64,000 nucleotides of DNA from positions 13,197,766 to 13,261,765 of the forward strand of contig OX155979.1 in the NCBI GenBank assembly GCA_944548615.1, written 5' to 3'. The position numbers and the translations under genes were made by a program. The stretch comes from Micropterix aruncella. Lineage: Eukaryota; Arthropoda; Insecta; Lepidoptera; Micropterigidae. The stretch's first letter is position 1; each line of letters opens with the position of its first letter. Below are positions 1-64,000 of the stretch, piece after piece. The notes under the pieces are model-generated. The model did not search any database, was not told where the DNA came from, and was given only the letters and a program-made list of their open reading frames with translations.

Positions 1-189
1 GTCTCAACTGTTTAACAAAAGACTTTTCCCTTTTACTGCATATAATTTCCCTTTTTACTGCATAAATGGTTAAAGAGATAAGACACTCACAAGAAGACAC
101 TCACAAATAACGGTAATATAGTCAAATTGTCATGCAAATACATACATACATATGCAGTAAAAAAAATATAACCATTCTTTTGGCAGTCA

Positions 190-289
190 TGAAATAAATC
201 ATAGCACGCAGTACTAACCGAACCACACTCATAATTTCATCTCAAGTAAAAAGTTTTACCGCCCAACGAAGTGGGCACGGGTCAGCTAG
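190..289 (+). mobile_element. Helitron-like 3' end, copy 1
   Basis: The last 100 bases match 785-884. The end has a short hairpin, GCCCA and TGGGC around ACGAAG, followed by CTAG and then T, as at Helitron 3' termini. Upstream bases 1-90 match the minus strand of about 19080-19165, so the element enters from outside the window. Confidence 0.55.
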
Positions 290-563
290 TAATAAATAAA
301 ACAAGAGATTTGTAACTCGCAATACATGTGTATATTGTTAATTTTATTTATTCATGTTATTTATAATAAACAATCACACATAATGTAATAAACAATTGCT
401 TGTTTAAAATATGTTAAAAAGTGCTCAAATTTGTCCTTAATAAACTTTTACTACTAATCTAACATTAAATTATGCCATTTTCCTGACTTGGACCTGTCCT
501 TTCATACATTTTTGGTTTTATCCAAAATTGTTCATCTCATGCATTCTATTTTTTTTATTTTAG

Positions 564-885
564 ACTAGCTGACCCAGTGAACTTCGTACCGCCTAACAGT
601 CAATGAATGTCGTGTTACAGATTAGCTGAACTTAATTTATGATTTTATGAAAGTAATACAATGAATACAAAATAAATATTAAGTTCATTACTGTGAACAT
701 GCCACGTACAACTAACCATGAGAAAAACACGGATTTTCATTTTGTATGGTAAAATGTTTTTGCTTTTATTTAAATTTTTCGTCAGGAAATAAATCATAGC
801 ACTCAGTACTAACCGAACCACACTCATAATTTCATCACAAGTAAAAAGTTTTACCGCCCAACGAAGTGGGCACGGGTCAGCTAGT
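564..885. mobile_element. Helitron-like repeat with inverted ACTAGCTGACCC ends
   Basis: Starts ACTAGCTGACCC and ends GGGTCAGCTAGT, with related subterminal sequence on both sides, so both ends look like Helitron 3' termini in opposite orientation. The right half matches copy 1. It may be two elements joined, or a terminal-inverted-repeat element that captured the end. Confidence 0.45.
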
Positions 886-994
886 ATGACAATAAAGTTT
901 TACAATAAAATCTTTGAAAAGATTATATCTAAAGTAAAGATTTATCTAAAGTAAGATCTAAAGAAAGATTATATCTAAAGTATATAAAAAGTAA

Positions 995-1240
995 AGAGTT
1001 ATATCTGGACGGAGGGCTTTGCATCCATGACTTTCAGATCGCAAATTAATACTGTTTAGAGAAAGAATACCTCCAGAATCCTATCTAAAGTTTTCACGAT
1101 TATTGATAAAGGTTTTGTAGTGAAATGTTTCTTGCCTTTAGAACTGTTCCGCACAAACTTTATCGGGGGTTTGTAGGGTACTGTCAGACCCTTGTTGGCA
1201 CGAGCCACTCAGAGGCTAATTAATACGCCTGGGTCTGACA
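995..1240 (-). mobile_element. Fragment of the restriction-endonuclease LINE (family C)
   Basis: On the minus strand this matches the segment of the element at 53.2-55.9 kb that encodes VARANKGL through ALRPDI, but it is more diverged and has stops. Confidence 0.7.
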
Positions 1241-1269
1241 GTGAGGCTTCAATGATAAACTTATACCGC

Positions 1270-1345
1270 AGTGGAGGAAGAAATAGAGCCGATAATTGAA
1301 TAAATACAGATATAATACAGATAATACGAAAAACGCCAATCGGCA
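1270..1345. repeat. Fragment related to the TTAA element ending at 19713
   Basis: Shares the segment from ATAGAGCCGATAATTG to the CGCCAATCGGC palindrome region with 19640-19695. The TTAA terminus is lost. Confidence 0.5.
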
Positions 1346-1634
1346 TGCGTGGCTGGCGTGCGATGCGTGGATCGTTCGAAATTTGAATTGAATGCTCATG
1401 GCAACCCGCGTTTGCAATTTGATTTTTAAAAGAGATGACATTCGAGGAATACTAACAGAAATTTTCGCCATTGACTTTATTTATGAAATGAATATTCAAA
1501 TGAAGTCCCTGGTTAATTGCCGTGAAAGTATTTGGGGTGAAACAATGGATATTATATCATCTTCAAGTTCGGTATATCGAGGTTGTTCTGTAATAATAAT
1601 AATAATTATTATTATTATTGCTATAATTGGAGGG

Positions 1635-2238
1635 AGTTAATGGGCCCTTTCTGAGTTGGCCACGAAGACCCATTCCGTTCAGGGTTGGTCACACTCACAG
1701 GTCAACACCCATCCGACGGCCTCCACGCATGAAGTGCGAGCCTGGGTAGGATTCTGGCCTTGGTCAGTTTCCCCTGGGAATCAAACTTCTGGCGCTTCTG
1801 GACGGTCTGCGCACCGTGCGGCGTAAGCCAATCGACTGTGCACTCTGACTAACAGTCGGGGGAGTCTGGAAGCAGTACTGTTTCCTATAGAAACGACCAT
1901 CGGTTATCCGATCCTGGGTGAACAGCCGGGCAAAGGACGCTGTGGTCCGCGATAGATTCGGTATACACTGTTTCACCGCTTCGTAAGCGAGAGGACCGCG
2001 CAAGCGACGTCGAACTCGTAACCAATCGAGAGACTGGAGTAATCTGGTCGCAATTGGAAGTAAGGGCATGAGTGTAAGCCCGCTGGGTAACACTCCTGGC
2101 TATCTCGCGGTTAAGGCATTGGCCTCTTACGGGTTTGCGGCGGAGCTTGACGGTGGACTGTTTTGTCCAAGTCTTCTGCGCTCACTCCAGGGAGATAGAA
2201 CGATGAGCTCGCCCGCTGTAGTCGACAACCCTAGTTGT
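1635..2238 (+). mobile_element. GC-rich retroposon (family B), full copy
   Basis: About 604 bp, flanked by the direct repeat TATAATTGGAGGG at 1622-1634 and 2239-2251. There are no inverted ends and no poly(A). The start resembles GGGCCCTT..GAGTTGGCC and the end is the constant ..GTCGACAACCCTAG. Other copies are at 10333, 43.6-45.0 kb, 57629 and 63675. The open frames differ between copies and hit stops, so I see no conserved protein. Copy-to-copy 5' truncation suggests target-primed reverse transcription. Confidence 0.7.
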
Positions 2239-2280
2239 TATAATTGGAGGGTAGACGGGGGGGAAGGGGTGGAAAAAAGA

Positions 2281-2538
2281 TTATCGTACCTCGTCGGTCT
2301 CCTTGTCCTTTGGAATAGCGTCCAAATCTTCGTCTTCCACATCGTCGTCGTTCTTTAATTCAACATCTTCATCGCCGGGTTCGCTGCCCATAGGACTATC
2401 AACCGTCTTGACCATTTCGTCGGCAAAAACCACCTTCCGCCTTCGCGGACCGATTTTCTTCTTGGGCCGCCGCCTTCGACTCCTGAAGAACCGCGCGTTA
2501 AAGATGCTCCGGAGACAGATCCTCGACAAGCTCTCCAA
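2281..2538 (-). CDS. Exon 14: basic patch, RVxF motif and acidic C-terminus
   Basis: Encodes residues 588-672 and ends in TAA. The acceptor is CTCTTTGAACAG, phase 0. Residues 607-622 are strongly basic (SRRRRPKKKIGPRRRK), a probable nuclear localisation or DNA-contact segment. KVVF at 622-625 fits the PP1-docking consensus, and residues 632-672 are acidic. Four codons before the stop, GAG is followed by GTACGA, a possible donor, so the true terminus might lie in a further exon outside the window. Confidence 0.82.
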   Translation of the reverse strand: MESLSRICLRSIFNARFFRSRRRRPKKKIGPRRRKVVFADEMVKTVDSPMGSEPGDEDVELKNDDDVEDEDLDAIPKDKETDEVR

Positions 2539-2779
2539 CTGTTCAAAGAGAAAGGAATGGCGTTATTGATCAGTTAACTGATCAGTTAACAGTTAACTGA
2601 TAACTGACTTTAAAATGAAAATAAAATAAAATAAAATAAAAGTAACTGCGGAATTTATTTTTAAACGTTTTATTAAAATGAAGTGTAATTAAAATGAAGT
2701 GATGATAAGTATTCAGGATGTTTTTATTTAGTGACATCCTCCTGGTCACTAATTAAAATTTATCACTATAAAAGTCACT

Positions 2780-3605
2780 ATAAAAAGTTTGCGACGTTTG
2801 CGTGAGGCAATTCGCAAAAAAAGACCGGATTTGCGGGCAAACAACTCGTGGATTTTGTACCACGATAACGCACCGTCGCACAATGCGATCATTATCCGTG
2901 ACTTTTTGACCAAAAACAAAACAACTAATGCATCAAGGAATGGAGTACTCACACGCTGTTGTGAGCTTTATAATACCCATTTAAATGGTTTAGGTATGTT
3001 TAATAATTCCATAATCACTTACAAATACTCCGTAAATCAAACCCTAACCGATACAATAAGCTGACTTGGTTGTTAGCTATTTTTATTGATTATTATTATT
3101 ATTATTATATTTTATATACGCCATTACTAATATCATACCCGCTCACACTCCACACTTACACGCTTAACACACTCCCACAAACACATACACACACCCTGCA
3201 TACTCGACTCTTATGTACTTCTAAAATTGAAAAAAAATAAATTGAAGGTACGTTACTTTTATTAAGTAGTTAAAAAAAAACGTAATTTATGTAATTTTAT
3301 TGAAATCCGTAACCGGTTTTATTTGTTGTAAATCTGCATACATTTAAAAAAATATTATTACTGTAATACTGTGTGATTTCTCAATAAAGAATTGAATTGA
3401 ATTGAACAAATACCATCCAACAGCTACTGAATTCGCCCGATGTGGCTCCCTGTGATTTTTTCCTATTCTATCGACTCAAGAAAACGCTCCGCGGAACGCG
3501 TTACAGCACTCGAGATGAGGTAATGGAAAGATCGCTGACCGCTCTGATGGCCATACCGAAAATCGAGTACCAGACATGTTTCGAGGATTGGATCAAGCGC
3601 TGGCA
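2780..3605 (+). pseudogene. Mariner transposase fragment, split by a LINE tail
   Basis: The first part (to about 2930) encodes WILYHDNAPSH, the second catalytic Asp region. The second part (3408-3605) encodes LNSPDVAPCDFFLF with the third catalytic Asp, and EDWIKRWH near the C-terminus. Joining KNKT to NTIQQL restores the reading frame. The N-terminal half and both inverted repeats are missing. Confidence 0.85.
2935..3407 (+). mobile_element. LINE 3' end inserted in the mariner
   Basis: The insertion ends with a polyadenylation-like AATAAAG and an ATTGA-type short tandem tail (AATTG units). It contains an ATT microsatellite near 3090-3110. Short direct repeats of AACAA type flank it. No domain remains. 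Confidence 0.6.
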
Positions 3606-4560
3606 TAATCATAATCATAAGTTTTTTATTCAAAATAGTACGAAATCGTAACTTTTTGACGTCAATAATGCATACAAACATACATAAATGATAAAAAATT
3701 TAGATATTGTGACATTATAACAAATTATTGTGACATATAACGTGATATTAATCATCGAGGTAACCATTTTATTTCCAAGGGTCTTTGTCGTCTAGATAAT
3801 CATTTATTTTATAGTAGCCCTTTAAGTACAGCTTCTTCTCAATAAATGACTTAAATTGTATCACAGATAAATTTTGCATGTTTACTGGGACTTTATTGTA
3901 GAAGCGTATACATTGCCCTTTGAATGATTTTGTGGTTTTGGAGAGTCGACTTTTATGGTCAGCAAGTTTATTTTTATTTCTAGTATTGACACCATGCCTA
4001 TCAGAGTTTTTTAAAAACAGTTCTTTATTTTTATGCACATTGTATACATTAAGTTTTCATAGATGTAATGAGATGCAAGTGTCAAAATATTGATTTCTTT
4101 AAATTTTCCGCGTAACGACTGTCTAGCACCTAATTTATAAATAGCGCGGATGGCTCGTTTCTGTAGTATAAATATTTTATCAGCGTCAGCAGCATGACCC
4201 CACAGCAAGATGCCATACGACATCAAGCTGTGAAAATAGCTGAAGTAAACCAGCCTCGCGGTGTCTATATCTGTTAAATTACGAATTTTTTTTACAGCAT
4301 ATGCCGCCTGTCGGCCAATTTCTTAATGTGTGGTCCCCATTGTAGCTTTTTATCTAAAGTGATACCAAGGAATACAGTGGAATCGGCCAGTTCTAGGCTC
4401 TTATTTTTTATGATAATATTTGGCCCTATCTGCTTTACATTTGGAAGTGAGAAAGTCATAAGTGTGTTGCAGTCGATGGGGAGTACTTTGAAGAGGACAA
4501 TATTAATTTTGATGAATAAAAGTGTATTTTCGGTTTCCTACATAAATCCCTGATACTTTT
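3606..4560 (-). pseudogene. Non-LTR reverse transcriptase C-terminal region (family E)
   Basis: Minus-strand frames encode VFLGITLDKKLQWGPHI, then SYGILLWG, LQKRAIRAIYKLG and finally FYNKVPVNMQNL..FKSFI, the order seen after the RT palm in many LINEs. There are frame changes near 4030 and 4230. The 3' end is an ATTATG-type repeat at about 3606-3625. The end of this family recurs at 41.83-43.05 kb. Confidence 0.8.
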
Positions 4561-4649
4561 TGATCAAGGTGGTATACATTAATTCTTTGAAGAACGATAA
4601 CTAAGCTTAATTTTAATACAAATTTTGTCAATAAAGTAAAATAAAAAAT

Positions 4650-4925
4650 AAAATACCAACGGAGCTGCCATGGAATTCAGCGACCGGAGTCAGGCCCATC
4701 ATAATACTATTACACTTCTATGGTAGGTTAAGGACCGCTGTCTTGCCACATGTGAGCGCCCACTTTACCGCCCATTTACTCTCCCCTTCGAAGCCATAGA
4801 ATTTTAGATGTGAAAATTGCAGTTTTAGATATTATTTCTAGGAAGGCGTTGATTATTTTCCTGGAGAGACCAAGATTTTTAAAGAGGTGAAACAGAGATT
4901 TGGCTGGCAGGCCACGAGCGCCAAC
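4650..4925 (-). mobile_element. Family C LINE 3' end
   Basis: Matches the end of the element copies at 41.2-41.47 and 52.4-52.66 kb in reverse: the last codons of the endonuclease domain and the 3' untranslated region ending in GGAGCTGCCATGGAATTC (reverse sense). It is diverged, with indels. Confidence 0.7.
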
Positions 4926-5426
4926 TTCCACCGCGTGAACAGTTTATAAAGATATACAAGGCGCATGTGTGACTTATTCTTGAGTATGGCTATCGGCTCT
5001 GGAATCCTAACTTATGCAAAGATGTCATAGAAAAGGTGCAACAAAGGTGACCAATGCCAGTGGGCCCGAAGAATAGGAATTATGGAGATCGCTTGGAATT
5101 ACTTTGGATTGCCTACTCTCAAACAAAGTAGACAAACAGGGACATACTGATTGGGACATAAAATTCTCACAAATTATTACAATGTACCTTGGGCTAGAGA
5201 ATATATACAAATTCAATGTCTACTCAAATCGAGGTCATAGCAAAAAACTCAACCATGCAAAATTCATCTCAAGAATGTTCTGCAAAATAGGGTAGACTTG
5301 TGAAATAAACTACCATTTGAAGTGATTAGTGCAAGCTATATCAATCAATTTAAAAAGAGACTCAATTTGTACCTCAAGACTTGTTAATATTATTTATGAC
5401 TAGCTTTACAATATCTGATCTGGACG
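4926..5426 (+). pseudogene. LINE C-terminal fragment, interrupted by a hAT element
   Basis: Degenerate frames match the element at 20.05-22.1 kb: RRIGIME, then NKLPFEVISA and FKKRLNLYLKTC. Its 3' untranslated region resumes at 6961 after the hAT insertion and ends in an AATAAATAATA tail near 7015. Confidence 0.75.
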
Positions 5427-5627
5427 TAGGGCCGGATTTAGGGGAGGGCCTCTTTTTAAATTGGGCTCCACAAAAGAGGGCCCCCCACAATAGAGGCTTC
5501 GGAAAAAAAATCTTTCAAATTCCGACGAGTAAACTAGTAAACACTAGTAAACAGCTTTTCCTTTTATATTTTTTTCGCTGTATTACCTTTACCTACAGTA
5601 CTTTGTGCAAACATGATTATATTGATC

Positions 5628-5830
5628 TTAACCCCTCCAATCGCGAAGTAAAACTTCAGCTGTCACTTACGCCAGCGACATTTTCGCGCGTAAATTCGGC
5701 GCGAGTCAATGACCTTGAGTAAAATGACTATAACTTGTAAACCACTATACGGATCATAAAAAGAATAACTGTAAAATGATCGCATTGAAATTTGACATAT
5801 AAAACATTATAACCTTATCGGTTCTAATCT
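5628..5830 (+). mobile_element. TTAA element fragment (family F-like)
   Basis: Starts TTAACCCCTCCAATCGCG and contains the shared core CCACTATACGGATCATAAAA..GATCGCATTGAAATTT. The inverted repeat GAAGT/ACTTC lies at bases 18-30. The other terminus is not found. Confidence 0.55.
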
Positions 5831-5964
5831 ATCTATCTATCTAGAAACGCCTATTTTTTAAATGGATTTTTTGCAAGGTGACCGTTGGCTAACCAAAATT
5901 GATTAGCTCAAATCGTAGCATTTGTAAGCGTCAAACCAAGAATGGTTAACTCAAGTAGGAGGAG

Positions 5965-6818
5965 TTAACCCTTTGGCTATGCAACGACCAAATTTGGTTG
6001 CACATCAGAACACCGTTGACTACGTAACAACCAATATTGGCGGCTTGCTCCCGGAGCGCACAGTAATATCCTAATTTCTATACCAAATATCTCATTATTA
6101 GCATAGATACATAGATGGCCGCTAGAATAACGGATATTTATGGTAAAATTCCATTGTCAAACATCGCTGGTTGGTTTTAGTGTTTTTTTAGTGTTTTCAG
6201 TTGGAATATGAATAGAAATGTAAGTAAATTTAATTCTAAAACATTTTACGAACCGAATTCAGTGATTTTATGTACATTTTATTCCAATTTTACCTGTTTT
6301 TTTGAGTTGAAAAATTGGGTGCGTTTTATTGCTATGGCTTCATTACTAATTATTGAGTTTTTGACGATAAATAACTCGCCAATTAACTAAATAAGTAAAT
6401 AAATAACTCGCAAAAATTATTGGTTTTTATGAGTTAATATCTAAACATTTTTGTATGTAAATAAGCAAAACGAAATATTACCTTTGATAGAGAATCTAAT
6501 AAACATCGCAATAGTATTTACAATTTCTAAATAGGGTTCCATATTATTCCATAAGACAAGTACAAGTAAGAAATGCCGAGTTTTTTTCACTTTTTCGACT
6601 TTCTCATATTTATTCATAATTATATAATTGTTTTACAAAATGAAATTTCAATATTCTATATACGAAATTTCAATGCGATCATTGCACAGTTTTTTTTTTA
6701 TGATTGCTATAGTACTTCCATAGTTATAGTACTTTTTGTCGAGCGCTGCGATATTGCAAGAAATTCTAATAAATTGCCGCGGTCTGCCATGAAATCATGC
6801 CGCTACTCGAAGAGTTAA
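5965..6818 (+). mobile_element. TTAA (piggyBac-like) element, family GH, complete
   Basis: 854 bp with TTAA at both ends. The left end has the palindrome ACCAAATTTGGT at bases 23-34 and a second, CCAATATTGG, at 67-76. The right end starts TTAACTCTTCGAGTAGCGG in reverse. There is no transposase. The core shared with families A and F is in the right part. Confidence 0.75.
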
Positions 6819-7032
6819 ATATATAAAAAAACGATTCATCTATATTTGTTTACTCCAATCAGAAACAATGGAATGTTAACATTGGTTATCTTTCTTTCAA
6901 CCAAGGGGGCCTCCACTCCTTTGTTGCCCCAAGACCTCCAGATCTCTAAATCCGGCCCTGTCTGGATGTGTCAGCAAAGATGCATGTCCAGAATAAATAA
7001 TAATATGAACATTTTAAAATTGATTTACTAAC

Positions 7033-7119
7033 CTCCATTGAGTTTCGGATAAACGGATTCTTAACTCCCTGATTCTCCACGTCCGATAAGTCACTTTCAT
7101 AGCTGTAATACTCGTTATC
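7033..7119 (-). CDS. Exon 13: acidic, Tyr-rich exon
   Basis: Encodes residues 559-587, beginning DNEYYSYESDLSDVEN. The acceptor is TTTTTTGCAG and the donor is GAG then GTTAGT; both are phase 0. It has several Ser-Asp/Glu sites of casein-kinase type. No domain is recognised. Confidence 0.82.
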
Positions 7120-7382
7120 CTGCAAAAAACATACACGAATTAGTAATACACTTCTATTGTGCCTTCCGTTCTGTTTCGTTGCGGCTCGTTGCGCATCGTT
7201 TGTTTGCTTGTGAAAATGGCTGGCGATAGTCGCGTAATCGCAACTGCAGTCTCGCAATCGGTGGGAAGAATTTATTGGCTTTAAAAAACAGGACTACAAG
7301 CTATGAGCGTTTATTATGCGGGCATTCTGTGAGAAAATGAACATCGATGTGAAATAATCTTCTCTTCTCCGTCGTTCCCTCA

Positions 7383-7920
7383 TTACTGAGGATCGTGGCC
7401 ACTAGACAACAGTTTGCCTACGAGGCTCCTCCACTCCGACCTGTCTTCTGCATGGCGGGTCGCAGACTGTATTGACCCTTTTGTAACTTCTTTGATGAGG
7501 TCGTTCCATCTGGCTCTGCTTCTTCTTCCCTCCATTTCTTCTAACCCCCGGAAAGCATTTTCTCCAGATTCTCTGGGTTTCTCCTGGCAACATGACCGAA
7601 GAACTGCAGGAGCCTTCTCATGCATACGGTGGAGAGCCTCACTTGGATGCTGAGTTCTTCCAGAACAGATTTGCTGGTGGGCTGTCCATAGGATTCTTAG
7701 CATTTTACGCCAACACCACATCTCCAGTGCATCGATTTTGGTGCGTATGCGAGCCTTCTGGGTCCATGTCTCCGATGCATAGAGAAAGATCGAGAAAAGC
7801 AGAGCTCGAACCAGCCTGACCTTAGTCCGCTTACTTATACCCCGATTCTTCCACAGCCTTTCTGGCTTGCTCATGGCCGATCTTGCCATCTGGCTTCTGC
7901 GTGAGCCATTACGTGTTATT
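7383..7920 (-). pseudogene. RTE-type LINE, C-terminal end
   Basis: The frame encodes KVRLVRALLFSIFLYASETW, DALEMWCWRKMLRILWT and, near the end, ATRHAEDRSEWRSLV, the classic tail of RTE-like endonuclease-reverse transcriptases. It is truncated at the 5' end, and the expected segment after WTAHQ is frame-disrupted. The frame stops at 7383. Confidence 0.88.
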
Positions 7921-7929
7921 CCAAAACAT

Positions 7930-8480
7930 GTAATTATTCAATTTATAAGTCAAAGCCTGAAAGGATGACGGGCGTTTTGGTATCGATCAGCAAAGATGCT
8001 GTCCGGAATAAATAATAATAATGAAATCTATATGGCCGACAATATTTCTACTGACTGGTGAAGTCCACTGTCATTTCACGAGATTGTGTTGAAACATAGC
8101 TGAGCCCCTCCCAACCCCCCCCCCCCCAAGCCCGCACAACACCCCCCTCAACCCCCACCCCCTCCACCCACTACCCCACTATCGGCTCACGGACACCCTC
8201 TGAGATCAAAATACAACCTAATACTCTCTAACCCCGGGTCGCAGCACTGATTTCTTCTCATTTTCTTTCACTGTGCATGTGTCTTTGGAATGCTCTGCCG
8301 GAAAATGTGAGAACCGCACTAAGCATAACAAGTTCAGAGAACATTTGAAATCTTCCGCATAAATCCCCTTTCCCTTTCCATTGTCCTTCTTTTAAACCTT
8401 AGCGTCCTTATAGGTGTTAAAATCTTTTGGTGTGGCACATACTGAGCCACATAAATAAAATGCTTCTTAGCATCTACTGG
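7930..8480 (+). repeat. LINE 3' tails and C-rich tract
   Basis: 7930-8030 resembles the tail of the LINE ending at 23105 (CAGCAAAGATGC, then AATAAATAATAATAAT). 8105-8175 is a C-rich run. 8265-8465 encodes a LWNALPENVRT-like LINE C-terminus and a 3' untranslated region. Confidence 0.5.
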
Positions 8481-8539
8481 CAAATAATGTTATTACAATA
8501 GTGTAGGTTAGTTCTAAAATATTGCCTTTTCTTACAAAT

Positions 8540-8770
8540 AAGCATTTTATTGCAAAGTGCGACTAAGTAAGGTTAGAAATAGTTTCCTGTATCAGTCCAA
8601 TATATTTTATAACAAGATTGCATTGCGCGTCAGGGGTCTTGGAGACGTTCAATTTAAGAGCAAGGTCCAGGATATACTTATTAAGAACCCAATGTATTCT
8701 GTTAAGGACTTTGAGAGTATTGATTTTCCTAATCTTCTATAATTATTTATATTAAAATCTTTTCCTATTT
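8540..8770 (+). pseudogene. LINE C-terminal fragment
   Basis: Encodes RLSKVRNSFLYQSNIFYNKI..LGDVQFKSKVQDILIKNPMYSV then a stop, closely like the minus-strand copy at 18277-18708. Confidence 0.75.
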
Positions 8771-9023
8771 TTGATTTTTTTTAAATTTTATAAATTTTAT
8801 TATTTACATTACTATTTACATTACAAGCATTGATTATCAAAGATGGATTATAATATAAAAATATATATTGACCATTTCTATTGCGACATTGTTATTGATT
8901 TAATTTCATATTTTTTATAATCTTAATTTTACTGTTTTATAACCGACTCTTCGTTTTTATACTTTGACTATCTGCAGTATTTTAGCAGCTCCAATTATTT
9001 TAAAAAGATCTTAAATCTTTATT

Positions 9024-9591
9024 TTAACCCCTCAAGCCCCGATTGGCCGATATCGGCCAAAACACGATGCAGCGTGACGACCCCGTTTTAGTTTTATTTT
9101 AACCCCTTGAGTATGATACGACCAAATCTGGTTCTGAAACAATTATCCGTTGAGTATGATACGACCAGATCTGGTTCCGCGTTTTTTTCACTTCTTTGAC
9201 GTTCTCATATTTATCTAATTGTTTTACAAAATGATATTTCAATATTCTATATTCGAAATTTCAATGCAATCATTGTGCAGTTGTTCTTTTTATGATTGGT
9301 GTAGTAGTTTCGTAGTTATAGTACTTTAAGGTCGATGTCGCCGAAAATCCTGCAAAAGTGACAGATGCATCCATGAAAATACCCATTTACTCCAAGGGTT
9401 AATTTAATTTATTTTAATTTATTATGTTTTATTATGTTAATATATTTTATTTTAATTATGGATACAGTGGTTTGGCATTAATTAATGTTTTGGTGAGACT
9501 GTCATAATTCAATTTTTTTACTAATTTTTACTAAAATTTTTTGGGACATCAACTTGTCAATCGGCTGAGGGGCCGAGGCCTGAAGGGTTAA
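9024..9591 (+). mobile_element. TTAA element family I, carrying a nested family A element
   Basis: Starts TTAACCCCTCAAGCCCC and ends GCCTGAAGGGTTAA. The perfect 18-bp palindrome TTGGCCGATATCGGCCAA lies at bases 20-37. It is interrupted by family A at 9099-9402. An uninterrupted copy is at 37007-37276. Confidence 0.8.
9099..9402 (+). mobile_element. TTAA element family A, copy 1
   Basis: 304 bp. The ends are TTAACCCCTTGAGTA and, inverted, TTAACCCTTGGAGTA. The left end has the palindromes ACCAAATCTGGT (bases 23-34) and ACCAGATCTGGT (66-77). It is inserted at a TTAA of the family I element, which gives a perfect TTAA duplication. Non-coding. Confidence 0.85.
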
Positions 9592-9759
9592 ATTGAAATA
9601 TTAATTGTTTTACAATTAAAAAATAATGGTCGATATTTAAAAAAAATATTATACCACATAAGGTATAATACCAGTTACTCAACTTGACTATACCAAGAGT
9701 AGGGATTCCTACCAACTGGATACCAAAAAAAAAATTATTATTATTATTGTGATATTTAT

Positions 9760-9823
9760 TTATATATATTTATTATGTAATGTTATTTTTAGCACACTGA
9801 AGTTATTCTATTCTATTCTATTC
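9760..9823 (+). repeat. LINE 3' tail with TTCTA repeats
   Basis: Ends AAGTTATTCTATTCTATTC, like the tails at 17440-17465 and 45835-45855. It abuts the donor of exon 12. Confidence 0.6.
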
Positions 9824-9827
9824 TTAC

Positions 9828-9890
9828 CTCTTTCATTGAACGTACGGCTGATATGTATGGATACACAGCACTCGAGTCCAAACCGTATTC
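9828..9890 (-). CDS. Exon 12: 21-codon micro-exon
   Basis: Encodes residues 538-558 (EYGLDSSAVYPYISAVRSMK plus E). The acceptor is a T-rich tract ending TTTAG and the donor is GAG then GTAAGA; both are phase 0. The donor bases run straight into a TTCTA-type retroposon tail. The tyrosine-rich content continues into exon 13. Confidence 0.78.
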
Positions 9891-10039
9891 CTAAAAAAAA
9901 CGAGTTATCCATTTAAAGAAAATAGTTCCAGTTCTTGCGCAGAAACCAGTTTTTCCCTTTCTCTCCTCTTCCTCTCCCAATTTCCTCTCCTCGGGCATTA
10001 TTAGTTTTAAATTCTTCCAGTTGTCTGAATGTTATGCAG

Positions 10040-10190
10040 ACGGTCTGTATATTAAGTAATAATCTTTATTTTCACAATGCGCGCATGTACCACTGAGTTT
10101 AGGTTAGTTGTAAGATATTGCCATCTGGCGTCAGCTCGCCTTTTTGTATAACAATTAAGTGCAAATAAAGGGTTTATTATTATTTTTATT
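10040..10190 (+). repeat. CR1-like LINE 3' end
   Basis: Holds the ACAATGCGCGCATGTACCACTG to GCAAATAAAG segment, also found at 60710-60830 and reversed at 35190-35280. No coding sequence. Confidence 0.65.
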
Positions 10191-10332
10191 AAAATAACTA
10201 TCAGAGTTCGCTAAATGCTATGCCTTCGCCTGGGCAATCTTAAATTAATCTAGAATAAGCTTAAAGATAGAAGCTTTTCTGATCGACCGAACGATTCAAG
10301 CGCAAGTTGGAAACCAATTGTCCCACAAATGA

Positions 10333-10839
10333 TCAACCTTCTGGCGCTCCTGGACGGTCTGCACACCGTGTGACATAAGCCAATCGATTGCGCGCTCTAA
10401 CAGTCGGGGGAGTCTGGAAGCAGTACTGTTTCCTATAGAGCAGGGGTGGTTGCGGACCTTACGGCGACTGCTCTTGAAACAACCATCGGCTACCCGATCC
10501 TGGGTGAACAGCCGGGCAAAGGATGCTGTGGTCGGCGATAGATTCGGTAAACACCGTTTCACCGCTTCGTAAGGGAGAGGACCGCGCAAGCGACCTCGAA
10601 CTCGTAACCAATCGAGAGACTGGAGTAATCTTGTCGCAATTGGAAGTAAGGGCGTGAGTGTAAGCCCGCCGGTTAACACTCCTGGCTATCTTGCGGTTAA
10701 GGCGTTGGCCTCTTGCGGGCATGTGTTGGAACTTGACGGTGGACTGTTTTGTCCAAGTCTTCTGCGCTCACCCCAGGGAGATAGAACGACTAATCGTTAA
10801 AACTTCCTGAGGTGACGGGCTCGCTCGCTGTAGTCCTAG
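10333..10839 (+). mobile_element. GC-rich retroposon family B, 5'-truncated copy
   Basis: Lacks about 120 bp at the start compared with 1635-2238 but has the constant 3' end. Direct repeats TTGTCCCACAAATGA (10318-10332) and TTGTCGCACAAATGA (10840-10854) flank it. Confidence 0.68.
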
Positions 10840-10854
10840 TTGTCGCACAAATGA

Positions 10855-12060
10855 GGTAGCGAATGGTTTCGTGCAGCTTGGACCATAAGATTTTTTTGTT
10901 CTCGGATCGGCTCAACTCACGATTCAGCTCCTATTTAGAAACCTTCTTGTGTGGAAGGCTACCACGAGTAAGAGTCTCGCGTCTGGCCTCACGGCTGGTG
11001 GACCGGTTTCTCCTGGCGGGATTGCATCCCAGCGCTACTGGACGGTTTACGCAATGTTCGGCTATGCTAATCGGATGTGCACTTTGACGAATTGCTGAAG
11101 GAGTCTAGAGACTATGAGAATACACTGTCTCCTAAGCAGCGGGGGTGGATGTTGACCTGTCGTCAACTGCTCTAAAATCCACCATTAGGCCAGTGTTCAG
11201 CAAAGTAGGTGCCGCGGCACACCGGTGTACCATGGTCATTAGTTGGATGTGTTGCAGAAAAATTTACAAGTTTTGTGAAGATAATGCAACCTGCTCATAG
11301 CTGAGAGTTATGCGAACGAAGCGCTTCCTAGCACGCTTTATAGTGCACTTTCAAAGCGTGCTATTGCAAATCTTTTACCACTTGCCACAAGTTACTTATG
11401 TGAATTGGGGTCTTAACTCTCACTGCAATTAAATTACAAAAAAAAGAGAACGCCTGAGGACGATCGATGAAGAGAAGAGAGCAGCCTTATCAACGACTGC
11501 TCCAAATTTTGATCACCTTTGCTCAGTTAAGCACGCTCATATTTCTGATTAAACATCTTTGTATATTATATTGATTTTATTAATAAATAAATATTAAATA
11601 ATCATTGTTTTATTCTTTGAACCTCTAAATTTTTTTGATTTAGTGTACCTTGAACACAAAAAGATTGCGGAACACTGCATTAGGCTACCTGATCCTGAAT
11701 TCAGAGCCGGGCAAAAGATGTCTTTGGTCCCCGATAGATTCAAACTGAATCACCATTGAATTATGGCAGGTAGAGGCCGCGTAAGCGACTTCGGTCCTGT
11801 AACCAGTTGGGAGGAAGGAGGTATCGTGAAGGTTAATTCCAGACGGAGATATCCTACCAAAACTGGTTGCCAAGGAGCGGTAGCTCTACTGGGTTACCTG
11901 CCCAGGCTCATGGCTTTTTCTGGACGGTAGGTTTGTGCCGTCCCAGTCTTATACGCTCATCCCACGACTGAAAGAACGATCACATTTGTTATACCAGCCT
12001 ATGGTGACGGGTTCGCCTGTTGTAGTGGACACCGCCCAACTGTCCCACAATGAGTAACGA
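10855..12060 (+). repeat. GC-rich repeat subfamily B2
   Basis: The last part matches, in reverse, 15234-15332 plus 16029-16390. It ends GGTGACGGGTTCGCC..GTAGTGGACACC, the same kind of end as family B. 11190-11660 is an AT-rich interruption in which I see no feature. Confidence 0.55.
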
Positions 12061-12245
12061 AATTCACTTTTGCGCATTTGAGCATGTTATTTGGATGGGT
12101 TTATAAGTTTTTGTGATTATTCCGCTGGTTTATGTTTTAATTTCTTCAAGGCGAAATTTTTAACCTAGAAAAATACAGTTGACAGTTCGCAGTTGACATA
12201 TTGTGGGTCTTTCCCACTGATCATACTGAATATTTGAAGACTTAC

Positions 12246-12412
12246 CGTTTTAACGTGCGACACATCGTAATGGCACAGAGCGTTCTCTGCGTCGGTGAGG
12301 TCCACTGTTTCGATGGGCTCCATCTTGATCTGCCTGAGCAGCTGATCACACTTCTGCATCCTCACCTGCATCGGAAGCAGCTTCTTTAGTAGTACTGGAC
12401 TTACATTTGCAC
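12246..12412 (-). CDS. Exon 11: SUMO-site and SIM segment
   Basis: Completes G482 and encodes residues 483-537. It carries IKME (K511), a psi-K-x-E acceptor, followed a few residues later by VDLTD, which fits a SUMO-interacting motif. The acceptor is GACTGTTTCAG and the donor is ACG then GTAAGT, phase 0. Leu/Lys-rich residues 488-509 probably form a helix. Confidence 0.85.
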
Positions 12413-12469
12413 CTGAAACAGTCGTACCATTCAACTATGCATCCTTTTAATTATATTAAACAAGATAAA

Positions 12470-13060
12470 TAAATAAATGTACTTTCGAAGATATAGACAA
12501 ACTGGAAAAAGTTCAGAGAAGAACAACGAAGTTTGCGCTATTGCTGAGGAACAAAAGACTGAAAGAACATTAGGGTGGGTATCCATATTACGCACCAACT
12601 CTGCTCTGTAGTGGATACGTTGGCGTTTCTGGAGCGTGCGACTCCACGAGCGCTCCAAGCGGTGGTGGTAAATGCGCAAACACAAAGTGGTGCGCAGTGC
12701 GTTTGTGGAGGCGAGCAAAGTGGGACGTTGGTGGGTATGTCTCGCGCATCTCGTTCGGTGTCCAGTAAACGCGAATCCATCACTATTGACTGGGCCGAGG
12801 AGAAATGTCTAGCTCTGATCGAGGAGTACAGAAATTATACAGTGCTGTGGGATCCGAAGGATGATAAATTTAAAAATACATAGAGGTCACAATAAAAAAC
12901 TCAACTGTACAAAATTTAAATCTAATCTTTATAAGAAAGTTCTGCAAAATAGAGTGGTGGATATGTGGAATTAACTACCATTTGAAGTGATTAGTGCCAG
13001 CTCTTTTAATCAATTTAAAAACGCACTCGATCGGGTTGATGCAGGTTCGAGCAGGTTGAT
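12470..13060 (+). pseudogene. LINE C-terminal fragment split by a Harbinger piece
   Basis: 12475-12567 encodes DKLEKVQRRTTKF. After the insertion the frame resumes with KFKSNLYKKVLQNRVVDMWN and LPFEVISASSFNQFKN, matching the 20-22 kb element. Confidence 0.7.
12568..12882 (+). mobile_element. PIF/Harbinger-type fragment with a MADF start
   Basis: Begins GGGTGGGTATCC directly after TTA, as expected for Harbinger TSD and terminus. The frame at its end encodes WAEEKCLALIEEYRNYTVLW, the start of a MADF/Myb-like DNA-binding domain of the kind encoded beside Harbinger transposases. Truncated after about 25 residues of the domain. Confidence 0.6.
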
Positions 13061-13074
13061 GTCCTTGGCAAAAT

Positions 13075-13725
13075 AAGGATTCTAGATTTGAAAACCATAC
13101 TCGATCAGAGGACGAATGTAGGTTTTGTAAATTTTTAGAAATGTCGGTATCGTCAATACTTGAAAAGCTTTCTTTACCAAATATAGAAGTGAGATTGCCT
13201 GTTTTACGATGTTTTCAATATGGTTTGCCCATTTCAAGTTGTCCGTTATCGTTATACCAAGGTCTTTCTGTGCATTTGTGGTGGTTAAGCTGACCGATCC
13301 AAGTTGGTAGTCACTTTTAGGGTTGTTTTTTACCAAGGTGTAGAACTGTGCATTTCTTAGGGTTGGTTTTTATAACCCAGTCTTGAGTCCATTTTGTGAT
13401 TTCATCTAAAGCTTCTCTTAACGTTCCACTACTCAAAACAGCATCTGCAGTAAGCTTAACATCATCAGCGAAGTGGCTCATTGATATTCCAGCGATTTGG
13501 GGAAGATCAGAGATGAAGATCCCGAACAGGGTCGGAGCCAGAACGGAACCTTGAGGTACGCCGCTGACCGCTTAACGGAAATCCGATAATAGGCCCCCCA
13601 CTCTCACTTGGTATGTACGTCCCGTTAGGTAATTTTCCAGCCATGTCAGCAGTCTACCACGTATTCCGAGATGCTCTAGTTTTGCAAGGAGCCAATGGTG
13701 TGGCACTGTATGAAATGCTTTTACT
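13075..13725 (-). pseudogene. LINE reverse transcriptase palm fragment
   Basis: The minus strand encodes HHWLLAKLEHLGIRGRLLTWL, then SGVPQGSVLAPTLFGIFISDLP, MSHFADDVKLTA (catalytic FADD) and KKCTVLHLG. One frameshift near 13335 is followed by KDLGITITDNLKWANHIE and EIYKTYIRPLIEYG-like sequence. Inactive fragment. Confidence 0.85.
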
Positions 13726-13849
13726 TTAGATTATTGTGATTAACATATTAAATAAAATTATTAGTTTTTCGGATTGGCCGGCAGGACTCGCTACCGGCAA
13801 AGGAAGTGGTAACGGCTGAGGAAATTTGATTTTAGTGGTTAGTTCTCAC

Positions 13850-13939
13850 CTTTAGTTTTATCCTTAGGTAGACAGGTCTCCCTGTGTTTCATAAGCATCT
13901 TATACCTGGCGTACTTCCTGTTACAATTGTCACATTTGC
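13850..13939 (-). CDS. Exon 10: finger 5
   Basis: Completes G452 and encodes residues 453-481, the fifth finger: C454, C457, H470, C474, again C2HC. The acceptor is AACGTTTCAG and the donor is GTGAGAAC. A 90-base exon that is in phase on both sides. It was too short to appear as an open frame of its own. Confidence 0.87.
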
Positions 13940-14238
13940 CTGAAACGTTAGTAGATGGTAAACGTTAATATCTAAATATATTTAAAGGTTTACAAGTTTA
14001 ATAATTGAAATTTTAAAATGATTGGTTGAAAATGAAGAATTTGAAAATGAAACCTAAAAATTGTGGTTATTATATCCGATAAAATCAGTTAAATCGAAGA
14101 GAATAAAACAGAAGTTTGAAAATCTAATGAAAATAAATTAACCCCTGGAGCCTCAATTGGCCGATATCGGCCACAACACGATTCAGACGTGACGAGAGTT
14201 TTAATTTAATTTGTTTTATTTTATTATGGTTTATTATG

Positions 14239-14764
14239 TTAACCCCTTGAGTATGATACGACCAAATCTGGTTCTGAAACAATTATCCGTTGAGTATGAT
14301 ACGACCAGATCTGGTTCCGCGTTTTTTTCACTTCTTTGACGTTCTCATATCCTACTAATATTATAAACGCGAAAGTTTTTATGTATGTATGGATGTTTGT
14401 TACTCTTTCACGCAAAAACTACTGAATGGATTTTGATGAAACTTTACAATAATATAGCTTACACATCAGAATAACACATAGGCTATAATTTATAATGATA
14501 TATGGTTTTCTATCATCATTATCGCAATTTTCCATCACCACGCGGGTGAAACCGCTGGGTGCAGCTAGTTTATTCATAATTATCTAATTGTTTTACAAAA
14601 TGATATTTCAATATTCTATATTTCAATGCAATCATTGTGCAGTTGTTCTTTTTATGATTGGTGTAGTAGTTTCGTAGTTATAGTACTTTAAGGTCTATGT
14701 CGCCGAAAATCCTGCAAAAGAGACAGATGCATCCATGAAAATACCCATTTACTCCAAGGGTTAA
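14239..14764 (+). mobile_element. TTAA element family A, copy 2, carrying a Helitron
   Basis: Has the same ends and paired palindromes as copy 1. It is split at 14350 by a 219-bp Helitron. Confidence 0.83.
14350..14568 (+). mobile_element. Non-autonomous Helitron with exact empty site
   Basis: Begins TCCTACTAATATTATAAA and ends GCAGCTAG, inserted between A and T with no duplication. The empty site CTCATATTTATTCAT is intact in family A copies at 36 kb. It contains CTACTGAATGGATTTTGATG, common to arthropod Helitrons. Confidence 0.88.
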
Positions 14765-15064
14765 TATGTTGTAATTGAATTATGGGTACAGTGGTTTGCC
14801 AGTAATTAATGTTTTGATGAGACGATGTCAATTCAATTTTTTTACTAATTTTTACTAAAATTTTTTGGGACATCAACTTGTCAATCGGCTGAGGGGCCGA
14901 GGCCTGAAGGGTTAACGAGTATATTATAGCCAATATCTGGAAAAGAGATGCCTTGCTCAAGCAAGAAATTTGAGAAAGTTTATGATATTGTGTATCTTTT
15001 GTGGATTTTTTTCAAAATATTTTGTAGAAATGGTTACGAGTAAAATGTATTATAAATGTGGTAC

Positions 15065-15192
15065 CTCCGGGTCGGCCGTCAACTCCTGGACACTTGTGTC
15101 GGTCCATCCAGTTCTTGGTGGGGAATTTGCCCAGGCACTCTGGACATTCTAGATCGGGGACCTCGCTATCGGGAACACACTGATCAAAGTGC
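15065..15192 (-). CDS. Exon 9: end of finger 3 and finger 4
   Basis: Completes K409 and encodes residues 410-451. Finger 3 ends with H410 and C414, making it C2HC. Finger 4 is C425, C428, H441, C443, with an unusually short H-x-C spacing. The acceptor is TTTTTCAACAG and the donor is GTACCAC. It starts and ends inside codons that match exons 8 and 10. Confidence 0.88.
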
Positions 15193-15233
15193 CTGTTGAA
15201 AAATAAATAAATAAAGGAATGTTCTGAACCTAC

Positions 15234-16390
15234 AGTATGGCGGTGTCGACTACAACGGGCGAACCCGTCCCCCAGGCTGGTATAACGATATGTGATTGTT
15301 CTTTCAGCCGTGGGATGAGCGTAGAAGACTAGTTAGTTAGTTTTCCTGGGCTATGCGTGGCTCATGTTTCTATTTATGTTACTCCAGCCAACTTAGGCTG
15401 TCCCAGAAGGTTAGCAGCCTGTTTGGGTTGCTACAGGCCTCCGGGACGGATGCTGGAGATTGTAGTATTTTTGCCCGTTGCTCTGCCACGCTCCTGCATT
15501 CCATGAGCACATGCTGTGGCGTTTCTTCTTCCTCCATGCATCCTCTGCTATCTGTCACACCTATGGTAAACAGGTGTTTGTTTAGGGGACAGTGGCCTGG
15601 CATAGTACCTATGACTTTACGGATTTTGTCCCTTTTTAATCTGGTGAGGTTGCGGGCAAGTTTTTTAGACGCTTCCGGAACCTCGTTCTTTGTTTGCCTG
15701 CATCCTGCGTTTTTTTTCCATTCTTTAAGGTGGGTTTCGTCAGTGTTCCTGCGAAGGCATGTTTTTATTTGGGCCTGGGGTATGGGCATCGAGGGTTCCG
15801 GTCCATATACTATTTCCTTTGATCCCCTTTTGGCCAGTTCGTCTGCCGCGTCGTTGCCCAGTGAGTCGCTGTGCCCTTTAATCCATTGCAGGGTCACTCT
15901 ATTTGACCCTGCAATGGATTGAAGCGCATTGTGGCATTCCAGTACAAGGACAGAGGTTATAGTATTTTTTGCTAGCGCTTGTAGCACGGAGGCACTGTCG
16001 GAGACAAATTTCAAGCTTAGGTCTCCAAGCGTAGAAGACTAGAGAAAAGACAATCTACTGTCTAGTTCGCCAACAGCCCATTAGAGTTCCACGCCTTACG
16101 GCGAGGCACCGGAAAAGGTAACTAACATGCAGCCTCGCTCCCTAACTACCAGTTTTCGTAGGATATCTCTGTCTGGAGTTAACCTTCAGGATACCTCCTC
16201 CATCCTCCCGACTGATTACAGGTCCAAAGTCGCTTACGCGACCTCTACCTGTTGTATTACAGCGGTAATTCAGTTTGAATTTATTGCGGACCTGGGCGTT
16301 CTTTGCCCGTAGTGCCAAAACGGGATCGAATGGCCCAGGGTCATTTCAAGAGTGGCATGACAACAGGTCAACATCCACCCCCGCTGCTTA
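15234..16390 (-). repeat. GC-rich B2 repeat, split by a LINE
   Basis: Reverse copy of the 11.1-12.05 kb repeat; the LINE at 15333-16028 divides it. A fragment of the same type follows to about 16390. Confidence 0.6.
15333..16028 (-). pseudogene. 5'-truncated LINE: RNase H and C-terminal zinc knuckle
   Basis: The minus frame (from about 16014 to 15379) encodes FVSDSASVL, LQWIKGHSDSLGNDAADELA (RNase H) and, near the end, a cysteine/histidine segment around EEEETPQHVLMEC. It has 14-bp duplications GCGTAGAAGACTAG at 15319-15332 and 16029-16042 and a TTAG-repeat tail. The open frame is 211 codons but lacks the RT. Confidence 0.88.
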
Positions 16391-16715
16391 GGAGACAGTG
16401 GGCCCGATTGCGCTTCTTTGTGAACTAAAACTAAAATTAGTCCAAGCGAACGAGACAGAGCAATACGTTAAAGCGGAATATGAAACGAACGATCGTCGAT
16501 AAATACTACCTGCCGAAGTTATACTTGTCCAAATAAATTCGAGCATATTTCGTGCGCTGTAAGATTTGACCTTGGCGGGCAGTTTTAATGCGAAAAAGTG
16601 ACAACCGGTCATCTCACTCTCCGCTCTAGCGTATTGCCCTGTCTCGTTCACACGGACTAATTTCCGATTTTAGTTTACGAAGAAACGCAATCGAGCCCAG
16701 TATATACATAAAGAA

Positions 16716-17465
16716 ATGATTGTGTCCACACTCTTAACGCCTATACTTGTCTACGGTGATGTTTGTTATATAGATGCCAGTGAGGTTATTTCAAATAAGC
16801 TGGAGCGTCTGCATAATATCTTCCTCAGGTATATTTTAAATTTGCAAAAATTAGACCACGTTAGCTGCTTTCGTGAGCAACTTCATTGGCTTCCTATTCG
16901 CGATCGAAGAAATTTGCATACTTGTCGCTACTCTACAACATACTCAATAACCCCACTTCACCGTCCTATCTCAAGGAGAATTTCCACCCTTTGGGAGGCC
17001 ACGGTCTTCCACTTCGATCGAGCCGGGATAACACACTCGCTATTCCGATACATCATTCTTCTGTTTACAGCCCATTCTGCTCGTTTATAGAATCAGCTCC
17101 CTCACTCTATCAGGCATGCAACTTCGTTGCATACTTTCAAAAAGTTGTTGAAGAAACATTTATTTTTACACAGCCACTAACCAAATACCTCATCACCTTG
17201 ACCTCTCCTTTATCCTTCCCTGGGCAACCTTAGCATAAGTTACTGACATATATTTGTATAAGTTTATTTTAAATTTAACTTTACTACTTCTTTGTGTATT
17301 GTACTGTGAAAATTAGGAATTATTTTATTAAATGGTTGACTGTAAGTTATCGCTATAGCAACAAGTCCGCCATTTGTGCATAAATTGTCTTTTTTTATAA
17401 AACCAGTGTAATATTCATTAAGGTTTGTTTTTATAGCAAAATAAAGTTATTCTATTCTATTCTAT
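16716..17465 (+). pseudogene. CR1-like LINE C-terminus and 3' end
   Basis: Encodes LERLHNIFLRYIL, HWLPIRDRRN, then in another frame LLYNILNNPTSPSYLKENF. The 3' untranslated region ends in AATAAAG and TTCTA repeats. The same family is at 45.27-45.86 kb and 36.4-36.8 kb. Confidence 0.75.
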
Positions 17466-17514
17466 TTCCATATGACACTGTTTTGTAAATGATTACGATT
17501 CAACTCTGACTTAC

Positions 17515-17700
17515 TTGAGATATCCAGTGAGGAATTTGAAGTCTGCGACGCATTTATGGCAATGGTAGAAAGTGTCGGAGGTACGATGCCACTTATGGTG
17601 GGTGGACAACTCCTCCGCGGATAGGAACCATTCGCGGCACGCGTTACAGCATACCTTGTCCGGTGTGAAGGTAACCGCGTGCGCCGATTTCATATGCGAT
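17515..17700 (-). CDS. Exon 8: end of finger 1, finger 2, start of finger 3
   Basis: Completes codon 347 (Ala) and encodes residues 348-408. It has H349 and H354 of finger 1, then finger 2 (C365, C368, H381, H385), then C394 and C397 of finger 3. The acceptor is TTGTTGTCAG and the donor is GTAAGTCAG. The finger linkers are not the TGEKP type, as is common in ZAD proteins. Confidence 0.9.
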
Positions 17701-17769
17701 CTGACAACAAAATTAAACATTTCGTTTGTTTATAAATCAGTTACAAAACATCGACTGAGCTGAAATAGT

Positions 17770-17925
17770 AGTATAGATACAAATGGAGCTGCCATTAAAT
17801 TCACCAACCAGAATCGGGTCCATAGTAATATTATTAATCGAGAAAGCTTCAGATTGGATTCTGGAGGTCGATTCGGTCTCTAAGCAGTATAAATTTCCTA
17901 AAAGTCTCAGATGCATACAATACAA
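17770..17925 (+). repeat. Two joined family C scraps
   Basis: A reversed 3' terminus (GGAGCTGCCATTAAATTCACC) is joined to a forward piece encoding IEKASDWILEVDSVSKQYKF. A short CAATA microsatellite follows. Confidence 0.6.
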
Positions 17926-18239
17926 TACAATACAATCAACTACTCCAGTAGATAGGCATTCCTACACTTGGATGCGTCACAAAATTAAATGCTAAACATT
18001 TCATTATTATAAACATAACTATCGTGATAGTTGTCATGGCTGTAATATTATATTCAATATTACCTACATACAAATTATCAAAATATGCTAATGTCAGGGA
18101 GAATAATATATTAAAATAGAAATGCAAATTCTATGTAGAATAATCAAAAAATATATATTTTATTGCCAATCCAGCAATATGCCTTCGTATTTTTTTTAAA
18201 AAAATGAATTTAATTATATGAAAATTAGAATGTCAGCTA

Positions 18240-18730
18240 TCATAATACCATTATGTTTAAAACTTTACGCATTTCATTAATCATCAACATGGAAAATAAA
18301 TTCAAAATTTTCAAACTCCCTTATACCATAAATTGGGTTTCTTACCAAATTATGTATAATTATCTTTTTAAATTGGTCCTCTCCAAGGCTTTTCATTTGC
18401 TCTGGAATCTTATTATAGAAGGACAAATTTTGGTGAATAAAGCTGTTTCGCACTTTGCTAAGTCGCTGTCGGTTTATGTGGAGATTGGATTTATTCCTCG
18501 TATCGTGATGATGAAAATCACTATTCACCGGAGCTTCTGTTAGGTGTCTACGAGCGTACATAATATTTTGGTAGATGTAAGAAGAAAATAGAGTCATTAT
18601 TCCTGATTTTACAAATAGCGGCTTACAAGAACTTCTTGGTGAGACTCTATATAAACTGCGTACCGCTCTTTTCTGGAGGAGAAAAATTCTTTTTGAGTTT
18701 GGTGCCATTCCCCAAAACAGTAGGCCATAC
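18240..18730 (-). pseudogene. LINE C-terminal domain fragment
   Basis: 143 open codons: LLQKRAVRSLYRVSPRSSC, YIYQNIMYARRH, HDTRNKSNL and LSFYNKIPEQMKSLGEDQF, the C-terminal layout of several LINE clades. No RT catalytic part remains. Confidence 0.8.
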
Positions 18731-18754
18731 GTTATTAGGGAGTAACCCTGACGT

Positions 18755-18925
18755 CCAGATATAACTATTTAGTCTCTTTTACTCTCTATGTCAGAAGATG
18801 GCCCTTATCGTAGAATTAACTGTTCCATGGGAATCAAATATCCCAAAAGACCACGAATACAAATTAAATAAATACCATGATCTGGCAAATGCCGTCACCC
18901 GGAACAGCTTCACTATACTGCACTG
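18755..18925 (+). repeat. Family C LINE endonuclease-domain scrap
   Basis: Encodes ALIVELTVPWESNIPKDHEY and KYHDLANAVTRN, matching residues of the copies at 40.6 and 51.7 kb. Confidence 0.75.
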
Positions 18926-19074
18926 ATTGATTAGGATTGAACTGAAATGAGTATGATTAAATAAATTATATTTATTTCAATTGTTCAAAACTTCTGTGTA
19001 TACTATATTAGATGTAATGTTATTATTTGGTACCAAAATATATCATCTTTCAGGAGTTCCAACCCGAGATACGG

Positions 19075-19607
19075 TTGCGGTTCCATACCTATGTCGTATT
19101 ATCTCTTTAACCATTTATGCAGTAAAAAGGAAATTATATGCAGTAAAAGGGAAAAAACTTTTGTTTTAAATACTTGAGACGATAAATTTACTTATTTTGA
19201 TAGGAATTCATAATTGTTGATAATATGGCCAATAAACATGACCTAACGATTAAAATTATTTTTTTAATATAAAAAACTACTTTTTGTGACTTAAATATAA
19301 AAGTTAGTCATATGCTGTCGCTGACTTCTTTGTAGGCATTATCAATCTCTGCAACTTTTCTCTACAACTCAATCATATATCTGTCATCGTTAAAGCAGCA
19401 TTCGTAGGAAACGTTTTCATTCGACCATTTTTTCTCCGACTTATTTTGCAAATCCGACTACCACGAGTCTTTTTATTTTTCGGATTAATATATAGCCTAT
19501 GACACTCACAAATAACGTGGCTTTCTATAGGTAAAAGAATTTTCAAAATCGGTTCAGTAGATACAGAGATTACAAACGTTACCTCTTTATAATATTAGTA
19601 TAGATAA
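19075..19607 (-). mobile_element. Helitron fragment
   Basis: In reverse it begins near TACTAATATTATAAAGAGG and holds CTACTGAACCGATTTTG. The left portion matches bases 1-90 of the window in reverse. Confidence 0.5.
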
Positions 19608-19616
19608 CAGTGGCTT

Positions 19617-19713
19617 ATTCAATGGCAGTGGATATAGAAATAGAGCCGATAATTGAATAAATACAGATAATACAAAAAACGCCGATCGGCGTGCATGGCC
19701 ACCCAGGGGTTAA
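19617..19713 (-). mobile_element. TTAA element end (family O)
   Basis: Reading inward from TTAA at 19710-19713, the perfect palindrome ACGCCGATCGGCGT lies at bases 22-35. The other terminus is not identified. Confidence 0.5.
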
Positions 19714-19758
19714 ATTGGTCCAACTATCGTCAGATACAAAAAAAAGTAATTTACTCAC

Positions 19759-19976
19759 GCGAGAGCTTTGGGAGTGGGCAATTTAATCGTACAGACTTCA
19801 CACGGTAGCTTGGGTTCCTCCTCTTTCTTCTTTGGCGGAGGCTTGGGTGATGCTTTAGCGGGCAGCGGTTTGGGTGGCGGTTTGGGCGGCGCTTTAGTCG
19901 GCAGGGCTTTGGGTGACGCTTTCGTCGCCTGCACTTTCGCAGCTTGCTTGACCACCGCGGGCGACTGCCTTGTGAC
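19759..19976 (-). CDS. Exon 7: Lys/Ala/Pro repeat and first half of zinc finger 1
   Basis: Encodes residues 275-346 plus two bases of codon 347. An irregular KAPPKPPPKPLPAKASPKP tract precedes an acidic KEEE and the first finger cysteines CEVC (C333, C336). The acceptor is CCCGTTAG and the donor is GTGAGTAA. The finger is cut between its knuckle and its helix; exon 8 supplies the two histidines. Confidence 0.87.
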
Positions 19977-20560
19977 CTAACGGGATAAAACACGCCATCT
20001 TAAATACTACAGTTCACACACGAAAATATCCAAGCATTAACTGACAATATTTTCTGGCAAACGCCAAACTAGAAGCAGTCAAGCAACAAAAAGATCCCGG
20101 AATAACAATTACTGATGATCTCAAACGGGAGAAACACATAATTGCAATTGCTAAAAGAGCCAATTCTACTTTCTATCTAATAAGGAAGGCTTTCCAACAT
20201 CTGCCAATAGAGGTTTTTACCGAGATCTACAAGGCATATGTGAGACCTATTCTTGAGTATGGCTATCAGATCTGGAACCCTTACTTTTGCAAAGATGTAG
20301 ATATTCTGAAAAGGTTCAGCAAAGGGCAACCAAAATGCCAGTGGGCCTGAAGAATAGGAATTATGAAGATCGTTTGAAATTACTTGGAATTACTACACTC
20401 AAACAAAGAAGACAAAGAGGGGACCTGATTGAGACATATACAATTCTAACACATTATTACGATGTACCTGCACTGAAGAATATTTACAAATTCAACGTCA
20501 ACACAAATCTTCGAGGTCACACCAAAAAACTCAACCGTACAAAATTTAAATCTAATCCTC

Positions 20561-21974
20561 TTAACCCCTCACGTTGCGAGGTAAAAACTCACCTATCACT
20601 TTTGCGCGCGACATATTCGCGCAAAAAATCGACGCGAGTCAACGGCCTTGAGAAAAACGATCATAACTTATAAACCACTAAACGGAATAAAAAAAGATAA
20701 AGAGAAAAATGATCGCATTGAAATTTGACATATAAAACATTATAACCTTATCTCGTAAAACAATTAAGATAATAATGAATAAATATTACAAAATTGGCAA
20801 ACTGAAAAAAACTCGCCTATAAAATCATTTCGATTTTTTTGTAAATACAGTTTTTGTAAATACAGTTATGTTCTTTATTAAATGCTTTACCAAAACGATA
20901 TTTTTTTTTTACTTATTTGCATACAAAAATACGGAAAAAATATTTATTTATTCAGCCAAGAAAAATTTTATTCATTCTCGTAAAAAAAATTTTTTTTAAT
21001 TTTTAATTTGTGACTACTTATGGTATTTTTTTATATGAAATTCTTTCAAAATAACTTTATTACTACATCACTTCTTCTTAGAAATCACACCAGAACTTTG
21101 ACCTTTGTCTGATATTATAGAAAAATCTAAAGTTTTGAGAGTTTCCGCGTCCGAACCTAATAATAAACTTTGAATGCCCATAATATAAAATTCGTTAGAT
21201 TTTTTCAATTATATTGTCTTATCATAGACTTATTATATGTCTAATAACTAATTACTATACTCCAAAGAGTCACATTTCATCGAAAAACTATGGAAAATCG
21301 CACTTTTATCTCTCATAGTAATTATCAAAACAAGTTTCATTTTCGCGAGCCATATTAGAAAAACAACATATAATGTTCAAAATACGCCTAATTATGTGAT
21401 AACTTAGGATGTAAATGAAGCAATACCTATTTTATTAGTAAATTAAAGCGACATTACGTCATGTTTCGCGATATATAGGGATATTTCACAAACATTACAA
21501 AATAAAAACGGCCATTTTTTCGCGAGCCGTGTGTTGTTGCCAAAGTGTTTTCTTCGAAAATTCGTGAAAAACAGCAAATGGATTGTCTAAATTGAATAAT
21601 CCTAATGCCTAAACTACTTAAAAATGGAAATTACTCACTTTTATCCGGTATACACTGCACTTATATCCACAAAACACTTCACAAAACAAACATTTCGCGG
21701 AACTACGCGGCCGCCGCGCGCTGGCCGATCGGCGACTGTCGTCTGACGTTTATTCTGACTTTTTAATTAGCCGATCGATATTATCGCCGCTGGCCGCGGG
21801 ATTAAAGATTATTCGGCCATGTATTTCAACCGTCAGAAAGCATAAAGTACGACGATTCGAATCGTAAATTGCATTTTTCGCAGCGGCGAGCGCGATATCC
21901 AAAATCGGATGTTACGGATTGTAGGCGGCCGCCATACATGTCCCCAAATGGATGTTACGTGCTCAGCGGGTTAA
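20561..21974 (-). mobile_element. TTAA element family F, copy 1 (1.4 kb)
   Basis: Starts TTAACCCCTCACGTTGCG and ends AGCACG-type sequence then GCGGGTTAA on the right in reverse (TTAACCCGCTGAGCACGTAA). From the right end the imperfect palindromes are centred at 28/29 and 71/72 (ATCCGATTTTGGAT). The empty site is visible in the LINE at 12.9 kb. No open frame; the right third is GC-rich. Confidence 0.8.
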
Positions 21975-22111
21975 GAACGTTCTGCCAAATAGAGTGGTGG
22001 ACATGTGGAATAAACTACCAGTTGAAGTGATTAGTGCAATCTCTGTCAATCAATTTAAAAACAGACTCGATTTGTATCTAAAAACTTGTTAATGTTGTTT
22101 ACACTACATTG

Positions 22112-23033
22112 TTAACCCTTTATAGTTTCATGTGACATTTCTGTAACAAACTACTAATATCCCCCTAAAATTCCCCTAAATAAGGCACTAAATTCATTTA
22201 GTTCATTTGAATCCGCTAGCACTACCGTACCCTACCACTTAGTATCGAGTAAAAATCATAGATAGCGTAACTAAGCAACTTATGTGAGTTTAAATGTTGC
22301 GCGTTGATGAAAGTGATAAATTAGAACTAAGGCAGGTGTTGAATGACTGATAAAAAAGAATAAAAAGTGTTTACAATTGTGTGGTTTTCGTGGAAACCTG
22401 TAGGTAAGAATATAATTTTATCCATTCTAAATTTCGAAGCAAAAGATGGCAAGTTAGGATGTTCTAACATTTACTGGAACGGACTATGGCAAATTCTCGG
22501 TTATTATACCGAAGAGTAAGGAAGGCAAAATATCTCAACGGCAAACAAATGTCTTCAACAGAATTTAGACTTGAGATAGGCGAGACCTTATGCGAGCTTG
22601 GCCTGAAGCCTAACATCAATAGTCGAAGGTCTTTATAAGACGAAATTCAAGCCAAAAAACATAAATGCTATGCGCAATATGTTCCTCCATTGGCAGTAAG
22701 GCAGGACCAGGTCGGTTATTGGGCGATTTGGGTTAAAAAAGGATACGTTGCAAGATTCCCAAGTGCACTGGCGTTTCACAAACAATTTGCGAAAAATGCA
22801 GTGTAGCATTATGCTATAATAAACAAAATAATTGTTTTAAATTTTTCCATATAACAAAATTGTTTTTTTATACGTTCAACTCAATGTTACAGTAATGTCA
22901 CATTCCCTTAAATGTCAAATGATTAATAATAAATATTTTTGAATTTCTGAGAAATACGTGTTTTTTTATTTGCCTAAACCTCTCATTATCTACATTATTT
23001 TTTGTTTGAAGATCTTGGGCTACAAAGGGTTAA
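22112..23033 (+). mobile_element. piggyBac-like element with transposase remnant
   Basis: 922 bp, TTAA both sides, with terminal repeats CCCTTTATAG and CCCTTTGTAG. The subterminal inverted repeat TGTGACA/TGTAACA is at bases 20-26 and 31-37, axis 28/29. It contains the C-terminal transposase piece described separately; the N-terminal and catalytic parts are deleted. Confidence 0.88.
22500..22860 (+). pseudogene. piggyBac transposase C-terminus with cysteine-rich domain
   Basis: Frames encode KYLNGKQMSSTEFRLEIGE, one stop, then YVPPLAVRQDQVGYWAIW. After a frameshift comes CKIPKCTGVSQTICEKC, ALCYNKQNNCF and FFH, the cysteine-rich DNA-binding domain of piggyBac transposases. The catalytic DDD core is absent, so it cannot be active. 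Confidence 0.9.
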
Positions 23034-23146
23034 TATTGTTTAACTTTACAAGATCTGATCTGGACGTATCAGCAAAGCTGCCTGTCCAGAATAAATAATA
23101 ATAGTAAATCTGCTGTCGCTGATTTGAATTTGTGAACTGCTCGTAC

Positions 23147-23285
23147 CTTGATGGGTTCCTTAGATCGTCTGTCTGTTGGTGTCGGTGATGATGAGGGTGC
23201 AGATCTCTTGGCGACAGGGGAAAATGCAGGAGTGTTGGAAGAACGCCGCTTTTCTGGCAATTTTGGAGGCGGAGGTGGCGGTAAC
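23147..23285 (-). CDS. Exon 6: Pro/Ser-rich linker
   Basis: Supplies the last base of codon 228 and residues 229-274, beginning LPPPPPPKLPEKRRSS and ending KEPIK. The acceptor is TTTGTTCAG and the donor is AAG then GTACGA. It is low complexity and probably disordered. A LINE 3' tail ends about 40 bp downstream of its donor. Confidence 0.8.
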
Positions 23286-23439
23286 CTGAACAAAGAAATA
23301 ACAATTATAAATACAAACGATGCTTCCATAGCACTGACCATCACTGGTGGCATAGTGGTAAGATTGCCTGATCTTGCATTGTAAGATTGCCTGATCTTGC
23401 ATCTATCAAACAACTGGAGGACAAACAATTAAAAAAAAA

Positions 23440-23560
23440 CATTAAGGAGATGCTGATAGGCCACCCTTTCTATAATCTGACCGAATTCGAGGGCCATGAC
23501 TTTGCAAATATTGTACCAATTTGAATGATATTATTATATATGTACTTTTAGTATCTAAAT
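23440..23560 (+). repeat. LINE 3' terminal scrap
   Basis: Encodes IKEMLIGHPFYNLTEF..DFANIVPI then a stop, like LINE ORF ends. Nothing else recognisable. Confidence 0.5.
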
Positions 23561-24067
23561 GTAAGATTTAGCTTTAGTTTGATCATTTAATAATTTACTT
23601 ACTACTATGGATGTTACTATGTACAGTTTTTAGTACGTATATATTCGATTTATTGACTATTTCAATTGTTAGCCTTCTGCTTTGATTATTCGACTTTTTA
23701 ACTGAGTATTTTAATTATTGTGTGTTTAGTAGGTAGCTAGGATAATAATGTATGTTAAGTAAAGATTAAAGTAGTAATGAGACTTACTGCTTAAAATACA
23801 AATATTTTGACACATCGAAGAGCGGTTTTTAGCCGCCAATTGGACACGACGTAAATGTAATGTAAGGTTCCAGGTTTGATTCGCAGCTGTCCCTATTTGC
23901 CACTGGGATAAAATTGACAGAATTGCATTACAATTCTGTCGATTGAATGCATTACCTAGGCACACACATGTTACAAGCACACATTATATAGACACTTCAT
24001 AGTAAGAGAGGTTGTAAGAGATTGTCTTGTGATAATAAACCCGCCCATTGCAAAATTTCAAAATAAA

Positions 24068-24378
24068 GGGCTCTCTAGACGATCAAGCATGCCAGTCAAG
24101 CATCGCATCGCGGACTGGAAGGGATCGTAAACTGCAGGAAACATGCTTTTTTTTTTAAATAATATTTAGCGAAAACGCCTATGTTTGTAGTTATATACCA
24201 GGGAGTCACGTCAATCATCAATCAATTACGTCTAATTAACGTGACTTCCTGGTATAAACTATAAAACTAGGCGGTTTTGGTAAATATTAAAAAAAAAATT
24301 GCATAATCCTGCGGTTTACGATCCCCTCCCAGCCCGCGACGCGATGCTTGACAAGCATGCTTGATCGTCTAGAGCCCC
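24068..24378. mobile_element. Foldback MITE, about 311 bp
   Basis: The ends are GGGCTCTCTAGACGATCAAG and the inverse of GGGGCTCTAGACGATCAAG. The two halves are complementary almost throughout, including CAGGGAGTCACGT against ACGTGACTTCCTG in the centre. No coding; superfamily undetermined. Confidence 0.75.
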
Positions 24379-24458
24379 TAACAAGAACAATAAATTAAAA
24401 AAATAAAAACACGACTGCCGGTACAAAAGTTTCACTTTGTATGTATAAGTGAACTACA

Positions 24459-24780
24459 GTAGAACTCCAATAATCCTAACCGATTGGGCCCGTACCCCAA
24501 TTCAAGTACGAAGTACGAAGATAATTAATGAAATTCAAATCAGATCTACGATCTACAATTCGTACATCTACGATCTTCGAATTATTAAATTTCAGTATAA
24601 GATACCCGAATTCTGTATAAGATAATTTTTCATGGTTTCCCATTGTTTTTCTATATTTCCTGGTGGTTTTTCTGTTTTCGTACATTTCTCCCATACTTTG
24701 ACAGCTAAAAACTTATAGTTGCGAAATTCGGGAGATCTTCGCGTTTTGACAGCCGGTGACGCGCCGATCCTCTCACGTGA
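24459..24780 (+). mobile_element. Possible pogo/Tigger-type end
   Basis: Begins CAGTAGAACTCCAATAATCC after TA, resembling Tigger termini. No matching right end is found. Confidence 0.35.
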
Positions 24781-24799
24781 TTGGTCGAGGCCGAAGTTT

Positions 24800-27430
24800 T
24801 GTATTTTTTTGTTGATTTAACGGCTTTAACCTTTCAGCCGCCGGCCCTCCAGAAAGCTATTGTACGCCCCGCGCCAGCCTGTTTTGAAAAGAAGGGCGAG
24901 CGCCGCGCTGTGTTTATACTAAGTATTTTCCATATTACCACCATATCGATCAAAACCACTAAATATCTATTAATGAATTGCCTAACTTATTTACTTGTTA
25001 ACCTATTTATCAAAATTTCACAGTGATAGCCAAGGTCGTTTGATCAGAATAATGATTTATTCAAACGAGTGTCATTTTCTCCCGAACGCAAATAAAACAC
25101 CCACAATTAATTGTTTGAGCATATTTTTTCACTTTTTTTTAAATTATCAGAAAGTTAAATAAATTCTCTTTAGAATAAAAATAAAATCGTATAACATTAT
25201 AGTACTAATAAGTAGTGTAATATTAATTTCAATTTGTCAATATTTTTGGTTTTACTTTTTCCGGCGGAGTTTACGTGACTCAAAACATAGGGTGTTTGTA
25301 AACGATCGATATATTATTTTAGTTAGACTCTCTGTAATGCCTCTGAAATCTTGAAACTAAACATAACGGCTACCAAGACAAAGTTTTACTAGGTAATCTA
25401 CCTAGTAAAATCCCTTTTTATCCCCAACTATATACCCATTTATTTCGTATTTTTAATACCAATTTCGTTGAATAGCTAGGTAGCTACAAAACACTACCCA
25501 GAAACAGTTTTCTCAAAGTAATTAGTAAGGGTGTGTTATGATTATCCATAAAAATATAATTTTCGAAAAATTTCATCAATATAATTATAGCTATTTTTGA
25601 AAAAAAAAATACCTAGGTATTTTCCAATAAAATTAAAGTATAGTAAAAGTATAAGTGTAATTATTATTAATAATATTAATAAGGGAATATAGTATATAAT
25701 ATATAAATTATTAAAAAATTTGTACCTAGGTACTTCCTGGGTAGGTACTTTTTTACTTATAGCTTGCAACTATCCCACATTTTGTGTAAAACCATCATTC
25801 GTAAATAAATAAAACAGGTGTAAAAGAATCACACCGTTCATATTTTAGCGCTTAATTTATTAGTAGCCATGCTTCTAGTAACTGACTATAATATACCTGC
25901 AAAAGGCGATTCAAAAGGCCACTCCTTTTTTTAGGTTACTCAAGCAAGTCGAATCGTAATGTCTAACATCTGTTTGTCACTTCCCACGCGACCGACCGAT
26001 ACAATGACGAAGCCCTATGAAGGTCGAAGCATCGATATCCCTGCGTTGGGACGAAGGGTCTGTACTCTGTTTCCAAAACTTTAATCTGCAACAACTCTTA
26101 CTTCGTCAATCATTTCTTTTAAATTTGTCCTTTTTAATTAGACACCGTGTCACATTGGACTTGCGTTAACGTATTAGAATCATTGTCAACGTTTTAAGAA
26201 ATATATTTTCATTAGGGTTACTTATTGTACTCATCTATATTTACGAACACTAGCGTATTATTAGTCTACTGATTATTATTTTTCATCATTGTAAACAAAA
26301 TATTTTACCAGTAATTATTGTCGTGATATTTTGAGATTTAGTTATTTCATAATTTTATATTAATTCTTATCTTGATTAAGTAGATAACAAAAATACAACT
26401 TACTGTTACCGTTTTAGATTTATTTTACTATACGAATATAAGACAGGTACTCAATGACGATTGTTTGATAGTGATAGTTAAGTACCAATAATAAATATAA
26501 AGTTTACATTCAAAAATGTCAACATATCTTACAATTATAACTCACCAGGTTGACTTTCTGAGATGACACGAAATATTCGGCAACTCAGAAATAATGTCCA
26601 TATAAAATTTAGCTTAAAAGTCTGAAAGAGATCAAGAGCAACAAATAACATCGTGATTTATGTCATATAAAATTTATTAAAGAAAACATTTATTCCCAAA
26701 TAATTCCACTGACCGCTGGCAAATGAAAGTCCTAGAAATTGCATGGATACTATAAACATTACTTTTTAACTTATGGTTAGTAGTTTTAGAATTATAAATA
26801 AAGTAATTTAAAATATTCATATTATAATTTAAAACTATGATCTCAAGTATATTATCGAGTTCATTATTTGATTTGGTGTAAAAACAATTATTTATTCGTT
26901 ATTGTCCGTAACAAAAACAATAATATGTACAAAAATGTTGTATTTACTATTTATGGCTTTAATTGAACTTCATTTGTTTCTCAGTACAATGACAGAAGGT
27001 AGGTCTACTTTTGTAACTCGATTTTGACGAACTTTTACATAACCAATTATTTTTAAATTTTACATACATAAAAAGTTCCGATGACAATACAATATTCTAT
27101 AGGTAAAATAATAAAATACATGTCGGGTGTTTGAATACCTACAACATTTTAAGGGGGTTATTATTTATGAAACATTGACAAGTAGGACTGCTAGTATTAG
27201 GATTATAGAATTATAAAGCACCATTGATAATGAAAATATAAAAATTACCCACAAAAAGCAGTAACTTATACTTACATATTATATTTAAAGCGACCTGATT
27301 GTAGACGAAAATACACAATACCTTCTAACGAATAGAATACATTCGTAACCAAAATTCTTTTATACCCTTCCGAGACTCATTGACATGGTTATCTAGGCGA
27401 CTATTTTGACTATGGTTATCCAGGCGACTT
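24800..27430. other. Mostly unique, AT-rich intron
   Basis: No gene or repeat that I can name. There are short AT-rich runs at 25550-25720 and a tandem TATGGTTATC..GGCGAC near 27385-27430. The open frames are low complexity. Confidence 0.6.
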
Positions 27431-27720
27431 GATTGCGTTGGACGTGATATTTTACTAAACAAACTAAATCATTATGGAGTTAGAGAGGACTGCTTAAAAT
27501 GGTTTGATTCATATTTGAAAAATAGAACTTTAATCGTGGAAATTACACATTGTCAAAATCAAAACATTACGAAACACTGTTCGATTGCTTTAATTAATAA
27601 ATTTGGTGTCCCGCAGGGTTCAATTTTGGGCCCTATTCTATTTTTAGTTTATGTAAATGATTTACCAATGTATTTCAAAGATATATTTCCAGCACAGCCA
27701 GATACAGACCTTATAGGTCT
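27430..27720 (+). pseudogene. LINE reverse transcriptase scrap
   Basis: Encodes GRDILLNKLNHYGVREDCLK, WFDSYLKNRT and FGVPQGSILGPILFLVYVND, the RT region before the catalytic FADD. Truncated on both sides. Confidence 0.82.
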
Positions 27721-28959
27721 AGTTGGTTGTACGACTTCGCCTCATTTCGGATATGCTAGCACATTTATATGCATAGAGCTATGTTTTTTCCTCTATACTA
27801 ATGTTTATTTTTAAAGATTCTGCATATAAGATAGTATGTATGTCCATGTCTCTTTTTTTGTACATTACTTTAACAGTTTGGAAACGCGTGGTCTGGTGGT
27901 TAACGCTGGCGATACCGTTACATGTCAAAATCATAAATACGGACTTTACGAATTGCCGCAGATCCTTGCTCGCCGAAATTGCCTATACAATACTGTACCT
28001 CTAATCTCTCTTTGGAATTCTCAAATCAAAAATCTATGACATCAAGGAATTTTAAGACTCAAAAATGAAGATACAAGTTTAGTATTTATTGGAGAGTAAA
28101 AGACGTAAGCTTGATTCTATACATAAAACTATAGTTAAAAACTTTAAAAATGTAGACTCCATTTTTTTTATATTTTATCAAATACTTTTTGTTTATGTAC
28201 TTAAAAAACTGTTAAAAATCGTATGCAGGTTATTTTTCGTAAACTTTTGTTACAAAGAAATGGAAATAATAAAAAAATATATATCCTCGGAAATTGAATA
28301 TCCTGGGAAACAAAGTTTGAATTAAAAAAAAATATAGCGATATTAACTCACTTTTTTATGTTAAAAAATATTTCGTTAAAAAAATAAATAAAAAAAAACT
28401 TTCTTGTAATCATTATGTAACAAATATAAAACATCCTCTATAGTCGCGATGTGTTTGGTCGTTGCTACAGTAAGTTAAAGTTTTCCAGGAAATTACTTGT
28501 GAAACGTCAGATTAATTTAAGTATATGTAATCTAGACTAAATTTCCAATAACATGATATTTAATTTATTATAAATTATTTGAAAAAATACGAGATTTTAC
28601 TCAATAAACGGCTTGCTTGTGTTAACTGTTCCAAGGAACCGGCATTGAATCGCGAATAATACCCATTGTTACTTCCTATTTCGGAGATTTGAAGGTTTAT
28701 ATATGATAATAATATATTTAAATAATATTAAAACAACATCTACTTACATTATTTCTGGTATCCACAACACAAATCACTAATACAGATACTCTAGGAACGA
28801 CTTTAAACGTTGCCGTCCGAAGAAATTATGATGTACGCATTTCAGGGTCGGTTTAGGCATCTCAAAAATGATATTTTGTAAACTGCGATATTTCTTTCGG
28901 TTGCTAGTTTTATTGGCAAGCGGCTGTACTTAAATTTATTACGCTGGTGTAAACCATTA

Positions 28960-29076
28960 GGTAGAAAAAAAATAAAAATCAGCGCCGCATCTGCTGTCAC
29001 AGACGGTGTGACGCCGGCGCTGAGGGACAAAAATCGTCTGGCACAGCGTATGTGACGGCGGCGCTCTAAGAGTTAA
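28960..29076 (-). mobile_element. TTAA element end (family M)
   Basis: Reading inward from TTAA at 29073-29076, GTCACA-type inverted repeats occur near base 29 (CACA/TGTG) and base 73 (GTCACA, 5-base spacer, TGTGAC), inside direct repeats of AGCGCCG spaced 44 bp. The left end is unresolved. Confidence 0.5.
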
Positions 29077-29440
29077 AGGCCGTCTGAACGGGGACGATCG
29101 GCGATCATTGCGCAATCTTGTCCTTTTACGATTCAAGATGCGGCGAAGGCGGTTGTGCGAGTTTGGTGGTGGAAGTTGGCAGCCTCCATAATGGCGATAA
29201 TGCCCTAGATTTACCGCCGGGCGGTTATATTTTTTATGTCAAGTGTGCGTGACTGATCTGTTTGGCGGCACCTCTGTACCTCTGTTTTTTTCGTATTATA
29301 ACTGCTGCTTAATTAAGTGACGAGATCGTCACGGAATGAGATGGGATTTGCCTCCACGTCAAGGAATTTGCCTTCATATCCGGAATTGCGACTTTTATTT
29401 GGCTGGAGCACAAGTGACACGCCGATAAGGCGGGAGCTGA

Positions 29441-31186
29441 ATGAGGGGTGCTTGCGGGGCGATTAAACGCGAATATTATATATCCCATCCGGACACTATG
29501 ACATTTAATGGCGAAACTTTCAAAGGAGACATAGAAATTTCTAAAGCCTTCGCAGAGTATTTTAAAACGGTATACAGCAGTACTGAGCCCCTGCTTAATG
29601 TAGATGCGCTCATTTGTGATACCGACAGTAATGGACCTGTCTTAGACATCCCACAGGTGACTTCGAATGAGATAAATCGCGCATTTTCGAAAATGAGTTT
29701 CAAAAAATCACTGGGTCCTGATAACATTCCACCTTTCCTAGTTAAACACTGCGCGATGGCCCTACAAGGACCTTTATCACATATTTTCAATATTAGCCTA
29801 AAATCACATTGCTTTCCGCTCAAATGGCAGGTTACTCGTATTACACCCGTTCATAAAAGTGGTCCTAAGAACGTAATCGAGAACTACCGGCCCGTCAGCG
29901 TTGGGTGTACATTTGCAAAATTATTCGAGTCTATTTTACACGAACGTATTTACTCATTCGCAGACACCTGGTTGTCGGAAAGCCAGCATGGATTCAGAAA
30001 GAAAAGGTCAACATGCACCAATTTATTGTCATTGACAGAGTATGCCACTACCGCCCTGGACCGTGGCCTCCAAGTAGATGTTATATACTTGGACATGGCC
30101 AAGGCATTTGACAGGGTTAACAGAGACATCCTCTTACAGAAGCTTTTTGACTTCGGTTTCTCTAAACATCTTGTGAAGTTCTTCGCAAGCTATTTCAAAA
30201 ACAGGAGACAATTAGTCAGCTTTGGTTCCTCCGAGTCAGCCCTCTTTAAGGTTCATTCGGGGGTGCCGCAAGGTGCGAATCTCTCTACGATTTTGATTTT
30301 CATTAATGATTTACCTAAATTTGTAAAATATAGTCACTGCTCACTATTCGCTGATGACGTGAAAATTTTTCATCAAATAACAGATGCTCGAGAAGCGGAA
30401 ATATTACAGCAAGATATAGATGCTCTTTCAAGATGGGGCTCTGTCAATGACATGGAATTCAACACTAACAAGTGCTCTGTTTTAACCATCACTAAGAAGA
30501 AAACACCTTGCTTTTTCCCATACACAATAAACGGGTCAATTTTAAAAAGGTCAACCGAGGTGAGGGACCTGGGAATTACATTTGATACACAGTTGAACTT
30601 CCGTGCACACATTACAAATATTTGCAATCGTGCTAGCAAAATGGTCGGTTTTGTTATTCGCATATGCAAACAGTTTAATAATATTCATGTAATGTTTCTA
30701 CTATATAATTGTTTAGTCCGTAGCATACTTGAATATAACTCGGTCATCTGGTGTACAAGTGAAAACAAATACATTCAGATGGTAGAGCGTATTCAAAGAA
30801 AATTTTTAAGATATATTTATTACAGAAAATACAATATTTATCCATACTTATTTCCGTCAGATTTTGTGCTAGGAATGGTAGGATACAACAGTCTTGAAAC
30901 TCGTCGATATATTTCACTAATTATATTTGCATATAAACTTATTCAAGGAACGATTTATTTGCCAGAGATACTATGTAACTTTGAATTGTACGTACCGGTA
31001 AATTACACAGCGAGGAGATCGCATCTATTGTATAATGTGCCGTACCACCGTACAAATATTTTTGTAGACAGGCCAGTGGGAAGGGTTATAGCTCTTCTTA
31101 ATTCCTTACCCACTGAAATAGATATCTTTTGTACATCCCTTTGGCAGCTAAAAAGGCATCTCCCTGCTATCTCATGTTTATCATAA
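29441..31186 (+). CDS. Non-LTR retrotransposon reverse transcriptase, open 581 codons
   Basis: RT motifs occur in order: SLGPDNIPPFLVK (residues about 91-103), NYRPVSVGCTFAKLFE (148-163), QHGFRKKRST, VIYLDMAKAFDRVN (first catalytic Asp), GVPQGANLSTILIFINDLP, SLFADDVKIF (FADD) and VRDLGITFDTQLNF. The post-RT region ends in WQLKRHLPAI. No endonuclease precedes it, so the element is 5'-truncated, and the GVPQG motif seems two residues short of the usual length. The 3' tail of AATAAATAAATAA type runs to about 31375. Probably dead but recent. Confidence 0.9.
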   Translation: MRGACGAIKREYYISHPDTMTFNGETFKGDIEISKAFAEYFKTVYSSTEPLLNVDALICDTDSNGPVLDIPQVTSNEINRAFSKMSFKKSLGPDNIPPFLVKHCAMALQGPLSHIFNISLKSHCFPLKWQVTRITPVHKSGPKNVIENYRPVSVGCTFAKLFESILHERIYSFADTWLSESQHGFRKKRSTCTNLLSLTEYATTALDRGLQVDVIYLDMAKAFDRVNRDILLQKLFDFGFSKHLVKFFASYFKNRRQLVSFGSSESALFKVHSGVPQGANLSTILIFINDLPKFVKYSHCSLFADDVKIFHQITDAREAEILQQDIDALSRWGSVNDMEFNTNKCSVLTITKKKTPCFFPYTINGSILKRSTEVRDLGITFDTQLNFRAHITNICNRASKMVGFVIRICKQFNNIHVMFLLYNCLVRSILEYNSVIWCTSENKYIQMVERIQRKFLRYIYYRKYNIYPYLFPSDFVLGMVGYNSLETRRYISLIIFAYKLIQGTIYLPEILCNFELYVPVNYTARRSHLLYNVPYHRTNIFVDRPVGRVIALLNSLPTEIDIFCTSLWQLKRHLPAISCLS

Positions 31187-31984
31187 TCTGTCTTTCATTT
31201 AGTTTTATATTTTTATGTTTTTTTCTTGTTCAATGTTAGCATTAATTTAGTTATTTAGTCATTTATTTTTAGACTTACACTCCAACTTTCATATTCAAGG
31301 GCGAATTGGATTCATCTGTAATGCCCTTGAATACTATTTGAAACTAATAAATAAATAAAATAAATAATAAATATTTCACATAACCTTGTGTTTTTTTTTG
31401 TGTGCCTTAGTCTTTTGTGCGTCTGAGGAAGAAGGATTTTCTGGGGGCCAAATCCAGTGCCCATCAATATTTAGCCCACTCTCTGAGATCGTTTTTTTTT
31501 TGAGGTTAACTTTTCTTTTTCTTTTTCAAAATTTCTTTTTGGTATAATTTTTGTGAAATTAGTTTCCGTCTTTACCTTTAAAAGACAGGTGGCGTCCTTA
31601 TAAATTCATTCTTTTGGGTTTTGGTGGATTCTGCCATGTTTCCTCCAAACACGGTAGATTATAAATTTAAGGTTATAATATTAACATTTATTAAATGTAA
31701 AGGCTGTACATGAGTGTACATAGTGTAATTAAATGTAGGTAATTGTAGTAGGTAGTGTAATTAAATGTAATTAAATCCTTTTATATAATCAAACACTTCG
31801 TATAATTTATTTTGCCAAAAGAATATTCCAAATAATAATATGTCTTTTCGTTACTAGGCCTACGAGATCTATTCCTGATGGATGCGGATAGGAAGGACCA
31901 AAAAAAAACCTAAACTGTCAAATGATGAAATGTCAACACGCACCGCGTAACACGGCGATTTATATTAGACACTTCTGTCCCTCA

Positions 31985-32110
31985 CTATGACCCTCGGGAG
32001 GATCATACGATTCTAACAATACGACACACTTCTACATCGGTTGAAGCGTTTAAAAGTTATGGTAGAATAAAGAAACAGAAAACATACATAGAGGAATCCT
32101 GAACACATAA
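31985..32110 (+). repeat. Target repeat P, copy 1
   Basis: Holds ATTCTAACAATACGACACAC to AAAGTTATGGTAGAATAAAG, which recurs around the insertions at 33148-34790 and at 57582-57628. It is useful as an empty-site reference. Confidence 0.5.
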
Positions 32111-32430
32111 CACTCTTTTTGGGCAACCGAGTAAAAACAGAAAACGCATGGCTTGAAATTGCGAGCCTTTCGAGACTCGCAGGGCCGGCTCGCACAGCTC
32201 CTACTCATTGTGAGCCGCTCACTGATGCACTTCAATCGAGCCGCTCACTTCGCTAACAAGTCGATACGAGGCATAAGAAGTCTCGCATATAGAGCAACGA
32301 TATTAAATTGCTATTATATAAAATTGGTGTCTTCCCTGGAACAGGCGCTACCTGCGTTAGGAGTGACGTACAATCATTGTTCTTAAATTTTTCTTATGTA
32401 TTTTCTCGAATAAATAAATAAATGACTTAC

Positions 32431-32540
32431 TTAGGCTTCTTAGCGTTTCTGGCTGCTTTTTCCTTCTCCGCCTCTTTCTCTTTCTCTCGTTCTCTTTTTA
32501 GTGAATTACGCATCTGCAGCAGAGTAGGTTGTGGAGAAGC
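32431..32540 (-). CDS. Exon 5: charged helix
   Basis: Encodes residues 192-227 plus two bases of codon 228. It has the highly charged run LKREREKEKEAEKEKAARN, probably a long single helix or coiled coil. The acceptor is TTTGTAG and the donor is GTAAGTC. It ends after AA of a Lys codon that exon 6 completes with G, a phase match that supports both exons. Confidence 0.82.
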
Positions 32541-32799
32541 CTACAAAGAAGAAGATTATATTAGGTTGTACCACTTCAGCAAGAAGATATTAAAAGGAAT
32601 AAAAACACAACTGCCGTTACAAAAATTGAACTACTGTATTTATAACAACTTGTTTTTACGGTTTTAATGAAATATTTGTTGTTTATGTATTTATCCATTT
32701 AGATACAAACATATTTTCGGAAGGTACTCAATCAGACCAGTCCCATGATACTGATATATTTATGTCAATTTATTGACATTTGGAGATTTGATCCTCTAT

Positions 32800-33147
32800 G
32801 CATTTTTAGAATTGGTCAGTTGATAGCACTTTAGGATAACACCTAATCGTGATTTGCAATCGCCAAAGCCTTGCCAGACTCATTTGAAGTGCATCAGAGT
32901 TATTAGCATTAAACGAATTATAAAACAATGCGCACTGTTTAACGTAGGCTAAACCGCAGCTGCATTCGACTTTATACACACCTGGAGTTTGCAGTGGTAT
33001 TACATCCTTTACAGGCCTCAAAAATCACTCGGCACTATATCAGGTGCTACAAATTTCACGCGGTAATTCGTTTCTATCCTATTTATAATGTCAAACAACC
33101 GCGATAGTCTTCGATTTTATATTTGCTTGATATTTAGACAGTTTACC
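32800..33147 (-). pseudogene. Penelope-like element fragment (GIY-YIG region)
   Basis: The minus strand encodes KDVIPLQTPGVYKVECSCG then LAYV, the start of a GIY-YIG nuclease as in Penelope elements, preceded by IINRIETNYRVKF-type sequence. The rest is lost. Confidence 0.65.
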
Positions 33148-33161
33148 ATATGACACTCAAG

Positions 33162-34001
33162 GTACCGGAGCCGGCGTCTTCTCAAATGATCTAAACATCA
33201 AAATATCAACTACCCTAGGCAACTTAAATACGATCTTCCAAGCAGAATGCATTGGCATCACCAGAGCAGCACAGGCAGTTGCAGCAAAAGATGTCGGAGA
33301 CCTAAGTTTGAAATTTGTCTCCGACAGTGCCTCCGTGCTACAAGGAATGAATGCTGTACTGGAATGCCACAATGCACTTCAATCCATTGCAGGGTCAAAT
33401 AGTGACCCTGCAATGAATTAAAGGGCACAGCGACTCACTGGGCAACGACGCGGCAGACGAACTGGCCAAAAGGGGATCAAAGGAAATAGTATATGGACCG
33501 GAACCCTCGATGCTCATACCCCAGGCCCAAATAAAAACACGGCTACGCAGGAACACCGACGAAACCCACCTTAAAGAATGGAAAAAAAACGCAGGATGCA
33601 GGCAAACAAAGAACGAGGTTCCGGAAGCGTCTAAAAAACTTGCCCGCAACCTCACCAGATTAAAAAGGGACAAAATCCGTAAAGTCATAGGTACTATGCC
33701 AGGCCACTGTCCCCTAAACAAACACCTGTTTACCATAGGTGTGACAGATAGCAGAGGATGCATGGAGGAAGAAGAAACGCCACAGCATGTGCTCATGGAA
33801 TGCAGGAGCATGGCAGAGCAACGGGCAAAAATACTACAATCTCCAGCATCCGTCCCGGAGGCCTGTAGCAACCCAAACAGGCTGCTAACCTTCTGGGAGA
33901 GCCTGGGTTGGCTGGAGTAACATAAATAGAAACATGAGCCACGCACAACGGCCCAATCAAGAGGCCAAGTGAGGGAAATAGCCCAGGAAAACTAACTAAC
34001 T
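33162..34001 (+). pseudogene. 5'-truncated LINE: RNase H region, second copy
   Basis: Same family as 15333-16028. It starts within RNase H (GTGAGVFSNDL), and encodes FQAECIGITRAAQ and FVSDSASVL. A 2-bp deletion near 33403 relative to the other copy breaks the frame, and the rest is open to 33920. Duplications ATATGACACTCAAG are at 33148-33161 and 34002-34015; the tail is CTAACTAACT. Confidence 0.88.
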
Positions 34002-34055
34002 ATATGACACTCAAGATGACATAACGAGTCTAACAATACCATACTTCTAAATCGG

Positions 34056-34736
34056 TTAACCCCTCGAGCGCTGACGTTTGAATTGTAGTTTCTCTTAGAG
34101 AACGCGAAGAAGAAGAAGATTACATCACAACAAAAATATAGCGTTTCAGGAAAACGACGATTACTCCGAAACTACTATACGGATCACATAAAGAAGACCT
34201 ATTTTATGTTCCTGTTGAAATTTGCTATTAGATACGTGTAACGTCGTTTTGTAAAGCAATAAGCATTATTCAGAATTATCTGTCAAAGTTGTGGTACAGA
34301 AAAAACTGCCTTGTCCAACATTTCTATGTTTTTTCTGGAAATAAATCACCCTATGCAAGAAATTGTGAATACTTTTATAATAATTATAATATGCTTCATT
34401 CAACCTATGACTTCGTTTTACTTATACCCGTACAAAAATAAAAAAATATTCGGTGTTGAAAATCAACATGAATATTGAAGTTTTTGGTTTGGTTCGGTTC
34501 AATCATTAAAACTAAAAAATGGCGACTGTATGAAAAATAATGAACCAACTAGTTAACGACAGAGAATCTTCTCCTCTTTTCGCACATACCACATGCCGTA
34601 TGATTTATGTGAGGTATCAAGGGTAAATAATTGGAAAACATCGGCGCCGATCTCGGCTGGGACAGATGTCCCCTTTGCGGCTCTACGGTAATTTCAATTG
34701 TGGGACAATTGTCCCGTTTGCCGCTCAAGGGATTAA
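34056..34736 (-). mobile_element. TTAA element family J
   Basis: 681 bp. The ends are TTAACCCCTCGAGCG and, inverted, TTAATCCCTTGAGCGG. From the right end, the perfect palindrome GGGACAATTGTCCC lies at bases 22-35 and GGGACATCTGTCCC at 65-78. It is inserted in repeat P; the site without insertion is at 32030. Non-coding. Confidence 0.8.
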
Positions 34737-34906
34737 AGCGTTTAGAAGTTACGGTAGAATAAAGAAACGGAACACATTATACTCCTTCTTTATTTGGCAG
34801 TCGTGTAAAAAACTTTCATATAAACAATTTTGTATATAGTATTATATAGGGAATAATATAGCGGTTTGTCACATAATGGGATTTGATTGCAACTTTTAAA
34901 CAGTAC

Positions 34907-34960
34907 CTTGGCATTCCTAGTGGCCCTGGAACCGACAGGGCTGGGCTCTCTCTTCACCTC
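34907..34960 (-). CDS. Exon 4: 18-codon micro-exon
   Basis: Encodes residues 174-191 (EVKREPSPVGSRATRNAK). The acceptor is GATTTGCAG and the donor is AAG then GTACTG; both are phase 0, so skipping it would keep the frame. It contains VKRE, which fits the psi-K-x-E SUMO acceptor consensus. The exon is short, so its support is the canonical splice sites and matching composition. Confidence 0.75.
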
Positions 34961-35089
34961 CTGCAAATCAAAGATAGATTTTAAATCCGTCTAATAAAAG
35001 CCAGATAAACAAAATCATTGATAAGACCAGGGTCGAGTTCGATATTCGGTCGGACAGTGTTTCACTAAAGCCCAACTGAATGATAGAAT

Positions 35090-35900
35090 GAATGAAAATC
35101 TCTTTATTGCACAATAAAAATAAGGTACAATGGCGGATTTATTGCTACACTACAGCAATATCTTAATAATAAACTCTTTATTTGCACTTAAAAAAAGTAT
35201 ACAAAAAAGGCGAGCTTATTGCCACATGGCAATGTCTTACAGCTAACCTAAACATAGTGGTACATGCGCGCATAGTGAAAATAAAGATTATTACATAACA
35301 TACAGACAAGTGGAAGAATTTAAGACTAATAGTGCCCGAGGAGAGGGAATTGGGAGAGGAACAGGAGAGAAAGGGAAGATCTGGTTACTTCTTAGAAAGG
35401 TAGTAATCCTTAAGGTGAGTCTTGAACGATGGTAAAGAAGGCGAGTTTCGTATATTTGCTGGGAGATCGTTCCAGAGTCTTGCACCATGGACACAGAAAG
35501 AATAGGAATAGCAATCACTATTATGACTCGGAATTTTTAATAAACTGTCAGAGGCTGACTGAAGTACGAGACCGTGGGAACTTAGTGGTTCAAAAAGCTC
35601 CTGGAGATAGGATGGTGTTAATTGGGTGAGTACACGATATAGGAGAGCCAGTATATGAACATTTCTTCTTTGGCGTATTGGCAACCACTTTAACTGTGCC
35701 CTAGTCGGACACGTGATCATACTTACGTAGACCGAAGATGAATCGTATGCATACATTTTGCATACGATTGAGCAGTTCCTCTGATAAATCGAGATAAGCC
35801 ACATCTGCAGTCAAGGAGAGGCAAGAGGAGAGACTGTGCAAGAGATATCTTCCAGTCAACCAACATGCTGGTGTGAAAAGAAGAGTAGGCAACAAAATTA
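35090..35900 (-). pseudogene. CR1-like LINE C-terminus with stacked 3' ends
   Basis: The minus frame encodes LKWLPIRQRRNVHILALLYR, LTPSYLQELFEPLS, GARLWNDLPANIR and FKTHLKDYYLSKK then a stop at 35385. The 3' untranslated region resembles 10040-10190 and 60710-60830. A second LINE tail begins near 35090. Confidence 0.82.
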
Positions 35901-36040
35901 TAGCTAAAAATTAAATTTGAAATTATAGCATATAATATACATTGTGTGTGTATATAAAGTAAAAAGTAAATATATAAATAAATTTTTGAGTTGGACATAT
36001 TATATGTATGTATATGTATATACATACATATTTTAATATA

Positions 36041-36353
36041 TTAACCCGTTGAGTATGAGTCAACCAAATCTGGTTGCGAAACAATTATCCGTTGAGTACG
36101 AGTCGACCAAATCTGGTCGCGCGTTTTTTTCACTTCTTTGACGTTCTCATATTTATTCATAATTATCTAATTGTTTCACAAAATGATATTTCAATATTCT
36201 ATATTCGAAATTTCAATGCAATCATTGTGCAGTTGTTCTTTTTATGATTGGTGTAGTAGTTTCGTAGTTATAGTACTTTAAGTCGATGTCGCCGAAAATC
36301 CTGCAAAAGAGACAGATGCATCCATGAAAATACCCATTTACTCCAAGGGTTAA
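36041..36353 (+). mobile_element. TTAA element family A, copy 3
   Basis: Intact 313 bp. The first palindrome is AACCAAATCTGGTT (bases 22-35); the second is CGACCAAATCTGGTCG (64-79). The flanking bases differ between the two blocks but stay self-complementary. It serves as the empty-site reference for the Helitron at 14350. Confidence 0.83.
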
Positions 36354-36399
36354 CAAATAAATAAATAGATAAATAAGTAAATAAATAAACTGCCGAAAT

Positions 36400-36800
36400 A
36401 AGGTAAGGAAAGGGAGGGGATAACGGAAAGGTTAGAATTTATGATTAATATTTATTGTGAAAGGAAGTGCTTTTTCAATGATTGCTTAAAGGTGAACAGC
36501 GAGTAGCGCCTCGAATAGTTCAAGGAAGCTGATTCCACAGTCGAGCTGCATGTACGGAGGTGTAGGAAAAAAAAGTGGTATTGTGTTACATGACTTCTAA
36601 CCCGGTAAAAGCCTTGTTGAGGTAGGAGGGAGATGTAGGGTTGTGTAGGACATTATATAGAAGTGAAAGGATATGCAAATTTCTCCGGTCCCGTATACAG
36701 CTGTAAGGACAGCTAGTTTAAAATCCAGCCCCGGAATTCTAAAGTAGCGATACAATACAACGCGACACGGCGTTGAATTTGATATCGTCCTCAATCCGAT
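36400..36800 (-). pseudogene. LINE C-terminal scrap
   Basis: The minus strand encodes VLHNPTSPSYLNKAF and HAARLWNQLP in shifting frames, related to 16.9-17.2 kb. Confidence 0.6.
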
Positions 36801-37006
36801 GACTTGACTGATTCTGTTTCAGAATCGTCATCTAATCTCGGAACTCGATACTTCCCACGTGACACCCACCCCGATATAGCCTTCTGATTGGCCGAGGAAG
36901 GCAAATCAAATCAAATCAAATAATTTATTGTCCTAAAAACTAATACATAGTTGTATAGACAGTTTTATTACATTTACATTTGGCCGTGATATGATTGAAT
37001 TCTTCA

Positions 37007-37276
37007 TTAGCCCCTCAGGCCCCGATTGGCCGATATCGGCCACAACACGATTAAGCGTGACGGCCCCGTTTTAGTTTTATTTTAATTTAATTTGTTTTAT
37101 TTTATTATGTTTTATTATGTTAATTCGTTTCATTTTAATTATGGGTACAGTGGTTTGGCAGTAATTAATGTTTTGGTGAGACAGTATCGTAATTCATTTT
37201 TTTTACTAATTTTTACTAAATTTTTTTGGGACTGTAACTTGTCAATCGGCTGAGGGGCCGAGGCCTAAAGGGTTAA
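37007..37276 (+). mobile_element. TTAA element family I without nested element
   Basis: 270 bp; the left TTAA has become TTAG. It has the palindrome GGCCGATATCGGCC. It retains both internal TTAA sites used by family A in the other copies, so it is the empty-site reference. Confidence 0.8.
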
Positions 37277-37403
37277 TGATCAAATTCTTCTATTAATTAA
37301 TAATCAAAACATAAAAGGTTACTGGTAAGAATAAAGAAGGTATTATTGTTGAATTATATTGAGTCTCACCATTTAGTTTACCAGATAAATAAATTATTAG
37401 TTT

Positions 37404-37845
37404 AAAAAAAACACTAAAAACTCGCTTTGCGGCCAACTATACGACGACGCGCCAACTATACGACACCATTACTTGTAGTACTTTCCACGACTTTCGCGGC
37501 CAACTATACGACACCATTACTTGTAGTACTTTCCACGCACCATTACATCCACATTACTTGGTATGCGCACCATTACTTCGCACCAACCAAAGTACATTCC
37601 AAGACTTTTCTAACAAGTCCAAACACAGCTATGATACGATGTTCCATCATGAAGTTCCAGTTCATATGTTCCGACTCCATCATCAGATCAGTTCGACAGT
37701 ACCATATTATTGTATTGTCATCAGAACTACATACAGCTGCCAACTTTCATGACGCTACGATCCTTGGAAGATGGTTAAATTAGTTACCTTAGATTCCATT
37801 ACATAGTTACATACAGGTCGACCTAATAAAAGCGTGTTAAAAACA
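37404..37845 (+). mobile_element. Terminal-repeat element L, copy 1
   Basis: The right end is CTAATAAAAGCGTGTTAAAA and the left end is a degenerate inverse. It contains two copies of a GCCAACTATACGACACC block and one unit of the 120-bp repeat seen at 46 kb. The open frame is broken. Confidence 0.6.
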
Positions 37846-38107
37846 GAGTAAGATATGTAGAAAGTAAGATATAGAGAAGATATGTCTGGACTAACTATCA
37901 AAAACTATTTGACTTTCTTGTTATATATTATTTTGACAATGAATTGTACTTTTTTTGACTAGATATTTTTTATATTAAATCCTATATTACTTAACATATA
38001 TTAAATATTAATGACCGTTTCTTTCTTTTCTCACATATAACTTTATTTATATTACTTAATCGAATTTTATATTATTGCTGATTATATAATGGAATTGCAT
38101 TTTATTT

Positions 38108-38275
38108 ATAAATGGATAGAAAACGAATTTACCGTGTGAAATTTGTAGGACCCGACGTTTCGGTGACGTTGCAGCCGCCGTTGTCTAGGGTAGACTGACA
38201 ACGGCGGCTGCAACGTCACCGAAACGTCGGGTCCTACAAATTTCATGCGGTAAATTCGTTTTCTATCCTATTTAT
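38108..38275. repeat. 78-bp-arm palindrome
   Basis: Arms 38108-38185 and 38197-38275 are nearly perfect complements, with an 11-base loop. The arms include GGACCCGACGTTTCGGTGAC. Flanking sequence matches the Penelope-related region at 33040-33115. Confidence 0.85.
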
Positions 38276-38299
38276 AATATCAAACAACCGCAATAGTCT

Positions 38300-39560
38300 T
38301 CGATTTTGCATTTTATTTATTATATTATCTTTTAATATTTTTTTTAAATTATTATTATTACTATTTTGAAGACCACACTTTAGGGCAATTTAGTGTTATT
38401 AGCTTTTTACTAAAACTTGTACATTTGTAAGCAATCAAGCAATCAAGCAAACTTGATTATAATATTAGAGTCTTGTCCACCCTAGAACGGGCTAGTCCCA
38501 GTTGGGTGACAGAATCAAATTAGCAAAAGGTTAAGAGCCCTATCACATATTTTTTCCAGAAAGGCAAGAAAAGTGGATTTTTGGCGTTCTAATTCCAAGA
38601 AATGAAGAGATTTCTACAAACTTTAATTACTGAATTACCTGGACCATTTCTTGATGTTGACCATAGCGGCCTTTAATTTTAGATATAACGAATATTATTT
38701 ACTTATTCAGCCCATTTTCCGAAAGTCGTTATTCGTAAAACGCTCGGAAGGCAAACTTTGAGCTCCTTAATCACTACAACGAAAACCGTATACTATTTTT
38801 TTTTATGTCCGTCATGTATTCTTGATGTACACTACGGCTTTATTTTTTCGTTTTTTGACCACATATTCAAGGTATACATTACTTACAATTACACAAAATT
38901 AAAAAAAAATCTTCCTGTATCATTCTAATTTTCTCAGAAATAAGATAAGATTCTTATATAATACTTATACTATATTAAAGTTCACTCTTTTAGCAATACG
39001 ACATAATATAAATTATTGTCATTAGAAAGGAGAAAACACTGCAAAAAACAATTAGAAATTGTGTATATATTTGCTTGCGCAAGAGAAGAGCGCTCAGTGC
39101 CGCGGTTTTCTCCCAGGGTTGAATAGTTATTTATTTATTTATTTATCCTATCTTTTATAGTTACATCCAAAAAAAAATGCGTACATTTTTTCAACTCATT
39201 TTAAAAGAATACCTACGCTATTTTGTAATAAGGCTCTTAAGGTTTTGCCATTCGGTTCCTGTTATTTTTGTAAGCAAATCAATGTTGTATAGTAATTAAT
39301 TGTTAAATAAAAAAAATTAAATAAAATAAAAGGTTGTGTTCAATTTTATATCTGCTTACAGTGACTTCAAAAAATAGACAAAACAAGTGATAAATAAAAA
39401 TAAACAAATCATTTTTTATTTCATTTAATTTCAAATCATCATATTGCCTTAAAAGTAAGATTTTATCCAATCTTTAATGAAAGCTCAATCCCGGGGCAGG
39501 TTGATGTTGTGTGTGATGCATGTGAGAGTGTTGCGTATGGTAAGTATATATGAGTGGCTA
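38300..39560. other. AT-rich intron, no recognised feature
   Basis: No gene, inverted ends or repeat with a partner elsewhere in the window was seen, apart from short ATTT runs near 39130. Confidence 0.5.
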
Positions 39561-39569
39561 AAAAGCCAA

Positions 39570-40510
39570 CTGCAATAGGAGGCCGGTAGCCTTAAATGGT
39601 ATACTGATGGGTCCAAATCGGGACTTGACGTAGGCTGCGGTATATATGGAGAGCGACCAAACTTCGAAAGAAGTGTAAACTTGGGGAAATACACCTCCAT
39701 ATTCCAAGCGGAGGTATATGCCATCATTGAATGTGCGGATATCAACCTCCTTAAGAACAACGCCAACCACCGTATCTATATCCACTCGGATAGCAAGGCA
39801 GCTCTTATGGCACTAGCCTCAAATACCATTAATTCAAAGATAGTGCAAAACTGTGTATCACTACTGAATTCCCTGGGCGAAAAGAACAGGGTAATTCTAA
39901 GATTAGGTCCCGGCCATGCAGGAATCGAGAGAAATGAAAAAGCCGATGAACTTGCCAAGACGGGAGCAAAGGGAACGTTATACGACCCTGAACCTTGCTG
40001 TGGCGTACCAATAAGCCTTGTAAACCTAATGCTCAAACATATGTTTTGAACAATCCGTCAACCACCGGAACAACACGCCAGGGTTGAATCATTCCAAAGC
40101 GCTAAGTAAGGCTTACGACCGTAAGACGGCCCGTGAGGCCCTATCGCTAAATAGGAACAATCTACGCATACTGGTGAGGGCGCTCACGGGGCATTGTGGC
40201 CTGAACAAACACATGTTCAACCTCAAGCTCAGAGACACAAAAATGTGCAGGTTCTGCCAAGGATCGGAGGAAACTCCCCAGCACCTCATGTGCGAGTGTG
40301 GCCCGCTGATGCGTTAAAGATACACCCACTTGGGTGGTCATTACATCCAACCTGAGGAGGTAAAACAATCTGGCGCCAAAAGCCTACTACGGTCTACTGC
40401 GGACATGAGGCTTAGCGCAGAACTATAGTAGGTGGCGAACACAATAGATCAGCAATGGTCGCAGTATTACAAGGCTCATAAACACCTTAGAAAAGCCCCC
40501 ACTCAACATG
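39570..40510 (+). pseudogene. LINE RNase H and C-terminal zinc knuckle (family D)
   Basis: Encodes WYTDGSKSGLDVGCGIYGE, FQAEVYAIIE and IHSDSKAALMALA (the D, E, D of RNase H), then PGHAGIERNEKADELAKTGA. A frameshift near 40030 is followed by LVRALTGHCGLNKHMFNL and CRFCQGSEETPQHLMCECG (zinc knuckle) and a stop. Confidence 0.88.
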
Positions 40511-40597
40511 GTAAGTATATTTCAGTCATCTGATCATGCAAATTCAAGGGTTTAGATGTAATAATGCATTATTTACGTGGGCTCAGTCTGTCCTTTC

Positions 40598-41475
40598 AGC
40601 ATACACTTCCAGACCCCAGTAACCTCGCTCGTTGGAGCTTTGCCGAGGATAGTTCTTGTCCCCTCTGTAGCAATACCCCTTGCACAGCTAGACACATTCT
40701 AGCTGGCTGCAAGGTGGCCTTAGATCAAGGACGGTACACTTACCGCCATGACAAAGTTCTCGCTGTTATTCGCGAGGTAATTAGTCTCTCAGTGGCTCGT
40801 GCCAACAAGGGTTTGACAGTATCCTCCAAACCCCCAATACAGTTTGTGCGGGATGGCTCTAAAGGCAAAAAACATTCAACTACAAAACCTTTCTCAATAA
40901 TCGAGAAAGCTACAGATTGGATTCTGGAGGTTGATTCGGTCTCTAAGCAGTATAAATTCCCTGAAAGTCTCGGATGCACAGCCCTCCGTCCAGATATAAC
41001 TCTTTACTCTCTATCTCGGAAGGTGGCTCTTATTGTAGAATTAACTGTTCCATGGGAATCAAATATCCCAAAAGACCACGAGTACAAATTAAATAAATAC
41101 CATGATCTTGCAAATGCCGTAACCCGGAACGGCTTCACTGTTCACCTTCACGCGGTGGAAGTTGGCGCTCGTGGCCTGCCAGCTAAATCTCTATTTCACC
41201 TCTTTAAAGATCTTGGCCTTTCCAGAAAAATAATCAACTCTTTCTTAGAAAAATTATCTAAAACTGCGATTTGCGCATCTCAAATTCTATGGCTTCGAAG
41301 GGGGAGTGAATGGGTGGCAAGGTGAACGCTCACATGTGGCAAGACAGCTGTCCTAAACCTACCACAGCCGGTTCGTAAGTCCGGAATCCACTGCTCACCC
41401 CCCAGAAGTGTAAAAAAAATAGTATTATGATGGGCCCGACTCCGGTCGGTGAATTCCATGGCAGCTCCGTTTGTA
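40598..41475 (+). pseudogene. Family C LINE C-terminus: CCHC and restriction-like endonuclease
   Basis: Encodes SCPLCSNTPCTARHILAGC (zinc knuckle), then ALRPDITLYSLSRKVALIVE and LTVPWES, the RPD..E pattern of the restriction-like nuclease of R2-type elements, followed by KYHDLANAV. The stop is at 41325, and the 3' end is GAATTCCATGGCAGCTCCG. Nearly identical to 51.78-52.66 kb. Confidence 0.87.
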
Positions 41476-41517
41476 TTTATTATCGATCCACCTTTTATTT
41501 AGCAATGGACTACATAC

Positions 41518-41709
41518 CTTTCCTCTTGTCCGTTTGCCCAATTCGACGACTGGTGATTTTTCCTTCTTAATCTCCTTCTTCAGTTTTGAAAAGTCCGGTT
41601 TAACTTTTGACAAATCTCCCTTGCCCTTTCCTTTTATCTTCGAAGGTGTGTCCACCTCTTTGGAGGCCTTAGAGAAGACGGGTCCCGATATGCCGAGGAT
41701 GCAGTCTTC
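41518..41709 (-). CDS. Exon 3: Lys-rich linker
   Basis: Encodes residues 110-173, beginning EDCILGISGP and ending GKRTRGK. The content is rich in Lys, Ser and Pro and is probably disordered. The acceptor is CTTTTCAG and the donor is AAG then GTATGT; both are phase 0. No conserved domain is visible, so assignment rests on splice sites, phase and position between exons 2 and 4. Confidence 0.8.
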
Positions 41710-41829
41710 CTGAAAAGCATAATTGAAATGTTCAAATCGTCCGTGTGAGACAAAGGTCAAAGTTTATTTATTTAAAAAAACCTGGCGAGGGTATAGAACT
41801 TACAATTAATAAATACATTTTTATAATAT

Positions 41830-43050
41830 TCATATTTTAAACATAATCATAATCATAAGTTTTTTATTCAAAATAGTACGAAATCGTAACTTTTTGACGT
41901 CAATAATGCATACAAACATACATAAATGATATAAAAATTAAATTATTGTGACATATAACATGATATGACAATACGCCACGGTTTTCCAAGCCGAGGTATT
42001 TGCCATATTGGAATGCATAAAACTACAAAGTCGACTTGAGGTGAAAAACAGACAAATCCTCATCTGCTCTGACAGCAGAGCAGCACTGGACGGACGCTCT
42101 GGCTAAAGCCACCACAGAATCTTCTGTGGTCTGGGACTGCATGCAGGAGCTCAACAAATTGGAAAAATCCAACAAAATCATCCTAATATGGATACCGGGT
42201 CACCAAGGCATACCCGGAAACGAAGAGGCCGATAGACTGGCAAAACTGGGCACACTGGATTGCCCAGTGGAGCCAGCTGTAGGGGTCCCCTTCGCTACAG
42301 GTAAGAAAATCATCAGGGACTGCTTGGAGCAGGAACATCGGGCTTCCTGGAAACAGAGTCAGGGATGTCGCCAGGCAAAAGCCATGATGGATCAACCACT
42401 ACAGAAGAAAACCAAGGCCCTACTTGACATGAGCAAGAACCTTAGAACCACTATCGGTCTCCTCACCGGACACACGACCCTTAGAGCTCATCTATTCAAC
42501 CTTGGCTTGACTGAGAGCAAGGATTGCCGAATATGTGGCGAGGAACCTGAAGACAGCATACACATTGTTGGTCGCGGTCCAGGGCTCGCCGCCAAAAGAC
42601 ACAGTTTACTGGGACGAGCCTTTCTCGAACCCAGCGATCTGCCCAACTTGAAGGTCAGTGACCTACTTGGACTAGTAAGAAGTACCGGGCTACTAGCTGA
42701 CCACTGACCTAACCACACAGTGGGTAGTTACAAAAGACCTTACAGATCTAGGTGACATCAAGGGCTGAAAACAAGCCCCCCACTCAATCTACTACTACTA
42801 CTACTACTACAATAAAATGATATAAATCATCGAGGTAACCATTTTATTTCCAAGGGTCTTCGTCGTCTAGATAATCATTTATTTTATAGTAGCCCTTTGA
42901 GTACCGCTTCTTCTTAATAAATGACTTAAATTGTATCACAGATAAATTTTGCATGTTTACTGGGACTTTATCGTAGAAGCGTATACATTGCCCTTTGAAT
43001 GATTTTGTGGTTTTGGAGAGTCGACTTTTATGGTCAGCAAGTTTAAACAT
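41830..43050 (-). pseudogene. Family E LINE 3' end, split by another LINE
   Basis: 41830-41955 and 42815-43050 match 3606-4000 (KSRLSKTTKSFKGQCIRFY, VPVNMQNLSVIQFKSFI). The RNase H LINE at 41959-42810 interrupts it; ATGATAT is repeated at the junctions. Confidence 0.78.
41959..42810 (+). pseudogene. LINE RNase H / zinc knuckle with CTA tail
   Basis: Encodes TVFQAEVFAILEC, ICSDSRAAL, then after a frameshift IWIPGHQGIPGNEEADRLAK, LLTGHTTLRAHLFNLGL and CRICGEEPEDSIHI. The stop is at 42707. The tail is CTACTACTACTACTACTAC. Related to, but diverged from, family D. Confidence 0.86.
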
Positions 43051-43059
43051 ATATATCTG

Positions 43060-43560
43060 GCAAAAATAAAATTAAATCACGTTAGAAATCTGAAAGTCAA
43101 TAAACTATACAAAATCAAACCTGTCTAAATATTAAAAAGAGCATTAAGAAATATCAAAATAAGAAACACCAAATCCAAAAAAAAAAAAAATAAGAAAAAA
43201 AAGTATAAATCTATAAATAAAAAAGAGAAAATAATAGAAAGGCAAATCCATTGAATGATCTCGCAAATAAATAAATCAATAATAATAATAATAATCAAGG
43301 AGTCCAATTTGGAAAGAATCAAATAATAATCAGAGTAAAGATATAAAAATACAAGCAATAATTCCTGAATCATGTTACATAATCAGTAAGTAAATTGTCT
43401 AGAAAATGAAGTGTTCAAAATAGGATTAAAATAGATGTTATAAAAATAAAAAATAAATAAAATAAACAAGTAGTCAATTGTGAATATAGACAAAAAGACA
43501 AATAAAACTATGTATTCTTCTTTTTCTTGTTAAAAAAAAGTAGAAGTTGTTAAAATTGGG
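43060..43560. other. A-rich low-complexity intron
   Basis: AAT and AAAT runs; the hydrophobic minus-strand frame (43125-43373) reflects composition only. Confidence 0.55.
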
Positions 43561-43564
43561 GCTC

Positions 43565-45060
43565 TTTTTGGGATGGACGCACATCAGTGTTCGGCCGATT
43601 CGGCCATCCTATCCTGTTAAGGGAGGAACCTGATCTAGTCATCGCAGGCTAGTTTCCCTAGATATCAACCTTCAGGGGCTCCCACATCGTGTGGCATCAG
43701 TGAATCGACTATGCATGCCCTGGAATCTGTTAGTTTCCCCTGGGAATCAACATTCTGGCGCTCCTGGACGGTCGGCGCATCGTGCGGCATAAGCCAATCG
43801 GTTGCGCACACTGACTAACAACAACTTGCGGTGTCAACTACAACGGGCGAGCCCGTCACCACAGGACGTTTTAACGATTTTCTCGTTCTGTCGCCCTGCA
43901 GTGAACGTAGAAGACTTTGGACAGAACAAATCCAACGTCCAGCTACGTCACAACCCGCAAGAAGCCAACGCCTTTACCGCGACATAGCCAGTAATGTTAC
44001 CTGGCGGGCCGACCCTCGCGCCCTTGCTTCCAATTGTGACCAGATTTCTCCGGTCTCTCGATTGGTTCCGAGTTCGAGGTCGCTTGCGCGGTCCTCTCCC
44101 TTACGAAGCGGTGAAACGGAGTGCACCGAATCTGTAGCGGACCAAGGCGTCCTTTGCCCGACTCTGAACCGGGATCGGATGGCCAATGGTCATTTCAAGA
44201 GCAGTCGCCGTAAGGTAGACAACTGCCCCCGCTCTATAGGAAACAATACAGTTCCCAGACTCCCCCGATTGTTAGTCAGAGAGCACAACCGATTGGCTTG
44301 CGCCGCTCGGTGCGCAGACCGTCCAGGAGCGCCAGAGGATTGTTCCCGGGGGAGACTGGTTGACCCAGTGTCCTACCCAGGCTCGCACCCCATGCGTGGA
44401 GGCCATCGGATGGGTGTTGACCCGTGAGTGTGACCGACCCTGAAACAGAATGGGTCTTCGTGGCCAACTCAGCAAGGGCCCATTAGCTCCCGACTGCCCG
44501 ACTAGCCCGCCCATTAGGCCCACACTGACTAACAGTCGGGGGAGTCTGGAAGCAGTACTGTTTCCTACAGAGCGGGGGTGGTTGCGGACCTTACGGCGAC
44601 TGCTCTTGAAACGACCATCGGCCATCCGATCCTGGGTGAACAGCCGGGCAAAGGACGCTGTGGTCCGCGATGGATTCGGTATACACCGTTTCACCGCTTC
44701 GTAAGGGAGAGGACCGAGCAAGCGACCTCGAACTCGTAACCAATCGAGAGACTGGAGTAACCTGGTCGCAATTGGAAGTAAGGGCGGCGAGTGTAAGCCC
44801 GCTGGGTAACACCCCTGGCTATCTCGCGGTTGAGGCGTTGGCCTCTTACGGGTCTGTTTTTGTCCTAAGTCTTCTGCGCTCACTCCAGGGGGATAGAACG
44901 ACTAATCGTTAAAACTTCCTGAGGTGACGGGCTCGCCCGCTGTAGTCGTCAACTCTAGTTGAATGCCGACTGATAACCGGATAGGGAAGGGAGTTTGGAA
45001 ACGGCTTTGATCCCTATAGAGCGGGGGTAGTTATTAACGTTAAGGCAACCACTCTTGAAA
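43565..45060. mobile_element. Cluster of three family B retroposon pieces
   Basis: A plus-strand piece to about 43820, a minus-strand piece 43823-44460 and a plus-strand piece 44521-44985 form a large inverted repeat. All show the GTTTCCCCTGGGAATCAA to GGGCTCGCCCG segment. Long open frames exist on both strands but differ from copy to copy. Confidence 0.65.
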
Positions 45061-45269
45061 GCCTGGTTTAGACAGCCAAAAAAACATGTTTTCCATGTTT
45101 GTTTTTTTTAACTTTGAGTTGAAATCTATTCATTAAACTTTTAGCTCTGGAATCGCTGATAGTCTTAGATTTTATTTTTTTTGTGTAAAAAACTTACTAC
45201 TTTTCTATAAATAAAACTTTAAACGCATTTTTCTCACAACCATATTTTTAAAATGAAAATTATTTTTCA

Positions 45270-45860
45270 AAGTTTTTATTCGCGATCAAAGAAATTTGCA
45301 TACGTTGTCGCTACTCTACAACATACTCAATAACCCCACTTCACCCTCCTATCTCAAGGAGAATTTCCACCCTTTGGGAGGCCACAGTCTTACACTTCGA
45401 TCGAGCCGGGACAACACACTCGCCATTCCGATACATCATTCTTCTGTTTACTCGCAACTCTTTTACAGTCCATTTTGCTCGTTTATGGAATCAGCTCCCT
45501 CACTCTATCAGGCATGCACCTTCATTGCATACTTTCAAAAAGTTGTTGAAGAAACATTTATTTTTACACAGCCACTAACCAAATACCTCACCTTGACCTC
45601 TCCTTTATCCTTCCCTGGGCAACCTTAGTATAAGTTACTGACATATATTTGTATAAGTTTATTTTAAATTTAACTTTACTACTTCTTTGTGTATTGTACT
45701 GTGAAAATTAGGAATTATTTTATTAAATGGTTGACTGTAAGATATTGCTATAGCGATAAGTGCGCCATTTGTGCATAAATTGTCTTTTTTATAAAACCAG
45801 CGTAATATTCATTATGTTTTTATAGTAGAATAAAGTTATTCAATTCTATTCTAAAGAAAA
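45270..45860 (+). pseudogene. CR1-like LINE C-terminus, second copy
   Basis: LSLLYNILNNPTSPSYLKEN and a 3' end almost identical to 16.92-17.46 kb, with one TCGCAACTCTTTTA difference. The tail is TTCAATTCTATTCTA. Confidence 0.8.
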
Positions 45861-45887
45861 AAACTACTTGAGCGATCGAGTTGTTCC

Positions 45888-46470
45888 AATTTTTTAACAC
45901 GCTTTTATTAGGTCGACCCGTATGTAACTATGTAATGGAATCTAAGGTAACTAATTTAACCATCTTTTAGGATCGTAGCGTCATGAAAATTGGCAGCTGA
46001 ATGTAGTTCTGATGACAACACAATAATATGGTACTGTCGAACTGATCTGATGCAAAGTCGGAAGATATGAACTGGAACATCATGATGGAACATCGTATCA
46101 TAGCTGTGTTTGAACTTGTTAGAAAAGTCTCGGAATGAACTTTGACCACGATTAGGTTTCAAGGTTCGATGATGAAGCCGGAAGATAGGCACTGGCATTC
46201 CATGATGGAATATCGTATCATAGCCGTGTTTGGACTTGTTAGAAAGGTCTTGTAATGAACTTTGACCACGATTAAGTTTCAAAGTCTGATGATGAAGCCG
46301 GAAGACAGGAACTGGCATTCCATGATGGAATATCGTATCATAGTTGTGTTTGCACTTGTGAGAAAGGTCATGTAATGGACTTTGAACACGATCAGGTTTC
46401 AAGGTTATTGAGTGTAAATAGTGTAAATATTGACATAGGTGCCTGTATAAAGCGTGTTTTTAATGTTTTT
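45888..46470 (-). mobile_element. Terminal-repeat element L with 120-bp tandem repeats
   Basis: The ends are TTTTTAACACGCTTTTATT and, inverted, TTAAAAACACGCTTTATAC. Inside, 46040-46405 has about three 120-bp units that keep one reading frame of 148 codons on the minus strand (repeating DLSNKSKHGYDTIFHHGMPV). See findings. Confidence 0.7.
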
Positions 46471-46852
46471 TTTTAAACTATTAATTTATTATTTTAAAGA
46501 TTATTAAATTCTCTTCTATACAAAACTAAAAAAAATAGAAAAACTACTCCCTGTTTACTTTTTTGTTTCAGGCAAAATTACGCTCGCTATTACTGGCGCA
46601 AACAGATACCGTCATTTCTGCAGCGGCAGAAACATTTGCAATTCAATACCTCAAAAACAGTTTTTTTACTACTACAATAAAAAAAAACACATGTTAATCA
46701 AAGTGATAGAGAAGATTCATGATCAGATTTTAACTTAAAATATTAATAAAACACGAAAAACAATTTTTTTCGTTGGCTTCTAAACCAGGTTACCCCCCCC
46801 CCTCTCCCCTTAATTGAAAAAAAATCGAGTAATTTACTGTTATCATTCTTTA

Positions 46853-48265
46853 TTAACCCCTCACGTTGCGAGGTAAAAACTCACCTATCACTTTTGCGCG
46901 CGACACATTCGCGCAAAAAATCGACGCGAGTCAACGGCCTTGAGAAAAACGATCATAACTTTTAAACCACTAAACGGATTTAAAAAAGATAAAGAGAAAA
47001 ATGATCGCATTGAAATTTGACATATAAAACATTATAACCTTATCTCGTAAAACAATTAAGATAATAATGAATAAATATTACAAAATTGGCAAACTGAAAA
47101 AACTCGCCTATAAAATCATTTCGATTTTTTTGTCACAAAATACGTAAAATATGCAAAAATTGTAAATACAGTTATGTTCTTTATTAAATACTTTACCAAA
47201 ACGATATTTTTTTTTTACCTATTTGCATACAAAAATATTTATTTATTCAGCCAAGAAAAATTTTATGTATTCTCGTAAAAAAAAAATTTTTTAATTTTTA
47301 ATTTGTGACTACTTATGGTATTTTTTTATATGAAATTCTTTCAAAATAACTTTATTACTACATCACACTTCTTAGAAATCACACCAGAACTTTGAGCTTT
47401 GTCTGATATTATAGAAAAATCTAAAGTTTAGAGAGTTTCCGCGTCCGAACTTAATAATAAACTTTGAATGCCCATAATATAAAATTCGTAAGATTTTTTC
47501 TATTATATTGTCTTAGCATAGACTTATTATATGTCTAATAACTAATTACTATACTCCAAAGAGTCACATTTCATCGAAAAACTATGGAAAATCGCACTTT
47601 ATTCTCTCATAGTAATTATCAAAAGAAGTTTCTTTGCGCGATTCAATTTACAAAACAAGATATAATTTTCAAAATACTCCTAATTATGTGATAACTTAGG
47701 ATGTAAATGAAACAATACTTATTTTGTTAGTAAATTAAAGCGATATTACGTCATATTTCGCAATATATCAGGATATTTCATAAACATTACAAAATAATAA
47801 CAACCATTTTTTCGCGAGCCGTTTGTTGTTGCCAAAGTGTTTTCTTTGAAAATTCGTGAAAAACAGCAAATGGACTCTTTCAATTGAGTAATAATTATGC
47901 CTAAACTACTTAAAAATGGAAATTACTCACTTTTATCCCGTAAACACTGCACTTATATCCACAAAACACTGTACAAAACAAACATTTCGCGGAACTACGC
48001 GGCCGCCGCGCGCTGGCCGATCGAGACTGCCGTCTGACGTTTATGCTGACTTTTTAATTAGCCGATCGATATTATCGCCGCTGGCCGCCGGATTAAAGAT
48101 TATTCGGCCATGTATTTCAGCCGTCAGAAAGCATAAAGTACGACGATTCGAATCGTAAATTGCATTTTTCGCAGCGGCGAGCGCGATGTCCCGTAGCGGA
48201 CGTTACGCATTGTAGGCGGCCGCCATACATGTCCCCAAATGGATGTTACGTGCTGTGCGGGTTAA
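46853..48265 (-). mobile_element. TTAA element family F, copy 2
   Basis: 1413 bp, collinear with 20561-21974. From the right end: TTAACCCGCACAGCACGTAA, with dyads at 28/29 and 71/72 (GTCCGCTACGGGAC). It shares its right TTAA with the next element. Confidence 0.8.
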
Positions 48266-48595
48266 CCCTTCAGCTACTTAATGACCAAATTTGGTTGCAC
48301 ATCAGAACACCGTTGACTACGTAACGACCAATATTGGCGGCTTGCTCCCGGAGCGCACAGTAATATTATTTTCTAATTCGAACGCATCCTAAAGTCCATA
48401 CCAAATATCTCATTATTACCATAGATACATAGACGGCCGCTAGAATAATTTCGGGCGTCATTTCGCGGATTGTCAAACATCATCATTTTTTTTCTCTCGA
48501 GAAATCATAAAAAAAAATATTGGTTTTTATGAGCTTATATCTAAATATTTTTGTATGTAAATAATCAAAACGAAATATCACCTCTGATAGAGAAG
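48262..48595 (+). mobile_element. TTAA element family GH, left part
   Basis: TTAACCCTTCAGCTAC, then palindromes ACCAAATTTGGT at 23-34 and CCAATATTGG at 67-76. Collinear with 5965-6500 and then truncated. Confidence 0.75.
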
Positions 48596-48779
48596 AAAAA
48601 AAGAGATCTGATCAAAAAGAAAAAAAAAAAGGATGTAGTTGTGACACACCCAGTCTGTTCCGTAATTTACTCCAGACCATTCCAAATGTTGAGAAGTCTT
48701 TCAATTATACAGAACTGGCCAGACAAGTGTAATTCCGACTACTTTTGGCATGATTTATAAGATGACATATGGATAATAT

Positions 48780-49068
48780 TGTTACGTGGATAGGCAGCAG
48801 AAGATGCAAAAACATAGTAGAACACTCAACTTGATTTATTACAAAACTATTACAATACTCTTCAAGCGACAAATACCCTTATACACACTTCAATATACAC
48901 TATTTAGTTCTAAAATCGTTTGCACTACTCAATACTTTCGCGCCGAAACAGCGCCACTAGCGGTTGTTAGTGTTAGTTAACTCTTATCCTGTTGTGAAAA
49001 TAAAGCGGATCTCCCCGACAACTGACAATAACGATTTTCGGGGGAAATCCCTTCATGGTAGTGTTACA
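48780..49068 (-). mobile_element. Possible solo LTR
   Basis: In reverse it starts TGTAACACTACCATGA and ends CCTATCCACGTAACA, with an AATAAA in the body. No clean target duplication was found, so tentative. Confidence 0.35.
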
Positions 49069-49377
49069 ACTTTATTTAGTAGTAAATAGATTTGGATTGG
49101 GAGAAAAAAATGCAATGAAATGGTAAAACTCCGAAAAAACTCGAAATTCCCCAAAAAAGACCGAAAATCCCCGAAAAAACCCAAAATAGCCCAGTGGGTA
49201 GATATTTTTTGATAAAACCCGGGTTTTTGCCAACCCTGAAAGGCTGCGATGGTAATATTTATTCTTTATTTTGTTAGCACACTAGTAGTTCTGTTTGCGT
49301 CATTGCGACATCTGTGGCATCACTGTGCGGTCTTTAGGCTAAGAGAAAGGAGTGAAACGGTGTAAATTGCTACTCAC

Positions 49378-49521
49378 TTCCTGCGTCTGTGGCGGTAAGC
49401 CGAGAACCGAACGAATGCTGCTATCGGTCGTTCGGCACATTTCTCGAAACTCGAAGAAGTCGTCGATTTTGTCCACGCACAGTTCGCACACCAAAGGCGG
49501 CATCTTGTCATTCTCCTTCAC
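49378..49521 (-). CDS. Exon 2: second half of ZAD
   Basis: Encodes residues 62-109, with the second cysteine pair CELC (C73, C76) followed by the helix VDKIDDFFEFREMC that is characteristic of ZAD. The acceptor is TATATTGCAG and the donor is GAA then GTGAGT; both junctions are phase 0. It lies more than 10 kb from exon 1, with only transposon sequence seen between. Confidence 0.9.
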
Positions 49522-49559
49522 CTGCAATATAAGAAAAACCACCCCAGTAAGTAAATAAT

Positions 49560-51420
49560 CATAATAATAAGCAATTTTTGTAAAGTAGTGGTTATAATAA
49601 ATGAATTCAATTAGAAATTAAAGAAATTAAAATAGAAATTAATAATATTTTTTTATGTCGACACATTTATTGAAGGGAGAAAAGGATATAAGGGCAAACT
49701 AGGAGAAGATAGGGGGGTGGAGGGTGGGGTGGGGGGGGGGGCGGGTATTTACAGCATGAGTTTTTAATTAGTGACACCCTTGAAATGGGTGAGTCAGTAC
49801 AAGCAAATAAGTCAATAAATTGTTGAATCAAATAATATAATAAAACTATTTTAAAATTACATTTTATTCCAAATTATTTACAACAGTTTGAGAATTAATC
49901 AGCTGTTTAGTTTGACCTTGCTTATGTGCCTAGGTCGTTGAACTCGGCGGCATTGAATGGCGTTCAATACCACAATAGTCCGGAAGCAAGGCCACAGATG
50001 GCGCTGCACTGTTATTCTGAACAGTGCAGCGTCATCGCAGTTGGGGCGTCGCTACGTGGGCGTCCTGCGCGTAAATATATTGAACCTAGGCTGGCAGGAA
50101 CGAATACAAAACCTCTCACTTTATCCATCGGAATCAATAGTTGGCTTATCCATTCGAATGTTTCTATCTACAAATGAGAAGACATCACATCGGTTCTTCT
50201 TCTTCTCTTCATTTTAATTTTGGATAAAGATTTCCTTCGCAACCGAATACCTTCCACTTAACATGACCGTCCCAACCATAGGGCGAAGTCAAATACGGGA
50301 TTTTAAACCACTCCCTGCAGAAGCGAGTGAGCTACCGAGGTATCCCGAGACGTCGTTTCCTTTCCCGTAATCAAAGGCAGCCTCCCAGGCGGAGGGAGAC
50401 CCTTTGCATTTGGTATATGATCTTGCAATCTATTCTTACGTGTTTTTTTTTTTTTTTAGTAGTCTTTATTCATAAAAACGATAAAAATTGCATGTCACAG
50501 TTCCCCACTAAGGCTAGTGCATTTTCAGTGGGTAACTAACAATAAGATGTTCATATCTAACTTATATTATCTATTACCTATTAAACTTATATTAACTATT
50601 ATAACTTTTTACGTTAAGTAGATGTATTTACTTCCTAACCTAACCTAAACTAACCTATATTTCCTATAATAACTAGCTGAATATACACTTATAAATATTT
50701 ACAGTAAACAAATGATTTTCCACTAAATTAATACACCTACTTCATAACCTAACCTATACTAATTATCTTGGTATACACTAAATATGTGTACTTACTTTGT
50801 TTACAATTACAATAATAAATGATTACACTAATAAAATGATTTACACTAGATATCTATTATTATTATTATTATTATTAGTTTATTCATTCAAAACATAAAT
50901 TTACAATTTTATTAGTTGCAGAATCTGCCTAACTAGGCCATAGCCCGTACCAAGGAAAACTCTATGTATGGCGAAGATTTATTCATGTGTACATAATATT
51001 AAAATCAAAAATACAAAATATGATAAAACATAAAATAGATAAGCGAATTCAAATTAAACTTATAATTATATTTAATATGTTGATATAGCATGGTCATGGA
51101 AATAAATATTAATACAAAATGTCGTAATATGAAGTTTGTAGAACAAACAAATAAATAGTATTTAAATATAAAGTGTATGCAATGTATGACAATATTAATA
51201 ATGCAGACCTTTACTTTAAAATATGGCTTATTGCCTTTTCCACCTCATTTCTACCAAGTTGAAGTAAATGTTGTGTAATTTTAGATTTTAATTGGATTGA
51301 CTTAGTATGTTGGCATGTTTTTATAGATTCTTTTAGTTGTTTTTATAGATTCTTTATACTTATGCACTAACATTAGCTAACTTGACTAGCTTGGTTTAAC
51401 CTAGTTATTCTACATAGTGA
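49560..51420. other. Intron with G-run, short hairpin and LINE-like tails
   Basis: 49711-49742 is a G-rich tract. 49997-50036 is a tight hairpin. 50160-50440 is a moderately GC-rich piece of unknown type. 50440-50900 and 50900-51000 look like reversed retroposon tails (T-run; ATT repeat). No coding sequence. Confidence 0.45.
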
Positions 51421-51715
51421 TGTTAACCCTTCGAGTAGCGGCATAATTTCACGGCAGACCACGGCAATTTATTGGAATTTCTTGCAATATCGCTGCGTTC
51501 GACAAAAAGTACTATAACTATAGAACTACTATAGCAATCATAAAAAAAATTATTGTGCAATGATTGCATTGAAATTTTATAAATAGAATTTTGAAATCTC
51601 ACTTTGCAAAACAATCAGATAATTATAACTAAATATGGGAAGTCAAAAAAGTGAAAAAAACGGCATTTCTAACTTGTACTTGTCTTAAGGAAAAATACGA
51701 AACCATATTTATTTC

Positions 51716-52660
51716 CGCCTCCAATGCACTGGAAGGTAATGCTCTATGACTGGACGCCAGAGATGCTGAAATTTTATTTGAATGCCTTTCAGCATACACT
51801 TCCAGACCCCAGTAACCTCGCTCGTTGGAGCTTTGCCGAGGATAGTTCTTGTCCCCTCTGTAGCAATACCCCTTGCACAGCTAGACACATTCTAGCTGGC
51901 TGCAAGGTGGCCTTAGATCAAGGACGGTACACTTACCGCCATGACAAAGTTCTCGCTGTTATTCGCGAGGTAATTAGTCTCTCAGTGGCTCGTGCCAACA
52001 AGGGTTTGACAGTATCCTCCAAACCCCCAATACAGTTTGTGCGGGATGGCTCTAAAGGCAAAAAACATTTAACTACAAAACCTTTCTCAATAATCGAGAA
52101 AGCTACAGATTGGACTCTGGAGGTTGATTCGGTCTCTAAGCAGTATAAATTCCCTGAAAGTCTCGGATGCACAGCCCTCCGTCCAGATATAACTCTTTAC
52201 TCTCTATCTCGGAAGGTGGCTCTTATTGTAGAATTAACTGTTCCATGGGAATCAAATATCCCAAAAGACCACGAGTACAAATTAAATAAATACCATGATC
52301 TTGCAAATGCCGTAACCCGGAACGGCTTCACTGTTCACCTTCACGCGGTGGAAGTTGGCGCTCGTGGCCTGCCAGCTAAATCTCTATTTCACCTCTTTAA
52401 AGATCTTGGCCTTTCCAGAAAAATAATCAACTCTTTCTTAGAAAAATTATCTAAAACTGCGATTTGCGCATCTCAAATTCTATGGCTTCGAAGGGGGAGT
52501 GAATGGGTGGCAAGGTGAACGCTCACATGTGGCAAGACAGCTGTCCTAAACCTACCACAGCCGGTTCGTAAGTCCGGAATCCACTGCTCACCCCCCAGAA
52601 GTGTAAAAAATAGTATTATGATGGGCCCGACTCCGGTCGGTGAATTCCATGGCAGCTCCG
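51716..52660 (+). pseudogene. Family C LINE C-terminus, copy 2
   Basis: 264 open codons: MHWKVMLYDWTPEMLKFYLN, zinc knuckle CPLCSNTPCTARHILAGC, and endonuclease RPDITLYSLSRK..IVELTVPWE. The stop is at 52518. It differs from 40598-41475 by only a few bases over the shared part. Confidence 0.87.
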
Positions 52661-53160
52661 CAAACCTAATGCTCAAACAAATGTGTTTAGAACAATCCGT
52701 CAACCACTGGAACAACACGCCAGGGTTGAATCATTCCAAAGCGCTCATTAAGCCTTACGACCGTAAGACGGCCCGTGAGGCCCTATCGCTAAATAGGAAC
52801 AATCTACGCATACTGGTAAGGGCGCTCACGGGGCATTGTGGCCTGAACAAACACATGTTCAACCTCAAGCTCAAAGACACAAAAATGTGCAGGTTCTGCC
52901 AAGGGGCAGAGGAAACTCCCCAGCACCTCATGTGCGAGTGTGGCCCGCTGATGCGTAAAAGATACAACCACCTGGGTGGTCACTACCTCCAACCTGAGGA
53001 GGTAAAACAATCTGGCGCCAAAAGCCTGCTGCGGTTCTTGAATGACACGGGGCTTAGCGCAGAACTATAGTAGGTGGCGAGCACAATAGATCAGCAATGG
53101 TCGCAGTGTTACAAGGCTCATAAAGACCTTAGAAAAGCCCCACTCAACAAATAAAAAAAA
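52661..53160 (+). pseudogene. Family D LINE end, copy 2
   Basis: Open over the last 120 codons: LVRALTGHCGLNKHMFNLKL, CRFCQGAEETPQHLMCECG, ending LNDTGLSAEL. It begins abruptly after the family C 3' terminus. The tail is AATAAAAAAAATAAAA. Confidence 0.85.
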
Positions 53161-55997
53161 TAAAATATATCTGGACGCAGGGCTGTGCATCCGAGACTTT
53201 CAGGGAATTTATACTGCTTAGAGACCGAATCGACCTCCATAATCCAATCTGAAGCTTTCTCGATTATTGAGAAAGGTTTTGCAGTGAGATGTTTTTTGCC
53301 TTTAGAGCCAAACCGCACAAACTGTATTGGGGGTTTGGAGGATACTGTCAAACCCTTGTTGGCACGAGCCACTGAGAGGCTAAGTACCTCGCGAATAACA
53401 GCAAGGACTTGGTCGTGGCGGTAAGTGTACCGTCCTTGATCCAAGGCCACCTTGCAGCCAGCTAGAATATATCTAGCTGTGCAAGGGGTGTTGCTACAAA
53501 GGGGACATGAACTATCCTCGGCATAGCTCCAACGAGCGAGGTTACTGGGGTCTGGAAGTGTATGCTGAAAGGCATTTAAATAAAATTTCAGCATCTCTGG
53601 CGTCCAGTCATACAACATTACTTTCCAGTGCATTGGAGGAGGAATGCAAAAGTCTCCAATTGTTGTCCAATCATTCTGGCATTGAAGGCCAATAGCGTAA
53701 GCCATACTATTGCTGTCGTAATCTCCCCGCAAGAGAGACTTCTTCAAGTCCACGTCGCTCGTGGTTGTACTGCCATACCCCAGACCAGTGCCATTCTGGC
53801 TGATTCCAGTAAGGAACTTTTTGTGGAAGTCAACGCGGGCTTGTAGATCATTTTTCTCACTACAGCCACTTACTACGTGCTTCGATATTGCCGGATCCTT
53901 GGAATTGCTTAGAATCGAATTTTTGGTTATTCTGGAGTTGGCGTAGAGCAGAGAGGGCAGTTTTAGAGCTAGCCCAAAATTGTGTTTGGACCTGAAGAGA
54001 GTCGAGGGGTCAGCTGGTTTGGCTAAGGACAACCAGGATTTTAGACTAGCTGTCACCAGTGCATCCAGACGAGACAGTTGGGTTTTGGTGAAATCGTAAA
54101 TAAGAAAGGGCCATGACAAATGTGAAGTTAGATAGTTGTCATAGATCCAAGCCTTACGAGGGCCAGAAATTAGCAGTGCATCTATCTTTTCCAGGCAACT
54201 ACTGAAATGTTCTATAACATGATCGTCAGAGAGGTCTTTTCCCTGGCAGGTGATTTTTCTGCCAAGAAATTTAAAGTGGTTATTTGGGTCTATAAGGGAG
54301 ATAATAGAGCCCTTATAGATCAATTTTGGGTCATAGGACGTAAATTTTGTGCCTATGCGGGCGAGTCCAAGGCAAAAACATTTGGAGGGCTTCACTTTTA
54401 TACAGCCTGACCAGTCGCAGAACAGCTCCACTTTCTGTAATAGCAGGGAAAGCTGCTTGGGGCTCCTGGTGATAAAAGTTAGGTCGTCGGCAAAAGCGAG
54501 GCACGACGATGTGTATTGGCCATCTGTTTTAAAACGGTAACCCCACTTCTTGTCGAACTGGGTCAGGCTTTCCAGCAGTATATTGAAAACGATATTGAAT
54601 ATCGTCGGAGAAAGGCAACAGCCCTGAAACAGTCCAATTGAATATGATATAGAGCGGGTAGTCCATTCTTGCGTTTTGACATGGAACGTCAGACAGTTGT
54701 AGTAGGAGGCTACAATGTCACGCACCACAGGTGGGAAGTTGTACCAGCGGAGCGCAAAGTGGAGGAGACTGTGCCGAACTGACCCAAAGGCATTCTCTAG
54801 GTCGAGCCAGCATACATTGATTTGGCGTTCGTGCTATCTCGCATCCTTAATGGCAGCAGCCAAGAGAGAATTGTGCTTGAGGCAGCCTGAGAAGCCTTTT
54901 TGTACTGACACTCCAAGGTACTCGTTCCAGTGCATGAATTCGCTCATCCTCATGTGGACTATGCCAAAAAAGATTTTGGCCACAGTATCTGTCAGAGCAA
55001 TGGGCCGAGCGTCCTTTGGTCCGGTGCAAACTGGGACCTTCGGAATTAAGATGACTGTCGCTCGGCCGAAATTCTGTGGGACTACACCGCTATTCCATAT
55101 ATGTCGGAAGATGGATCCTAAATATTGCAGAAGGCAGGGGCACTTTTTATACACTAAGTAGGGAATACCATCGGGACCTGGAGTAGAGCCCAACGGCTTC
55201 CTTTGCATTTGATTTAAAATCTCATCTAGAGATGGGGGTTGAGAGGCGAAAGCTACTGTAGGAAGGTGCGGAGGTTTAATGCCCGGAGGAGGGCTGTACG
55301 TATGGAGCCGCATTGGATCCTCATAAGTGGTCGAAAAGTATTCCGTGGCTATTTCTTCCGGGATTTGGATTGTGCCCTTAGCGACAGACAAAACCTTTTT
55401 ACTGTAGTTAAAACGGTTTTTGTCAAACCGGGATTCCTCTTTGGACTTGAGAAATGCTTCTTTGCGCTTGTTGTTTTGCGTTGCTACGCTCTGTATCAGT
55501 TTGAGTATAGAGCGGTACGCGCGCGAGAAGTTGTGGCAGAGGGCCTTATCTCCGGCTTTCTTGGCTTCACGTAGCTGGCGACGAAGTAGCCGCTTCTGCC
55601 TACGTAGCTTTGCTTTGAATGCGTTTTCTCTGTGAACCGGGTCGACATGGGTAGATTTTGGGTAAACACCCGAGAAGTATTCATGGACCGCCACCTGGAA
55701 GGACGACAGTTGAACACTGGCAGGGGCATTACGGTTCACAGAGTGGTCAAGGATTGTAGTTAAATTACTATTGTGAAATTCCCAATCCTCTTTTGCAAGT
55801 GAAGGGAATTTTAGAGGAGGGAAAGATATGATTGGCGCAGGTCGTGGAGACCGGTCGGGTGACAAACTGCGGGCAGATGTGGAGTCTAGGGACGTGTGAG
55901 GTTCGACTCTGTCCGTGACTCCTTGCGACGGTTTAAGACACTGCTGTGCAGCGTCGCTATCACCATGCCCAGCAATGTGCTTGTTTAGCCAATAAAA
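53118..55997 (-). pseudogene. R2-type (restriction-endonuclease) LINE with one internal stop
   Basis: One minus-strand frame runs from about 55997 to 53118 with a single TAG at 54834-54836. In order: a zinc-finger-like FYWLNKHIAGH at the start, a basic region, RKPLGSTPGPDGIPYLVYKK, RATVILIPKVP, RPIALTDTVAKIF, CWLDLENAFGSVRHSL (first Asp), LFQGCCLSPTIFNIVFNILL, SCLAFADDLTFI (FADD) and FKFLGRKI. Then the zinc knuckle CPLCSNTPC and the start of the endonuclease, cut at ALRPDI where family D sequence begins. Clade (R2, Hero or similar) not resolved. Confidence 0.9.
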
Positions 55998-56489
55998 TTT
56001 TTGATTTCCCGAAAAAAAAAATTATGATGTTTGACAATGGAAATTATTCTAGCTGCCGTCTATGTATCTATGGTCATAATAAGATATTTGGTATGGATTT
56101 TAGCATGCGTTCGTATTAGAAAATAATATTACTGTGCGCTCCGGGAGCAAGCCGCCAATATTGGTCGTTACGTAGTCAACGGTGTTCTGATGTGAAACCA
56201 AATTTGGTCGTTAAGTAGCCGAAGGGTTAATGTAATTTAGCCTAATAGAATGTTTACTTGTTATAGTTATGCTAATGCTTTTACATATTTATGCTAATTT
56301 ATACTAATAGAGTTTTTAATTTCTCCGTTATATTTATATTATATATTATTTTAATTATTTTAATTAGCTCACCTGGGTAAGTGCTTAGTAGTATAGGTTT
56401 CAATGTTTTCTTTAGTAAGTATTTACTGATTGAGTTGACTAATTTTATAGATTAATTTTGGAACAATAAAAATAAAATACAAACGGAGC

Positions 56490-57115
56490 TGCCATGGAAT
56501 TCACCGACCGAAGTCGGGCCTATATCGGGACTACATCATATAGTGTTATTACACTTCTGGGGGGTGAACAGTGGATTCCGGACTAACGACCGGCTGTGGT
56601 AGGTTTAGGACAGCCGTCTTGCCACATGTGAGCGTTCACCTTACCACCCATTCAGAAGCCATAGAATTTGAGATGAGGAAATCGCAGTTTTAGATAATTT
56701 TACTAAGGAGTTCATTATTTTCCTGGAGAGACCAAGATCTTTAAAAAGGTGAAACAGAGATTTAGCTGGCAGGCCACGAGCGCCAATTTCCACTGCATGA
56801 AGGTGAACAGTGAAGCCGTTCCTGGTGATGGCATTTGCGAGATCATGGTATTTATTTAATTTGTACTCGTGGTCTTTTGGGATATTTTATTCCCATGGAA
56901 CAGTTAATTCTACGATAAGGGCCATCTTCCGAGATAGAGTAGAGTTATATCTGGACGCAGGGCTGTGCATCCGAGACTTTCAGGGAATTTATACTGCTTA
57001 GAAACCGAATCGACCTACAGAATCCAATCGAAGCTTTCTCGATTATTGAGAAAAGTTTTGTAGTGAAATGTTTTTTGCCTTTAGAGCCATCCCGCACAAA
57101 CTGTATTGTGTTCTA
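56490..57115 (-). pseudogene. Family C LINE 3' end, copy 4
   Basis: A reverse copy covering the nuclease domain and 3' untranslated region, with indels (for example near 56660), so inactive. Confidence 0.8.
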
Positions 57116-57119
57116 GTTC

Positions 57120-57580
57120 TATAGCCGTAATAATTATTTTGCTTGTTATATATTTGCTGATTGAGTGTGCGGCTGGCGCCTAATTAAATTAAAAGGCGCC
57201 TAAATAAACTTATTGCTAGCACAACGTAAGTCATTTTAGACAACCTTCAGTAATAATTTTAAAATTATACGAAGATGTTAATTTAATTTAAGCGGGACAT
57301 ATAACAATATGATATATTTCTTTAGTGCCAGCCAACAAAACTGAAATCAAAGTGAATACATCACGAGTCGTAAGGGCACGGATATGGTCGCCAGATGCTC
57401 TGCTACTCGGCCTACGCAGATATACAAACGCTAGAAAGTCACCAGCCTTCACCTGCGCGTAATGCTAACCAAAGGGGTTCATCGGGACAAACCCCTCTGC
57501 CCACATTCCTTGCACCCTCTTCCCGCATTGCCTGTAGCTCGAGAGTAAAGGTACTGGTTGGTATACTGTGATTAAGGTCT
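57120..57580. other. Intron, nothing recognised
   Basis: No repeat partner in the window and no coding signal. 57582-57628 is repeat P. Confidence 0.4.
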
Positions 57581-57628
57581 ATGACACTCAGGACGACATA
57601 ACAATTCTAACAATACCACACAGCTAGG

Positions 57629-58256
57629 GTTGTCGAGTACAGCGGGCGAGCCCGTCACCTCAGGAAGTTTTAACGATTAGTCGGTCTATCTCCCTGGAGT
57701 GAGCGCAGAAGACTTGGACAAAACGGTACACCGTCTAGCTCCGCCACAAACCCGTAAGAGGCCAACGCCTTAACCGCGAGATAGCCAGGAGTGTTACCTG
57801 GCGGGCTTACACTCACGCCCTTACTTCCAATTGCGATCAGATTACTCCAGTCTCTCGATTGGTTACGAGTTCGAGGTCGCTTGCGCGGTGTAAACCGAAT
57901 CTATCGCGGACCACAGCGTCCTTTGCCCGGCTGTTCACCCAGGATCGGGTAGCCGATGGTCATTTCAAGAGCAGTCGCCGTAAGGTCTGCAACCACCCCC
58001 GCTCGATAGGAAACAGTACTGTTTCCAGACTCCCCCGACTGTTAGCCAGAGTGCGCGATCGATTGGCTTATGCCGCACGGTGCGCAGACCGTCCAGGAGC
58101 GCCAGAAGGTTGAATCCCAGGGGAAACTAACCATAAGGCCAGAGTCCTACCCAGGCTCGCACTTCATGCGTGGAGGCCGTCGGATAGGTGTTGACCCGTG
58201 AGTGTGACCAACCCTGAACAGAATGGGTCTTCGTGGCCAACTCAGCAAGGGCCCCT
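57629..58256 (-). mobile_element. GC-rich retroposon family B, full reverse copy
   Basis: Flanked by AACAATACCACACA at about 57615-57628 and 58257-58270. Same ends as 1635-2238 in reverse. Its target is repeat P. Confidence 0.72.
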
Positions 58257-58327
58257 TAACAATACCACACACTTCAAAATTATTGAATTTGTCCATTTGC
58301 TTCAGAACAGTCTCCTCGAGTTTGATA

Positions 58328-58710
58328 CAGGGCCGGCCCGTCCATATAGGCAAACTAGGCAATTGCCTAGGGCGCTCGTATTTTGGGGGGCAGCGCGGCG
58401 AGGAGATCTGGTAGCCTGGTATCAGAGCAATAACATTAATCATGTTTTTGGATTTCTCTATAACGTTCATGAGATGCAGAATAAAGAGATTCATGAGAGT
58501 CATGGAGAGTCTAAGGATTTTGATGCAACTGAGTTATGCAGCGAATTGCAATCTATTGCAAGAAGAGTACCAAATAACACTGCACCACAAGAACTAAATT
58601 ATATTTGTGAAAATGGGTTACTAGATATCTTACCTAATTTAGTAACTGCAATAAGGGTGTTGCTGACACTTCCCGTGTCTGTGGCCAGTGGTGACTGCAG
58701 TTTTTCTAAA
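58328..58710 (+). pseudogene. hAT transposase scrap
   Basis: Begins CAGGGCCGGCCCGTCC, a hAT-type terminus. The frame encodes ELCSELQSIARRVPNNTAPQ and DILPNLVTAIRVLLTLPVSV then ASGDCSFSKL, the C-terminal dimerisation region of hAT transposases. Internally deleted and cut by a family A piece. Confidence 0.85.
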
Positions 58711-58862
58711 TTAACCCTTGGAGTAAATAGGTATTTTCATGGATGCATATGTCTCTTTTGCAGGATTTGCGGCGACATCGACTTAAAGTACTATAACTAC
58801 GAAACTACTACACCGGGCCCGACTTCGGTCGGTGAATTCCATGGCAGCTCCGTTTGTATTTT
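58711..58862 (-). mobile_element. Family A end joined to a family C 3' terminus
   Basis: 58711-58811 is the non-palindromic end of family A (TTAACCCTTGGAGTAAATAG). 58812-58862 is the LINE terminus GTGAATTCCATGGCAGCTCC. Confidence 0.65.
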
Positions 58863-59126
58863 ATTTACTATTTCTACTATTACTTGGTCAGTGATTTCAT
58901 TCATCCACCTCACACGTATCCGTATCTTCGCCTGCGGGAATCCCTTTCATCGTTTCTGTCAAGTTCTTAATATTTACGGAATCGTCTCCTTCAAGCCAAT
59001 CCCATCATCTTTGAAGAGTTTCTACTTTCGCTTTATCCTAGGCTTACGCACACCAATAAATGACGTGTTTCACATTTACCGCCTTCAGTGCTTTATTCAT
59101 GTTTTTGTGTTGTATGCCTTTATTAG

Positions 59127-59360
59127 TTAACCCTTCAAGCCCCGCGATTTCGATATCGAAGTCAAATGAACGCATCCAGGAAAAGTGATTTGATTGGGTT
59201 TTTCGTGTCATTCCGTATGCAGTTGTATTTTATTTAAATGCATGATGATATTTGTATCATCGTGCATTTAAATGAAATACAACTGCATTCGGAATGATAC
59301 GAAAAACCAAATCAAATCACTTTTCCTAGACGCGTTCAGGTGACTTCGATATCGAAGTCT
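59127..59360 (+). mobile_element. TTAA-start foldback element (family K)
   Basis: TTAACCCTTCAAGCCCC with palindrome TTCGATATCGAA at bases 23-34. The interior is a near-perfect hairpin with arms of roughly 95 bp around TATTTGTA. The second TTAA end is not identified. Confidence 0.6.
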
Positions 59361-59399
59361 TCGATCTTACAGCAAAATCATCAATCTTGGTATTTGCAA

Positions 59400-59910
59400 G
59401 ATTTAAAAATCTTATCTCTATCTCGCAAGATCTCGGTATTTTGCGAGATCTCACAGATTTCAGAATATTTATTTTTTTTATTTATAATTATTTTGATTAT
59501 TTCTATTGCAACTTGGAAGTTAATTCGTAAGGGCAAAGTAATTATTTTTTTTTACATTGCCCGACTATATTTACCGTGCTGATTCCGAATCTGCAATAAT
59601 CTTTATTCGGTCTCAATAAATAAGCGAGATATAGGCATTCAAAGAAGCGGCAAACCCATACATTTCGGTAGGTTTAGTTTTGTTTTAAATAATACACACC
59701 CTTGTGTCGGTAGGTTAGGTTGATTTTTTTCTAAACAATCTTAAAAACTGAGTTTGAAAAATGTTTTCATTTTTTTTTCTATGTAAATTCGTTTTTTTTC
59801 TCGAAATTTTACGCGTCCGAAGCCCTTTCCTTTATATTTCTATTTCTTTTTTCGATTTTTGAGAAAGGTTCCTATACTGCATATATTCCTATAAAACAAA
59901 TTAGGGAACG
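59400..59910. other. AT-rich intron, nothing recognised
   Basis: Short repeats of CTTATCTCTATCTCGCAAGA type only. No coding sequence. Confidence 0.45.
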
Positions 59911-60097
59911 CATTATATCTTGAAAAAACCGCGGCGTCCATTTCGTTTTTTCGGACCTGTCAAAAATTCGAATTTGGAACTTTTTGGCGAGGGTTGCCCG
60001 TCATTCGTCATAGCCGGTTGCCGCCAATGAAACACCAAAACAATGGCGCCGCGGCGTTTCCGCCAATCGAAAACCAATTTCACGCATCGCCCCGTAC

Positions 60098-60280
60098 CTC
60101 GATGGAGACGCATTCCCTTATTTTCACATGCAGCTCCACTCCGATATCGAGAACGCCGCCGCCGGCGACGTTCTGCAGCACGGGCATCTTGTAGCCGCCG
60201 CCAGCGCCGCACAGGCGGCACGAGCTGAATATCTCATAGTAGGTCTGCTTGGCGTTCTTGTTGCTGCGGAAGCGGTCCAT
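60098..60280 (-). CDS. Exon 1: start codon and first half of ZAD
   Basis: Encodes residues 1-61. The ATG at 60278-60280 has A at -3 and G at +4, a good initiation context; the open frame upstream lacks another ATG. The first zinc-binding pair is CRLC (C21, C24). The exon ends in phase 0 at GAG followed by the donor GTACGG. It pairs with exon 2 to complete the four-cysteine ZAD. The region just upstream is GC-rich but shows no clear TATA box. Confidence 0.88.
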
Positions 60281-60440
60281 CGTCGATGCTATACTGTCGC
60301 GCGGGCGGCACACAGCATAATAGACGGTCAACAATCAGTAAACGCGCAAAACGTAAATAATAAAACAACACGACGCACGACGCGCGTCGGCGATCGAGCG
60401 AGCCAAAAATGATAAAACTATAGACTACAGAGCGGAGGCA
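60281..60440 (-). promoter_or_regulatory. Probable 5' flank of the zinc-finger gene
   Basis: Immediately upstream of the ATG, CpG-containing and free of recognised repeats to about 60420. Placed by position only; no TATA or initiator can be asserted. Confidence 0.35.
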
Positions 60441-60699
60441 GGGATGGGCAAAAAGTATCTAATACTTTCAGAGTATGGCTTCTTTATAAAAATTTATAAC
60501 GCATAACGCAGAAGCCTTAAGGCTTCTTTATAAAACGTAATATAAATTAAGTATTTTTGTACTCGATACTTTTCACGTGAACGCGCGTTTAATGTGAACG
60601 CGCTAACAAAAAACATTTAGATGTAAACGATATATCCAATGTGAGCCCCCTTGAGACGATTCTTAGTTTTAAACACCTTTATTGGTCTGTATTTTATGC

Positions 60700-60835
60700 A
60701 GGCGAAAGCAATATTCTTTATTTCCACAATGCGCGCATGTACCACTGTGATAAGGTTAGTTGTAAGACATTGCCATGTGGCGATAAGCTCGCCTTTTGAT
60801 AATATAATTAAGTGCAAATAAAGAGTATATTGTTA
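60700..60835 (+). repeat. CR1-like LINE 3' end
   Basis: Same segment as 10040-10190 (ACAATGCGCGCATGTACCAC to GTGCAAATAAAG). Confidence 0.65.
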
Positions 60836-60839
60836 TTAT

Positions 60840-61800
60840 GACCATTTCCAAAGTAAAGTATGATCATGCGTCTGTCTTCTTTGTGTAAATGTCACGGAAA
60901 ATATGAAGAATCGTGAACCCAGCGTTTGTAAAGTGTTTAAAAAGGGTAAGTGAAAAAAAATATAGAATGCCTTTAAAAATATACTTTATTAATTCAAAGT
61001 AATTACAAAATCACAAACTCATTAGTTATTTTACACATCCCAATCTTCAGACCGCAGTGGCTGTAAAAGCGGTACTAAAGAGGAAATATGTAAGAATGCA
61101 TTTTAAAATGCACATTTAATGTGCATTTTTAATCTAAAACAATTAGAGAGGAGTGAATAAAAATTGTCGTATGTACTAAGACATGTGTAAATCCGCCATT
61201 AGTATTTGACGAGCCAATATCTCGCATGTTTATAGAGATAGACAAAAGATTTTAATCGGTTTAGATTTTTATCAGATTCGGAATCAGTGTGAGGAATGTA
61301 GTGTATTGGCATTAAAAAAGTCAGTGTTGAAGAGTTTTCCTAAACTGCATAAATACCAGTGTTTTCTACGTGTGGGTGAAGTAATTAATCAAAAAATAAA
61401 TGTTTAGATGGGGTATAATAGACGTGTTGCAAAGACGTGTTAAACGCTCGAAAGCCAACCTTCACGGGCATTAAACTGCGCCACAACTTTTTGGCCGATT
61501 TTGTGATTCGATATCGTTTTTTCATGAATTCACTTTTAGGGTAAAAGTGGAATAGTTGGCCCAGGAGGATAGACGATCCATACTTCAAAATGAACACTTG
61601 CAAACATGATACAATCGCACCTAATACTTATAAGCAAAGTACGACCTCCTGCCCCCTAGTGTTTGAGCGGCAACCGCGAAGATTGGACTTGTCGCCTGTG
61701 TCAAAATAACGTTCGACGACGGCTTCTGGGGTAACTAACCCTCTTTTACCCTATTACGTAGTAATTAATCTTGTTAATCATGTATATTATAGATTTATAT
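60840..61800. other. Upstream intergenic, nothing recognised
   Basis: Only a TTTTAAAATGCACATTTAAT mini-palindrome near 61100-61130. Open frames are short and unconvincing. Confidence 0.4.
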
Positions 61801-61804
61801 AACA

Positions 61805-61891
61805 TATATAGGGGGCGGCCGAAACGGTTACGCGCGGACCTGTCAAACGACGCAAAATGCCTACAGGCACTGTCGGCGTCCGACGGGTTAA
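61805..61891 (-). mobile_element. TTAA element end (family N)
   Basis: Reading inward from TTAA at 61888-61891: TTAACCCGTCGGACGCC, with palindrome TGCCTGTAGGCA at bases 23-34. The other end was not found. Confidence 0.5.
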
Positions 61892-62289
61892 ATATCATAA
61901 AAATCTTCATGTTAATGTAGAAGACCAAGCCAGCCAGTTATTTCATGATTACATGATCTTCCACAAAATCAATGCTTTATTTCAATATGTTTACCATGTA
62001 GGAATACAATATTGTCATATTTTTTGTTCATCTTGAATAATTTGAAATATTCCTCTTGGTATTTTTTTTTCTATTCTGAAGAATATTTTCTGCCGATACG
62101 ATAGTATTCGATACAAAAATACTCGGTACTAATTAATAATGCCGATACCTAACTACGAGCGATTTTCAAAGGTGGTCTTTAGTTAATGGTATTCATTAAA
62201 AGCCTTTTACACGTTCGCTGATGCTGTTTCATAACTGAATGGAAAATCCGGGGGGCGCCAGTTTTGCATGCGGCAATTTTGCACAAATG

Positions 62290-62650
62290 TCACTTTTGAC
62301 AGTTCCAAATTTGTTGAGGGCAGATTTGCAGGAGGCAACCTTGCAGGCGGCAACCTTGCAGGCGGCAACCTTCAGTACAGTTTTTAAGTTTTTCTGTTAG
62401 GTTAGGTTAGGTTAGGTTTTTCTTTCCCTAAAATCGAAGTGACATTAATTACCGGCATCCTTGTAGTGGATGACTTTTATACATCAAACTAAACATTAAA
62501 AAAAATGTTTTAAGTTTTCTGTTAGGTTAGGTTAGGTCATTTTGACATTTGCAAAACTGCCTTCTGCAAGATTGCCTTCTGCAAAACTGCCGCCTGCAAG
62601 AATGCCGTCTGCAAGATTGCCGTCTGCAAATTTGCCTTCTGCAAGTTTGA
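62290..62650. repeat. Inverted 15-bp minisatellite arrays around TTAGG runs
   Basis: 62320-62372 has units like GCAGGCGGCAACCTT. 62550-62647 has the reverse unit TGCAAGATTGCCGTC. Between them are two stretches of GTTAGGTTAGGTTAGGT at 62395-62414 and 62521-62536. Confidence 0.75.
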
Positions 62651-63111
62651 TGGGACCCGAAAATCCCAGGTAGGTATTTTTTATTCGTATATTCTGGAAG
62701 ACATTCAATTCGAAAATATTCGAAATTCCCGCCAAATGCTACCGCTTTCACTAGAGTTAAATTTATACGGTCCAGGAATATACGGGAAGATAAATAGAAG
62801 CATTTTTGTCGCGAAAGTGCTTGAGTTTTTGGTGCTCTCGTAGCAATATCTACTTTTACTCACTGTGGTAAAAGTTATGCCGATTATTATTGTTTGACAA
62901 TGCTATGGAGCCAGTTATGCTGAAATTTATTCGTTACTAATATTATTTCTAACTATTCATGTCACGTGTCAACAGCTACAAGTTCCTTTTCGATTCTGCG
63001 ACATGTTCGAGGCAATGTCCCCAAATGAATACGCTGATTTATAATGTAGATGCAACATAAATATGTAATGTAGCTAGGTATGAAGAAATTGCTTCATATA
63101 TTCCATAATGA

Positions 63112-63178
63112 AGGTAATAGGGGGAGGGGCCTTTTGTTATATTTTGCACTGGGGCCCATTTTTTGTAGTTACGCCACT
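63112..63178 (-). mobile_element. hAT-type terminus
   Basis: In reverse: CAGTGGCGTAACTAC, then AAAAAATGGGCCCC, the kind of end seen in hAT elements. The partner end is not in view. Confidence 0.5.
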
Positions 63179-63209
63179 GCCAAAACTATTATATTGACAA
63201 GGTTTAGCC

Positions 63210-63655
63210 TATGTCCGCAGGGCGCATATGAATATAATAGGTTTGGTATTCGTTTTTGGTCCGAACTTTTTTAATACTGAACATCTTTTGAAAGGCTTAT
63301 GAATCACATCACTTATTTGATTCCTCGGGAGTTTATGTTTCTAATTCCAAGATTTCAATTTTCAAGGTGCAGACCGTTCCCGCAAGGCACATATCAATAT
63401 TAATTATATTAGTTTTGGTATTCGTTGTCGTCCAAGCATTTTTGAACTGAAAATCTTTTGAAAGTTTTATGGATCACAGCACTTACTTGATTTCTCGGGA
63501 GTTTATGTTTCAAATTTCAAGATTTTAAGTTTAAAGGGTCAGACCGTGCCCGCAGGGCACATATCAAAATAAAATTTTTGATATTCGTTTGTCGTTTTAA
63601 CTTTTCGAGCTGAAAATCCTTGAAAGTCTTATAAATCCCACTGCTTACTTGACCC
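63210..63655 (+). repeat. Tandem repeat, period about 166-170 bp
   Basis: About 2.6 units, each with CCCGCAGGGCACATATCAA, TTTGGTATTCG, TTGAAAG..TTATGAATCAC and CTCGGGAGTTTATGTTT. Confidence 0.8.
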
Positions 63656-63674
63656 GGGGTTGACTTTTTTTCAG

Positions 63675-64000
63675 GGTTGGTCACACTCACGGGTCAACAC
63701 CCATCAGGCGGCCTCCACGCGTGAAGTGCGAGCCTGGGCAGGACTCTGGCCGTAGGGCTAGTTTCCCCTAGGAATCAAACTTCTGGCGCTCATGGACGGC
63801 CTGCGCACCGTGCGGCGTAAACCAATCGATTGTGCACTCTGACTAACAGTCGGTTGAGTCTGGAAGCAATACTGTTTCCTAGAGCGGGGGTGGTTGCGGA
63901 CCTTACGGCGACTGCTCTTGAAACGACCATCGGCTACCCGATCCTGGGTGAACAGCCGGGCAAAGGATGCCGTGGTCCGCGATAGATTCGGGTTACACCG
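63675..64000 (+). mobile_element. GC-rich retroposon family B, runs off the window
   Basis: From CAGGGTTGGTCACACTCACG onward it is collinear with 1676-1975. Confidence 0.7.

Follow-up and report, generated by a model that had tools for sequence, protein, structure and literature searches.

The repeat families with TTAA ends in a 64,000-nucleotide stretch of Micropterix aruncella DNA (the window) are very probably non-autonomous elements of the piggyBac type, in which a left-end palindrome at a fixed position serves as the binding site for a dimer of the transposase cysteine-rich domain (CRD). The traits observed are (i) the position of the palindrome, with its dyad axis between bases 28 and 29 (base 1 being the first T of TTAA), (ii) its dyad symmetry, (iii) agreement between the arms of tandem sites, (iv) a 43-bp period, and (v) TTAA-precise insertion of families A and J. 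At least six unlike palindromes (A/GH, F, J, I, K, and O) occupy this one geometry. No earlier report of a fixed palindrome position was found in the accessible parts of the literature searched, which is no proof that none exists. New here are the matching-arm units 43 bp inward in A, GH, F, and J, the two-sided pair changes that separate the I and K palindromes, and the palindrome at each end of K.

Position of the dyad axis

Exact palindromes with arms of at least 6 bp, sought at offsets 8–99 from the 29 TTAACCC ends of the window, number nine, seven of them at axis 28/29 and the other two at 71/72. Across all 1028 TTAA ends of the window, ten exact palindromes (arms of at least 6 bp) have their axis at 28, with 5 at the runner-up offset and a mean of 1.2 per offset. 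The control motifs AATT and TATA likewise have their top counts at offset 28, with 7 and 5 matches to mixed AT-rich palindromes. When one left end from each of nine families is scored (families preselected by earlier sequence reading, a choice of which the 29-end scan is free), axis 28.5 is best with 46 of 54 pairs and 71.5 is second with 24 of 54. In 5000 shuffles, with all axes between 20 and 59.5 tried, this score is never reached.

The preliminary description placed the axis at 28/29 in all of these families, which stands for A, GH, I, J, K, and O. The innermost six pairs at this axis are complete in GH, I, J, K, and O, and five form in A and N, the tip of N being doubtful. F retains three (the outer three, TCC/GGA), as does the element at 22112, which pairs at 6/9 in a wider count; these two are weak, imperfect dyads. 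At the six right ends examined (A, GH, F, J, I, and the 22112 element), 0–2 of the six pairs form. The further statement that only one end of each element is palindromic fails for K, genome copies of which carry the palindrome at both ends.

Outside the window, the outcome of dyad scanning is divided. A 150-kb sample from 15 contigs has no peak: none of its 19 TTAACCC ends, two of which are the two ends of one A copy, has an exact palindrome at 28, and of the 809 palindromes over all its TTAA ends 4 have their axis there. This sample holds too few elements to reveal a peak. Family searches with the spacing left free do peak at 28.5, with 95 (I), 90 (O), 63 (K), and 59 (J) of the 100 matches listed for each, counted by eye on the first 100 in contig order rather than a random draw. 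With at least six dissimilar sequences, and with I, O, K, and J mostly at 28.5 among the matches listed, the claim that the palindromes differ while their position stays constant is upheld. A chance origin of the 28/29 geometry is rejected on the window scans and the nine-family score with its shuffles.

Whole-genome match counts against reversed-pattern controls are 4718 versus 0 for I, 211 versus 0 for O, 900 versus 67 for K, and 621 versus 4 for J. The radiation had been described as local, which does not hold because the five families searched (A/GH, I, J, K, and O) each match genome-wide, with hundreds to thousands of matches. Other repeats also surfaced, pairing TTAA with palindromes at 26.5 and 29.5 in the J search and with an axis at 21.5 in 23 of the 100 matches listed in the K search.

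Element families and their ends

Families A, GH, F, and J carry two tandem units. The full copy of A (36041..36353, forward strand, 313 bp; left end 36041) has palindromes P1 at 36063-36074 (ACCAAATCTGGT) and P2 at 36106-36117, spaced by 43 bp, and its right end at 36353 has no palindrome at 28/29. GH is represented by 5965..6818 (forward; left end 5965, right end 6818), with P1 at 5987-5998 (ACCAAATTTGGT) and the second unit 43 bp inward, and by left ends at 48262..48511 (forward), whose TTAA is also that of an F copy's left end, and at 55998..56230 (reverse). F spans 1414 bp (20561..21974, reverse; left end 21974, right end 20561), with sites at 21941-21952 (TCCATTTGGGGA) and, 43 bp inward, 21898-21909; a second copy, 93% identical, lies at 46853..48265 (reverse; left end 48265). 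J spans 681 bp (34056..34736, reverse; left end 34736, right end 34056), with P1 at 34703-34714 (within GGGACAATTGTCCC) and P2 43 bp away at 34660-34671 (within GGGACATCTGTCCC; forward strand GGGACAGATGTCCC).

Identity over the 43-bp period is 28/31 in A, 21-22/31 in GH, 24/31 in J, and 17-19/29 in F; no such unit was found in I, K, N, O, or the 22112 element. Between P1 and P2 of six copies, 5-6 of the six outer bases (three per side) agree, against 2-6 of the inner six. The four families also have a homologous segment in common, mostly 60-390 bp from the right end and 65-88% identical.

Insertion is precise at TTAA. One A copy (9099..9402, forward) lies in a TTAA of a family I copy (9024..9591, forward; palindrome 9043-9060, TTGGCCGATATCGGCCAA), and another, with an internal insert (14239..14764, forward), occupies a different TTAA of a second I copy (14138..14915, forward). 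The I copy without A (37007..37276, forward), which has TTAG as its left TTAA, preserves both empty sites, each with one TTAA (37082-37085 and 37120-37123). J likewise interrupts a dispersed repeat, whose empty sites have one TTAA in the window (32041..32044, no strand assigned, in another copy of the repeat) and at loci L013, L016, L017, and L018. Terminal bases of the CCC type are characteristic of the piggyBac superfamily. A, F, I, and the 22112 element have a TTAACCC tip at each end; the J left tip in the window reads TTAATCCC, with TTAACCC in most genome copies among the matches listed, and one GH right end has TTAACTC.

Full copies of I occur elsewhere in the genome at L025-L027, L029, and L030, and a deletion copy at L028. 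K (59127..59359, forward; left end 59127) has its palindrome at 59149-59160 (TTCGATATCGAA) and a fold-back inverted repeat at 59146-59359; its far tip is missing in the window and present in genome copies of ~240-260 bp. The tips of I and K are identical at 17 of 18 positions, and all five pairs that differ between their palindromes are changed on both sides (5/5) when the K palindrome is composed from genome matches and window sequence; for the window's own K left end the figure is 4/5, with one mismatch. O has a left end at 19625..19713 (reverse; palindrome 19679-19692, ACGCCGATCGGCGT) and a second copy without the TTAA tip at 1268-1353. N (61781..61891, reverse; palindrome 61858-61869, TGCCTGTAGGCA) has an uncertain tip because a copy at L007 stops 12 bp short with its own TTAA.

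Transposase remnants and open frames

The element at 22112..23033 (forward, 922 bp) had been called transposase-bearing. It is a broken piggyBac remnant with frameshifted C-terminal transposase pieces and does not bear a transposase in the working sense. Of the superfamily's DDD transposase with its C-terminal CRD, it has C-terminal pieces only. Its left end carries TGTGACATTTCTGTAACA at 22131-22148, with an inverted relative at 22885-22902, and a CRD piece lies at 22746-22856. A zf-Tnp_2 match (E 0.005) is below the cut-off, and a collinear tblastn piece has E 0.48. A six-frame Pfam scan of 22100-27000 was empty, and a PDB search with pieces of the element returned nothing below E 0.6. No transposase was seen in the copies of the other families examined. 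J copies were considered as autonomous elements and rejected, as 12 copies gave no piggyBac match at E 1e-3. The Pfam scan of J locus L038 in six frames was likewise empty, and the 629-codon open stretch at L041 exceeds in length the J copy present at that locus and did not turn up as a closed frame.

Elsewhere in the genome there are 116 scored matches to PF13843, of which 111 run through the matched stretch uninterrupted by a stop; the open frames fall into several size classes. The search for piggyBac transposases found many with open frames, and none was paired with a family described here in the partial lists compared, which cover J, O, and K. J, O, and K ends lie within 10 kb of a compared transposase in 0/31, 0/42, and 0/17 cases. 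This comparison used start coordinates for 42 of the 116 transposases and, from both lists in part, 80 of the 100 listed J matches (some of them other repeats) and 84 and 51 of the 100 listed for O and K, respectively, with one K match kept per close pair and other repeats excluded. Upstream of one open transposase frame (L043) is a candidate left end with a dyad at base 29.0, the piggyBac position, and another palindrome sequence; its outer-arm measure was picked after L043 had been viewed. The piece upstream at L044 has no clear element end. Viral contigs searched with the piggyBac protein gave no match. Among at least 120 relatives of a reverse transcriptase, the few that carry names are proteins of insects.

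The palindrome as a probable CRD dimer site

Published positions are converted here by adding 4 for TTAA. In the structure of piggyBac (Trichoplusia ni, LE35/RE63), the palindrome under the CRD dimer spans bp 17-33. Its centre is near bp 25 (base 29), which puts the axis half a base deeper into the element than here. The piggyBac right end has the same repeat in a displaced position, whereas the six right ends examined here lack it at 28/29. In piggyBat (Myotis lucifugus, LE44/LE88), the palindrome P1LE occupies bp 19-30 (bases 23-34) with a preceding core motif, the unit is repeated inward at a motif spacing of 44 bp, and the right end has no palindrome. A piggyBat-type palindrome at bp 19-30 is present here, imperfectly in F and the 22112 element and with an uncertain tip in N. 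On the right side, the same six ends have no palindrome at 28/29, and K is palindromic at both ends. The 44-bp repeat of core motif and palindrome is not found, its counterpart in A, GH, F, and J having a period of 43; piggyBat has three units but these four families two, and its palindromes differ from those here (no letter-by-letter comparison).

Left-end palindromes are read as dimer sites because their position equals those of the piggyBac and piggyBat sites, the dyads are unlike in sequence, the I/K changes are both-sided, and the outer arms of tandem sites agree in A, GH, F, and J. Two CRDs of a transposase dimer would bind bases 23-34 and bend the DNA. The tip distance would be set by the transposase core and stay constant, and the recognized arms would vary between families. 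The second core-plus-palindrome unit would probably be occupied by a further dimer with an architectural role, like that in the piggyBat tetramer. Right ends mostly have a tip motif and nothing more. Protein binding, bending, this further dimer, and the identity of the acting transposase are inferences.

DNA or RNA hairpins or cruciforms are an unlikely source of the symmetry. Perfect palindromes of 14-18 bp in I, J, O, and K, the long fold-back of K, and a discussion of such structures for subterminal repeats in a PGBD5 study are in keeping with them, but P1/P2 differences are mostly central rather than in the arms, F retains outer pairs only, and a hairpin needs neither a fixed tip distance nor a 43-bp period. 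Common descent from one ancestral end, with inherited position and unselected symmetry, is less probable again: A, GH, F, and J are homologous near the right end and I and K have a common tip, yet the palindromes are unlike while still symmetric, with both-sided I/K changes in 5/5 pairs. Just as improbable is a host DNA-binding dimer as reader of the palindrome; the partial comparison paired no transposase, but two piggyBac-family complexes of known structure have their CRD site at this very position. Kolobok elements, with their TTAA target duplications, are the least credible source even with no transposase matched to any MITE family, given the CCC tips, the CRD remnant inside one element, the piggyBac-like geometry, and the 116 piggyBac transposase matches; a look-up on Kolobok gave no terminal motif.

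The preliminary description proposed that dimer sites diversified with transposase specificity. The dimer site is well supported by position, dyads, and both-sided changes; transposase specificity may have diversified with it. A radiation of orthogonal piggyBac-like systems mobilizing MITEs is a plausible hypothesis. Subterminal palindromes likewise differ between MER75, MER85, and Looper, piggyBac-like elements with inner inverted repeats, for which the accessible text states no fixed palindrome position. Coral CMITEs (Acropora) are also TTAA MITE families with a common interior and differing ends, but are ~100 bp long, and the accessible text does not mention palindromes.

Tentatively, one transposition geometry may have persisted in this genome through replacement of the dimer-site sequence, in places on an unchanged tip (I and K) and in A, F, and J at both tandem sites at once; specificity could be a swappable module read by changing CRDs on a constant core. 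K may be a natural two-left-end element, like the LE/LE piggyBac-family transposons made by engineering. With the axis fixed, a simple rule allows the left end of a piggyBac-type element, and the sequence that probably serves for docking, to be recognized from the DNA itself, even in MITEs that carry no transposase. Swapped palindromes on one geometry, together with many open-frame transposases, offer a route to reading how the CRD selects its sequence, and the same families offer one to asking whether specificity can change with the catalytic core untouched.

Position of the palindrome relative to TTAA

The short non-autonomous TTAA elements of families A, GH, F, J, I, K, N, and O, together with the piggyBac remnant at 22112–23033 (the 22112 element), carry at their left end a palindrome that the preliminary description had centered between bases 28 and 29, counted from the first T of TTAA (axis 28.5, or offset 28). 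This fixed position is well supported by a summed dyad score, by the TTAACCC ends of the window, and by genome searches with free spacing. Summed over one left end of each, axis 28.5 attains 46 of 54 base pairs, a score biased by the initial choice of these nine for their dyads; of the 120 axes scored (15 to 74.5), the next best, 71.5, attains 24 pairs, and the highest score in 5000 shuffles, over axes 20 to 59.5, was 29. Restricted to A, F, J, I, and the 22112 element, the score is 23 of 30 pairs versus a shuffle maximum of 21.

Exact palindromes (arms of at least 6 bp, offsets 8–99) were scanned at every TTAA on both strands of the whole window, which belongs to a 1.08-Gb genome. The 1028 TTAA ends yielded 110 palindromes, with 10 at offset 28 and at most 5 at any other offset, a peak that is not decisive by itself because the control motifs AATT and TATA also have their top counts at 28 (7 and 5, from mixed, AT-rich palindromes). 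Unlike this plain TTAA peak, the TTAACCC peak is decisive: 29 ends have nine palindromes, seven at 28 and two at 71. In a 150-kb sample from 15 contigs, which contains one A copy, none of the 19 TTAACCC ends carries an exact palindrome at 28.

In the genome searches, TTAA, TTAAC, or TTAACCC and the palindrome were held constant with 4–30 or 4–34 intervening bases free, and axes were counted by eye among the 100 matches listed per family, the first in contig order. The family I pattern has 4718 matches (reversed control, 0), with axis 28.5 in 95 of the 100 listed; the corresponding values are 211 (0) and 90 for O, 900 (67) and 63 for K, and 621 (4) and 59 for J. Another 23 of the listed K matches, at axis 21.5, all belong to one other repeat, like TTAACCAGCCTATTTATCGATATCGAT (e.g., G000:C1:15755912), while the remaining listed J matches include inner copies of the J site and matches to other repeats. 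Among these repeats are TTAACCCTTTAAGGACC.TGGGACATGTGTCCC, with its axis at 26.5 (G000:C2:36684255, C3:5638382, and others), and TTAACACTGGAGCGCACG..., with its axis at 29.5. The A/GH pattern, searched at fixed spacing and uninformative on that point, has 8405 matches (control, 0).

Architecture of the element families

Element lengths are 313 bp for A, ~270 for I, ~240–260 for K, 854 for one GH copy, and 1414 for F. The J copy in the window measures 681 bp, and three genome copies with a located right end measure 607, 669, and 677 bp. A is inserted at two different TTAAs in two I copies, and in a third I copy both sites are empty with one TTAA each. J likewise breaks a dispersed repeat that has a single TTAA in its other copies (31986–32085 and genome pieces L013, L016, L017, and L018). 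Two families can stand back to back on one TTAA, as do A at the I right end (L030 1766–1769) and GH and F at 48262–48265. Five A copies with an identical 84-base end sequence (L001–L005) all lie in the first 100 kb of contig C1, perhaps as a segmental duplication.

Near their right ends, and at comparable distances inward, A, GH, F, and J contain a segment that is homologous among them (65–88% identity). Despite that homology, their left-end palindromes are unlike: ACCAAATYTGGT in A/GH, TCC..GGA in F, and GGGACA..TGTCCC in J. The tip-proximal unit of these families is repeated exactly 43 bp inward, with agreement at 28/31 (A), 21–22/31 (GH), 24/31 (J), and 17–19/29 (F) bases. Between the tip-proximal and second palindromes of six copies, the outer three bases per side agree at 5–6 of 6 positions and the inner six at 2–6 of 6. 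In J copy L041, part of the left end is missing and the second palindrome now lies at 28.5. No such 43-bp repeat was found in I, K, N, O, or the 22112 element.

I and K both begin CCYTCAAGCCCCG, agree at 17 of their first 18 bases, and have the palindrome center CGATATCG in common, yet all five outer pairs differ, each altered on both sides. The K palindrome in this comparison is a composite of genome matches and the window; its full 18-mer is also present in the window's inverted copy (GACTTCGATATCGAAGTC), while the window's own K left end differs from I on both sides at four of five pairs and has one T–G mismatch.

The palindrome had been assigned to one end only. This holds for six right ends, which give 0–2 of 6 pairs apiece, and fails for paired K copies: by eye, 30 of the 63 listed K matches at 28.5 form 15 plus/minus pairs ~240–260 bp apart (e.g., C1:15423146 and C1:15423397), so these copies carry a left-type end on each side. 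For the remaining 33, no exact partner is among the matches listed.

Transposase remnants and candidate partners

The 22112 element, initially considered transposase-bearing, is a broken 922-bp copy with C-terminal transposase pieces in two frames, the cysteine-rich domain last. The matches are numerically weak but collinear (zf-Tnp_2 E 0.005, below cut-off; tblastn E 0.48). An inverted relative of its left-end palindrome lies at 22885–22902, ~140 bp from the right end, so its right-end site may be displaced, like that of piggyBac. The window also contains a reverse-transcriptase frame (29441–31186), a 120-bp unit in three tandem copies (46055–46414), and a 310-codon frame (58198–59130), the middle of which may resemble the hAT dimerisation region. 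Among the 120 relatives listed for the reverse-transcriptase frame, the few with names are insect proteins.

Of 2326 candidates in the genome for PF13843, 116 received a score, 111 of them stop-free within the matched stretch, with open-frame classes that include ~595, ~683, and ~858 codons. Among the ends and transposases compared, a subset of those listed, no J (0/31), O (0/42), or K (0/17) end lies within 10 kb of a transposase; partner transposases may still exist. For two open frames, 700 bp of upstream sequence were inspected. In L043, the candidate element end TTAACAC has its best dyad among axes 20–64.5 at 29.0, with 7 of 8 outer-arm pairs, a score reached by 3 of 3086 background TTAA ends; this dyad is only suggestive because five TTAAs were tried, the measure was picked after the sequence was seen, and the TTAA is itself a candidate end. 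L044 has no clear end in its 700 bp.

Relation to known piggyBac-family ends

In piggyBac, a dimer of cysteine-rich domains occupies bp 17–33, centered near bp 25. The piggyBat palindrome spans bp 19–30, core motifs lie at bp 11, 55, and 99, and no such palindrome occurs on the right end (PMC11707139). With four bases added for TTAA, the axis is 28.5 for piggyBat and 29 for piggyBac; the geometry is thus already known for these two elements. A 2026 preprint places the inner dimer of the piggyBat tetramer on the second palindrome (PMC13405395), and other accounts describe subterminal inverted repeats of piggyBac-like elements (PMC12324416) and zinc-finger diversity of the cysteine-rich domain (PMC8086355). 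In the portions of the literature searched, no earlier report was found of a constant position across unlike palindromes within one genome, of 43-bp tandem sites, or of a natural element with two left ends such as K. The fixed-position palindrome is well supported as a putative transposase dimer site, with a dimer of cysteine-rich domains as its proposed reader, and orthogonal transposase specificities among the families are likely but unproven.
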